From positions 10,906,932 through 10,970,931 of the forward strand of contig CM057138.1 in the NCBI GenBank assembly GCA_029964075.1: DNA of 64,000 nt, read 5' to 3'. The notes beneath the pieces are model-generated. The model worked only from the letters and a program-made list of their open reading frames with translations, did no database searches and had not been told where the DNA came from. The DNA comes from Patiria pectinifera (Eukaryota; Echinodermata; Asteroidea; Valvatida; Asterinidae). This document shows, in pieces, positions 1-64,000 of this stretch (position 1 is its first letter; each line of letters starts with the position of its first letter). The position numbers were made by a program, and so were the translations under genes.

Positions 1-182
1 CAGCAACTTTTGATAATTTGAAATTGAGATCCTAGAATGCTGCTTTTCTCAGAATATACAGCTGAAGCTGAGCTGAAACTTCATCAGGTTAGTTGTTCAG
101 TATCCTTCATTAGATTTTGAACACTTTTGTTGCTTCAAACGAACAAAATGCACAAATTACAAATGATGGACTATATCTTTAA
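1..182 (-). mobile_element. TTAA MITE, truncated by window edge
   Basis: Inverted copy of the element at 27932-28461. Its terminal repeat (CAAATGATGGACTATA) ends at TTAA 179-182. Confidence 0.75.
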
Positions 183-305
183 GTTGAACCCCTGACCCTC
201 TGAACATGATTCACAAACCCAAACAATTACTAAGCCATACTAGTTTAAGCTAAATAAACGAAAGCTTTCAATGTTTAATGAAACTGTCACTGATGCCATT
301 CATAC

Positions 306-492
306 CTGGACCGCAGTTTGGCTTTCGTGGTGAAATCCTCGTGTCCAACAAGCCACACCAAGCGTGGCTCTGGGCAAGCCTCTCGCACCGCGCACGTTAG
401 GTTGAGCAGCTGACCTTCACGCAAACTCACAACGCTCCCTGATAGATCGGCTCCTGATGTCCAGTCTGCAACAAAAGGCTCTGATCCCGGGC
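306..492 (-). CDS. Copy L: exon 9 equivalent (first half of Ig domain 3)
   Basis: 187 bp with intact acceptor and donor, same phases as M exon 9. It keeps LLNLTCAVRE and RLVWL. Differences from M include P for M near the start, C for Y after REA, and VG for IA. The extra cysteine is unpaired in the standard Ig fold. The next exon (10) should lie off the left edge of the window. Confidence 0.87.
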
Positions 493-1192
493 CTGTGAAA
501 ATGTACAGAGAGAAGAAGGTGTCCATCACAAGTCTGGGCAAAAGAACACCTCAAGCCATTTCACACGGCCAGTCACAAGTTAGTGATGAACAAACAAAGG
601 AATACCGGTACTTTGGTCACACCATTCATTTGAGTACTTGTGACTTGACTTGAAACTGAAGGATATATGGACTTATGATGGGCTCGTCCACTTCAATGGC
701 ACAGAGGCATAGTTGCAATGACTTCTGCTTACATGTATACTGACCTCATGCACAGTATTGGAAAATTAATACAAACCTTTTGATAATAATATTGAATTTT
801 GGGTAATTGGCGTTAGATACAAGCCATACATTTCATGCACGCATACATTTTGTTATCGTTTGCCTTTCACCTTTTTCAAAAGCATTATCAAGCATATTTA
901 TTTATAAAACCTTGTAAAATCAATCTCTAAAGCCTTTAACTATCATGAAATAAGCTGCAAATCTCTGTAAAGTTGCCTGAAACAGGCTATACGGACAACT
1001 ACTTATACTTAGAAGAGCAGGGAAAGAAACGGAAAAAAAAGTGATTGGATGTGACAGCTTGTGATGCTGATTCTGATTGGCTGAGGACCAAAAGTACATG
1101 TAGCTCTTCCAGTTCCAGGGGGACAGTTCAATATTGTAATTGGTATCCAATAAGGGATTCCCAAAATGTAACTCTAACAAATATGTTCTTAC

Positions 1193-1510
1193 TTTGAACA
1201 GTGAGCACTGTATCTGCTATGGCATCATCGTTTCCCCCTTCGTGGCCCACAATGCATCTGTACCTCCCCGCATCCTCAAATCGCACGCTCTCAATGACGA
1301 TCGAAACAGTCTGGTTCCTCTCCGTGACTACCAGTGACTGGCCTCTAGTCTGGTTCCCCTCTGTATCTGTTGGCCACTGGTTAATGGTCCGGTTCCCCAC
1401 CACCAAGGTCAGGGTACCAGCCTCTGGTTTGGTTCTGCAACGGAACTCCACGCTGTGTCCAAGGAGCACAGATTTGTTGCTAGGTGCTTTCAGGAAAGGA
1501 TCTGGAATAT
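1193..1510 (-). CDS. Copy L: exon 8 equivalent (complete Ig domain 2)
   Basis: 318 bp, open throughout, with the same splice sites and phases as M exon 8. Both cysteine signatures (VEFRCRTKP, GRYRCIVG) are intact. About 17 nucleotide differences from M give eight residue changes, so the coding frame is still preserved in this copy. Confidence 0.9.
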
Positions 1511-1605
1511 CTGTGGAAGATTTAAATTATTCTATGACAAAAAAATAATGAGAAATCACTCATCTACAGTACACCTTGCGTGACATGTACATACCAGTAT
1601 ATGTA

Positions 1606-2269
1606 CAGGGTGGTTAAAAAAAAAGGACACCCACATTTGACAGTAATTTTCACCTATTTTTAAAAATTATTTTTAACTGTCGATTAGTAGCTATTAAAGT
1701 ACTGGCCTTTAAGCAAATGTGACCAAAAAAATCATTGGATTTGCACATTTTGTCGTTGAGCTATGCTAATTTGAACATTTCATGTGCGAAACCTGTTTGT
1801 CCACAGAGGTATACATTCCCTTCGCTTGACTGAGCTCAGCTATTGGAGCTTTATTTGAAAGGGCATGGCATTTGATAGTTATGTTAGGTCATGTTATGGA
1901 GCAATGAACTTAAGCCGACAGCTCATTGAGTAGATGATCTTAACACTGACATGAATAATTGGACAGCTTCAATAAAAGTTACCAGGGCAAAATATATTTT
2001 GGTGGGAAGGTTTTTTTAGTTTTTATGAACTACGAAAACGTCCAATTTACAATGTACATAGAATAACCCGTGGACAAGACTGCTTTTGGTGACTTGTATT
2101 CAAATTATCATAATATCACTATTTTTACGACTTTTACTAAAAAACTTTTTTCACCATGCATTAAGGCCTATACTTTACTACTATGTGAAAAAAATATTTA
2201 AAATAATTGCATTAAGTAGGTGAAAATTGCTGTCAAAAGTGGGTGTCCTTTTTTTTTGGAACCACCCTG
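1606..2269. mobile_element. MITE with CAGGGTGGTT inverted ends, TA target
   Basis: Begins CAGGGTGGTT..GGACACCCAC and ends with the inverse GTGGGTGTCC..AACCACCCTG, flanked by TA at 1604-1605 and 2270-2271. Copy M lacks it at the matching place near 32365. TA duplication and ends fit a Tc1/mariner-type non-autonomous element. No transposase ORF. Confidence 0.85.
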
Positions 2270-2689
2270 TATATTATTTCAAACTTAAATGCAGTTTGCT
2301 GCAAAAAAATTAGTTCATCAACGTTTGTACATTTTCTGCCCCATATGTACATGTACTGGCACCTTATTTTTTTAAACCATCTGAACTGGATCTGCACCTG
2401 TGCAAGGAGGTATGGCAATCATCAATGACATGTTTGACAGATTTGTAGTAAAATTGTTCAAGAGAATGTACAGCATTTGCTTTTGCTGTAATTTTCAGAA
2501 ATAAATGGATTTGGAGGAATAGTATGTTAAAGCAAGTATTGTTACACTGACTTGTTTTACGTTTTGGGTTCGTAGATGCCGGAAAAACCAAACATGTTCT
2601 TGTAGTCAGTTCCCTGACCCCACTTAAGATTTATAGAAGCAATTTATAGACGTTGGGGAATTATAAGGTCAGAGAATCAGGCTAGCTGG

Positions 2690-3440
2690 CTTGTACCCCT
2701 TCACAGGTGTGTAATCAATTGCAAAGAAAATGCGGAATAACTAAATATGAAAAATTAGGAGCAATTTTTGAAGGAAAAAAAACAGTTTTCTCCAACGCTG
2801 GTCGGCCGACCATGGTTGGAAATTGATACAAAAATACCACTTTTTCTTAAAAATGTCAGCACACCAGGAGCCATCATTGTATGAGATGCTTTAGACTGTC
2901 ATTCCCACTGATCTCTATATAAAGACTGGATAGCGGATATGCATACAACATTCACACAGAAGACTTTGCATATTGACCAATTCGCCCCCGGTCTCACGAA
3001 GATGGCCGCGTATAATACGAACGTTCTACACGTAAATACGCGCGTTGTATCAACAGTTGACGCGCATTTTGGTCACGTACACATATTATGATGTTCTAAA
3101 AGGGACACATTTCCGTAGTGATTATCACTGCAAAACGCCGTAAAAGTGATATTTGCGGTATTTTAGTAACCACGACGTTAAAAAAAATTGTAGTTAACCT
3201 TGGTCAGTGGTGGTGGTTAAAATTTAAGTCAAGTGAACCGCGACTTTACAAAAGAAATCATGCTGTCTATAAAAACGGCAACTTGTCCTTTGTAGGTCAC
3301 CAGCCGGTCTCACCAATATGGAGTCAAATTCGTACATTGTGCGGCTCTTTATTAGCTATCCAGTCTTTATATAGAGATCAGTGGTCATTCCCTAACAGTC
3401 CAGTAAAGAATTTTGTGGTAATTTTATCATTTTTAGTTTG
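2690..3440. repeat. Interspersed repeat interrupted by a MITE
   Basis: 2700-2905 resembles 46730-46920, sharing GTCGGCC(G/A)ACCAT and the stretch before AACACCAGGTG. It is split by the MITE at 2906-3383. Family unknown. Confidence 0.55.
2906..3383. mobile_element. hAT-like MITE with 8-bp target duplication
   Basis: 478 bp with about 28-bp inverted ends (CACTGATCTCTATATAAAGA inward) and GTCATTCC repeated at 2898-2905 and 3384-3391. TSD length and CA..TG ends fit the hAT superfamily. The 107-codon open frame inside is not credible as a gene. Confidence 0.88.
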
Positions 3441-3654
3441 ATGTTTGCAAATGTTGTAACTTCCCTTTAAGTCAGCATACACTTCAGGATTATACGGCCG
3501 AAACTGAAAAGAGAAATATTCCCCACATTACCGGTACAAGACCAAATTCAGTATGGTTTTGTTTGAAGCAAAATTCACTACGGTAATTAGTCCCAAGAAC
3601 AAAAGAGTTGAGCAACACTGTAACTTAAAAACTTCACAGCACAGCATGACTTAC

Positions 3655-3773
3655 TTGTTACAATAACTGTCACATTTTTGCTGTACAACTTGTTGTTGTC
3701 CACGACACGGCATGTGTAGACCCCGTTAACTTCTGGGCCTGTGGCTGTGACATTTGTATCCAGGTGAAACGGC
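3655..3773 (-). CDS. Copy L: exon 7 equivalent (second half of Ig domain 1)
   Basis: 119 bp with intact borders and the same frame as M exon 7, including GVYTCRVVDNN and two N-V-T sites. It is nearly identical to M. Its partner exon 6 at 14262-14440 is broken. Confidence 0.87.
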
Positions 3774-5243
3774 CTACAAATAAAATGAGAAACAAATCGT
3801 CATAATTTGAGGATTTCCTTTTTTGGGGGGACAATTTGACATTAAGCCGAGAACCATCAAAAGTAAGATCTTATACAGTCCAGACGTCGCTGGTTCAAAC
3901 TCCGCTCAAAACTGCTCCAGTCAATTTCTTTGTTCAACTTTAAAATTATTAACCCTTTCCTTAACATGGACGACTTTGTCGACGAGAAGTACCCCCCTGC
4001 TGGTTCCCATGGGCAACTTTAGTCGACCAGGAAACCACACACAGAACACCCTCAACACATATTCACTACTTTTCAGAAAGGCAGCATTTTGATATGTTTG
4101 ACAAGTCCCCCCGCCCCCCCCCCCACTTTTTAAAGTGGAAAGGATATCATATTGTTTGTCCCCCCCCCCCACTTATTTTGTCCCCGAATAAAAACTGTAG
4201 CCCATATTTGATTCTGTACATGTAGCTCAGAATAGCTGATTCAATGACTCCAAACTCAAAAATGATGTTAAAATTGCTCCAAAAATTGGTAAGAGTGGTA
4301 AAAAAATTGCCTCAGATCGCACCACAGAGCATCTAGAATTGAATTTTTTGGGGGGCCCTTAAGCACCTGAGAGAGAAGCCAAGCGATTTCAATTTGAGGC
4401 CAAAGACAAGACTGGAACATGTCCAACCTTGGCCCAACTGTTTGAAAAGACTGACTTCTCCAGCAGTCTCTGGTGGCAATTAGACTGTGGAGAAATGTGT
4501 AGAAATAGAGACCAATTTCAGACACAGTTGATAAAAGCAGTAGGCCCTACTAATTAAGGGGGTGTACATTGGTCTGGTTGTTTTATGTCAGCATGTGCCA
4601 GTCTGTTTCTTGTAAACTTATTAACTATCTATTTACATGTATGTAAAATAAGCACTATTGCACATTGTAAAAATATAATAAGCATTGTATGGAATTTTCT
4701 ACAGGCAAATTGTGTACACAGTCATGGTACTTTGTCAATAGCAGAAGTTTACTGTAAATGGCCAATCATGCAGATTGCCTTGACCTATGTACATGTACTA
4801 CCGGAAGCTTGCTGTCTGGTCCAATAGAGCAAGCATTTACATACATTTTGTGTACCAATTTCCAGGGGAATCCCCAGACTATTACCGATAGCATTATTGG
4901 ACACTGGGTCCTGGAACAGCCCAATGATTGGGCTATACAAAACGCGCTTTGAAAGAGATGATGTTAATCTGAAAGAACATTTAAAAGTAGGATATAAACA
5001 TCCACACAACTATCCTTTAAAAAGTGGGCGTTTTTTGTGTTATTCCTGCATTATGGTATGGTGGAATTTCGGGGTCCACTTTTGCGACCCCATAAATTCG
5101 AGCTGTTTTGATGCTAGTTGTGATTTCAATCGTAAAGTGTTTGCCTTTTGCAGACGTTGAAGAAACCATTTTTTTTTTGCATTGGTGATTTGTCACCGCT
5201 GTTCCCGATACACACAAGGTGTATAGAAGAAGGTGCATGAGAA
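3774..5243. other. Copy L intron, no gene seen
   Basis: Holds C homopolymers (near 4108-4126 and 4161-4172) and otherwise ordinary intron sequence partly shared with 33200-34800. No supported feature. Confidence 0.6.
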
Positions 5244-5447
5244 CAGTGGCGTAGCCACGGGGGGCCACAGGGGGGCCCCCCAATAACCCCCCCCCCCATG
5301 AAACCTTGTCGCCCTCCCCCCCCCACACTGAGATTTTGAGTTTCTAAAAAAATTATCATTGATCTACATGACGCCCCCATGAAATGTTCCAGCTCCCCCA
5401 CCCCCAGCGCCCCCTTCCCCACTGAAAAATTCCTGGCTTCGCCACTG
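5244..5447. mobile_element. hAT-like MITE (CAGTGGCG ends)
   Basis: 204 bp bounded by CAGTGGCGTAGCCA and TGGCTTCGCCACTG, with CATGAGAA duplicated at 5236-5243 and 5448-5455. The interior is very C-rich. Confidence 0.9.
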
Positions 5448-6009
5448 CATGAGAACGACACGAAAAACGTATTCGTACTCCGTCGTGTCCGATGTGAACA
5501 ACCGGGGGGTTTTCGTCTTTCTCGGGAACGGTAAGACATAAGATTGGTTTCCTTTCAACCAGATGTTTGAAATAGGCTAAGTACAGGTAATTAATCCAAA
5601 ACATGACATTTTTCGAGGATTTCAGGACCTAGTGCCTCTTTAATTGGTACGTGATGACTATTACCTCAATTGGGTGATGAAAGCGTGTACCAGTACATGT
5701 ACTATAAATGTGTATGTAAACTGTGAAGTATGGAACGCCAAATGTACCAATTTACAATTACCAGCAAGTTTTTTCCACATTGTTTAGCTGTAAAAATGTC
5801 ATCAATGAATTGTGTGATGTTTACCTGACTATGTGATACCTATCGGTATGTACCAGACATGCCAGAAGGGTATGTGCAATGTATGTGATGTCCTAAGTTC
5901 ATAATTATTATAGTCATTCTTAAAAGTTGGAAGCCTATAGGCCAAATGTGCTGATGAGACCAGCTTCCAATATGTTTCAAAATTAAACAATGAAAGAGAA
6001 TTTGTTTAC

Positions 6010-6560
6010 AAAGTATATTAAAACCATGGATTAAACATTATGTGACGTCCTCAGTTCATTATGTGACATCCTCAGTTCACCGTGATGTGTTGTAAATGTA
6101 TTATGTTACATGTATGTCCTTATTTCCTTAAATTCATTATCACATGTTGAAAAATCAAATAACGGGATGTTCTCAGTTCATTATCTGATGTCCTTAGTTC
6201 ATTATGTGATATCCTTTGTTCATTACATGTACATGTACATGTATGTGATGTCCTCTGTTGAAAATGTGATGTCCTCATTTCATTATGTGATGAGCTCAGT
6301 TCATTGTGATTTATGTATTATGTGATGTCTTTGGTTCATTAAACTCATTATCACATGTTGACAATCCACATGTTGACAATGTCCTCAGTTCATTATGTGA
6401 TGTCCTCTGTTGACAATGTGATGTCCTCAGTTCATATTATGCGATGTCCTCAGTTCATATGTGATGTCCTTAGTTCATTATGTGATGTCCTCATCTCATT
6501 GTGATGATATTAGCGTTATTATGTCATGGATTGTAATTCATTATCACAATCCATAATGGG
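6010..6560. repeat. Minisatellite, about 20-bp unit TTCATTATGTGATGTCCTCA
   Basis: Many degenerate tandem units. The homologous array in copy M is at 35165-35900 with a different unit order. Confidence 0.88.
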
Positions 6561-8043
6561 ATAGTTCACTATTTGATGTCCTCAGTTTGTTAAATCATTT
6601 TTGGATTTTGTGAATCCATTGTGTGCTGCTGTCAATCCATTTATGTGATATGTCTTCGGTTATCGACGATCATATTGGCAATCTGTTTGTAATCCAAAGG
6701 TGTAACTAATGGAGTGAAGACTGCAACAGGTTACCAATTTTCAAAGCGAAATTGGGATGCTGTAGAGCAAAATCGGGACGGCAAAAATGGATTATAAATG
6801 CAAAATCGTGCTTAACTTCCCGGAGTTGTTTTTGTCGGCTAAATTCTCCTGTTCTGCAAAATGTTGTGGGCATCGGCAAATGTGCTTGGATGATAGCGTC
6901 ACCTAGTCATTGTCCAATAGCCTCCATAATTATCAGCTTTTAACCACGGCCTTAGGAAGATGGTTACTATCCCCTCCCCCCCCCCCCAATTTTACTGAGG
7001 CCGGGTGGCAGGAAATAATATCCGGACGCTCTGTTGGCAAATTTGCTGGGGCAAAAATTATATTTTGCCATGGGCAAACAAAACCCTAGTTATGCGACTG
7101 AATCAATCAATCATGGTGGCCTCAGCCTGGATGGCAGATATTCCCTGTCCAGAAGGCAGGACCCAAGCTCTGATGTGTCGGCCACACCCATATCCCTCCT
7201 CAGGGTGTTGACAAAGGTGCAGCTGGTGGCCACAACCTCCATCTGTTAGCCTATGTGATGCTGTTTAATTCATTATTGTGACAACACATGTATTTGAAAT
7301 TAATTGACGACAATTCACACAGAAAGGCTTTTCGATGTTATTACACGGCATTCATACATGTACATCAACATGATGAATTGATACATCAAGCGTTCCACAG
7401 TGGGGTGACGTGTTAGAAAAATGGGGCTGCATTCAACTGGTGGAATGCAAGCACCCTGGGGGACTTGGAAAAAATACAAATGTCCACAAAGACTTCTTCC
7501 CTGAACAATTGTACATTTTTGCATGCATGAACAGCTCGGTATTTTTCTTTTTTCGGTGGGAACTTTTCTCAATAGGCCATACCAGTGCTGGTACCGGTAC
7601 GTGCCAAATAACAGCACTGAGCTGTACAAGTGATCGTGTGTCCTCGAACACAAACATTGTAGTAAGGGTATAGCCTGCAGTTGAACTTGAACTTTCAGAC
7701 ATTTAGTTAGATGCAATAGTGTTTGGGAAAGTGACATAGGGATAGTCCCAACTATTCTAAATATCCTCAACAATGTTTACCTCGTCACTTTCTTACGCTG
7801 GGAAAAAAATTGGAACATGAATACATTTTGAAAAAAAAGGAGTGCTTTAAACAAGAAAAGAGAGAAAACGAAAGTAAAAGTAAATTTAAGTCTGTCATGA
7901 GCAAATACAAATGTACTATGGCCCATCCGGCTGGGGTTTATCTCCAGTTTCCTTGGCATGAAACGACTGAGAATATTTATTTCCCTCTGGATGGGAGGCC
8001 GGTTCATCGCAAGTTACTCCCCTGCTAATGATGGTACCTATTT
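6561..8043. other. Copy L intron, no gene seen
   Basis: Single-copy-looking intron conserved with 35901-37400. Open frames here are not maintained between the two copies. 7918-8027 resembles an interspersed repeat tail (CCCATCCGGCTGGGGTTTAT) but the family is uncertain. Confidence 0.55.
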
Positions 8044-8649
8044 GGGTCATTCCACTGGGTTGGGGAACAATGTGTGACATATGACCACATTAAGAAATGC
8101 ATGAACGCCTTGCTAGCAGTTGCTCTACATGATATTTGTTGTTGGGTGTTTCACCGTCCTACTGCAGAAAGTTTGAAATCATTTCAATGTATTTTGCCAA
8201 AAATATGAGCAAAATATGTCATTTTGGACGTACCGGTACATGTAACATTGACACCGTGTCAGTGTTACACGTACGTCCAAATGTGACATTTGTACCTTTT
8301 TAAAAAAAATTGCGAAACATTCCCCAAATTCACTTTGCGTACTTCTTACTATACATGCAACATAATAAGAAAAGTTTTTGTTATGGTAGTCAGGTATCAA
8401 ATGGAGCAGAAAATGTAGCTTGGTTGTCTGGACGTCACATTTACACGGTGTAAAATCCAAATGTCACACTTCCATTGAGTGATTTTTACACCGTTACATC
8501 CGCACTTGAGGTATTGTTTCTGCTACATGTATATTTGAATCCTGACTGTACCAAAACAAAAGCTTTTCTAAGTTGGTGCTTAGGTGTCCAGTTGTAAATA
8601 TGCAATGTCAGTTTGGGTAATATTTTACATACGTGTAAAAAATGACAAA

Positions 8650-9538
8650 CAAGTCAGGTGTGTTTACAAACACAAATGCCCCGCAACCGTGACTGTTCCC
8701 ACGACATAACACCACTCTTTTAACATCATTTTATGTACCTTGGTCACATGGAACGTTCATTGACAGCATTAGTGTCTTCTGTAGGTTTTATATGAATTAA
8801 TCCCTAATCCCTTTGCTCTCAGAATAAATACAAGATTTCTATTGTTTTAGCCACTGTGACCTTGATCCTTGACCTTTCGACCCCCAATGCAATAGGCCTA
8901 TTTGGATTACCAAGAATGATCCACAAACCAAATTTGAAGTTCACATGTTAAGTATTTGTCAAGTTATCGCGCTGACAAAATTCCTTTTGTTTTAGCCATT
9001 GTGACCTTGACCCTTGACCTTTTATTTAAATGCAATAGGCTTCTTAGGATTACCAAGAACAATACACAAACCAAATTTGAAGTTCATATGTAAAGTATTT
9101 CTCACGTTATCGCGCTGACAAAATTTCTATTGTTTCAGCCACTGTGACCTTGACCCTTGACCTTTCGGCCCCAAATGCAATAGGCTTCTTAGGATTACCA
9201 AGAACAATACACAAACCAAGTTTGAATTTCATATGTAAAGTATTTCTCAAGTTATCACGCTGACAAAATTTCTTTTGTTTTAGTCACTGTGACCTTGACC
9301 CTTGACCTTTGGGCCCCAAATGCAAAAGGGTTCTTAGGATTACCAAGAACAATACACAAACCAAATTTGAAGTTCATATGTTAAGTATTTCTCAAGTTAT
9401 CACGCTGACAAGATTTATCCGGACACACACACACACCCACGCACGCACCCACCCACCCACTAACACACCCACACACACACCCACCCACGGAAGGACAAGG
9501 CGGAAACAGTATGCCCCTTCGGCTTCGCCGCGGGGCAT
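8650..9538 (+). mobile_element. Helentron/pearl-like element (non-autonomous)
   Basis: 889 bp present only in copy L; the empty site in copy M is the A run at 37972-37980. It contains four tandem units of about 142 bp, then a CA-rich microsatellite, and ends with a strong hairpin (ATGCCCC 9511-9517 pairing with GGGGCAT 9532-9538, with CGGCTTCGCCG inside). Core tandem repeats, microsatellite and 3' hairpin are the plan of pearl/Helentron (HINE) elements of marine invertebrates. No clear target duplication beyond A residues. Confidence 0.75.
8859..9420. repeat. Tandem repeat, four units of 141-146 bp
   Basis: Each unit starts GTGACCTTGACCCTTGACCT (8859, 9001, 9143, 9289). This is the core array of the Helentron-like element. 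Confidence 0.9.
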
Positions 9539-9768
9539 AAAAAATATTTGGATGTAACATTGACACGGTGTCAATGTTACGTCCGAATTAATACATTTTT
9601 GCTCATATTTTTGTCAAAGTACTTTCAAATGATTTCAAACTTTCTCAAGTATTGAAACACCCCAAGACAAATATTATGTTGAGCAATTGTTTAGAATGCA
9701 TTGATACCGGTACTTAAACAAATATATGGATGTAATATGCAGTGCCTCCTAACCCGGTGGAATGACCC

Positions 9769-10542
9769 ATTTATACTCCGGAGGGGGGGGGGGGGAGGAG
9801 AGGGGAAGAGGCAACTGGGGATGAAGTGGCTTGCCAAAGGACACAACATACTAGTATTGCCAGCAGCTGGATTTTAACCGTGTTACAATCCTCATAAAAG
9901 ATTGTTCAAATCTAAAATTGTCGGTCAAGTGGAAGCAAAGATCATACAAAGCGAAATTAAAGATGACTTACATGTATCCTGGATGGATTTTGAAAATGTT
10001 CTGCGCATGCCATTTATTTGTTACATCTACTGTAAGTTGCTAAGCTGTTATCTGACAAGTATGTGTTACTATCATTATTTTGTTTGGCTGCATGATTTGG
10101 AAATATGCCCACAATATCACCACACTTCCCAAGTGTGTTGTTTTTGTCAATAAGGATGTAAAAATTTAATGTTATCCAAACAGTGGAGCGACTGGAATTG
10201 GTTTCAATATCATAATTTTCAATTTCACATGAATGTTATCAAAAGCAGAAAAGACTTAGCCTACAACGTGTATCGTAGAAAAAGAAATGAAACCTTCTTG
10301 TAATGTTGGAGTTATGTAACCAAGATATCTAAAGCCTAAAACTCTGTTATTTTATTCCATCTCTGATAGTGATACTGATACGTGTGAAGTTTAAAAGGGT
10401 ATTAAATTTTCAACAAAGGGTCATTTGTTTGTTTTTCACATCATAAGCATGTACCGGTTTATGCATTATTGTTATATCCTTATCCAAGTCTTTTTTCTAT
10501 AGAAAATTTCCTGAACCCACATCCGGCACAACGCTGCAAAAT
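9769..10542. other. Copy L intron, no gene seen
   Basis: Includes a G homopolymer near 9783-9796. Remaining sequence is shared with 38210-38976. No supported feature. Confidence 0.55.
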
Positions 10543-10835
10543 AAACAACAGACTCTTCTACCAGTTCATGTACTATTTGAGAAATTTGGGTTCCCAGCAA
10601 TTTATGAGAACAAAATTCACTGAGTTTTCTTGATGTTTCCCTGAGCAATTCCCAAAATTCCACGAGAAATATTTTCGCTTTAACACAACAGACTCTTCTA
10701 CATGTACATGTACCAGTTCATGTACTATTTGAGAAATTTGGGTTCCCAGCAATTTTTGAAAACAAAATTCACTGAGTTTTTCTTGACATTTCCCTGAGCA
10801 ATTCCCAAAATTCCATGAGAAATATTTTCGCTTAA
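10543..10835. repeat. Local tandem duplication, unit about 141 bp
   Basis: Two units beginning ACAACAGACTCTTCTAC (10543 and 10684). The same duplication is present at 38977-39250, so it predates the segmental duplication. Confidence 0.82.
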
Positions 10836-11524
10836 GGTTGTTGGAAAAAAAAAAAGTACTGTTGCACAGCTACATGTAATTGTTATTATCTGGTGTGTAA
10901 CATTCACACTGCATAACCACGCAGTCGTGTTTTACTATACTCTCAAGGATAATGCTTTGTCTTTTCCTTTGTCTCCAATAGAGTAAGCACACAAACGCAT
11001 GACCGAGGACCGATTTCAACAAAAGATGAACTCTCGAGGACAACAAAGAATCTGTTGTTCTCCCTTCGTCTGTCTGTCCTCGGGGTGTATAGTTCACGTA
11101 CCGGTACATACATGTACATGTACATATCCATGTACATGTTGTAGGCAGTCTTAGTCTGGCAGTCATGTCAATAGGACAACTTGGACAAAGCACATGATGG
11201 TTGACACGCACCAAACTGGCAAATTCCTTCCTTTTTGGTTCACTGCCAAATTCGGTGAATTTTCCCTTATTATATTCCCCCCCCCCCAATTCCCCTCGGT
11301 TTTTCCAGAGTCCAGACTGACAAATTGGAAACTCATTTTCAAGGTGTTCCCTTGCCTGTAGCGGGAACCTGGGCACAGACCCTATGCAGGTTACAGGCCT
11401 GAATCTATCAACACATGTACATGTATTAGTAAGATTTGAGGCTTTGCATGGTGGAGATACTAAATACCGTAATGAAAGGTTTGCGGAAACACCATGTGCG
11501 AATAATTTCTCAACTAAGAGAATG

Positions 11525-11581
11525 GTTCTGAAAAGAACCAGAGGTATAAACTCAGTTTATACCTCTGGTTCTTTTCAGAAC
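11525..11581. repeat. Perfect 57-bp palindrome (28-bp arms)
   Basis: Arms 11525-11552 and 11554-11581 are exact reverse complements around one base (GTTCTGAAAAGAACCAGAGG inward). An RNA copy would form a near loop-less hairpin. Identical in the paralogue at 39896-39952. Confidence 0.93.
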
Positions 11582-12475
11582 ACATGTATTATATCAACAC
11601 ACACTACATGTAGCTGCTAAGAAAAGATTGTATAAAAGCAACTACCGGTACGTACATGTAAGGCGTTCTGGCAACATAGACGGAATTGGGCACAGGAAAG
11701 TCATGTCGGGCAGAAAACCGCAATAAATTTAATGGGGGTGATTTTGTTTTCGAGTTTCAATTATTGATGTTTGGTACCGTACGTACAATGTACATGTACA
11801 CCAATGATGTCTCCATGTACAGTACATGTATTTTGAGGAATAAAAGTGTTTCTAAGGGGAAAAAAGTATAAGTAAAAAATTCTAATAGTTTTACTTTTGG
11901 ACATGATATGTTGACAAATGCAAACTTTAAACAGCCATAACTTGTCAATGGAATGTCCGATTGAAGTGCAACAAACAATATGAAGGAAGATTTTTATTCT
12001 CTTTTCTCAAACACCTCATTTTGACCTCTGCCGAGTTCTGTCTCATTTTGCCAGAACGCCTCAAATATAAAGTTGTGCAAAGTAGTATCCTTAAGTTTTT
12101 TTTACTACAAACCAATTCAATTCAAGGATTTTATTATCGAATTGTCGCAGCCCAAAGGCTGAATTGTAAATGATTTACAATAAAGTACAAATTATTTGAA
12201 TTACTTCATAGAAAAAATGAATTGTTATAATTGAATCTAGCTATCAAATAAGAATAAATGAATAAGGTGTCATTTAGCAATATAAGGATAAAGAATACAA
12301 AGCAACATTTGTGCTGATGAAATTAGTTGTTAATGAGTTCAATTAGAGATACAAATTTCGATTTTATATAATTAACTGTCAGCAAATCAGAAATTAATGT
12401 TGATGCAAATGTTTTCTGCACTGAGAAACTTTCTAAGTTACGTAACAGCTAAGGGCTGTACTGTCCCGAATATAT

Positions 12476-12711
12476 GGGTCATTCCATAAATTTGGGAATC
12501 CACATTTGTCCCGTCCCTGTTATATCTGACATCTATGATTTTATAATTCCGATGCACTCCTGATGCAGCTGTCCTCCAAGAGTGTTTACAAGTAGCAAAC
12601 TACCCACCCAACAAATAAACAATCAAATGCTTGAATGGCAAATTACAAAGTACCAAGGTAACAGGGACGGAAAAGATGTCAAACTTTGACCCCAAATTTA
12701 TAGAATGACCC
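12476..12711. mobile_element. MITE with GGGTCATTC inverted ends
   Basis: 236 bp bounded by GGGTCATTCCATAAATTTGG and CCAAATTTATAGAATGACCC. Paralogous copy at 40857-41093. Related by its ends to the foldback element at 8044-9768. Confidence 0.78.
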
Positions 12712-14261
12712 ATATCCGAATGTGACTATTTGACCATCAATCTAATATCCGATTAGCTTCTTGCGGTTTGAATATTGAAAACCAAAACAAATATGCACCT
12801 TTATTGTAAGATTCGGTGCTTTATTGTCAGGTGCCACTTTTTTTGTCGACAGTAAACTGCGGTTGATCGTTCCTATCCCTTAAATTTAGCAGGTTAAAGC
12901 CCTTGACATTTAGGCCCTATAAAATGCTAACTGTCAAACACTCTAGAGGACCATGTTGATCGCGGCACACAAAGTTTAACTGGCATGCTCTGCATCAGCC
13001 TAGACTCCATGGGCGCTTGCGCGTTCCTTCACTAACCCCTGGCCGTGATTAACACAAACAACGTAGACCGGCTATTCAGAGCGTACTGCGCGCGCATTTC
13101 AAAGATTGCATGCCCTATACATGTAGGGCGTTCGCCTACGCACGTCACATCACGTACAAATTTTCTTTTTGAAAACTGCGTGATGCCTGTACGATATTGA
13201 TTATGGTAGCCTCATTTTTGCCAAAAAGAACCTGTATCTTCGGTTGTTAAAGGGACCAGCAGTACGTACATTAAATACAAATTCTTGCTAAATAACGCAA
13301 CGTCAAAACCTTATGTTTGAAAGGATTTGTTCTTCAAAAAACACTTTGAACATTTTAAACATGGCGTCGTGCGTTAGATACAGCAACTGCAGTCCTTATT
13401 TAAATGTGCCAGTATTTGTACTCATTTAAATGACACAATTTCAGGGTTAAGATCGCACAAGGTATGATGGGAAGCAACATGGCGCAACAAGATCATACCC
13501 ATGAAACGAGGTTGGCTCTGCATTTCGACCGACACCGCTCGCAGTTGCAGCTGGTATTTACTTATATCCGAATATTTGGTCTAACACAGTTTCAAGTAAT
13601 CAACATGCAACATGTACGCACTAAATTATTCCAAAATAGACAGCCTAAAACATGTCTATGTAATTTGGCAGAAGGAGTTGGGTATGACTAAAAATTAAAT
13701 TACTTTCACTATTAGTCCAGTGGATATGTGACAAAATTGTGCACTGGACTATATAGGAAGAATGCAAGAAGAGTTTTTTTTTTTCCTTTTTTGGTGACAT
13801 GTGGGGGAAACCAATTCATACAATATCATTTATTTCAAGTAAGGATTTTGCTTTATAAAAGCCAGGTTTTTTTTCAACATACCAGGATTTTGGACCAGGA
13901 CTCATCAGCCCACTGTAGCATAATTACCTTTATCTGGATAATAAATCAAAGGCAATTTGCCAAAAAAACTACAGGCGGCCAGTCCACCGCTCTCCGGACA
14001 GGCATTTTACTTTGTTCCTTTCCTTCCGAATCTTCTTTTGGAAAACCACAGGCACAGTCCATGCCAGACATGAACATGTACAGCCCCACAATTCAGAATT
14101 TCAATGATCAACAAAAGGTGGTTTCATTACCGATTTATACATGTACTGTTAACAAATTGAGCTCATACATGTATGTACAGTGTTGTTTATTTAAGAAGAA
14201 TTCACGGCATGCGTGCTGACAGAAAAGGGGAAGAATGATTTAAAAGTCCAAATCGACTAAC
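12712..14261. other. Copy L intron, no gene seen
   Basis: Shared with 41094-42781. Open frames such as 13728-14219 are not preserved in the other copy. No supported feature. Confidence 0.55.
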
Positions 14262-14440
14262 CTTGGGTGATATGGCACATCTTCTCAAAAGTGTGACTTG
14301 TTACTTCCAACTTGTGCCTATCCTGATCCCAAAACCACGGTGACGGCACCATCCCGGTATGCAGCGCATGTCAGGGTTACCCGACTCTCCGTAGTGTACA
14401 AATACGGTAGAAGGGCCTTCAAACACCAGCATTGGATCAA
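14262..14440 (-). pseudogene. Copy L: exon 6 equivalent, frame-broken
   Basis: Aligns with M exon 6 over its full length and keeps both splice sites, but is 179 rather than 172 bp. Relative to M it has an extra G near 14356, an extra C near 14381 and five extra bases (CAAAA) near 14287, a net +1 shift. Translation is correct to FVHYGES and then leaves the Ig frame. The flanking intron shows the same habit of single-base doublings compared with copy M, and a sequence gap lies 1 kb away, so low-quality consensus is as likely as true decay. Confidence 0.75.
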
Positions 14441-14559
14441 CTGTGTAGGAAGAACAGTTAAGTGCAAAGGAGTCAAGTGCCAACTTCAAACTGCTGGATT
14501 GTCGGTGACTTAAAAGATATCTTGCAAATGATGAAAAAAAAATTTACTTTAAGTGACCA

Positions 14560-14720
14560 TCAATGTGTATCAATATTACTTGGATTATTCGATATTATTT
14601 TTGATATATCGATATCGCCGATAACTTTTATTTTTTAATCTTATCAAAATATCAGTTTTTCGATATTAGGAAAGATATCAAAAATATCGGTAATGCGCTG
14701 GGGATTATCGTCACAATAAA
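14560..14720. repeat. AT-rich inverted repeat rich in GATAT
   Basis: Repeated CGATAT and GATATC motifs form imperfect inverted repeats. Counterpart at 43080-43200. Confidence 0.5.
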
Positions 14721-14736
14721 TCTCCCATTTGTTCTT

Positions 14737-15112
14737 TTAGGCCAAAAATAAGTCTCCTGTTTCTGGTATGCACGCGCGTCGCCGTAGCCATGCGCGTCGG
14801 CAACGGCAAATGAAAAGTTTTTTTCAATGAAAGATGATGTCTGTAAAACCACCAAACTCACTAGTTTGACCAGATCCTGCTACTGGGCACAATTTTAACG
14901 TGTTTTTAGATGGGGTTATGATCGAGAATAAGCATTGCGTGGCCTCTTCTGGACTCCCATATATTTGCACTAAGTTTAGTCGGGCACCATTTTGCAGTCA
15001 TCCGCCAACATTTGAAGCAAAAAAAAAACAGGAAAAAAAAAAAAAAGCCGTCGCCCGCACTCACTTTTTGGGCAAGCTCCATACCAGAAACAGAGACTTT
15101 TTTGGGGGCCTA
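14737..15112. mobile_element. 380-bp MITE family, GGCCAAAA ends
   Basis: Inverted ends GGCCAAAA..AGTCTCC and GGAGACTT..GGCC with inner TTTCTGGTATG / CATACCAGAAA. The interior has GCGCGTCGCCGTAGCCATG and GCCGCGTCGCCGCACCAC. Other copies are listed separately. Confidence 0.82.
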
Positions 15113-15461
15113 ACTTTGTGTTTCGCTTAACGTTTGCTGTATAATGAAATAAAACTTCGCCGACAACACACTGCTTGTAACTCAAAACAAAGCACCTCGC
15201 TCTGCGTTTGCTGGCATTCGAGGCCTTACCGCAATGTGAAACCTAAAAGCTTGTTTAAAAGGTGAGTCTTCAGCACTGATTTAAAAACACCAAGGCTACA
15301 ATGTAGCAGCATTCCTAACATTAAGTGGAAGATTGTTCCAAAGGTGTGGTCCACTATACTCAAAAGGCTCAATCCCACTTGGAAAAGCCTTACCACAAGC
15401 TACAAGGCCAGTTCAGAAAAATACCATCACCAGACCTGCGGATTACTCTGTATTTGTCAGT

Positions 15462-15961
15462 NNNNNNNNNNNNNNNNNNNNNNNNNNNNNNNNNNNNNNN
15501 NNNNNNNNNNNNNNNNNNNNNNNNNNNNNNNNNNNNNNNNNNNNNNNNNNNNNNNNNNNNNNNNNNNNNNNNNNNNNNNNNNNNNNNNNNNNNNNNNNNN
15601 NNNNNNNNNNNNNNNNNNNNNNNNNNNNNNNNNNNNNNNNNNNNNNNNNNNNNNNNNNNNNNNNNNNNNNNNNNNNNNNNNNNNNNNNNNNNNNNNNNNN
15701 NNNNNNNNNNNNNNNNNNNNNNNNNNNNNNNNNNNNNNNNNNNNNNNNNNNNNNNNNNNNNNNNNNNNNNNNNNNNNNNNNNNNNNNNNNNNNNNNNNNN
15801 NNNNNNNNNNNNNNNNNNNNNNNNNNNNNNNNNNNNNNNNNNNNNNNNNNNNNNNNNNNNNNNNNNNNNNNNNNNNNNNNNNNNNNNNNNNNNNNNNNNN
15901 NNNNNNNNNNNNNNNNNNNNNNNNNNNNNNNNNNNNNNNNNNNNNNNNNNNNNNNNNNNNN
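15462..15961. other. Assembly gap of exactly 500 N
   Basis: The run is exactly 500 bases, typical of a scaffold gap of nominal size. It falls precisely where the match between 138-15461 and 30461-43952 ends. True length unknown. Confidence 0.98.
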
Positions 15962-15963
15962 CA

Positions 15964-16392
15964 ATATATTAACAAGAGAGAGTGTGTGGTCCATACCTAC
16001 CATCCTACCGCAACAGGAAGAAAGCGAGGTGGACTCCGGGCCGGCAGAGGACCTACTGGCGGCTGCCATGACAGAGCTGACGGGTAGCCCACCCACGGAC
16101 CTCTCCAAGCCCCCTTTCATCAAGGGAAAGCCGACCAAGAGAAAGTTCAGCCCCGATCCCGACCAGCAGGAGAACGAGAAGAACGCCGCCCGATTCGAAA
16201 TTGGAGGTGAGCGTTATGCCTGTGTCAAACGTTTCAAGAACCGTGTCTACGTTAATATCAGAGAGTACTACTTCAACGAGGACAAGACTAAACTACTTGC
16301 GGGGAAAAAAAGGACTGAATCTGACATCCGCCGAATGGTACAAGTTGGTCGATCAAAGAAAACTCATTGCTGAAGCCATAGACATGATCTAG
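15964..16392 (+). pseudogene. PC4/SUB1-like domain ORF, 5' end in gap, frameshifted
   Basis: Open from the end of the N run. A charged, proline-rich linker with a basic patch (KPTKRKF) leads into a PC4-type single-stranded-DNA-binding domain: GERYACVKRF, YVNIREYY, a gap, then a downstream part (GLNLTSAEWYKL) that matches the conserved C-terminal half. The two halves are in different frames, and the break coincides with a run of seven A at about 16308, so it could be a sequencing indel or real decay. PC4 proteins bind ssDNA in transcription and repair. PC4 ORFs also occur in repetitive gene families and mobile elements of invertebrates, and I favour that here given the gap and duplication junction. 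Stop at 16390-16392. Confidence 0.6.
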
Positions 16393-16444
16393 ATCTTTAC
16401 AGTGTCACACGCTTATTTTCTATTCATTTTGAAATCATCTCGCA

Positions 16445-16921
16445 GACTCATCAAATCAGGACATCATCGACCGAAGGGCAAGGGTGAGAACACTCACCAA
16501 ACGCATCCTGACCAAACTCATCACGGACGAGATACTCCAGCTAGTGTACCATACGCAAAAACGACTGGGCTGCGAGGGATGTAAAAAGGACTGGCCGAGT
16601 CTTTTTGAGCACGCTTGCACATTTTTTGGTAGGAATCCCCAAAATCACATCGACGACTATATACCTTTGTACTTTGAGGAGGTGCTGGCTTCGCTGGACA
16701 AGAAACGAGTACGACCAATATTTCTAGCGGTCGCTAGCCTACTGGGAGTCGGTTTATTCATCGGAGAAGGAATGAACTTGGACACTGAATTGAGTGTTTT
16801 GATCGAAGACATTTTAAATGATTGGAAGGATGATTTAGAAGAAATCGGTTACTCCTTCTACTCGTCTTTGTTCGACAATACTACCGAACTCATTCAGAAC
16901 ACAGTAGATAACATAGAGTAA
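16445..16921 (+). CDS. Second ORF of the PC4 segment, unknown function
   Basis: Open frame of about 155 residues ending at TAA 16919-16921. No ATG starts it. A good acceptor (ATCATCTCGCAG) precedes 16445, so it may be a last exon. Visible features are a basic start (RRARVRTLTKR), a cysteine/histidine cluster (LGCEGC, then W-P-S, then H-A-C), one short hydrophobic stretch (PIFLAVASLLGVGLFIG) and an acidic C-terminal tail. I do not recognise the family. A polyadenylation signal AATAAA follows at 17020-17025. The single-locus arrangement with the PC4 ORF suggests one transcription unit or element. Confidence 0.5.
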   Translation, partial: DSSNQDIIDRRARVRTLTKRILTKLITDEILQLVYHTQKRLGCEGCKKDWPSLFEHACTFFGRNPQNHIDDYIPLYFEEVLASLDKKRVRPIFLAVASLLGVGLFIGEGMNLDTELSVLIEDILNDWKDDLEEIGYSFYSSLFDNTTELIQNTVDNIE

Positions 16922-17282
16922 ACGATCCGACATTGTTTGCTTTCCTTTTAATTATTATTGTTATTTTTTTTAAATTATATCCCTTTTTTATTTATGTGTT
17001 AAATTTATGGTGGAGGGTTAATAAAAGATTGCCTGAATAAAACAATTCTGATATGTTGTAGTCACAAAAGAAGAACCTGTCTCTTGTGTGTGTTTGTATT
17101 TTTCTCGCGTGTTTTATATATATATTTTTTTTTTTGAAAATATATGTATATATATATATATTAGTTTTAATACTACGTTGGGTGATAGGGGGAAGAGGAA
17201 ACATACACAAAAATAAAAGTCGACACGGGGTGCCTAAAACCAACCGGAACGCTAATGTAAATACATAGGACAACAGTCAAGT

Positions 17283-17637
17283 TTAGGCCAAAACAAAAAA
17301 GTCTCCGGTTTCTGGTATGCGCGCGCGTCGCCGTAGCCATGCGCGTCGGCAAAATGAAAAAGTTTATTTTTCAATGAAAGATGATGTCTCAAAACCGCCA
17401 AACTCACTGGTTTTACTGGAATCCTGCTGCTGCACAATTTTAACGTGTTTTTAGATTTGGTTATGGTCGAGAATAAGCTTTATGTGGCTTCTCTGGACTC
17501 CCATATATTTGCACTAAGTTTAGTCGGGCACCATTTGCAGTCATCAGCCGACATTTGAAGCAAAAAAAATCAGGTAAAAAAAAAAAAAAGCCGCGTCGCC
17601 GCACCACTTTTTTGGGCAAGCTCCATACCAGAAGTAC
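17283..17637. mobile_element. 380-bp MITE family, right end deleted
   Basis: Begins GGCCAAAACAAAAAAGTCTC and runs to CCATACCAGAA at 17637, where a deletion removes the terminal part still present at 58013-58050. Confidence 0.82.
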
Positions 17638-19309
17638 TGGAAGTTATGCATGTTTTACAAGAACCTAGTTTTTACAGCTGTCCAAATGCATTGATGCCAT
17701 TCAGTTGAGTGAGAACCAGATATTACTCACAGACATTTCAATTCAAAATGAGGTTTAATTTGAGTCAAGACTGAAACCCTTGCTGTCAGATTTTGTGTTT
17801 TGTAAAGGAGGAATAAATCAGGTCTTTTCTGAAATGAGAATGGTGATTTTTGTCTGTTTTCCTTGGCAATTTTTTACTTCATTGTATTTAAAGGGTATCC
17901 ATCAATGCCTAGCGGTAAATGATGAATTCTGCGGTATTTCTATCGAAATAAAAATAACTTGTGAATAGAGTATGCAAATTACGTGAAATGTTCATACGGA
18001 TTACTAGTCAGTAACATGTACTTTATGCCAATGTTATTTTTATTAAATGGAGCAAGCCACATATCTTTTTCTAACTGTGTCACTTTTTTTTAGTCACCCT
18101 GTAGTTCTAAAAGTACCAAAAGTATTCAAATTTACAACATTAAAGGCACTAATCATTTACAAATCTACTGTGGCACAATAACAAAATATAAACATAAAAA
18201 AACTGTTGATAAGCAATTTAAGCATTATATAACTTCTAAATATTTCTATCATTTCACAACTTAGAAGTACAGGGATATATAAGTGCTGTCTGAGTATTAG
18301 GCCCCCAAAAAAAAATTTGGTCTCTGACCAAAGTTCCGGAATTACCGCGCTCACGCGGCTTTTTTTCTTCAAGCTTCTTGGATTGTACGGAGGGGGTGGG
18401 GTACTTTTTTTTTTTTTTGGTGTCCTCATGTACATTGCGTCCATACCGTGCCTTGGTGCTTTTTTCGATCATTTGCCTTGCTTCCCATTCCTCCTGGTGC
18501 TCTTTGCAAAAAAATGAGAAATAGGAAATAGAGTTGAGCTACTGCTACGCGGATCATTTTTGAAGAAAAAAAGATCGACATGCATAATTAAAATCGACAC
18601 GCGCGCTGACCAGAGACCGACTGCATTTTTTTTGGCTTAGCAGATAAGCATTACATAAAATAGACCTCTAAATGTCCTTGTTTTAAGAAGGATAAGGAAA
18701 TATAAAAATATTACTTGGCAAGCAAACAGAAATCTATCTAATATATTTTGTTAAAAATATTTTTACAACCTTTTGACCAAGGAAATATGAACCATAATGA
18801 AAGTGCATTTTGGTTATATAATCCTGCTGCATGCAATTTATTAATACAAAAAGCAAATGTATATAAAAAATATGCCACAGCAAAAGTACCGAAATATACA
18901 TACATGTATGTCTAAAATTTCCAAAGAATATTGCCATTTTTGCAGAATTATACAACTTCCAATTTGTTTTCTGATAACATGTGATATATAAAAAAATAGA
19001 TCTCTAATTTATAAACGAGTATGAAAATAGATTTTTTTTTTACAATTATTTCTACAGGACTTTTTTTGTAACATACGTTTGCTCAGTATGTGTAGAATTC
19101 AGCAATATAAATATGCATTTTTTGTTACCAAATTTTAAGGCAAGCAAGAATGTTAACAAAACCTAACTTTAAAACTTAAATTCAAGCAGAATATATTATT
19201 TCTACAGCTGCAAAATTTGGCCTGCACTTTAAATAAGTGCTAAGAATAACTTAAAACAGATATCATAACACATGATAACTAAATTTCAAAGTATGATTGT
19301 ATTAAACTA
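17638..19309. other. 3' flank of copy M, no gene seen
   Basis: AT-rich single-copy-looking sequence shared with 58150-59500. A segment at about 18300-18640 is absent from the right copy. No ORF with support. Confidence 0.55.
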
Positions 19310-19720
19310 ATGTTGGGTGCTGTGGTCCAATGGTTACTGTGTTCGACTCGTGTGCTGTGGTGCATGGGTTCAAACCCTGTGGGAACATGGTGCTTGTGCT
19401 CTTGAGCAAGGCACTTTACCATTATTGCTTTGTAGGTCCCATGTGTTGTGTAATTCACGTTAAAGAACCCAGTAACACTTATCGCAAAGAGAAGGGGTTC
19501 GCCCCAGTGTTTCTGGCAGTGGCTGCAATATGCGCCGCAGCACCTTGTAAACCGTTATAAGGTGCTACATAGTGGGTCTCATATTTCTCATAAAATTTTC
19601 ATTTACCTGTCTCTAATATTAAATACCAGACATAATTTCCAGCGCCTTGAGTACCTAATTGTGGGTAGATACTTGCGTTATATAAGACTCCAGTAGTACA
19701 TTTCATTATGCATCCACCTG
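19310..19720 (+). mobile_element. tRNA-derived SINE
   Basis: The head is tRNA-like with box A (TGGTCCAATGGTTA) and box B (GGTTCAAACCC). The tail has GCGCCTTGAGTACCTAATTG and ATATAAGACTCC, as in deuterostome SINEs with LINE-type 3' tails. Other copies at 28738-29148 (inverted) and 59503-59912. Confidence 0.85.
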
Positions 19721-21034
19721 GGACCTTAAAAGCAAAAAAGAACACCCACATTAAATTACTCTACCCGTGCTCTTCCACAAATTCAACTTGTAGGCTATTC
19801 CAACCTAAAACACCGTGTTTTTCTTGGGCGTCTGCAACCCTCTGAAAAAAAGGGATTATATTTAAGGCAAAAACAGAACCCCCTTGCTAGCAGGCTGGTT
19901 CCCAGTCCATACATTATTGATACTGACTGTGAGACGGGAACCTACCTACCCAGCGAGAATGGAATTATTGTCGGGCCGCGACTAATTAGTAAAGTAATCA
20001 AATTCACTATAAATTAAACGTCGGCCAATTTTTTTTAAATTTTTTTTTGTTAAGATGTCTCAATCAAAAGTGAATAAAATTTGTATTGTCATGTAGAAAA
20101 TTAATTAATTTTTTTGGGATGAAACTCAAAAAGCGATCACGGGAAATGCAATTTTATTTTAAAAGTAATAAATATACAGATATACATGTCATAAGAAATA
20201 TTACACGAATAGATGCTGTGTGGAACTGTTTAAAAAGTCATACAAATATACAATCAGAAGACAAGTCTTAGTACTTATCAAATATTAACACCAGCCATTT
20301 GCTCTTCAGGGCTTCAAAAATACAGATATGCAAATCAAAAGAACAAAACTGTTTTTGGCCAAGATTTGAAGACTTTTTCGCTCAAAATGAATTTTCAATT
20401 CACATGTAACATGTTATATTTCTATTTCTTCTTTTTTTCCATCTATTGCATCTCTATGCACACCAGAGGTCCACCTAATTTGGGCAACAAAAAAAATAGT
20501 CAAGCTCTGGTCAAACCAAAATTCTGAATTCATGCAGCAATTTGTTTTTTTAAATTTTCTTCTTCTTTTTTTGGCTGTTTTTTAAAATTTTTTTTTACAG
20601 ACAGGGTGAATACTATTTTTTTTTGTATCATTACGGACGGGCTGCAAATTATTCAAAATTTCAAAAGTAACTACTCCATAACAAAACATGGGCAATTTGT
20701 TTCATTCAACTTCTCATTCAAAGGTGAACAACTTGTCTCTGCTAGAAAAACTGGCATTTCAAAACAACATCTACATGTACATGTCTTTTTTGCGGGGGTG
20801 AACTTCAGAAAAATAGCACGGGGCAACAGGAACTTCAAAACGATCAATGAAAGACCTTACTCACATGATGTGGATTGGCAAGATTTTTTTTTTCTCTTTA
20901 GCAGATTTGAATAATCTTCAGAGGCAAAAAAAAAATCTTGTTAAGATCGCAACATCAGGCCATCAGAAGTTCTTGGATTTGAATATGTTAGGTCAATCCA
21001 GTCAGAAAGCAGTTTGCAGTAGTTGTATTCACTA
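19721..21034. other. 3' flank of copy M, no gene seen
   Basis: Poly-T-rich intergenic sequence shared up to about 20655 with 59913-60890. AATAAA on the minus strand at about 20153 is a distant candidate polyadenylation signal for copy M. Confidence 0.45.
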
Positions 21035-21585
21035 TTAAAGGTACAGTCCAGCATTTGTAATTTGTGCATTTTGTAAGTTTGAAGCAACAAAAGTGCTCAA
21101 AATCTAAAGAAGGGCACTGAACAACTAACCTGATGAAGTTTCAGCTAAGCTTCAGCTGTATATTCCGAGAAAAACAGCATTCTATGATCTCAATTTCAAA
21201 TCAAAATTTGCTGAATCATGTTTTGAATTGGGCCTGAATTTCAGCGTCCGAGACACGTTCTCACTGAGCCGATTGCAGCTACGCGATGTCGGGCACCGAT
21301 CTGACGAATTACAGCAACTGCGCGCGCGTGTGCGTCGCGTCAACGCTTGTGCGTGCTTCACTGAATAAAAAAACAAATACTAACGAAAATTTCCAATGGT
21401 GCTTTTTAAGACGCACCGTTGGAAAGGCCCTCATTTGTTGATTTCTTCAAAATGACAGCTTGCCAGAAAGAATAATTTCACAGGGAGTTTAGTCCCCTTA
21501 CTATCTTTCAACCAAGTATGTTTTTTCAACAATAATTACGCCAGTCATTTTTTGGATAGCTGCAAATGATGGACTCTAGCTTTAA
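21035..21585. mobile_element. MITE with TTAA target (piggyBac-like)
   Basis: Bounded by TTAA at both ends with about 24-bp inverted ends (TTAAAGGTACAGTCCAGCAT against TTAAAGCTAGAGTCCATCAT). TTAA duplication is typical of piggyBac-type elements. The right-hand TTAA contains the stop codon of copy M. Confidence 0.85.
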
Positions 21586-21991
21586 ATGAGATAAACGTTG
21601 TCATCCCTTTCATCATCTGCCATGTTATTATTGACCGCATCCAACTCCCCTGTCATGCCTGTACTCTGTTCCTTGTTTACGTTGAACTCCGTTTCCACAG
21701 CCCTCTTCAACAGCTTCCAGAATTCATCGGTCTGCCCTTGATGACTGGTTCCGGTCGGCCACGGGATGAACGAGACGGTATCCAGAAGATTGCGCATGCT
21801 GTGGCACAGCTCCTCATTGCGGATATCCCGGAACATCAGCGGGATGATGAAGTTAGTCTGGTTTCGCAGCATCTCGTCCACGGCGCACAAGAACTCGAAG
21901 TAGCACCACTCGCTGGCCATGAAGTCCGGGGACAAGACCAGGAGCGTCTTGCGGCAGCTGCCGACGGCAGCCATGATGTTGTCAACAATTT
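21582..21991 (-). CDS. M exon 15: TIR domain, C-terminal part, and stop
   Basis: Codes residues 732-867. TLR/MyD88-type motifs follow in order: IVDNI, SCRKTLLVLS, SEWCYFEF (E759 and E764 around the conserved W-C), FIIPLMF and box 3 FW at 822-823. An acidic 40-residue tail ends in DDNVYLI, which could serve as a hydrophobic PDZ ligand. The TAA stop lies inside the TTAA flank of an adjacent MITE (21035-21585). Copy R (60953-61362) has the same length and differs at two residues. Confidence 0.94.
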
Positions 21992-24900
21992 CTGAAAATG
22001 AACACACAAAATGAGTCTTAGCGGTACATACGATCAGTTGCAGTTCCTTTTGTGTGAAGCAAAGTTAATAGTTCAAAATCTTAAGGCAAAGGATTGTGGA
22101 GGCCCGGTGTGGCACATGTGGCCCCCACAAATTTCCAGTGCCCCTTCCCTCCCGAGGTGTATTATTACCCTATCAAAAAAAAGGAAATTTGCATCGAGGC
22201 CATGCTTGGGTGGATTCGATACTCCAACAAAACTGGTGTCTGCTGCTCGTGTCAATAACTTACATGTATCAATTTCGAGAGTGTGAGTGACATGCACATG
22301 AGGGAGTTACCAACTCAGAAACAGATGGTCACTAAAATAGCCTTTTGAGGAATCTCATGTGACGTCAAAGGTCAGTGGTCACTCACACACCAGCCATATA
22401 TTGGACGTCTATTAAATAAGCCGCCATAGACCCCGGTGATAAATAGGCCCACTTCCGAAATTCTGAGGAAAAATACTCACAACTCTATAAGGTGTTTGAG
22501 TCACATATCAAATTAAAGCTTATTTCATCATCTTTTATGTCCTCAGTGTTCAATTTTTTTTTGTGGGGGGGGGGGTAACTAATGACTTTTGGGAGAAAAA
22601 TTCGGATATTGACAGTGACAAAAACTGCAGAAGATGCACATTACCCACAATGCAATGTTCTGTATGATTGATCAATCATGCTAGACTTCCAAAATGGCAG
22701 ATCTTGCACCGTTCACGGGACGTCTTGTGGATGCAAATCCTCAATTCCGCTGCAAATCACAGACTGTAAGACTTAATCCAATATGTAGCTGTCTAATGTT
22801 GGTTTCGGCTTGGGCTTTTGACAATTCATATCCTACAGTTAGTGCCAAACTCGTACATGTATATGAGGTATATTTGTTAGTACGAAAGCGCCAACTTCGT
22901 ACATGTACGAGGTAATGTAAACATGTTATCAGAAGGGGGCGCTCTCACTCTTTCTAATGGTACCATTTTCATGCATGTATGACCTGTATTTATTTTTTCA
23001 TTCGAGTTCTTGCGAGAGGGCGCAGCACTAAAACTAGTATTTCGGGCAAAAAGTGCAGAATTAACCTGTGTGCAGGACAGTGTTTCAGGGTGTATCACTA
23101 TGCATGTGACTACTATTGACGTTCCAATATACCAAGGATATACCAGAGAGCAACAACAACAAATTTAGTGAGTAAAACTTATTTCCTTTTTTTTTTTACA
23201 GAATTTTGAACAATTAACAAAAACGCTCGAAGTTGGGCACTTAAGGGTTAAACTTGTCAAATTTTTGCGGGCACTGAAAGAGTTAATATTCCCAGCCATA
23301 GTCAGAAATGTCAAATAATCAGACTGGTTCCTTTTTTAATTACCTCTCCCGGGTAGGAAGTTCTGATAATGCACGCACACATCACAGCCCCATTCCTTGA
23401 GCTTGGGTACCAGACAATGGATCACAAACTCTTCCTCGTCTCCACCGCCTTTGTAGGCCACAAAGACGTCATGTGACTTGCCTTCTGTTCAATGAAGTCA
23501 ATAAAACACAAGAAATTCTGACGATTTTATGTAATAGTCAAAGTTTCTTATCAAAGTTTTCATTATGCACTTCAACAAAACACATGGAAAGTAATGAAAG
23601 TATCTATTGAAGATTTAGACACTTTTGTGGAACTAGGATATGCGACATGAAAAGTCCCCCCCCCCCCGGGTCGCGTTACTGTTCGTCTTGGTCAGTCAGC
23701 AATTAGGGATACTATGTGACTGGCTCTACAAAAAAGGGTAGTCAGGCATTGCGAAAACGTGTGAGCTGCTGTTGCTAATGAGGACAAAATCATCAAAAAG
23801 TGATTCTGCATGTATATGATTTTTGGTTTGTTTGATATCTATATTTTCATTATCCATATTCACAAACATGGTTTATGTTAAAAAAAAAAATTGAAAAAAA
23901 AAAATTAGTTAATGCCTTTAACTTAATCATTTGTCAAAAAAAACCAAGATGAAATAATATTGATCATTATTTTCACAGGAAGTTGCGTGTTATTACTATG
24001 TTTAAACCAGGTAAGCTTTTTAACGGTACCCTTTGGTCCCTCAAATTTTGGATAGAGCTCTGCAAATGATTAACTACTCTACCTTTAAATGGACTCAATC
24101 CCAATTTTCTCAGGATACCTGTGAGTATTCCTCAAATAGCATCTTGAACTGAGGTGCTCTCTTGTGTTTATTTTTACCTTGATTTGATTTCTTTTTGTTC
24201 TTGAAGAAGAGGTCCTGTATCTTGCCGCGGTGTCGGTAGATGAGTATGGGCATGGCCACCATGAGAATAGCAAGGACTGACAGGGCTGATATCATGATAA
24301 CCCAGGGAACCTCCACGTCATCATCAGGGTCATCTGTAATGCAGAGAACAGCTATCATTCACTTTTGAATGAGACACCAAACAAACGAAATTGGTCTCTG
24401 TTTAGTCACGGAATATTTACATGTACAAATTTCACAATTATTTGTTGCCAAACAATAGTTCAGCTTCACACAGGCAGACTGGTTCCCATCCCTCAATGGC
24501 GGATCCAGGGGGCCAGTTGCAAGGGGACCATGTTAACCTACAAACAGAAACCAATATTTTTTTTTCAGTGAGTTGCAGATGCAATGAGTACACCGCCATC
24601 TTTTCCTCAAAAACATTCGCTAAAGTGGTCAGAAATTGCCTCAGATCGCACCACAGAGCATCGCGAATCCCAAAAAAAATTTTGGGAGACAATTTTTTTT
24701 TTGGCCCCCCCCCCAAAAATATTGTGTTCTGGATCCGCCCTTGTTTACATGTACTTCATCACAACAGTAAATCAGCTCACACAGGGTAGACTGGTTCCCA
24801 CCCCCTTTTGTGATTTAAAAATGTAGGGACCAGGAGCCAGTCGACTTTTTTCCAGAGAGTTGCAGATGGCCACGATAGAAACATTAAAATGTTCATTAAA

Positions 24901-27900
24901 ATGAAACATCAATGTGGGAAATTTGTCTCAAGAAAAACAAAAAGAGGACAGCAGTGCATCTTTACAGTCAAGTTGTATATATTTTATATTTCCTGCCTGC
25001 CACCTTTTGACAATAACCTAGAGAGGGCGCTGTGCATACCAAATACTTTGATGACTGCTTTGCTGTTGTTGGTGCCATACTCATTTGTTGCAGAGCAGGT
25101 GAGGGTGGCCATGTTGTGAGCTGGGTCCAGAGCTGGTACTCTCACTGACCTAGGACCGGAGCAGCAAAGTATGGAAAACAAAAACATTTAAAAAAATGAA
25201 GGGAAACAATAATCCACAATTTACTTAGCCTTGGTCAAGGCGTTCAACGATAGTGTCCGATGATCAACGGTCGGCCACTTTATTGTTTGAGTCTCTTGCT
25301 TGATAGGAGGGAGAATCATTGTCTCAGCTTTACCGACGGATTTGCCAATTCAGAACGTACAAATGATCTTCTCCCTCCTACCAGAAGGGAGTCTCACGAC
25401 CGCAACCTGCGTAATGCACATCATTTTTCCCGCTTACGCACCAGGACATCACGATTCAAAAACAGCCCAATACCCTATTTCATCAGCTTGCTGAACAAGT
25501 AGAATCTTTTGCTCTGTGAACAGCTTTTTAATAATCCTCTTATAATTGGTGCCACCACAAATCTGTGCAAGATTATTACTCGCATTTTGATTAATAACAA
25601 AACAGCCCGTGTTAACTTTTACCAGTTATCTAAATAACTATTCTCTGTGAGCAGCTTTTTAAATTTTTTCAAAGATTTGAGGCAGACAGATCTACAGGTA
25701 TGTGCAATGTACTAATTTTATTTTTTTTAGATTCTCAACCAACCTGTATGGGTTTTTCTTAATTTGTTTAATTCATGTTTACTGTGATTTTGATGTTTTT
25801 AATATTGTAAATTATCATGCAATTTGACCTTCGGGTTACAATGTGATAATGTGAATAAAATATACCATATACCGTTAACAGTACTTAGCTTCGCACTATG
25901 AACGCACATACTGCACAAAGCGCGGTTAGGCTACAATAAGAAAATCAGTTGGTGCTGGTTGAACACCTTGGCACAACATTGACGTTGGCCTATCTTTTAT
26001 TCTTTATTTTGTCGCTGGATATAGATCCAGTCATGATGATGATGATGTTCGTCCTTTGCGAGCGAACATGACCATGACTTCGTCACTGTTAGTTGGTGTT
26101 GTAAGTCCGGAGATTGCTAAACAAGCCAATCCGTGCACGGAGGTGGTGTTGGCAGTGGGGGCACTGAAGAGAAGGGGGCTGGCTCGCCGGCACGTTGCTC
26201 TGCTGAGTCTTTCACGCCTGACGTTTCAGCATGGCCTCATCGATCCTGTGATCTTTGTAGGTTGACAATCCAGCGTTGACCAGGCAGCGCAAGGAGCTGC
26301 AGTGGTTGGCAGTATCTTCCCTGGTATCGGGGCTTATGTCACAGCTCTTGAGAGAAACCATCAGGGTGTCTTGGAAGCGCATTCTCTGTCTACACCTCGC
26401 CCCCCAACCCCTGTGAGCACTTTCCCTCCTTCAGTTCACCATAGAGCAGCCTCTTTGGTAGGCGCTCATCAGACGTCCCAAGTGCCCCGGTCCATCTGAG
26501 TTGGGCCCTCTTGAGAAGTGTTGGAATGCTTGTCATTTAAGCCATCTGCAGAACCTTTGTGTCAGAGATCCTGTCCTGCCATTTGATGCGAAGCAGTCTC
26601 CTGAGGCATGCGAAAGGAGTTCAGCTGGTCTGCGGACTCCAAACTTGTTGAAGAATGTAGCTACACTATGAGCCGTTTACATGAGACAGCATTTTTAGAG
26701 TTGACGCACGATTCCGAAGTTTGTCAAAATTATTTTCAAAATGACAGGTGGAGGTGATTGAATGAGTATACAAATAATACACAAACAGTGTCCTAAAGGC
26801 TGTTATTATCCTCGTCCAAGATATTTAAACTATTTAAAAATGTTGCGCATCATCAGCTACTCCAAGTTTCCTGCAATTGATCGTAAGTACGTTGCGCAGC
26901 TGCCCAACAAATTTGTTGCTTAAATCCTGTGCATGGCGTAGGTTACGCACTGTTTCGTGAAAACGCAACTGCTGGACAAGCGAGAGATTTGAAGTGAAAC
27001 TAAACTTACATCCCAGTGGACCGCTGGATGACCTTGCCGTTCTTCTGCTGCAGGGTCCAGTTGTAGCTGGTGACCGGCGGTTTGGCCGGCGCCCAGCATG
27101 TGAACAGCGGCTTCTCGTCATGCTGAATGGTCTTCTCACGCGGGGAAATGGACACCTTGGGAACATCTAAGGATGTGCAAATAAAGTAAGGACATCATTA
27201 AAACAAATATTTTGGCTTTAACCCATAGTATGGCAATCTTTGCTTTTATGGTTTCACTGCACTCGCTATGGGCTCCGTGCGTCAACAAAGAGGCCGCCCT
27301 TTTGCCTAGCAACGACGTCCCATGGGCAGGACACAAACATTTCCTGGTTGACATGCGCACTGTTCCTTGTGTGATGCACGTACACCAGGGGATTTCTAAT
27401 ATGTACAACGCAGTGGCAACGCTTCGCGGCAAAATATTACAGTCAGGAGAGATGGCATCGTTCGGTCACCCCCAACTGTATAGTTTCTTTGCTGGTGGGG
27501 GGGGGGGGGACTTGTGAATGGAGCGGATAGACTTTGTGTACCAAACATAGGTTGCAGCAACACATCATACATATAAGTTGGGAGGTTTTGTTTGTCAAAT
27601 GCCACATTTTTGTGAAATATCAGAACTGATTGGCATCTGTATCTCCCAAATATTATAAGTTATCCCACGAGCGATTGCAACACAGAATCATAAAGTGCGT
27701 CTGTGTCCCAAATGCCACGAGGCTGAAGGCCAAGATGCGGTTGTCTTGCATAATTAATCAGCAAATCTGTTCAAATGTAATAGACCATGGCTTTTGCCTT
27801 GGCACTGAGTCTATTGCATAGACTAAGTGCGAGCAGGCCCGCTGGTCTAATTGTTGTGCCATTAGAGGGCGCGCCATGCACCATCCACTATGGATCACTA

Positions 27901-30900
27901 GCCTCTAGGGCCAGGACTATTGCCAGACCGGTTAAAGATACAGTCCATCATTTGTAATTTGTGCATTTTGTTTGTTTGAAGCAACAAAAGTGTTCAAAAT
28001 CTAATGAAGGATACTGAACAACTAACCCGATGAAGTTTCAGCTCAGCTTCAGCTGTATATTCCGAGAAAAACAGCATTCTAGGATCTCAATTTCAAATCA
28101 AAAGTTGCTGAATTCAGCGTCCGAGACGCGTTCTCACTGAGCTGATTGCAGCTATACGCTATGTCACGCACAAATCCGACGAATTAAAGCAACCGCGCAT
28201 GCGTGTGCTTCGTGCCAATGCTTGCGCGCGCTTTGCCGAATAACAAAACGAACTACTAATTTAAATTTTCCTACGGTGCGTCTTAAGACGCACCGTTGGA
28301 AAGGCCTTCTTTCGTTGATTACTTCAAAATGACAGCTTGCCAGAAAGAATAATTTCACAGGGAGTTTAGTCCCCTTACTATCTTTCAACTGAGTATGTTT
28401 TTCAACAATAATTACGCCAGTTACTTTTCGGATGGCTGCAAATGATGGACTATAGCTTTAAGCCAGCCAGCTAATGAGTGCTTACATGACACATTGAGGA
28501 TGACATCGGGGCTTGAGACTGTCCCTACGGAGGGCACATCAGAAACACATGATATGGTCTTCCCATCATCCTGCCAGGTTGGGGCAAAAATGAGGTCGCT
28601 TTCAACATCAAAGGACACGCCATTAGGTGAAGCTCTGCAGCACAAATATGGAGATACAAAACAATGTTTACAGGTACACAAACTGAGCTTGTGCAAAAAA
28701 TTCTGATGCAACACCTGAATAAATCCTGGTCATACATGTAATAATAATAATATCGGAGTCTTATATAGCGCAGTATCTACCAACTATTAGGTACTCAAGG
28801 CGCTGGAGATATGTCTATTATTAAAGAAAGGTAAATAAAGTTTATGAGAAATATGAGACCCATTATGTAGCACCTTATAATGGTTTACAAGATGCTGCGG
28901 CGCATATTGCAGCCACTGCCAGAAACACCAGGGCAAACCCCTTCAATAGCAATAAGTGTTATTGGGTTCTTTAACGTGCATTACACAACACACGGGACCT
29001 ACGGCTTTACGTCCCATCCGAAGGACGAAGCAATAATGGTAAAGTGCCTTGCTCAAGAGCACAAGCACCATGTTCCGACGGTCAGGATTGGAACCCATGT
29101 ACCACTGCACACGAGTCGAACACCGTAACCATTGGACCACAGCACCCCACATGTAGGTACATGTACCAGTATGGCCCGGTCCACTGCAGTTTCATTCAAC
29201 AGTAAATACGGTAGAGGTTCCACTGCAAAGTCACATTATTGGAGGTGCATGATGCAGATACATGTACATGTAGTTTCAGGTGTAATACAAAACAATGAAT
29301 GTTGAATGGAAAGCATAATTATTTCGTCCAGTGCCAGATGGAACAGTCACCTTTGAAATTCTTCTTACCACTGGACTCATTATTCATGTAACATCAATTG
29401 CAAGCCGGGACCCGTTCTGTCAAAGCAGACGCTTCTGGGCAGAGGTTGAAATTGAGCCAAAAAAACGCTGTGGGGGTGATTTTTTTCCATTTTCTAATTT
29501 TTGCATATTTGTAATCCTGAGCATGTCTCAAATATACTATAAAAGTTTGAAACCCTAATTTGATCTCTAATTATAGTATTTTTGATGATTTGTTAAGGTA
29601 TATATCAGTTAAAGAAATGTCTGTTTTGTGACGTTCGTGTCCATTTTCTCTGTTTTCTACTTTTCGACCCAATGAACTTCAAAATAGCATAACTTTGCGC
29701 AGGAATGACCGGTTTCAAAAATTAAACCACCTATTAAAAGGAAACAGAACATATTTTAACAATATGAAAAAAATCTCATTTTTGACCTTATGCCCAGAAA
29801 AGTCTAATTTTGACAGAACAGGTCACATTATTTTTTTTTAATGAACGCCAATAAACTAGATTACGGGCCCTGCAGCTCATTTTTCTTCAGTAAAAGTAAG
29901 TAGTTTTTACAAGACCAGTTCCAAAATGAATAACACACATGAATTGATAAAGAGCTAGTAGCTAATTTTTGTTCAGAAAACAAGGAAATATCTTGTACAA
30001 GACCTCTGAGTACCACAATGACACATACAAGAAAATTAAAAATTGAAAAGAAAAACAAAGGAAAAAGAAAAACACTGTGGACGGAAAACATTCAAATCAA
30101 GCGAAACTGAAACCTTCTACTTAATAGGAAACAAAAACTGCAATAAAGTAAACATACAAAGTATGTTTATACAATGAATGTGGGACTTCAAATGAAGCCC
30201 ATCTCATCTGGCATTCTATCCAGTGAAAAGCTGGCATTTTATCCAGTGAGAAACTGCGCCAGGAGTGTCACTATGTGACAGACATGACGCATTACAAGTC
30301 TCCATTATTATTAATACTATTATTATTTGTTTTGCATAAAAGACATCACAGGTTATACTTTACAGCTCATGAAACCAATTTGACCTCCTGGATGGAGAGA
30401 GACAAGAAAGGGTAAAGTGGCTTGCCCAAGGACAAAAGACACTGCAAGCAGCTTAAAGCTATAATGCACAAATTACAAATGATGGACTATATCTTTAAGT
30501 TGAACCCCTGACCCTCTGAACATGATTCACAAACCCAAACAATTACTAAGCCATACTAGTTTAAGCTAAAGAAACGAAAATTTTCAATGTTTAATGAAAC
30601 TGTCACTGATGCCATTCATACCTGGACCGCAGTTTGGCTTTCGTGGTGAAATCCTCGTGTGCAATAAGCCATACCAAGCGTGGCTCTGGGTAAGCCTCTC
30701 GCACCGCACACGTTAGGTTGAGCAGCTGACCTTCACGCAAACTCACAACGCTCCCTGATAGATCGGCTCCTGATGTCCAGTCTGCAACAAAAGGCTCTGA
30801 TCCCATGCCTGTGAAAATGTACAGAGAGAAGTACGTGTCCATCACAAGTCTGGGCAAGAGAAAACCTCAAGCCATTTCACACGGCCAGTCACAAGTACCA

Positions 30901-33900
30901 GGTGATGAACAATAACAAAGGAATACTGGTACTTTGGTCACATCATTCTTTTGGGTACTTGTGACTTGACTTGAAACCGAAGGATTTGTGGTGGGCTCGA
31001 CCCATAGAGCTATATTAAATTACTTGAGCGCTAACTCCTCATTCTGCGCACGGAGACGCTTTGAAGCCGTCCTGGGTGCAGACATTTTGAATTCATGTGC
31101 CTGTTTTGTAGAACATTGTGAAATTAGATGGAGTGAATTTTGAAAGTGTACTCTAAATGCAACGTGCAAGTACAACACATAAGCGCGTAATGACAGTTCA
31201 AAAATCGTCACGGCAAAAATCATCCGCAGCGGGTACACGAACGCGTTGCGCTTTTTGCACACAGAGTAAAATGAAACGCTTATTTGCTGATCTTGCTTTT
31301 GGTTTTGGGCGTATTGGCTTCAATGACGCACTGAACCTTATGGAATACAAACGCATATATATGCAAATAACCATACAAAATAAGTACAAAATTTCTTGTT
31401 CTTCATAGGTTTGGATGTGCCCATCAGGCATCACTTTGTACACGAGTCAGCGCTCTAGTAATTTAATATACATGTAGCTCTATGGCTCAACCACTTCTAT
31501 GACACAGAGGTACCAGTATTGTTGCCATGACTAAATGCTTATAATGACTTTATGCACAGTATTAGAAAATTTAAAAAAAACAGATAATAATATTGATTTT
31601 TTGGGTAAGTTCATGCACACATAAATTTTGTTGTTGTTTGCATTTCAACTTTTTCAAAAGCATCATTAATTCATAAAACATTGCAAATCAATCTCGCCTT
31701 TGCTAACGATGAAATAAGCCAGGAATCTCTATAAAGCTGTCTTAAACAGGCTTGGTACCGGTACATGGACTTCTACTGAACTTGGAAGATCGGGGAAAGA
31801 AAACAAAATTGATTGGATGTGACAGCTTGTGAAGCTGATTCTGATTGGTTGAGGATGAAAGTTAAATTTACATGTAGCTCTTCTAGTACCAGGGGGGCAG
31901 TTTGAAACTGTAATTGGTATTCAAAAAGGGATTTTGCAAATTTAACTCGACAGTTTTTTGTTTACTTTGAACTGTGAGCAATGCATCTGCTACAGCATCG
32001 TCGTTTCCCCCCTCGTGGCCCACAATGCATCTGTATCTCCCCGCATCCTCAAATCGCACGCTCTCAATGACAATCGAAACAGTCTGGTTCCTCTCCCTGA
32101 CCACCAGCGCCTGGCCTCTAGTCTGGTTCCCCTCTCCATCTGTTGGCCACTGGTTAATGGTCCGGTTCCCCACCACCAAGGTCTGGGTACCAGCCTCTGG
32201 TTTGGTTCTGCAACGGAACTCCACGCTGTGTCCAAGGAGCACAGATTTGTTGCTAGGTGCTTCCAGGAAAGGATCGGGAATATCTGTGGAAAATTTAAAT
32301 TATTCTTTGACAAAAAAATAATGAGAATCACTCAGCTTAAACACCTTGCATGACATGTACATTATGCTGCAAAAAATTAGTTCACCAACTTTTGTACATT
32401 TTCTGCCCCATACTTTTTACACCTAATTTTTTTTTAACCATCTCAACTCCATTATCTGCACAAAAGATATGGCAATCATCAATGACATGTTTGCCAAATT
32501 TTGTAAAGTCAGCATACAATTATACGGCCAAAATTGAAAAGAGAAATATTCCCCACATTACCGGTACAAGACCAAATTCAGTATGGTTTTGTTTGAAGCA
32601 AAATTCACACGGTAATTAGTCCCAAGAACAAAAGAGTCCAGCAACACTGTAACTTAAAAACTTCACAGCACAGCATGACTTACTTGTTACAATAACTGTC
32701 ACATTTTTGCTGTACAACTTGTTGTTGTCCACGACACGGCATGTGTAGACGCCGTTAACTTCTGGGCCTGTGGCTGTGACATTTGTATCCAGGTGAAACG
32801 GCCTACATATATACACGGAACAGGAGAAAAAAAATCATCATATTTTGGGGGTTTTCCTTTATTTACATGTAATATGACAGTAAGCCGAGAACCATCAAAA
32901 GTTAAGATACAGTCCAGGGCCCAATTTCACGGCGCTTCTTAACAGTTAGCACAAAAGTTGTGTTTAGCATAGCAGAAAAATTTGCTAACCTTAAGCACTA
33001 TTTCACGGCGTGTGTGTGCTAACGGTCGCGCGTGCATGGAGATTTCCAATGTCACGTCACTAAGTTGAGCAAATTTTTCCTCTGAAGTTAGCGTGCCTTT
33101 TGTTGTGCTTATGCTTACGGTCTCCATGAAATAGACGGAGGCTCTGTTAGCAAAAAATCGTGTGCTGAGCAGCGCCGTGTAATTGGGCCCAGATGTCACT
33201 GGTTCAAACTCTGCTCCAGTCAATTTCTTTGCTCAACTTTAAAATTATTGTACACCTAGTCATCATATTCCCCTGATTGTGGTTTACTTGAAAATATGGT
33301 AACACTCCACATTTTCATTGCAAACGACAAGCATTAGCCCATACCCAGACTATTGCACCCTCATGTTTTACAATAAGCCTGTGTACTATGGCAAGTCTTT
33401 CAACTACGTTTTCCCACAAGTGTGAATGCCTTACAAAATGCCCATTTAACAGACCAACGGGGAAATTTACAGACAGCTATACATGCCATGGTACAAATTT
33501 ATCATGGGCCTCAATCGGTGGGGGACACCCCCATACACTCACATTTTAAAGTGGGGGATATCATATCGTTTGGTCCCCCCCCCCCAACTTTTTCGTCCCC
33601 GATAAAAAGTTGTAGCCTACTATAATGATTCTATTGCTCAGAATACCTGATTCAATGACTCCAAACTCAAAAATGATGTTTAAAAGATGATCTTTTGCTC
33701 AAAACAATTGGTTGTAGCTAGTGGTCACAAATTGTCTCATATCGCACCACAGAAGTAGCATATCGCACCACAGAAGTTGCTTTTCTATATTACATGTATA
33801 ACTGCATGTCCTCTCAACTAAATCCCCCATTTACATTTAACTCCCCACATTTTCAACCCCAACACAAATATGCCCTACCCGATCTATGATCAGGTAAATC

Positions 33901-36900
33901 AGCTTGTGTGTAATAAAGCTGTATCCTCTCCGAGTGATCCCCGTTTGCTATTTCCCAGGTTGGCAGCATTGCTAATGTTGGTAGCATATCGTGACTTAAT
34001 TTGGGCGTGATCCAAGACTGGGCCTTTGAGTGCAGAAAAACAAATTCATGCCAACTTAATTAGCTGGCAAAATTTTCTACAACTGTTATGAGGCAAAGAC
34101 AATAAGATCCTCAGTATTTCATCAGCCAAGTTTGAAGTCCTATTTCAATATTTCAAGGAGACTTTTCCTCAATCATTGTCAATATGTTGCACCTGACATG
34201 CCTGAGAGTGAAGCCAAGCAATTTCAATTTGAGGCCAAAGACTAGACTGGAACATGTCCAACCATGTTCCAACTGTTTGAAAAGACTGACCTCTTGTTTA
34301 GCAGTCTGGTGGCAAGACTGTGGAGAAATGTGTAGAAATAGAGACCAATTTCAGACGTTTCTTTTGACACAGTTGATTAAAAAGCAGTACTAATTAAGGG
34401 GGTGTATGTTGGTCTGGTTGTTTTGATCAGCATGTGCATATTTCTTGTAAAATTATTTATTAATTATCTATTATGTAAAATAAGCACTGCACATTGCAAA
34501 ATATAATAAGCATTGTACATGTAGGCCTTGCCAAAAATAGGGAGTCAAAGGGGATGGAATTTTCAATAGGCAAATATTGAGTACACAATCGTGGTACCGG
34601 AACTTTGTAGCACAAGTTTACTGTGCATGGCCAGTCATGCATGCAGACTGCCTTGATGACCTATGTACATTGTACACGTATTACCTTGTACCGGTAGCTT
34701 GCTGTCTGGTCCAATAAAGCAAGCATTTACCAATTTCCAGGGGATTTCCCAGATTATTACCTATAGCATTGGTACGTGATATTACCTCAATTGGGTGATG
34801 AAAGCCTGTGTGTACTTTTATGTAAACTGTGAAGTATGGAATGCCAAATGTACCAAGAAGTAGGTTTTCTTTCATATTGTTAAGCTGTAAAATGTCATCA
34901 ATGAATTGTGTGATGTTCCTGACTACATGTACATGTATGTGATACCTACATGTACCAGTACGGTACATGTACCGGTATGTGCAATGTATGTGATGCCCTC
35001 AGTTCATAATTATTACAGTCATTTTTATTATTTTGCTTTATTTTTAAAAAAAAAACCACCAAGTGGGCAGCTAAATTTAATGTGGCTGATGAGACCAGCT
35101 TCCATGTTTCAAATTACTAATACAATGAAAGAGAATTTGTTTAAAAAGTATATTAAAACCATGGATTAAACATTATGTGACACCCTCAGTTCATTATGTG
35201 ACGTCCTCAGATCATTATGTGATGTCCTCAATTCATTATGTGACTCTTCAGTTCATTGTGATACCGGTATGTTGTAAATATCATGTTACAATGTATGTCC
35301 TTATTTCCTTAAATTTATCATCACATGTTGAAAATTCCATCAGGGGATGTTCTCAGGTCATTATTATCTGATGTCCTTAGTTCATTATGTGATATCCTTA
35401 GTTCAATACATGTACGTACATGTGTGATGTCCTCTGTTGACAATGTGATGTCCTCAGTTCATTATGTGCTCAGTTCATTGTGATGCTGTAAATGTATTAT
35501 GTGATGTCTATGGTTCATTAAATTAATTATCACATGTTGACAATCCAGAACGGGATGTCCTCAGTTCATTATTTGATGTCCTCAGTTCATTATTTGATGT
35601 CCTCAGTTCATTATGATGTTGTAAATGTATTGTGTGATATCTTTAGATCATTAAATTCATTATCACATGTTGACAATCCAGAACGGGATCGATGTCCTAA
35701 GTTCATTATGTGATGTCCTCTGTTGACAATGGGATGTCCTCAGTTCATTATGTGATGACCTCAGTTCATATGTGATGTCCTTAGTTCATTATGTGATGTC
35801 CTCATCAAATTGTGATGATGTTACCGGGGTACGTTAGTATGTGATGGATTGTCAACATGTGGTTCATTAAATTCATTATCACAATCCATAATAGGATATA
35901 ATTCCCTATGATGTCCTCAGTTAGTTAAATGATGTTGTAAATTCATTTTTGGATTTTGTGAATCCATTGTGTGCTGCTGTCAATCCATTTATGTGATATC
36001 TTCGGTTATCGACGATCATATTGGCAATCTGTTTGTCAATTAATCCAAAGGTGTAACCAATGGAGCGCAGACTGCAACAGGCTACTGATTTTCAAAGCAA
36101 AATTGGGATGCTGCAGAGCAAACTCGGGACGGCAAAAATGGATTATAAATGCAAAATCGGGCTTGTAGCTTTCCCGAGTTCTTTTTCTCGGCTAAATTCT
36201 CCTGCTCTGCAAAATCTTGTGGCCATCGGCAAATGTGTTTGGATGATTAGCATCACCTAGGCATTGTCCAATATAGCCTCCATAATTATCAGCTTTTAAC
36301 CACGGCTTTAGGAAGATGGTTACTATCCCCCCCCCCCCCCCCCACCCCAATTTTACTGAAGCCGGGTGGCAGGAAATAATATCCGGACGCTCTGTTGGCA
36401 AATTTGCTGGGGCAAAAATTATATTTTGCCATGGGCAAACAAAACCCTAGTTATGTGACTGAATCAATCAATCATGGTGGCCTCAGCCGAGCTCTGTCTG
36501 GACGGCAGATATATTCCCTGTCCAGAAGGCAGGACCCAAGCTCCGATGTGTCGGCCACATATCCCTCCTCAGGGTGTCGACAAAGGTGCAGCTGGTGGCC
36601 ACAACCTCCATCTGTTAGCCTATGTGATGCTGTTTAATTCATTATTGTGACAACACATGTATTTGAAATTAATTGACGACAATTCACACAGAAAGGCTTT
36701 TCGATGTTATTACACGGCATTCATACATGTACATGTACATCAACATCGTGAATTGATACATCAAGTGTTCCACAGTGGGGTGACCTGTTAGAAAAATGGG
36801 GCTGCATTCAACTGGTGGAATGCAAGCACCCTGGGGGACTTGGAAAAAAATACAAATGTCCACAAAGACTTCTTCCCTGAACAATTGTACATTTTTGCAT

Positions 36901-39900
36901 GCATGAACAGCTTGGTATTTTTCTTTTTCGGTGGGAACTTTTCTCAATAGGCCATACCAGTGCTGGTACCGGTACGTGCCAAATAACAGCGTTGAGCTGT
37001 ACAAGTGATCGTGTGTCCTCGAACACAAACATTGTAGTAAGGGTATAGCCTGCAGTTGAACTTGAACTTTCAGACATTTAGTTAGATGCAATAGTGTTTG
37101 GGAAAGTGACATAGGGATAGTCCCAACTATTCTAAATATCCTCAACAATGTCACTTTGTTATGCTGGAAAAAATTGGCACATGAATACATTTTGAAAAAA
37201 AAGGAGTGCTTTAAACAAGAAAAGAGAGAAAACGAAAGTAAAAGTAAATTTAAGTCTGTCATGAGCAAATACAAATGTACTATGGCCCATCCGGCTGGGG
37301 TTTATCTCCAGTTTCCTTGGCATGAAACGACTGAGAATATTTATTTCCCTCTGGATGGGAGGCCGGTTCATCGCAAGTTACTCCCCAGCTAATGATATTT
37401 GGGTCATTCCACCAGGTTGGGGAACAATGTGTGACATACATGTATGAATGCCTTGCTAGCAATTGCTCTACATAATATTTGTTGTTGGGTGTTTCACGAC
37501 TGCAGAAAGTTAGAAATCATTTCAATGTACATGTATTTTGCCAAAAATATGAGCAAAATATGTCATTTTGGACGTAACATTGACACCGTGTCAGTGTTAC
37601 ATGTACGTCCAAATGTGACATTTGTACCTTTTTATAATTTTTGCGAAACATTCCCCAAATTCACTTTGCGTACTTCTTACTATACATGCAACATAATAAG
37701 AAAAGCTTTTTTTATGGTAGTCAGGTATCAAATGGAGCAGAAAATGTAGCTTGGTTGTGTGGACGTAACATTTACATGGTGTAAAACCCAAATGTCACAC
37801 TTCCATTGAGTGATTTTTACACCGTTACATCCGCACTTGAGGTATTGTTTCTGCTATATTTGAACCCTGACTATACCAAAACAAAAGCTTTTTCTAATTT
37901 GGTGCTTAGTTGTCCAGTTGTAAATATGCAATGTCAGTTTGGGTAATATTTTACATACGTGTAAAAAATGACAAAAAAATATTTGGATGTAACATTGACA
38001 CGGTGTCAATGTTACGTCCGAATTAATACATATTTTTGCTCATATTTTTGTCAAAGTACTTTCAAATGATTTCAAACTTTCTCAAGTATTGAAACACCCT
38101 AAGACAAATATTATGTTGAGCAATTGTTTAGAATGCATTGATACTTTTAATAATATAACCAAATATATGGATGTAACATGCACTGCTTCCCAACCCGGTG
38201 GAATGACCCATTTATACTCCAGAGGGGGAGGAGAGGGGAAGAGACAACTGGGGATGAAGTGGCTTGCCAAAGGACACAACATACTGGTATTGCCAGCAGC
38301 TGGATTTTAACCGTGTTACAATCCTCATAAAAGATTGTTCAAATCTAAAATTGTCGGTCAAGTGGAAGCAAAGATCATACGAAGCGAAATTAAAGATGAC
38401 TTACATGTATCCTGGATGGATTTTGAAAATGTTCTGCGCATGCCATTTATTTTTTACATCTACTGTAAGTTGCTAGGCTGTTATCTGACAAGTATGTGTT
38501 ACTATCATTATTTTGTTTGGCTGCATGATTTGGAAATTTGCCCACAATATCACCACACTTTCCAAGTGTGTTGTTTCTGTCAATAAGGATGTTAAAATTA
38601 AATGTTATCCAAACAGTGGAGCAACTGGAATTGGTTTCAATATCATAATTTTCAATTTCACATGAATGTTATCAAATAGCAGAAAAGACTTAGCCTACAA
38701 CGTGTATCGTAGAAAAAGAAATGAAACCTTCTTGTTATGTTGGAGTTATGTACCAAGATATATCTAAAGCCTAAAACTCTGTTATTTTATTCCATCTCTG
38801 ACATGTCTGATAGTGATTCTGATACATGTGAAGTTGAAAAGGGTATTACATTTTCAACAAAGGGTCATTTGTTTGTTTTTCACATCATAAGCATGTACCG
38901 GTTTATGCATTATTGTTATATCCTTATCCAAGTCTTTTTTCTGAAGAAAATTTCCTGAACCCACATCCGGCACAATGCTGCCAGTTCATGTACTATTTGA
39001 GAAATTTGGGTTCCCAGCAATTTATGAGAACAAAATTCACTGAGTTTTCTTGATGTTTTCCTGAGCAATTCCCAAAATTCCATGAGAAATATTTTCGCTT
39101 TAACACAACAGACTCTTCTACATGTACCAGTTCATGTACTTTCTGTGAAAATTGGGTTCCCAGCAATTTATGAAAACAAAATTCACTGAGTTTTTCTTGA
39201 CATTTCCCTGAGCAATTCCCAAAATTACTTGAGAAATATTTTCGCTTCAGGTTGTTGGAAAAACAAGAAGTGGTGTAGCACAGCTACATGTAATTGTTAC
39301 TGTCTGGTGTGTAACATTCACACTGCATAACCACGCAGTCGTGTTTTACTATACTCTCGAGGACAATGCTTTGTCTTTTCCTTTGTCTCCAATAGAGTTC
39401 ACACAAACGCATGACCGAGGACCAATTTCAACAAAAGATGAACTCTCGAGGACAACAAAGAATCTGTTGTTCTCCCTTTGTCCGTCTGTCCTCGGGGTGT
39501 ATATAGTTCACGTACATAAATCCATGTACATAGCAGTCATGTCAATAGGACAACTCGGACAAAGCACATGATGGTTGACACATGCCAAACTGGCCAATTC
39601 CTTCCCTTTTGGTTCACTGCCAAATTCGGTGAATTTTCCCTTATTATATTCCCCCCCCCATTCCCCTCTGTTTTTCCAGAGTCCAGACTGACAAATTGGA
39701 AACTCATTTTCAAGGTGTTCCCTTGGCTGTAGCGGGAACCTGGGCACAGACCCTATGCAGGTTACAGGCCTGAATCTATCAACACATGTACATGTATTAG
39801 TAAGATTTGAGGCTTTGCATGGTGGAGATACTAAATACCGTAATGAAAGGTTTGCGGAAACACCATGTGCGAATAATTTCTCAACTAAGAGAATGGTTCT

Positions 39901-42900
39901 GAAAAGAACCAGAGGTATAAACTCAGTTTATACCTCTGGTTCTTTTCAGAACACATGTATTATATCAACACACACTACATGTAGCTGCTAAGAAACGTAC
40001 ATGTAAGGCGTTCTGGCAACATAGACGGAATTGGGCACAGGAAGTTCATGTCGGGCAGAAAACCGTAATAAATTTAATGGGGGTGATTTTGTTTTCGAGT
40101 TTCAATTATTGATGTTTGGTACCGTACGTACAATGTACACGTACATGTACACCAATGATGTCTCCATGTACAGTACATGTATTTTGAGGAATAAAAGTGT
40201 TTCTAAGGGGAAAAAAGTATAAGTAAAAAATTCTAATAGTTTTACTTTTGGACATGATATGTTGACAAATGCAAACTTTAAACAGCCATAACTTGTCAAT
40301 GGAATGTCCGATTGAAGTGCAACAAACAATATGAAGGAAGATTTTTATTCTCTTTTCTCAAACACCTCATTTTGACCTCTGCCGAGTTCTGTCTCATTTT
40401 GCCAGAACGCCTCAAATATAAGGTTGTGCAAAGTAGAATCCTTAAGTTTTTTTTTACTACAAACCAATTCAATTCAAGGATTTTATTATCGATTTGTCGC
40501 AGCCCAAAGGCTGAATTGTAAATGATTTACAATAAAGTACAAATTATTTGAGCTACTTCATACAAAAAAATGAATTGTCGTAAATGAATAGCTATCAAAT
40601 AAGAAAAAATGAATAAGGTGTCATATAGCAATATGAGGATAAAGAATTGAACGTTTTTTATCTTCCAAGTAAACAATAAAGCAACATTTGTGCTGATGAA
40701 ATTAGTGTTGTTAATGAGTTCAATTAGAGATACAAATTTCGATTTTATATAATTAACTGTCAGCAAATCAGAAATTAATGTGGATGCAAATGTTTTCTGC
40801 ACTGAGAAACTTTCTAAGTTACGTAACAGCTAAGGGCTGTACTGTCCCGAATATATGGGTCATTCTATAAATTTGGGGTCCACTTTTTTTCCCGTCCGTG
40901 TTACATCTGACATCTATGATTGCATAATTCTGATGCACTCCTTAATGCAGTCGTCCTCCAAGAGTGATTATGAATAGCAAACTACCCACCCAACAAATAA
41001 ACAATCAAATGCTTGAATGGCAAATTACAAAGTACCAAGGTAACAGGGACGGGAAAAATGTCACACTTTGGACCCAAATTTATAGAATGACCCAAATCCG
41101 AATGTGAATATTTGACCATCAATCCAATATCCGATTAGCTTCTTGCCGGTTTGAATATATTCGAAAACCAAAACAAATATGCACCTTTATTGTAAGATTC
41201 CGGTGCTTTATTGTCAGGTGCCACCTTTTTTTGTCGACAGTAAACTGCGGTTCATCGTTCCTATCCCTTAAATTTAGCAGGTTAAAGCCCTTGACATTTA
41301 GGCCCTATAAAATGCTAACTGTAAAACACTCTAGAGGACCATGTTGATCGCCGCACACAAAGTTTAACTGGCATGCTCTGCATCAGCCTAGACTCCATGG
41401 GCGCTTGCACGTTCCTTTACTAACCCCTGGCTGTGATTAACACGTAAACAACGTAGACTGGCTATTCAGAGCGTACTGCGTGCGCATTTCAAAGATTGCA
41501 TGCATGCCCTATACATGTAGGGCGTTCGCGCGCTACGCACATCACATCACGTACAAACATAATTTTTTTTTTTCAAAACTGCACGATGCCTTTACGATAT
41601 GGATTAAGCCCGGTTCATACTTCACTCGAAATCATGTGCGAAGCGAAATTCATGTCATCAACAATGGTGGACGCGCTTTGAATTTATTGTTGCCGTCACG
41701 AATTTCGCTTCGCTTTCGCTTTCGCGTGAAGTATGATAGCTTCGTTTTTCGCACAAAAGAACCCGTGTCTTCGGTTGAAAAGGGACGAAAGCGGTATGTA
41801 CATTTAATACAAATCCTTGCTCAATAACGCAACGTCAAAACCTAATGTTTGAAAGGATTTGTTCTTCAAAAAAAAAAAAAAACTTTGAACATTTTAAACA
41901 TGGCGTCGTGCATTATACATCGACTGCAGTCCTAATTTAAATGTGCCACTATTTGACACATTTAAATGAGACAATTCCAAGCAAGGCATGATTGGAAACA
42001 ACATGGCGCAGCAAGATCATACCCATGGAAACAAGGTTGGCTCTGCATTTCCACCGGCACCGCTCGCAGTTGCAGCTGGCATTTACTTATATCCGAATAT
42101 TCGGTCTAACACAGTTTCAAGTAATCCAACATGTACGCACTAAATTATTCCAAAATAGACAGCCCTAATACATGTCCATGTAATTTGGCTGAAGGAGTTG
42201 GGTATGGCTAAAATTGAATTACTTTCACTATTAGTCCAGTGGATATGTGACAAAATTGTGCACTGGACTATATAGGGAGAATGCAAGAAGAGTCTTTTTT
42301 TTCCTTTCTCGGTGAAATGTGGGGAAAACCAATTCATACAATATCCTTCATCTCATGTGGGGATTTTGCTTTATAAAAGCCAGGTATTTTTTTCATCATA
42401 CCTGGATTTTGGACCAGGACTCATCAGCCCACTGTAGCATAATTACCTGTATCTGGTTAACAAATTAAAGGCAATTTGCCAAAAAAAACTACAGGCGGCC
42501 AGTCCACCGCTCTCCGGACAGGCACTTTAATTTGTTTCTTTCCTTCCGGATCGACGGTACTTTTGGAAAACCACAGGCAAAGTCCATGCAGCACATGAAC
42601 ATGTACAGCCCCACAATTCAGAATTTCAATGATCAACAAAAGGTGGTTTCATTACCGGACATACATGTACTGTTAACAAATTGACTCATACATGTATGTA
42701 CAGTGTTGTTTATTTAAAAGAGGAATTCACGGCATGCGTGTGACAGAAAAGAATGATTTAAAAAGTCCAAATCCGACTAACCTTGGGTGATAAGGCACAT
42801 CTTCTGTGTGACTTGTTACTTCCAACTTGTGCCTATCCTGATCCCAAAACCACAGTGACGGCACCATCCCGTATGCAGCGCATGTCAGGGTTACCGACTC

Positions 42901-45900
42901 TCCGTAGTGTACAAATACGGTAGAAGGGCCTTCAAACACCAGCATTGGATCAACTGTGTAGAAGAACAGTTAAGTGCAAAAGAGTCAAGTGCCAACTTCA
43001 AACTGCTGATTGTCGTGACTTAAAAGATATCTTGCAAATGATGAAAAAAAATTTACTTTAAGGACCATCAATGTATCAATATTACTTGATTATTCGATAT
43101 TATTTTGATATATCGATATCGCCGATAACAATTTTTTAATCTTATCAAAATATCGAAGTTTTCGATATTAGGAAAGATATCAAAAATATCGAAAATGCGT
43201 CAGATTATCGTCACAATAAATCTCCCATTTGTTCTTTTAGGCCAAAAAAAATAAGTCTCCTGTTTCTGGTATGCACGCGCGTCGCCGTAGCCATGCGCGT
43301 CGGCAAAATGAAAAAGTTTTTTTTTCAATGAAAGATGATGTCTCAAAACCACCAAACTCACTGGTTTGACTGGAATCCTGCTGCTGCACAATTTTAACGT
43401 GTTTTTAGATGGGGTTATGATCGAGAATAAGCTTTATGTGGCCTCTCTGGACTCCCATATATTTGCACTAAGTTTAGTCGGGCACCATTTTGCAGTCATC
43501 CGCCGACATTTGAAGCAAAAAAAAACAGGTAAAAAACAAACAAAAAAAAGCCGCGTCGCCGCACCACTTTTTGGGCAAGCTCCATACCAGAAACCAGAGA
43601 CTTTTTTTTTGGCCTAACTTTGTGTTTAACGTTTGCTGTATAATGAAATAAAACTCGCCGACAACTTGATGTGCTTTTAACTCAAAATAAAAATATCGCT
43701 CTGCGATTGCTTTCATTCGAGGCCTTCGCAATGTGAAACCTAAAAAAGCTTGTTTAAAAAGGCGAGTCTTCAGCACTGATTTAAAAACACCAACACTAGC
43801 AGCATTCCTAACATTGAGTGGAAGATTGTTCCAAAGGTGTGGTCCACTATACTCAAAAGGCTCAATCCCACTTGAGTAGCCTTACCACAACCTACAGGGT
43901 AGTTCAGAAAAATACCATCACCAGACCTGCGGATTACTCTGTATTTGTCAGTACCCATGCCGAAAAATGTTCGAGTATAAATCTCCCTGGTTTTTGCCTT
44001 GCCATACTGGTACCCTCAACACAACACCCAATGAGGACCCCCTCTTTCAAGTCTACAAGGCTGGACCTAGTGACAGGATGATTGATGACCTTGTGATAAC
44101 AGCAGCTACATGTATACTAATAACAATACACTTCAATTACAATACTTCAAGTGACAATACAAATCCTATGGGAGTTGGCCTGGTTCTGATCTTTGCCTCA
44201 GATATATATATTGGGTCAAAGGTTCAACCAGGGTTATAAAGGGGCACTCAGGATGATTTTTAGCTATGTCTCAATAGCGAACTTGTGGACAATGAATTTT
44301 TTTGACGTAAAAATGATGGAGTAATTAAAAATTATTTTTCAAATGTACTGACAATGTCAGTGTCGCACACCACAGAATTAATGGCTTATGGTAAAAGTAT
44401 CAGTATTGATAGCACACTGCTTGAAAGCCATAGGGACGAGTGTACCGGTAGCTGTCTGACTCATTCCCGGGCTTTAATTTCCAGCATTAAAATATGATTT
44501 TCTGCGCAACTGAATATCAATGACGACGACAGGTCTATAGTGATTACCCACCTTTGCTGCATGATCCTCCCTGTAGTCCTTTTGGGCAGACGCACTGACC
44601 AGTGAAAGGGTGGCACTCTATGCCAGGGGCGCATGAACACCGGTGGTCACAGTCCACACCGTACCTCGCATGAGGACAACCTTTCCCGGATTAAAAAGAC
44701 AAATGCGAAAAGATTTTACAATCATATTTGGCGAGATGAGTGCATTGCAAATCAAACACTTTGTGAGGCCTTTACTGCTAAAAATTGGTCTAGCAGAAGG
44801 GTTTCCTTTTGAATACAAACATTTGAATTATTAGAAGAATTAATTAATTTACTGAGGTTCTGTTTCCCAACATCGGATTTTTGTTCCTCCTTGATGGTTC
44901 CTAGCCTGAGGTTCCTACACTGATTTTTGGGTTCCCACAGTGAGACTTTGTTGTCTACATTGAGGATCTTGTTCCTACACCAAAGTTTTCGCTCCTTTAT
45001 CAAGGTTTTTTACTCTCACATTGAATTTCTGGTCATAAACATACACTGAGGTTCTAGTTTCTACACTGCTATTCTGGTTCCTTACTTCAGGTTGTAGTTT
45101 CTTTCATTAAGGATCTGGTTCTTAAATTGAGGATCTGAGTAATTTACCATGGGTTCTGGTTGCTATATGTACCTTGAGGTTCTGATTCCTACAGTTTCAT
45201 GTTCTTACACTGAGGTTGATATGTACATGTATGTACTAGTCTCATTATTGAATCACTGATTCCTATAATGAGGTGTTGTTTTTATTACAATGAGGGTTTT
45301 TTTTACAATGAGGTTCTAGTTCCTTCACTGGGGTTCTGGTTCCCACACAAATTTTCTGGTTCTCACACTAAAGTTCTGGTACAAGCTTTCATTGATAGGT
45401 TCTGGTAATTAGAAATTGACATTTTGGTTCCAACAGTGACACTTTGGTTTCTAATTGAGGTTCTTGTTGAAACACCAAAGTGTTTGCTCCTCCATTACGG
45501 TTTTGGTTCTAACACATGTAACAATGCAGTTCTAAATCCTGCATGCCCTACACTGAGGTTCTACACATAGTTTCAACATTGTGATTCAGGTTCCTACCTT
45601 AAGGTTGACTGATTATGGTATTTAGTGTAGGAACGTTTCTAACTAAGTTGAAGGTTCCTACACTGAGATTGTAGTTACACTAGCCTCACTGGTTCTGGTT
45701 CCTATACCGAAGCAATGATTCCTACACTTAAGTTTTGATTCCTACCTAAAATGAGTTTGTATTTTTTACAATGGGTTCTAGTTCTAGTTCAGGGGTTTTG
45801 GTTCCCACACCAATATTCTGGTTCCTTATACTAAAATGTTGGTTCTAGCTTTTATTGAAAATTAGATTCTATTTTTTCTGCGATGACGTTTTGCCTTCAA

Positions 45901-48900
45901 CACTGAGTACCTAAATCAAGGATCTTTTTCCGACGCTAAAATTCTGGTTTCGACACTGAGATTCTGGTGTCTACAGGCAAATGTACCTTTAAGTTCCATT
46001 GTTACTTCAGAGCTAACAAGAGGACCAGCAAGTAAACCAGCTTCTTCAGTGTCAGTAAACTTGATTTGGCAGTCCAACTGGAGCCGGCCCTCTGATGCAG
46101 CAATGTTATCCACTGTGAAGTTGGTTCTGATATCTGAAAATATGCGCGACGGATCATCTGTCCAGGGAAAGATAAATTACAGTAAATCCTTGTTTCATCA
46201 AACAATCATCACTCATCACTCAACAAAAGTTTCATCATTTCTTATTAAAAGTGTACAATGCTGAGATATACAAACAGCCTTATTAGGACTGGATAGCTTT
46301 GGACTTTGAGATGCACTTTCAGCGTATTAAGGCCCAAACTATTTTGTATAACATGGTTTCAGGGTGGATAGTCGATATTAGCCCCCAAGATATTGGAAGT
46401 TGACTACTGTGCTTTCCGAGGCGAAACTTCCAATACTGATGGGAGCTAAAATCGACTCCCCACCCGAAATAAACCATGTTTTATTTGTTTTAGTATATAT
46501 TTCATACATTGTACATATTTAGTTGCCAAATCTCGTCCAGCTCACCAGAAGAATATTGTTCAACATAAGAAAAAGTCCAGTTCTTTTGCAATACAGTAAC
46601 TCTTAACTGATTCTCAACCTCATTATGGACTTTTTTTTCTTTAGTAGGAGCAGGCCAGGATTCGAACCTGGGCCACAGTGGTGAGAGGCGAGTGCTTTAC
46701 GCAAAGCCACCCATGCCACCCTTAAATATGTAACCGATTGCAAACAAAATGTGGACTAACTAAATTTGGTAATTTGGGGAAAGTATTTGGTAAAAAAAAA
46801 GTCAGTTCTTTCCAATGATGGTCGGCCAACCATCATTAGAAAATTGATACAAAAATTCAAATTTTCTTGAAAAAATTACAACACCAGGTGCAATGATTTC
46901 ACAGGATGCGTTGGACTATGTATTTTTCAAATACAGTTTATTTCATAATAGTTTGGTAGTTTTTTTACGTTTGCAAATACTTAAAGCACAAATTTCACAC
47001 TAATGAAGAAAAAAAAAATTAGAGAGGGAGAAACAAATGAAACAATAAAAGAGTGGCATGGACGTGTACATACCCCCGGCATGTCGCCAGGACACCAAGA
47101 GGGGACTAGTAAATGGTCTGTGTCTTGAGATGTTGCCATTCATGAAGGTGCACTCAGCAAACGAGCCTAATAACATGTAGACGTCGATTGTGTAGGATAC
47201 AAAGATTCTCACAGCACCTGCAAAAAGTATACATGTATTAACTTATTAGAGTTACAAATTACAGGTGTAATACTTACTTGGCTGGTTTTAAACAAACATT
47301 TCAAACCGGCTGGGGGCCTGCATGGACGTGGATATTAAATGGCCCGAGCAGATCATAAGGCAAGGGTCATTATCCGACCAGGCCCCTAGCCGGCTTGAAA
47401 CGTGCATGTACGGTACAGGCCAAGCGCATACAAGTAGGCCTAATTATTCCCACTTTCAAAAAGTCAAAACACGCCAAAAATTCACGTCAGTCAAATGATT
47501 TAGTTCAAGTTAGGCCCGGCCCAGACACCATGCTACTGCCATGCCAAACTCAATTAATTTGGCGCTTTTAAACTTCAGCTCAGCGATAGCACGGTGTGTC
47601 TATGCCGTGTCAATGGTACGGTTTGTGCCTTGCGCGCTTAATGCTAAAAATCTCCTTTTTTGGGAAACTGGCACGCATGCGGCGTGCACTGCACCATTTG
47701 GCGCAGAACGCAGCAGCGTAGGAATGAAGTGTTTAAAACCACCCAGTGTTCCTCCAGCAGTTTAAGCTGACCCACAAGAACGGCTCTCGACCAATAGGAA
47801 TGGGTAAACTGTCTCAGGTATGAATATTCTGAACGATATTTATTCACTAATGAATCCAACAACTGATTTGCCTTAACCATGTTTACCATTGCAACTGTAG
47901 CCTAAATGCACGTAGGCCTACCGGGTATGTCTTTTTAATAAATATATTATTTAGTGTAAAATTGGTTTACATGTTACATGTCCAGAAATGGGACACTCAA
48001 TACTGTGTTCTGAAACTTAAAGATACATCAACTAATTTGCATGCAATTACCGTACAACAAAAAACAGACTGGCATCTGAAACAGCCAGTCCAACACCCCT
48101 TTAGTACTACATCAATCAACTGTGTCAAAAGAAGCATCTGGTACACGTACATTTTATATACCTACATGGGCACCAGCCCATGGGCTCTGTGCGCCAACAA
48201 AAGAGGGCGCCCTTTTACCTAGCAAAGATGTCCCATGGGTGGGACACATACAACACTGTACATTTCACTGGTTGACTACCGCACACCGTTCCTTGTGTGT
48301 GACGCACGCGCGTACACCAGGGGATTTGTACTATATGTCATGTATGTACACACAGTGGCCACGCTTCGCGGAAAAATATTGCAGTCAGGCAAGATCGTCG
48401 TTCGGTCACCCCCAAAAGTACTTTCTTTGCCGGTGAGCGGATAGTATTTGGCTTCAAATTGAAATCAATTGGCTTCACTCTCAGGAGCAAAATGTTGAAG
48501 AAAAGTCTCCTTTAAAACCTCAGTCTCCTTTAAAACCCCTTTAAAAGCTTGGCTGGTGAAATACTGATGAGGACCTTGTCTTTAATGCCTCATGAAAGAT
48601 TTGGGGAATTTTGTCAGCTCTGCATGTTTTTCTGCACTCAAGGTCCCTGCAGTCTGGGACTTGGGTAAGAATGTGATTAGATCCATGCTTTTAACTCTGT
48701 AATTTACACTTGCTTTACAATGTTAAAATGTTACAATGTACTTCTACTGAACTCACATGTGCCATTGATCTTTAACTCCACATTCTGCAGCGTGGCTTGG
48801 ACATCACCTGCGTTAGGAAGGTGCACCTCAACATCAAATAATTTGTGGTCCTCCTATTCAAGGAAAGAATAACCTCTATCACAAATTGAGACTTAACCAG

Positions 48901-50025
48901 AAAGTATAAGGTCACGCAGCGAGCTTCCGGAACCCTCGCGTGGCCCGGCTGCATTGGGTAGCCCTTTCACTTGATATAATATTGATTGGCAGAATGATTT
49001 CTAACTGTAACCACCCCAAGTAACACTCATGTTGGAATTGTCTCTTCAAGTAAAATGAGGAAAAATCACTTGGAGATAGATGGGTAATTTCGTTTACGAC
49101 CTTTCACTTCCAGCATTGTCGTTCCTAAATTACGTGTAGGTCTCCTTGTTCGTGCACGTTTGTTTTAATATCTTGTACAAGTTTGCAGGACAACGAGAAC
49201 ATGTATGTATGATTTACTTTATTTCAGATGATGGGTTCTAGATAAATCTGGCTTGACCAGATCATGGGTGCAGTCCTCTCAACAGTAAAATTTGTTCCTC
49301 CAAATACTAATGATTTCTCTAAGTCGATTCACACAATTTGAAAACCCTTTCCACCGTTCTGACCCCGGTTCGAATCCCACCTGGGCCAACATGTGGTTTG
49401 GGTTTTCAGTGCCTACCTGATTCTGTGGGTTTTCCCCAGAATATTCTTCTGGGGTTTTCCTCCCACCTCTAAAACTGTAAATTCTTCTCATTGTCTCCTC
49501 TCTACAGGTTTCATCAGGCTTGCGAGCTACAGTGACAGGGGTGTTTTTGAGGAATCCTTGGTTTCAGTACCAGAAATAAATAATCATAATATGGCTTATT
49601 CAATGACAGGACTGCTTGAAGACTAATCAAGAAAACTGACATTGAAATTTCAAAACAGCCCACTTGGGTTTTTTTTGGTCTTTGTCTTTTTTACACCTTA
49701 AAATTAATTTTCCAATCATGCCAATTCTCCAAAACCATTCTCCAAACCCATTCGATCACAATTAAAATGTCGTACACCAATTGGTCATAATCTTAATCAA
49801 AACAAAATATATCACTCAGGAACAGAATGTAAAGATCCTGAATTTAACATGTTCTGAGAAAAAAAGGAACTGGGGACTTACAGTGCTTGAATTTGTTGGA
49901 GGAGGGGGCTTGTAACACATCATGTTTTCATCATTGACGTTTCCATGGCAGGCTTGGCTCATAAACAGGACGACCACAATCACAGCCAAAGCAAATCCAT
50001 GTGCAGGTGTGAAGTACTGCTGCAT
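21582..50025 (-). CDS. Copy M: complete 15-exon EGF/Ig-TIR transmembrane receptor gene (867 aa)
   Basis: Fifteen exons on the minus strand join in one open frame: 50025-49882, 48853-48757, 47217-47074, 46157-45987, 44680-44552, 42953-42782, 32802-32684, 32283-31966, 30808-30622, 28634-28486, 27166-27010, 25149-25040, 24333-24178, 23484-23344 and 21991-21582. All introns are GT-AG and every phase matches, giving 2604 coding bases. Layout by residue: signal peptide 1-28, unclassified extracellular region 29-185, EGF-like repeat 186-228, four Ig domains 229-632, transmembrane helix about 641-663, TIR domain about 689-830, acidic tail to 867. Many N-x-S/T sites lie in the ectodomain. The TIR has DVFVAY (box 1), FLPG (box 2) and FW at 822-823 (box 3). 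A cell-surface receptor signalling through TIR adaptors is inferred from family knowledge; the ligand is unknown. Tie-like ectodomains normally carry a kinase, which is absent here. The exon chain is strongly supported, the function less so. Confidence 0.9.
21992..23343. other. Intron 14 of copy M, no gene seen
   Basis: Shared with 61363-62743. Contains short palindromes such as GTACATGTACGAGG and a G homopolymer near 22565. No supported feature. Confidence 0.55.
23344..23484 (-). CDS. M exon 14: TIR domain, N-terminal part
   Basis: Codes residues 685-731: HDVFVAYKG is TIR box 1, followed by the first helix (EEEFVIHCLVPKLKEWG) and the strand and BB loop leading into box 2 (CVHYQNFLPG). The RD pair that usually precedes the loop in TLRs is Q-N here, while P-G is kept. 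The few base differences from copy R in this exon all appear synonymous, which suggests purifying selection. Confidence 0.94.
23485..24177. other. Intron 13 of copy M, nothing recognised
   Basis: AT-rich with a C run near 23659. Partly different from the matching intron 62885-63344 of copy R. Confidence 0.5.
24178..24333 (-). CDS. M exon 13: juxtamembrane and transmembrane segment
   Basis: Codes residues 633-684. An acidic stretch (DDPDDDVEV) precedes a hydrophobic helix of about 23 residues (WVIMISALSVLAILMVAM plus PILIY), then a basic cytoplasmic stop-transfer run (RHRGK, KNKKK). The orientation is therefore extracellular N terminus and cytoplasmic C terminus. I use the GTAAAA donor after TCAAG, because only this phase 1 end opens the TIR frame of exon 14. 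Residues are identical in copy R. Confidence 0.92.
24494..24743. mobile_element. MITE with GGCGGATCCAG ends
   Basis: CAATGGCGGATCCAG at one end and the inverse CTGGATCCGCCCTTG at the other, in intron 12. Absent from copy R. No clear target duplication. Confidence 0.65.
25040..25149 (-). CDS. M exon 12: second half of Ig domain 4
   Basis: Codes residues 596-632 with MATLTCSATNEYG, the second cysteine and the conserved N-x-x-G turn, then AVIKVF, the G strand leading to the membrane. Phase 2 in, phase 1 out. It joins exon 13 in frame at a shared aspartate codon. Confidence 0.88.
25256..25870 (+). mobile_element. LINE fragment: ORF2 C terminus and 3' tail
   Basis: The frame ends LLPPTRRESHDRNLRNAH..FKNSPIPYFISLLNK then stop, the typical C-terminal end of a non-LTR reverse transcriptase ORF. 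The 3' UTR ends near AATAAAATATACC. 5'-truncated and partly frameshifted; lies antisense in intron 11 of copy M. Confidence 0.72.
26040..26640 (-). pseudogene. LINE reverse-transcriptase C-terminal remnant
   Basis: Minus-strand translation across several frames gives WQDRISDTKVLQ, RAQLRWTG, RLPKRLLYGEL and LKSCDISPDT, the conserved region after the RT domain of many invertebrate LINEs. Stops and frameshifts show that it is dead. Confidence 0.75.
27010..27166 (-). CDS. M exon 11: first half of Ig domain 4
   Basis: Codes residues 544-596 with PLFTCWAPAKPP (first cysteine) and YNWTL (core tryptophan, within an N-W-T site). Phase 1 in, phase 2 out (donor GTAAGT). GC content is clearly higher than in the surrounding intron, as expected of coding sequence. 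Confidence 0.88.
27200..27515. repeat. Interspersed repeat shared with 48165-48440
   Basis: Both contain ATGGGCTC(C/T)GTGCG, GCAC(G/A)..TTCCTTGTGTG and ACACCAGGGGATTT in the same order. Family unknown. Confidence 0.65.
27932..28461. mobile_element. MITE with TTAA target, second full copy
   Basis: 530 bp with the same ends (TTAAAGATACAGTCCATCAT and its inverse), in intron 10 of copy M about 25 bp from exon 10. Confidence 0.87.
28486..28634 (-). CDS. M exon 10: second half of Ig domain 3
   Basis: Codes residues 494-543. GKTISCVSDVP supplies the second cysteine, although the usual Y-x-C tyrosine is replaced (I-S-C). Phase 2 in, phase 1 out. The donor lies only about 25 bp from the end of a TTAA-flanked MITE (27932-28461). 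Confidence 0.87.
28738..29148 (-). mobile_element. tRNA-derived SINE, inverted copy
   Basis: Starts on the plus strand with ATAATAATAATATCGGAGTC (tail with ATT microsatellite) and ends with the complement of the tRNA-like head. Lies in intron 9 of copy M. Confidence 0.85.
29410..29823. mobile_element. Probable MITE, inverted ends ACCCGTTCTGTCAAA
   Basis: The two ends match over about 30 bp when inverted (GTTCTGTCAAA..TTCTGGGCA). In intron 9 of copy M. No target duplication seen. Confidence 0.55.
30453..30497. mobile_element. TTAA MITE remnant
   Basis: Only 45 bp remain, TTAAAGCTATA joined to CAAATGATGGACTATATCTT. It is the deleted counterpart of the element at 1-182. Confidence 0.75.
30622..30808 (-). 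CDS. M exon 9: first half of Ig domain 3
   Basis: Codes residues 432-494 with LLNLTCAVREAYPEP (first cysteine) and RLVWL (core tryptophan). Phase 1 in, phase 2 out. The copy L exon 306-492 differs at four residues, one of them an extra cysteine. Confidence 0.9.
31003..31484. mobile_element. MITE with 8-bp target duplication, copy M only
   Basis: 482 bp with inverted ends CATAGAGCT..ATATTAAATTAC, flanked by GCTCGACC (30995-31002) and GCTCAACC (31485-31492). Copy L is uninterrupted here near 684. Fits hAT by TSD length. Confidence 0.83.
31966..32283 (-). CDS. M exon 8: complete Ig domain 2
   Basis: Codes residues 326-431 as a whole Ig domain in one phase 1-1 exon (318 bp). VEFRCRTKP and DAGRYRCIVG supply the disulphide cysteines and the D-x-G-x-Y-x-C signature. 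Four N-x-S/T sites are present (NKS, NRT, NQT, NQT). Unlike the other Ig domains of this gene it has no internal intron. Eight of 106 residues differ from the copy L exon. Confidence 0.92.
32684..32802 (-). CDS. M exon 7: second half of Ig domain 1
   Basis: Codes residues 286-325 with GVYTCRVVDNN, the Y-x-C signature of the F strand that closes Ig domain 1, and two N-V-T glycosylation sites. Phase 2 in, phase 1 out. The copy L equivalent is 3655-3773. Confidence 0.88.
32918..33189. mobile_element. PIF/Harbinger-like MITE, copy M only
   Basis: 272 bp with ends GGCCCAATTTCACGGCGCT and AGCGCCGTG-AATTGGGCC, flanked by CAG on both sides. Copy L shows the empty site (TACAGTCCAGACG) near 3877-3889. 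A 3-bp duplication fits PIF/Harbinger. Confidence 0.82.
33190..35164. other. Intron 6 of copy M, no gene seen
   Basis: Contains a C run near 33576-33586 and ordinary intron sequence. 33840-34170 has no clear match in copy L. No supported feature. Confidence 0.5.
35165..35900. repeat. Minisatellite, paralogue of 6010-6560
   Basis: Same unit (TTCATTATGTGATGTCCTCA), longer than the left array and interrupted by TTGACAATCCA spacers. Confidence 0.88.
37401..38209. mobile_element. Foldback element, uninterrupted copy
   Basis: 809 bp with GGGTCATTCCACCAGGTTGG at one end and its inverse at the other. Long imperfect arms (about 37401-37615 against 37985-38209) can fold together, and short palindromes mark both arm tips. 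No ORF. Confidence 0.78.
38977..39250. repeat. Local tandem duplication, paralogue of 10543-10835
   Basis: Two diverged units containing GGGTTCCCAGCAATTTATGA. The start of the first unit is deleted relative to the left copy. Confidence 0.78.
39896..39952. repeat. Perfect 57-bp palindrome, paralogous copy
   Basis: Same arms and centre as 11525-11581, within a 269-bp block (39727-39995) without any difference from 11356-11624. Confidence 0.93.
40857..41093. mobile_element. MITE with GGGTCATTC inverted ends, paralogous copy
   Basis: Same element as 12476-12711 at the homologous position, so the insertion predates the duplication. Confidence 0.78.
41608..41736. mobile_element. Small inverted-repeat insertion, copy M only
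   Basis: GGTTCATACTTC and GCGAAGCGAAATT near one end are mirrored by AATTTCGCTTCGC and GTGAAGTATGA at the other. Not present at the matching site near 13200. Confidence 0.6.
42782..42953 (-). CDS. M exon 6: first half of Ig domain 1
   Basis: Codes residues 229-286 with VTLTCAAYG (B strand, first cysteine) and LWFWDQD (core tryptophan of the C strand). Phase 1 in, phase 2 out. The second half of the domain is in exon 7, almost 10 kb away. The paralogous exon in copy L (14262-14440) is frame-broken. Confidence 0.88.
43238..43612. mobile_element. 380-bp MITE family, full copy
   Basis: Full-length copy with both GGCC ends, homologous in position to 14737-15112. Flanks TTA and TAA suggest a TA target. 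Confidence 0.82.
43953..44551. other. Intron 5 of copy M beyond block A, nothing recognised
   Basis: Unique sequence between the end of the duplicated block and exon 5. No supported feature. Confidence 0.5.
44552..44680 (-). CDS. M exon 5: EGF-like repeat
   Basis: Codes residues 186-228 as a symmetric phase 1-1 module with eight cysteines spaced as in Tie, MEGF and scavenger-receptor EGF repeats (C-x8/9-C-x3-C-x-C-x5-C-x6-C-x-C-x8-C), including the characteristic TGQCVC and GGSC segments. A single repeat sits between the N-terminal region and the first Ig domain. Tie receptors have three tandem EGF repeats, so this is a reduced or independently acquired version. Role: extracellular spacer or ligand contact. 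Confidence 0.88.
44840..45975. repeat. Degenerate minisatellite, unit about 20-25 bp (ACTGAGGTTCTGGTTCCTAC)
   Basis: More than 1.1 kb of variants of GAGGTTCTGGTTCCTACACT fills most of intron 4 and runs to within about 12 bp of exon 4. Confidence 0.88.
45987..46157 (-). CDS. M exon 4: N-terminal extracellular region, two possible acceptors
   Basis: Codes residues 129-185, phase 1 to phase 1, with an N-F-T site and RLQLDCQIKF resembling the B strand and first cysteine of an Ig-like sandwich. Two acceptors are usable in the same frame: after CCTGGACAG (start 46157) and after ATTTTCAG (start 46133). The second would drop eight residues. I chose the longer form. The exon ends where a long GGTTCT-rich minisatellite begins. 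Confidence 0.78.
46640..46722 (-). mobile_element. tRNA-like SINE head
   Basis: Minus strand reads as a tRNA-like unit with box A (TGGCTTTGCGTAAAGCA) and box B (GGTTCGAATCC). Stem pairing is incomplete, so I regard it as a SINE head, not a tRNA gene. Confidence 0.6.
46725..46925. repeat. Interspersed repeat like 2700-2905
   Basis: Shares GGTCGGCCAACCAT and AACACCAGGTGCAATGAT with the left repeat, in the same orientation. Confidence 0.6.
47074..47217 (-). CDS. M exon 3: N-terminal extracellular region
   Basis: Codes residues 81-128, phase 1 to phase 1. The acceptor is a good pyrimidine tract (CTTTTTGCAG) and the donor is GTATGT. It contains AECTFMNGN with one cysteine that may pair with the cysteine at the exon 2/3 join. 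The exon continues the unclassified N-terminal region and is kept because it is the only open frame that links exons 2 and 4. Confidence 0.8.
47218..48164. other. Intron 2 of copy M, nothing recognised
   Basis: No repeat or ORF with support between exon 3 and the repeat at 48165. Confidence 0.5.
48165..48440. repeat. Interspersed repeat shared with 27200-27515
   Basis: Second copy of the family, in intron 2 of copy M. Confidence 0.65.
48757..48853 (-). CDS. M exon 2: N-terminal extracellular region
   Basis: Codes residues 49-80, entering in phase 0 and leaving in phase 1 (donor GTGAGT). The segment looks like beta-strand material (FDVEVHLPNAG) and ends with an N-G-T site followed by a cysteine that is completed in the next exon. 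I do not recognise a domain; it may be the first part of a divergent Ig or Tie-like N-terminal module. Confidence 0.8.
49330..49500 (+). mobile_element. SINE fragment
   Basis: Box B-like CCCCGGTTCGAATCCCACCT followed by GGGTTTTCCCCAGAATATTC and TTTTCCTCCCACCTCTAAAA, a tail common to SINEs of marine invertebrates. Confidence 0.65.
49882..50025 (-). CDS. M exon 1: start codon and signal peptide
   Basis: Codes residues 1-48. The ATG at 50025-50023 is followed by a hydrophobic core (ALAVIVVVLF) and a likely signal peptidase site after ACHG (residue 28), so this start fits a secreted or membrane protein. The donor at 49882 is GTAAGT, phase 0. An acceptor (TTGTTGCAG) lies just upstream with exon sequence beginning at 50035, so the 5' UTR is probably split by an intron and the promoter lies further upstream. 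The mature end carries a proline run and an N-S-S glycosylation site. Confidence 0.85.
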
Positions 50026-50260
50026 GATGATCCAGCTGCAACAAATGAAAATTAAAAAGTTGCGGCTACAAAACAATGTTAACTACAACCAACAAAACGA
50101 AAGCAACAACATTGCCAACAAGAACACAAGAGACACCGTCTAGTAAGTTTAATAGTAGTTACTAGTATTAGTAGTAAGCCTAGTTAGTTGGTCTAACTTC
50201 CAGATCGGCATATGGGGGTCTGCATCCGATGATCGGAAGTACTTGAACAGACCATGGAGC

Positions 50261-51230
50261 TGTTGTGCCCATTCTTGAAAATCACGCATTCTCGAGAATG
50301 GGCGCGCATTCTTAAGAATGAGCGCCCATTCTTAAGAACGAGCACGCGTTCTTAAGAATGAGCGCTCATTCTTAAGATTGGGTGGGAATATCACGTGCAC
50401 AATTTATGAATTTTGCCCAATCTTAACAAACATTGCACGACATAATTATGTTAAATGAATTGTATAGCGGTTAAAAGGGAAACAATTCATATGAAGAGGA
50501 AAGAAAATGTTCTATGCTTCTGTACTCGTATAACCACAATAATTTGAATCATATTAAACCTGTTATTATTGCTTTTTCCTGCCTACTTATGGGAAGTTTT
50601 GTAATAACGGAGGACTGGGAACTAGTCTGGGAAGTGCTTTGTTTATGCTAGACAAGTTACAAGTCCCTGTATGTATCATATGCATGCCACACCAAAAAAA
50701 CGATGTCCAGAAGCTGCCAAAATTGCTCTTTTGACTAGATAGAATCCAGCTCTGCAACGTGGGGTGTGAACAATACATTGGTGGCAATTTAAATGGGAAA
50801 TAGCATTAGCACTATGGGATGTCGCAGTATTCATTCTCATTCTTCACATTCTTCATTCTTACGTTCCCCCGCTTTTATTATCCCAAAAATCAGAATTCTT
50901 TCCACTAGTATTATGTCTCTTATTTTTTCCCAGTCCCTCCCCCCCATATCAATACGCCTTTTTTTTATCATATCCACTCTACTTTTCAGCGCCTTGCGTT
51001 GCAACAGTATAATTATTGAGAATCAGTGAACGAGGATTCAGCTAGACTTGCCAAGCGCAGCCGGTGCTCGGCATCGACAAGACCGTTATCTTCTCGCGCA
51101 TTCTCAAGAATGTGCGCTCAATCTGGAAGAGTTATTTTTTGCCAAGATTGAGCAAGGATCCAGTTGCACATTCTCAAGAATGTGCATGCCCATTCTCGAG
51201 AATGCGTGATTTTCAAGAATGGGCACAACA
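50261..51230. mobile_element. 970-bp inverted-repeat element with palindrome arrays
   Basis: The ends are about 43-bp perfect inverted repeats starting TGTTGTGCCCATTCTTGAAA, flanked by GAGC at 50257-50260 and 51231-51234 (candidate 4-bp duplication). Inside the left end five palindromes of type CATTCTTAAGAATG recur every 20 bp (50287, 50307, 50327, 50347, 50367). Similar ones lie at 51099, 51169 and 51191. No transposase. It lies 240 bp upstream of the first coding exon of copy M. Confidence 0.82.
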
Positions 51231-51382
51231 GAGCTATAAAAAGGATAGCTCCATGAACAGACAGTGCTGATAACGCATTGGGCTGAAATCTATTAATCTG
51301 GGAAACAAACCTCCAAAAAGGGGTTTGCAGCAAGCACTTTCGTCTTGTTTACCGGTATTTTGCTTATGTTAATAATACTTTA

Positions 51383-54379
51383 CAGTCAATTGACCGGTTC
51401 CGCAATTTGACCAGTTCCGCAATTTCGGAAAACTAGCTCTCGTTTTCAGGAAGACGAAAACGCCAAGGACTTAAACTTTGGTACCGATGGAAAGGTTATT
51501 CAATCTACTTTTCAAAAATGGTTTTAGTTTTAGGATACTCGCTTACATTTAAAAATAAATCCCCTACGACCGTCACTTGCCGTTAACGAACTGCCGAAAT
51601 GGAACGCGCACGGAAGCGTGATTTCATGTTTGTCGGCCTGCTACACGATTGTTCAGGGGAATTAAATCATGGCAATAGATGCAACTTGTTCGGAAATTAT
51701 TCATTATTCCACCATACAAATATAAGATTTGAAGTCTTTGAATTTTTTTTCTATACCCACCAGAGTAACTGCTGGTCGTTTGGCCGGTTCCGCAAACGCA
51801 TTCATACTGCCTATACAATACACTGGCCATGGTGTGACTGTATTAACCAGTGCTGCTATTGACAAGTATTGTTGATGACGGCCCCCTAGCGCGGTGCACT
51901 TTATTTATTTTGCCATGAATCTTTTTTTTTTACAACTTACAAAGAAATTGAGAATTTCTATTAATCCTTGTTTAAAAATGTCGAATTTGATGATCATTTC
52001 TGGGTGTTAAGTGCAAAATTGAAAACAAAATTGAAACAAAATGATTTTGTTTCTGTCCAGCTTCCGGATAGCACTGTAGGTTTTGGATTTAAAAAAAATG
52101 CGGACTTCAAAATTTAAAATACAAAAATCTTTCTTAGTGAGCAAAATTCCCACTAAACATTTTTCCTTTGCTCTAAAAAAATTCACCCCATACTTGGTGT
52201 TGAAGCGGTTGTGCCTCAGGGGTTTGGATTCATTTTAGAGTTACAACTCTCCACATCCAGGGTGCATGAGTCAGCCCAGGCTAGGAGTTGAGGTTTGTGG
52301 GGAACAATTAAAAATAGTGCATAATAATATGGAAAATAAAACGCAGGTGTGTTTCTAACCCAAAGGACATTTCCAGTAATTTAGTAAATTTAAAATTATC
52401 ATTTTTTCGGTGGGTTCTAACCTTACTCTTTACTGTTTTAAACAAAAAGAAAAATAGGTACACTAATATTTCATAATGAAGACCAGTCTCTCGTCAGTAC
52501 AGAGACACAAATTTTGATTGTTTTCTTGGAGCACAAAATGTGTCAAATACTATAAACCATTTCTCATTTTTGTCTCAACTTGGTCATAAACTAAACGATT
52601 TATATAAAATTTCTTTTTCATACAGACAATCCCAAAGACAAAGAAGAAGATTACGCCAGCCTCCTGATAGGCCATAAGAGGCCATCAGCACATCTTTTTC
52701 AGTTTTACCTGTGAAGGTCAAGAAGAAGTTGAATATTATAGTGAAAGTACATGTAGCTGTGTGTCTTCATCACCATTCCTTTGAATTAATTTATTTATGT
52801 GACAAGTTTTTTTTGTATAGTGCTAGCTTCTGGAGTGCTTAAATTATTTGTGTATAACAATTAAACAGACATGCAGGTGTCATAAAGGCAATTAATTTAA
52901 AGGCGTTACATACATTTTTATTAACCAGTACATGTGAAAGAGAAGTGAGGTGTTTGAAAAACTATGCTACTTTGCATGAAAAACTCACAGAACATGTCTA
53001 TTTCTGTGATTCATCACCATTTATTCATATGACAGGTATATTTTTGGATTTAAAAGGGGTAGCTTCTTGAGTGCTTTAGTTTTGTATTACATTTACACAT
53101 GCAGGTATCACATGTCAATATATTGAAAGGGTTATCGGGATGTACGTGATGAATGTGGTGACATTTTCTTTTAAGAGCATCACCGAACGGTAGATGAGGT
53201 TTGCTAATACAGTTGCCCAAGCATGATACACGTACATGTACAGAGTTAATATGTGCAACAACGTATGAGGAGTAACTGAACATTATAATTAGAAATTGCC
53301 ATTGCTATGAAACAGCCATAGGATTTATGACATTTTTAGCAATTTGTTTTAATTTGTTTGTGAAATTTAATTTGAATGTGAAACAATATGTACATGTATG
53401 TGGCCTGTATGTATCTGGCCTGCTGAGGCCTGTTCCCCCTCCCCTCCCGGGCCCCAGGTTCCCCCTACTGGATGTTGGTGCACACAAAATTAAGCATATT
53501 GTGTTTTTACCCTGAACAAATTGAAACACTCCCCCCCCCCCCACAAAAAAAGTAAAGTGAAAAAAAAGGAGGAGGGAATAAACAAAAGTAAATAAATAAT
53601 AATAATTAAATAAACAAATAATATTAATAAACAGTGCTCCCCTGCAGACAATGATTCAGTTCCAATTCATCCAGCCATGCAGTCACTTCCTTAAGTGTCA
53701 TAGGAATTAAAAATGATTCTGGAGAAAATATTAATTCAAATTCATAAATAGCTGGTCTGTGCTTATGTGAGAAGAAAACAACCAACTGGAGCAATTCGGT
53801 ACAAGGTTTGTGTCTGGTTCTATCCAAAGTCGGAGTGTGTCTAAATAAGAATAAGACAACAAAAAAGAAAAATATTAGTGATTGCAAGATGATAGACAGA
53901 ATTCACAAAAAGCAAGAAAGACATTTAATTGGATTGAAGCAAGTCAAATAATTTATAACGTAAAAAAAATCCAACGAACCATAACAACTTCATGGAGTTA
54001 CATTTTGTAAATTTGGACGCATTATAATGTGCAGACCTTGGCTCATGCACAGGGAAATATAATCCACATCTTTTCTTGGCTGGTTTGGGGACAAAAACGA
54101 TCTAGATTTGGCCAGTAAACAAGGAATATTTTCAGTCCAGTCTCGCAGAGGGCGCCGTTTGCGAAACCGGAAAACATTTGCGGAACCGGTCAAAGCACCG
54201 ACCTCTACAAAATGTCCTGGCAAATTTCTCTTTCAAACGATCGCAGAAAACTATTCATATCATGAAGTAGGTGAGTAATTTGCGCATATTTATAGATAGG
54301 TAGCTTCCTGTGAAAGCGCGTTTTTTTCGCCACAAGACGCTTCAGACGATTTGCGATTGCGGAACCGGTCAAACAACTG
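51383..54379. mobile_element. 3-kb TA-flanked inverted-repeat element
   Basis: Ends CAGTCAATTGACCGGTTCCG and the inverse of CAGTTGTTTGACCGGTTCCG, flanked by TA (51381-51382, 54380-54381). The core TTGACCGGTTCCGCAA recurs near each end (51405, 51778 and 54176), perhaps as binding sites. Tc1/mariner-like by target, but no recognisable transposase. Small open frames on the minus strand (53990-54223, 53624-53887) and a possible plus-strand last exon (52626-52714) are unassigned. Confidence 0.7.
53624..54223 (-). other. Unassigned short open frames inside the 3-kb element
   Basis: Two minus-strand frames of 77 and 87 codons. The first includes FRFRKRRPLRDWTENIP, the second TLKEVTAWLDELELNHC, which faintly recalls a SAM-domain helix. 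No shared splice phase could be established, so coding status is doubtful. Confidence 0.25.
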
Positions 54380-54381
54380 TA

Positions 54382-56859
54382 CTAGGCTACAGTTGTGATA
54401 TTGGTCAATGTTGGAGGTGTGGTGAGCTTGTTTGATATAAATTGAGGAGGAATCAAATGAAATTTGTAACTGTTACTCGGCCCCATGGCCTGCACAAGTT
54501 GCCTGATTTGTTCCAGACACAACATGCCCTTGGACTGGCACTGGTCTATAGTACTGGCCTAGATGCATATTTTCATTGCGAAATTCGAAAAGCTTAAGTT
54601 ACTCCTCCTACCTCTTCAGATCGTCATTCAACTTCAAGATCAGATCAAGCGATGGACTTTGTCACTTCAAACAATGTACAACACAAAAGCATTATGTAGA
54701 TTAAGATTCGACGCCCTAAAGACCTCAACATAAGATTTTTTCTTGTTTAAAATCACTCGGAGTCGTATCATGAAATCGCACGTCACCTTGCGATCGCCCG
54801 ATGATCTTGCTTGAGCATCGAGCACGGCGCGCGAAACACATGATGGCGCTCTTACACTTGACTGCCTGATCTATATCTGATGAAAGAAAAGTTTGTAACT
54901 TTTTTTACAAAGAAAGTAAGTCTCTTATGGAGTGCCGATTCAGGCAAAATCGCGACACGTAATACTGACTGAATGGTGAATACATGTTTATTGAATTTAA
55001 AGCCCCATAAGGCCAAAACAAAAGTCTCCGGTTTATTTCTGGTATGGAGCTTGCCCAAAAAGTGGTGCGGCGACGCGGCTTTTCTTTTTTTTACATGATT
55101 TACAAATATGACACGGAACGCGCAAAATCTGAGACAGGGCTAACGAGGTATACGTTTTTGTCACTTCGTGAAAACAGAAAAACACGGATTTCAGGCTTTT
55201 TGTAACATGTTTGTTTATGATAATTACAAAAGTAAACAATATTTCGCTTTGAAACTCGGCCAAATTCTTCTTTTTGTCAAGTGCAATAAATTGACCAGCA
55301 AAAGTCAAAATCGAAAAATTATCGATTTTTGCAGGTTTTTGTCACTTCGTGAAAACATCGTCGAAATAGGTTTTGGAAATTAATTTAAATAAAAGACTGA
55401 ACTTTACATGTACATACTATGTATTGTGCCATAACATTTTACTTCGTAAAAGTCGGGGTAATTCTTCCGTATCATCTCTGTGTTTTTGTCATTATTTAAA
55501 CTAAAAAGGAGTTTTACAAGTTTCATGTTGATCTTTGACAAGAGCACATTTTTTACACTCAGTGAACCACAGACACTCAAATCACATTTAGATAAGTTTA
55601 CATAAATTTTATTCAGTATTCTTTGCGTAGCGTATCCAGATTTTGATGCGGGGGGAACACAATTAAGATTTTAGTGTCTCGAAGCCTTAAAATACTTTTT
55701 TTTTTTTTTTTGCTTTTGTTTAACGACGCCATCCCGAATACGCCATTGGTTCTTTGCCATTTATCGAGACAACTTAACCAGTCCCAAAATGTTGAGAAAA
55801 TGTTACAATATGCTTGTACGAATGTTTATACTTGACATAAAATGCATAGAGTGAAGATTTCAGCACTAATAAAAAATTACAGCATGGAAACCAATAAAAA
55901 ACTTTACGTTTACATTTGGTCGAATGGACTACAATAAGCTATTTGCGAGTTAAATTTGAATAAAATCTGGAACGCTGACCTAATCCAATGCTTTGCACGT
56001 TTTAACTGTGCATTCTCCCGACCAAAGAGACTGTTACTATATCACATGATTATTTCGGGCAAGCCTCATGCTCGCAACCCCCAGCTCCGGCATAGTCTAT
56101 GTAACATTTCGCCATGGTCTATAACATTTGAGCAGATTCGCTGATTAATTATGCAAGACAACCGCATCTTGACCTCTAGATTTTAACCAATCAGCGGGCG
56201 CTTTCTATATCGGGTCTTTCTGTCATTCACCGAAGACATCAATAACAAAAAAAATACCCAAGACACTGTGGTCACGCACTCTGTATTATGTTACGCGACA
56301 CGCGCCTGGCTGTAGTTGTACTACGAAACACTGCATTCGAATTGACCAACCACAGTTTTAGTCCTGACTTGGGAATGAAATGACGTCACGATTTACAGTA
56401 AAGTCGACTCCGATTGGCTGAGGCGTGAGATCGCATAAATCTGCATGCTTTGACATATCAGACGTTAAACAGGAGACTTGGCTCCGTGGATAACGGGTCT
56501 GGTGTAAATTCCATTCTCACCCGTTGTGAACAAAGTATTGGCGCTCAGCATCTCTTACAAAACTATACAAAAAGTTGCCCCGAATCATGTGATTAGCAAC
56601 AGTGTCTTTAGTCTGCAGAAATCAAAGTTAAATGTGCCAGGCATTCTGAGCAAGTCAGTGTACCAGATGTTTTTCAAATTTAAATCCAAAAGGGTAAAGG
56701 TCTCTCGCAAATGGCTGATCACTGATCATTATAAGAAACATTCAAATTCCACAAGTTCTTTGATTTGTGCAGACTGTTCAAGACATTTCCTTTACGGTTT
56801 ACAAAATATGAATATCCTGTTAAACTCAGTGGGAAGCATGTATTACTGTTAAAATATGC
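54382..56859. other. Upstream region of copy M, no gene seen
   Basis: Apart from the MITE fragment at 55011-55087 nothing is recognised. It may hold the promoter and 5' UTR exon of copy M, which I cannot locate. Confidence 0.45.
55011..55087. mobile_element. 380-bp MITE family, end fragment
   Basis: Only GGCCAAAACAAAAGTCTCCG through the GCGACGCGGC segment remains, in inverted order relative to the full copies. Confidence 0.7.
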
Positions 56860-57420
56860 TGAAAGCAAGACAGAATACAATACATTATACTCTGACACAA
56901 TTGCCAAAGCTAGTATCTATAGAACAGTATAAAATAAGTACACAAACCTATAGTCTTCAAATCTGCATCAGCAAAAGTATCAACGATTAACTAGACATGT
57001 CTACAATGACAACATCGCCAAAGCGTAATATCTACAACAGTAAAATAAGTATACAAATCTTCGTTGCAAAAGTGCTAGTCTTCAAATCTGCATCAGCAAA
57101 GACAGCAATAATTACATATAACAACTAACTCAAAAGTACCAAACTAGATAAATCTACAATGACAAAATTGGCAAAGCGTAATATCTAAAAGAGAAACATA
57201 AGTATACAAATCTGTGTTGCAAAAGTACTAGTCTTCAAATCTGCATCAGCAAAGGTACCGGTACCAACAAGTACATATATATTAGCTACCTTAAAAAGTA
57301 TCAAAGTAGTCAAAACTACAATGAAAAAAGTGAGACACAACCCAATATCTGCAACAGTAAAATTACCAAAGTATACAAATCTGTATATGCAAAAGTATGA
57401 AAGGATACATTAATATTACA
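56860..57420. repeat. Tandem repeat, units about 125-155 bp
   Basis: TAGTCTTCAAATCTGCATCA recurs at 56951, 57076 and 57229 with AGTATACAAATCTGTG and CTACAATGACAA between. A diverged unit lies on each side. Confidence 0.8.
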
Positions 57421-57671
57421 GGGCGAGTTAAAATGAAAGTGATCAGGATTAATTATGTTTCCCCCTTAAAAAGCAATCAAATCTGATACACCAATGAAGC
57501 AGGTATTAAACGAGCATGTTTTCCACTCATCTGAAGAAAAAAAGGCTTACTGAAATTGATCCTTGCCATCAGAAGTTACAGAGATGCCAACTTTACAGAC
57601 TACGAAATAGTAATGATTCTTCCTGCAAAGCTGTAACGCTAATGTAAATACATAGGACAACAGTCAAGTTT

Positions 57672-58049
57672 AGGCCAAAACAAAAAAGTCTCCAATTTCT
57701 GGTATGCGCGCGCGTCGCCGTAGCCATGCGCGTCGGCAAAATGAAAAAGATTTTTTTTCAATGAAAGATGATGTCTCAAAACCGCCAAACTCACTGGTTT
57801 GACTGGAATCCTGCTGCTGCACAATTTTAACGTGTTTTTAGATGGGGTTATGATCGAGAATAAGCTTTATGTGGCTTCTCTGGATTCCATACATTTGCAC
57901 TAAGTTTAGTCGGGCACCATTTGCAGTCACCAGCCGACATTTGAAGCAAAAAAATCAGGTAAAAAAAACAAAAAAAGCCGCGTCGCCGCACCACTTTTTT
58001 GGGCAAGCTCCATACCAGAAACCGGAGACTTTGGTTTTTTTTGGCCTTC
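57672..58049. mobile_element. 380-bp MITE family, full copy
   Basis: Full-length counterpart of 17283-17637, ending GGAGACTTTGGTTTTTTTTG then GCC. Confidence 0.82.
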
Positions 58050-59502
58050 AGAGTAACCACAGAAACCACAATGTTGGCGTATAGGACAGCTGGAATTTTC
58101 AAGAGTAGTAACATGCCTCAAAATCCTAATAATTACTCCAAAAGAGTAATGGTTGGCATCTCTGGAAGTTATGCATGTTTTACAAGAACCTAGTTTTTAC
58201 AGCTGTCCAAATGCATTGATGCCATTCAGTTGAGTGAGAACCAAAGATTACGCACAGGCATTCAAATTCAAAATAAGATTTGAGTCAAGACTGAAACGTT
58301 TTTACTGTCAGATTTTGTGTTTTGTATAGGACGAATAAATCAGGTCTTTTCTGAAATGAGAATGGTGATTTTGGTCTGTTTTCCTTGGCAATATTTTTAG
58401 TTCATTGTATTTAAAGGGTATTCATCAATGCCTATCGGTAAATGATGAATTCTGCGGTATTTCTATCGAAATAAAAATAATTTGTGAGTAGAGTATGCAA
58501 ATTACGTGAAATGTTCATACGGATTACTAGTCAGTAACATGTACTTTATGCCAATGTTATTTTTATTAAATGGAGCAAGCCACATATCTTTTTCTAACTG
58601 TGTCACTTTTTTTTTAGTCACCCTGTAGTTCTAAAAGTACCAAAAGTATTCAAATTTACAACATTAAAGGTACTAATCATTTACAAATCTACTGTGGCAC
58701 AATAACAAAATATAAACATAAAAAACTGTTGATAAGCAATTTCAGCATTATATAACTTCTAAATATTTCTATCATTTCACAACTTAGAAGTACAGGGATA
58801 TATAAGTGCTGTCTGAGTATTAGCAGATAAGCATTACATAAAATAGACCTCTAAATGTCCTTGTTTTGAGAAGGATAAGGAAATATAAAAATATAACTTG
58901 GCAAGCAAACAGAAATCTATCTAATTTATTTTGTTAAAAAATATTTTTACAACCTTTTTGACCAAGGAAATATGAACCATAATGAAAGTGCATTTTGGTT
59001 ATATAATCCTGCTGCATGCAATTTATTAATACAAAAAGCAAATGTATATAAAAAATATGCCACAGCAAAAGTACCGAAATATACATACATGTATGTCTAA
59101 AATTTCCAAAGAATATTGCCATTTTTGCAGAATTATACAACTTCCAATCTGTTTTCCGATAACATGTGATATAAAAAAAAAATAGATCTCTAATTTATAA
59201 ACGAGTATGAAAATAGATCTTTTTTTTTACAATTATTTCTACAGGACTTTTTTTTGTAACATACGTTTGCTCAGTATGTGTAGAATTCAGCAATATAAAT
59301 ATGCATTTTTTGTTACCAAATTTTAAGGCAAGCAAGAATGTTAACAAAACCTAACTTTAAAACTTAAATTCAAGCAGAATATATTATTTCTACAGCTGCA
59401 AAATTTGGCCTGCACTTTAAATAAGTGCTAAGAATAACTTAAAACAGATATCATAACACATGATAACTAAACAAATTTCAAAGTATGATTGTATTAAACT
59501 AA

Positions 59503-59912
59503 TGTTGGGTGCTGTGGTCCAATGGTTACTGTGTTCGACTCGTGTGCTGTGGTGCATGGGCTCAAACCCTGTGGGAACATGGTGCTTGTGCTCTTGAGCA
59601 AGGCACTTTACCATTATTGCTTTGTAGGTCCCGCGTGTTGTGTAATTCACGTTTAAGAACCCAGTAACACTTATCGCAAAGAGAAGGGGTTCGCCCCGGT
59701 GTTTCTGGCAGTGGCTGCAATATGCGCCGCAGCACCTTGTAAACCCTTATAAGGTGCTACATAGTGGGTCTCATATTTCTCATAAAATTTTCATTTACCT
59801 GTCTCTAATATTAAATAACAGACATAATTTCCAGCGCCTTGAGCACCTAATTGTTGGTAGATACCTACCTGCGTTATACATGTATAAGACTCCAGTAGTA
59901 TATTTCATTATG
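59503..59912 (+). mobile_element. tRNA-derived SINE, paralogous copy
   Basis: Same insertion as 19310-19720, carried by the block B duplication. Confidence 0.85.
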
Positions 59913-60895
59913 CATCCACCTGGGACCGTTAAAGCAAAAAAGGAACACCAAGAACAAAATTACTCTCCCGGTGCTCATCCACAAATTCAACTTGTAGGCT
60001 ATTCCAAACCTAAAACACCGTGTTTTTCTTGGGCGTCTGCAACCCTCTGAAAAAAAAGGTATTATATTTTAGGAAAAAACAGAACCCCCTTGCTAGCAGG
60101 CTGGTTCCCAGTCCATACATTATTGATACTGACTGTGAGACGGGAACCAACCTACCCAGCGAGAATGGAATTATTGTCGGGCCGCGACTAATTAGTAAAG
60201 TAATCAAATTCACTATAAATTAAACGTCGGCCAATTTTTTTTTTTTTTTTTCTTGTTAAGATGTCTCAATCAAAAGTGAATAAAATTTGTATTGTCATGT
60301 AGAACATTAATTAATTTTTTGGGGATGAAACTCAAAAAGCGATCACGGGAAATGCAATTTTATTTTAAAAGTAATAAATATACAAATATACATGTACATG
60401 TCATAAGAAATACTACAAGAATACAATGTAGATGTCGTGTGGAACTGTTTAAAAAGTCATACAAATATACAATCAGAAGACAAGTCTTAGTACTTATCAA
60501 ATATTAACACCAGTCATTTGCTCTTCAGGGCTTCAAAATACAGATATTATGCAAATCAAAAGAACAAAACTGTTTTTGGCCAAGGCCAAGATTTGAAGGC
60601 TTTTTCCCTCAAAATGAATTTTCAATTCACATGTAATATGTTATTTCAATTTCTTCTTTTTTTCCATCTATTGCATCTCTATGCACAACAGAGGTCCACC
60701 TAATTTGGGCAAAAAAAAAAATGGTCCAGCTCTGGTCACACCAAAATTCTGAATTCATGCAGCAATTTGTTTTTAAAATTTTCTTCTTTTTTGGGGGGCT
60801 GTTTTTTTTTAATTTTTTTTTACAGACAGGGTGAATACTATTTTTTTTTGTGTAACGGACGGGCTGCAAATTATTCATATATTTATGAATATATT

Positions 60896-60956
60896 TTCAA
60901 CAATAATTACGCCAGTCATTTTTTGGAAAGCTGCAAATGATGGACTCTAGCTTTAA
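60896..60956. mobile_element. TTAA MITE remnant at the end of copy R
   Basis: About 60 bp of the right end survive next to the stop codon of copy R. The rest, with neighbouring sequence, was deleted compared with 20655-21525. Confidence 0.78.
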
Positions 60957-61362
60957 ATGAGATAAACGTTGTCATCCCTTTCATCATCTGCCATGTTATT
61001 ATTGACCGCATCCAACTCCCCTGTCATGCCTGTACTCTCTTCCTTGTTCACGTTGAACTCCGTTTCCACAGCCCTCTTCAACAGCTTCCAGAATTCATCG
61101 GTCTGCCCTTGATGACTGGTTCCGGTCGGCCACGGGATGAACGAGACGGTATCCAGAAGATTGCGCATGCTGTGGCACAGCTCCTCATGGCGGATATCAC
61201 GGAACATCAGCGGGATGATGAAGTTAGTCTGGTTCCGCAGCATCTCGTCCACGGCGCACAAGAACTCGAAGTAGCACCACTCGCTGGCCATGAAGTCCGG
61301 GGACAAGACCAGGAGCGTCTTGCGGCAGCTGCCGACGGCAGCCATGATGTTGTCAACAATTT
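60953..61362 (-). CDS. R exon 15: TIR C-terminal part and stop
   Basis: 410 bp, the same as in copy M. SEWCYFEF, FIIPLMF and the box 3 FW are present, as is the DDNVYLI tail. The stop again falls in the TTAA of a MITE end, although here only about 60 bp of that element remain. Confidence 0.93.
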
Positions 61363-63500
61363 CTGAAAATGAACACACAAAATGAGTCTTAGCGGTACAT
61401 ACGATCAGTTGCAGTTCCTTTTGTGTGAAGCAAAGTTAATAGTTCAAAATCTTAAGGCAAAGGATTGTGGAGGCCCGGTGTGGCACATGTGGCCCCCACA
61501 AATTTCCAGTGCCCCCTTCCCCCTCCCCGAGGTGTATTATTACCCTATCAAAAAAAAAGGAAATTTGCATCGAGGCCATGCTTGGGTGGATTCGATACTC
61601 CAACAAAACTGGTGTCTGCTGCTCGTTTCAATAACTTACATGTATCAATTTCGAGAGTGTGAGTGACATGCACAAGAGGGAGTTACCAACTCAGAAACAG
61701 ATGGTCACTAGAATAGCCTATTGAGGAATCTCACGTGACGTCACAGGTCAGTGGTCACTCACACACCAGCCATATATTGGACGTCTATTAAATAAGCCGC
61801 CATAGACCCCGGTGATAAATAGGCCCACTTCCGAAATTCTGAGGAAAAATACTCACAACTCTATAAGGTGTTTGAGTCACATATCAAATTAAAGCTTATT
61901 TCATCATCTTTCATGTCCTCAGTGTTCAAATTTTTTTTGGGGGGGGGGGTAACTAATGACTTTTGGGAGAAAGATCAGATATTGACAGTGACAAAAACTG
62001 CAGAACATGCACATTACCCACAATGCAATGTTCTGTATGATTGATCAAGCATGCTAGACGTCCAAAATAGCAGATCTTGCACCGTTCACGGGACGTCTTG
62101 TGGATGCAAATCCTCAATTCCGCTGCAAATCACAGACTGTAAGACTTAATCCAATATATAGCTGTCTAATGTTGGTTTCAGCTTGGACTTCTGCACATTC
62201 TACAGTTAGTGCCAAACTCGTACATGTATGAGGTATATTTGTTAGTACGAAAGCGCCAACCTCGTACATGTACGAGGTAATGTTCATGATTAAAATCGCC
62301 AAACCTCGCACATGTACGAGGTAGAGTAAACATGTTATCAAAAGGGGGCGCTCTCACTCTTTCTAATGGTACCATTTTCATGCATGTACGACCTTTATTT
62401 ATTTATTTTATTCGAGTTCTTGCGAGAGGGCGCAGTACTAAAACTCGTATTTTTGGCAAAAAGTGCGGAATTCCCCTGTGTGCAGGACAGTGTTTCAGGG
62501 TGTATCACTATGTATTTGACTACTATTGACTTTCCAATATACCAAGGATATACCACAACAACAACAAATTTAGTGAGTAAAACTTATTTACTTTTTTTTT
62601 TACAGAATTTTGAACAATTACCAAAAACTCTCGAAGTTGGGCATTTAAGGGTTAACAATTTCGCGGGCACTGAAAGAATTAATATTCCCAGCAATAGTCA
62701 GAAATGTCAAAGGCATAATCAGACTGGTTCCTTTTTTAATTACCTCTCCCGGGTAGGAAGTTCTGATAATGCACACAGACATCACAGCCCCACTCCTTGA
62801 GCTTGGGTACCAGACAATGGATCACAAACTCTTCCTCGTCCCCACCGCCTTTGTAGGCCACAAAGACGTCATGTGACTTGCCCTCTGTTCAGTGAAGTCA
62901 ATAAAACATAAGAAATTTTGATGATTTTATGTAACACTAGGTTATGTTATCAAAGTTTTCATTATCCACTTCAACAAAACACATGGAAAGTAATGAAAGT
63001 ATCTATTGAATATTTAGACACTTTTGTGGAACTACGATGCATAGCGATCTCTGTGGGATATCACGTACGTGACATCCCACAGAGAGTGTGCTATGACTTT
63101 TTATAAGCTTAACACGTAATCGTTCTAGGCCAGTGAAAATACAGTATTCAAGACAGAGGTATAACAATACCAGGTGAGCTTTTTAACAGTATTTTGGTCA
63201 GTAAAATTTTGGATATAGCTCTGCAAATGGTTAGCTACTCTACCTTTAAATGGACTTTACTTTTTTCCCCATTTTGTCATGATACCTGTGAGTATTCCTC
63301 CAATAGCATCTTGAATTGAGTTGCTCTTTTGTTTGTATTTTTACCTTGATTTGATTTCTTTTTGTTCTTGAAGAAGAGGTCCTGTATCTTGCCGCGGTGT
63401 CGGTAGATGAGTATGGGCATGGCCACCATGAGAATAGCAAGGACTGACAGGGCTGATATCATGATAACCCAGGGAACCTCCACGTCATCATCAGGGTCAT
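60953..63500 (-). CDS. Copy R: 3' end of a third receptor gene (TM and TIR exons)
   Basis: Three exons match M exons 13-15 in length, phase and splice sites: 63500-63345 (transmembrane), 62884-62744 (TIR part 1) and 61362-60953 (TIR part 2 with stop). The upstream Ig exons lie beyond the right edge. TM and TIR part 1 encode the same residues as copy M. TIR part 2 differs at two positions (H for N in DIR-x-EEL, E for Q in NKE-x-ST). The gene appears functional as far as it is visible. Confidence 0.9.
62744..62884 (-). CDS. R exon 14: TIR N-terminal part
   Basis: 141 bp with box 1 (HDVFVAYKG) and the FLPG loop. The few base differences from M exon 14 that I can see are all synonymous. Confidence 0.92.
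63040..63095. repeat. Near-perfect 56-bp palindrome
   Basis: CTCTGTGGGATATCACGT opposite ACGTGACATCCCACAGAG, with CATAG / CTATG at the outer ends. In intron 13 of copy R, absent from copy M. Confidence 0.8.
63345..63500 (-). CDS. R exon 13: transmembrane segment
   Basis: 156 bp encoding the acidic juxtamembrane run, the hydrophobic helix and the basic KNKKK run, residue-identical to copy M. Acceptor TGCATTACAG and donor GTAAAA are conserved. Confidence 0.9.
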
Positions 63501-64000
63501 CTGTAATGCAGAGAACAGCTATCATTCACTTTTGAATGAGACAACAAACAAACGACATTGGGCTACATTTAGTCATGGAATAATTACATGTACAAATTTC
63601 ACAATTATTTGTTGCCAAACAATAGTTCAGCTCACACAGGGCAGACTGGTTCCCATCCCCTATCATGATTAAAAAATGTAGGAACCGGGTGCCAGTCTAC
63701 TTGCAGGGCGGATCTGTTAACATACAAACAGAAACCAAAATAAAGGACTTTTTTTTTTCAGAGAGTTGCAGATGCCCAACGTAGAAACATTAACATTTTC
63801 TTTAAAAGTAAAACATAAATGTGGGAACTTTGAAGAAAACAAAACACAATTTGTTGGAGTACATCTTTACAGACCAGTTGTGAACACGCATGTTATGTGA
63901 CCTACTGAGGCAAAATGAGGAATGTCCCCCCAAACCTTGTTATGAGTAATCAACGCCTGAAGTCAGATATTAGAAAAATCATGTCAAAATCGATATTGAT
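63501..64000. other. Intron 12 of copy R, no gene seen
   Basis: Matches 24334-24985 up to about 63890. Exon 12 would lie beyond the window. Confidence 0.5.

What the first reader, a model, noticed from the sequence alone, without database searches (positions are those of the whole stretch)
306..63500. Tandem array of EGF/Ig-TIR receptors, one of them complete
Three same-strand copies occur in one 64-kb window. The middle copy gives an uninterrupted 867-residue protein from 15 exons with matching phases. Combining a Tie-style EGF repeat, four Ig domains and a TIR domain is not one of the standard TLR, IL-1R or Tie layouts. Seen directly: exons and motifs. Inferred: an expanding innate immune receptor family.
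Basis: partly seen in the sequence, partly recalled or inferred. Interest (0 to 1): 0.8.

Follow-up and report, generated by a model that had tools for sequence, protein, structure and literature searches.

The report
Sea star EGF-Ig-TIR receptor gene cluster
A bat star genome holds a cluster of closely similar genes for a cell-surface receptor that joins a Tie-like and immunoglobulin outer part to the kind of inner signalling domain used by Toll-like immune receptors, a combination we did not find described.

Summary
On the minus strand, 15 exons (window 50025 to 21582) give one uninterrupted 867-residue protein with GT-AG introns and matching phases. Layout: signal-like segment, ~137-residue N-terminal module, Tie-like EGF, four Ig domains, one TM segment, TIR. 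The window also holds E6-E9 of a damaged copy and E13-E15 of a third.

The 10-kb intron 6 is not a gene boundary. It cuts one Ig domain in half, and the matching introns are 518 and 2,065 bp in two paralogues (36% identity) elsewhere in the genome with the same domain order.

The array has six TIR-bearing copies: three complete, one seen from E4 to E15 (5' end not read), one with E7-E15 only, one damaged. An exact chromosome-length match points to Patiria pectinifera. Its 5.16% heterozygosity means some copies may be alleles, but two complete copies and one partial lie on one gap-free stretch.

The TIR scores closest to TLR1/6/2 and is under purifying selection; the N-terminal module changes faster between copies. 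Ig-TIR and EGF-TIR proteins are each in print; the combination was not found in nine searches. Expression and immune function are inferred. New variant of a known kind.

The parts
49882..50025 (-). C2 exon 1: start codon, hydrophobic signal-like segment
   Evidence: hydropathy peak residues 8-26
48757..48853 (-). C2 exon 2: N-terminal module
47074..47217 (-). C2 exon 3: N-terminal module
45987..46157 (-). C2 exon 4: N-terminal module
   Evidence: candidate counterparts in both diverged paralogues
44552..44680 (-). C2 exon 5: Tie-like EGF module
   Evidence: PDB profile hit Tie2 1.4e-8; four identical copies found in the genome
42782..42953 (-). C2 exon 6: first half of Ig1
   Evidence: Pfam Ig_2 238-324 spans E6/E7
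32684..32802 (-). C2 exon 7: second half of Ig1, after the 9,979-bp intron 6
31966..32283 (-). C2 exon 8: Ig2
30622..30808 (-). C2 exon 9: first half of Ig3
28486..28634 (-). C2 exon 10: second half of Ig3
27010..27166 (-). C2 exon 11: first half of Ig4
25040..25149 (-). C2 exon 12: second half of Ig4
24178..24333 (-). C2 exon 13: transmembrane segment (residues 644-662) and juxtamembrane
23344..23484 (-). C2 exon 14: TIR, first part, including the LPG loop
21582..21991 (-). C2 exon 15: TIR, second part, tail and stop
14262..14440 (-). C1 exon 6, 179 bp against 172, out of frame with a stop (damaged copy)
3655..3773 (-). C1 exon 7
1193..1510 (-). C1 exon 8 (Ig2)
306..492 (-). C1 exon 9; the rest of C1 lies left of the window, E11 not found
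63345..63500 (-). C3 exon 13 (TM); E1-E12 lie right of the window
62744..62884 (-). C3 exon 14 (TIR first part)
60953..61362 (-). C3 exon 15 (TIR second part, stop)
15462..15961 (.). 500-N run, read as an assembly gap, between the C1 fragment and C2
   Evidence: a second run of exactly 500 N at C10:11044062-11044561

Best explanation
[quoted passage not shown] Shown: the gene model, domain order, tandem copies, two diverged family members, and purifying selection on the TIR. Inferred: the gene arose by exon shuffling (apart from splits inside Ig1, Ig3 and Ig4, the modules from E3 to TM are bounded by phase-1 introns). The ectodomain binds an unknown ligand, dimerisation brings TIRs together, and they recruit MyD88-like adaptors to drive NF-kB-type innate or inflammatory signalling. 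The N-terminal module differs most between copies, as a ligand-contact region might. Real and translated as one chain: about 0.9. Signals in the TLR/IL-1R manner: about 0.75. Role in immunity rather than development: about 0.6.
For: 15-exon, 867-aa open model with matching phases. C3 and C5 also give 867 aa with no internal stop. C6 shows E4-E15 in order with no stop in the matched pieces (splice sites not checked). Paralogues at C21:11.549-11.563 Mb and C10:12.289-12.305 Mb keep EGF, four Ig, TM and split TIR in the same order at 36% identity. dN/dS over E1-15 is 0.29-0.35 for the three full pairs; for the TIR 0 to 0.13 in five of six pairs and 0.26 in the sixth. TIR in C2/C3: 2 nonsynonymous against 7 synonymous changes, p = 4e-4 against neutrality; N-terminal exons 15 against 2, different from the TIR at p = 0.0016. 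TIR closest to TLR1 (1e-21), sharing the NFxPG loop; as profile, TLR1 3e-29 against IL1RAP 1.7e-18.
Against: No transcript, protein or functional data. The N-terminal dN/dS above 1 is not different from neutrality (p = 0.39), and the third full pair, C3/C5, gives 0.90 (contrast with its TIR not tested). The EGF is below Pfam's cut-off. In the two paralogues I chose splice sites under the condition that phases match C2, so equal phases there are not an independent result. One of six copies is damaged and one lacks E1-E6 in the assembly. Tie, DCC and FGFR-like ectodomain matches are as typical of developmental receptors as of immune ones.
Confidence: 0.62

Rival explanations
1. Much of the array is uncollapsed allelic sequence: haplotype contigs joined end to end by Hi-C scaffolding, so the apparent six copies overstate a smaller cluster.
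For: Published heterozygosity is 5.16% (PMC10511450, passages), while whole-gene mismatch between complete copies is 3.5-3.8%. The two truncated copies C1 and C4 each sit beside a 500-N run. The start of the stretch after the second run matches the 3' flank of C4 at 98.9% over 4.2 kb.
Against: C2, C3 and C4 lie on one stretch without N, C10:10922893-11044061. The four EGF exons found in the assembly are all in the array.
Confidence: 0.35
2. The model fuses two genes, an EGF/N-terminal protein and an Ig-TIR receptor, across a long intron.
For: Intron 6 is 9,979 bp and there are no transcripts.
Against: Intron 6 cuts an Ig domain. In the two paralogues EGF-to-Ig1 is 457 and 1,633 bp and the intron-6 counterpart 518 and 2,065 bp.
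Confidence: 0.04
3. The receptor is real but works in adhesion, development or wound repair, or as a decoy or brake like SIGIRR, rather than as a microbe sensor.
For: Ig matches are to SYG-2, Robo, DSCAM, nectin and FGFR, and the EGF to Tie2. IL-1-like molecules have not been identified in invertebrates (PMC9020223, passages).
Against: The TIR matches TLR1/6/2 best, with the loop motif kept; recent duplication is common among immune receptors (general knowledge).
Confidence: 0.3

Closest known systems
Ig-TIR (IL-1R-like) receptors of invertebrates
   Same: Ig ectodomain, TM, cytoplasmic TIR. Reported for sponges, with a TLR-homologous TIR and Ig in place of LRR (PMC7308585, PMC6208332, PMC6043800; passages), sea anemones (PMC5094078), oyster as a legend category (PMC4346834), sea urchin when SMART is used (PMC2575513), and generally Cnidaria to Deuterostomia (PMC9020223)
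   Different: In the passages read, no EGF and no Tie-like N-terminal module is attributed to these proteins
EGF-TIR proteins of oyster and Aplysia
   Same: EGF plus TIR (PMC4346834 legend, PMC9334734 table with two Aplysia genes; passages)
   Different: Listed as a category apart from IG-TIR; whether any also bears Ig domains was not seen
Tie2 (angiopoietin-1 receptor)
   Same: EGF of the same kind right after the N-terminal module; the 3 PDB sequences matched at E <= 0.01 are all Tie2 (best 1.4e-8)
   Different: One EGF where the Tie2 chain matches in three; four Ig follow; TIR instead of a tyrosine kinase (Tie layout otherwise recalled)
Toll-like receptors 1, 2 and 6
   Same: Closest TIR by sequence
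   Different: No LRR family matched; TIR split by a phase-1 intron
Vertebrate IL-1R family
   Same: Ig ectodomain plus TIR
   Different: Four Ig plus EGF and N-terminal module; TIR scores weaker against IL1RAP and SIGIRR than against TLR1

Membership tests
Ig-TIR receptors | Ig ectodomain, single TM, C-terminal cytoplasmic TIR | tested here: met
   Ig and TIR in 3 of 3 members; TM
Toll-like receptors | TIR domain | tested here: met
   PF01582 1.8e-17; best PDB match TLR1
Toll-like receptors | leucine-rich-repeat ectodomain | tested here: not met
   No LRR among the 14 Pfam families matched by the 3 members at E <= 0.1
IL-1 receptor family | Ig-only ectodomain, usually three Ig (recalled) | tested here: not met
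   Four Ig plus EGF and N-terminal module
IL-1 receptor family | common ancestry of the TIR with vertebrate IL-1Rs | tested here: inconclusive
   Scores favour TLR1 over IL1RAP; no tree was built
Tie receptors | Tie-type EGF after an N-terminal Ig-like part | tested here: inconclusive
   EGF met; whether the N-terminal module is an Ig fold was not tested
Tie receptors | cytoplasmic tyrosine kinase | tested here: not met
   TIR in its place; no kinase family matched
Any of these, as working receptors | expression and TIR-dependent signalling | not testable with these tools
   No RNA or protein data held

The most novel reading that the evidence does not exclude
A separate receptor class in echinoderms: a Tie-like ligand-binding head and four Ig domains built by phase-1 exon shuffling onto a TLR-type TIR, independent of the vertebrate IL-1 receptors, with its outermost module diversifying among fresh tandem copies while the signalling domain is held fixed.
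Probability: 0.3. Interest if true: 0.7.

Novelty: new variant of a known kind. Interest (0 to 1): 0.5.

Why it matters
It shows a TLR-type signalling domain wired to an EGF/Ig ectodomain that matches no standard layout, in a phylum for which IL-1-like activity has been described but no such molecule characterised (PMC9020223, passages). It bears on whether Ig-TIR receptors arose once or several times, an open question in print (PMC5094078, passages). It also gives concrete candidate genes in the bat star.

Tried and rejected
Gene split at intron 6: rejected. A SAM-like reading of the ORF at window 53624-53902: no Pfam match at E <= 0.01. Intronless Ig-TIR genes, which I suspected at C12 and C21: the one locus fetched (C12:8539400-8541400) reads by eye as an LRR-TIR Toll-like frame, not Ig-TIR; the others were not read. 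Mitochondrial COX1 as a taxon marker: no match in the assembly. A strict splice-site scan gave 57 candidates and was not used; a looser scan kept segments open in at least three copies and printed 8, of which 7 are exons of the model (E1, E2, E6, E7, E9, E10, E14) and one, near window 19.7 kb, is not. Searches stopped with script errors and one search gave wrong exon ends; searches replaced them. A genome search with exon 1 did not complete. A TIR tree with vertebrate IL-1Rs was not built because those sequences were not held.
Full report
WHAT WAS CHECKED. I rebuilt the middle copy from the sequence and obtained the same result: 15 exons on the minus strand between window 50025 and 21582, AG/GT at each of 14 introns, phases matching, 867 residues and a single terminal stop. 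Pfam gives Ig (four stretches of Ig_3, 7e-25) and TIR (1.8e-17); the EGF is only a sub-threshold laminin-EGF match. Hydropathy shows a signal-like segment at residues 8-26 and one TM segment at 644-662; 15 N-glycosylation sequons are present, 14 of them before the TM segment and one in the TIR.

SOURCE. The window is C10:10906932-10970931 of a 613.5-Mb assembly in 1,020 contigs. Contig C14 is 54,886,374 bp, exactly the longest pseudochromosome published for Patiria pectinifera, the blue bat star (PMC10511450, passages read). The paper gives 615 Mb, 22 pseudochromosomes plus 1,458 small scaffolds, and 5.16% heterozygosity; total and scaffold count differ somewhat from the assembly held, perhaps because of a trimmed deposit.

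THE ARRAY. The TIR profile search lists 25 TIR matches in this genome (lower bound), six of them near-identical second TIR exons on the minus strand of C10 between 10.90 and 11.19 Mb. I read 10857000-11120899 and 11186000-11215999; 11120900-11185999 was not read. Copy C1 (left edge of the window and beyond) has E6-E10 and E12-E15; its E6 is 179 bp against 172 and out of frame, and E11 and E1-E5 were not found. C2 (window), C3 (10967884-10998803) and C5 (11051029-11077078) are complete, 867 aa each. In C3 the E3 end first printed was one base off; with the end at the GT donor the frame is open. C4 has E7-E15 with splice sites and frames intact and no E1-E6. C6 shows E4-E15 in order, without stops in the matched pieces; its splice sites were not checked and its E1-E3 lie beyond what I read. 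A whole-genome search with the C2 protein scored 52 of 350 candidates, all 52 in this array. A DNA search with the EGF exon found four copies, all 100% identical, in C2, C3, C5 and C6; no further copy, for C1 or C4, turned up on small contigs or elsewhere.

ALLELES OR COPIES. Whole-gene mismatch between C2, C3 and C5 is 3.5-3.8% over about 20 kb aligned, within the published heterozygosity. Two 500-N runs break the part of the array that I read first, and the truncated copies C1 and C4 each sit next to one. C1/C2 and C4/C5 could therefore be allelic ends of neighbouring contigs. The copies are mosaic: over E15-E13, C1 differs from C3 by 1.7% but from C2 by 4.2%. But C2, C3 and C4 (E7-E15) lie on one stretch without N (10922893-11044061), so tandem duplication itself is well supported for three copies; six is an upper reading.

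TWO DIVERGED RELATIVES. The TIR search also gave two single matches with the same split TIR, at C21:11.549 Mb and C10:12.304 Mb. Their upstream sequence holds, in order, EGF, Ig1 first half, Ig2, Ig3, Ig4 and both TIR parts by tblastn, and Ig1 second half, TM and N-terminal candidates by reading. Gene models: C21 covers E3-E15 counterparts (803 aa) and C10b E4-E15 (771 aa as printed; 750 aa with the second-ranked E5 acceptor, which the aligned protein uses), with no internal stop as printed. I required the phases of C2 when choosing splice sites, so the finding is that fitting GT-AG sites exist for each exon taken, not that phases were recovered blind. Ig3 and Ig4 are each one exon there, unlike in the array. 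Their 5' ends were not found. Identity to C2 is 36% for both; by domain, EGF 51-56%, TIR 46-48%, Ig 30-40%, N-terminal module 23-29%. A whole-genome search with the C10b protein (60 of 287 candidates scored) found these two loci, the six array copies, and other TIR or Ig frames, of which the Toll-like frames on C789 and C5 score above the array's second TIR exons. The list is a lower bound. Thus the same layout exists in three lineages within one genome.

INTRON 6. Intron 6 is 9,979 bp and falls at residue 286, inside the Pfam Ig_2 match 238-324. The matching introns in the relatives are 518 and 2,065 bp. A split gene is very unlikely.

DOMAIN KINSHIP. A profile of the N-terminal module plus EGF matches three PDB sequences at E <= 0.01, all Tie2 (best whole-sequence E 1.4e-8, best single stretch 7.7e-6); the match covers the EGF and the strand before it, not the whole module. 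The Ig region is closest to SYG-2, then Robo, nectin and FGFR-type chains. The TIR is closest to TLR1, TLR6 and TLR2, with IL1RAP and SIGIRR weaker; it shares the NFxPG loop of TLR1. I built no tree, so ancestry of the TIR is not settled.

SELECTION. Over the whole coding sequence dN/dS is 0.29-0.35 for the three full pairs. The TIR gives 0 to 0.13 in five of six pairs and 0.26 in the sixth; the N-terminal exons E1-E4 give 2.25, 1.94 and 0.90 in three pairs, with only two synonymous changes each. N-terminal against TIR differs in the two pairs tested (C2/C3 p = 0.0016; C2/C5 p = 0.0002); C3/C5 was not tested. The N-terminal excess in C2/C3 is not different from neutrality (p = 0.39). So the signalling end is constrained and the outer end is either loosely constrained or diversifying. 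These pairs share copies and may be gene-converted, so they are not independent.

HOW IT PROBABLY WORKS. As a type I receptor: an outer Tie-like/Ig stalk binds a ligand, dimerisation pairs the TIRs, and MyD88-type adaptors signal. All steps after the gene model are inference from the families named; I did not look for MyD88 in this genome. Each module from E3 through the TM exon is bounded by phase-1 introns in C2, which fits assembly by exon shuffling.

WHAT IS IN PRINT. Nine full-text searches on the subject (a tenth was for the organism) led to Ig-TIR receptors in sponges, sea anemones, oyster and sea urchin and EGF-TIR proteins in oyster and Aplysia (passages), but showed no receptor with EGF, Ig and TIR together in listings or passages seen. 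The library holds open-licence papers only, and gene annotations of other echinoderms were not searched, so this is not proof of absence. One paper counts 28 TIR combinations in amphioxus, 20 of them specific to it; its list was not read and could include this layout.

VERDICT. Observation confirmed and strengthened; interpretation partly supported; a new variant of a known kind.

Noticed in passing
window 15962-16373 (+) and 16433-16921 (+): Directly beside the 500-N gap, an ORF with a PC4 (p15 coactivator) domain, Pfam 3.1e-8, followed by a 162-aa ORF with no Pfam match; not part of the receptor gene, possibly from a mobile element.
   Followed up: partly
window about 27935-28465 and 21020-21580 (-), also near 30500: By eye, repeated ~550-bp stretches beginning like 'taaagctatagtccatcatttg' and ending in its near reverse complement, as in a miniature inverted-repeat element; one begins directly at the stop codon of exon 15.
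   Followed up: no
window 53624-53902 (-): ORF with a SAM-like string (by eye) upstream of the gene, found at two places of the array; no Pfam match.
   Followed up: partly
window about 44850-45950 (-): Intron 4 holds a long degenerate run of 'ggaaccagaacctcagtgta'-like units (by eye).
   Followed up: no
L001-L004 (C789, C5, C14, C6) and L036 (C12): Toll-like frames of the same genome carry the TIR in one long open LRR-like frame, unlike the split TIR of this family.
   Followed up: partly
L006, C857:24559-24834: A TIR ORF behind a very acidic stretch near the end of a 25-kb contig; no Ig seen in the ORF.
   Followed up: no
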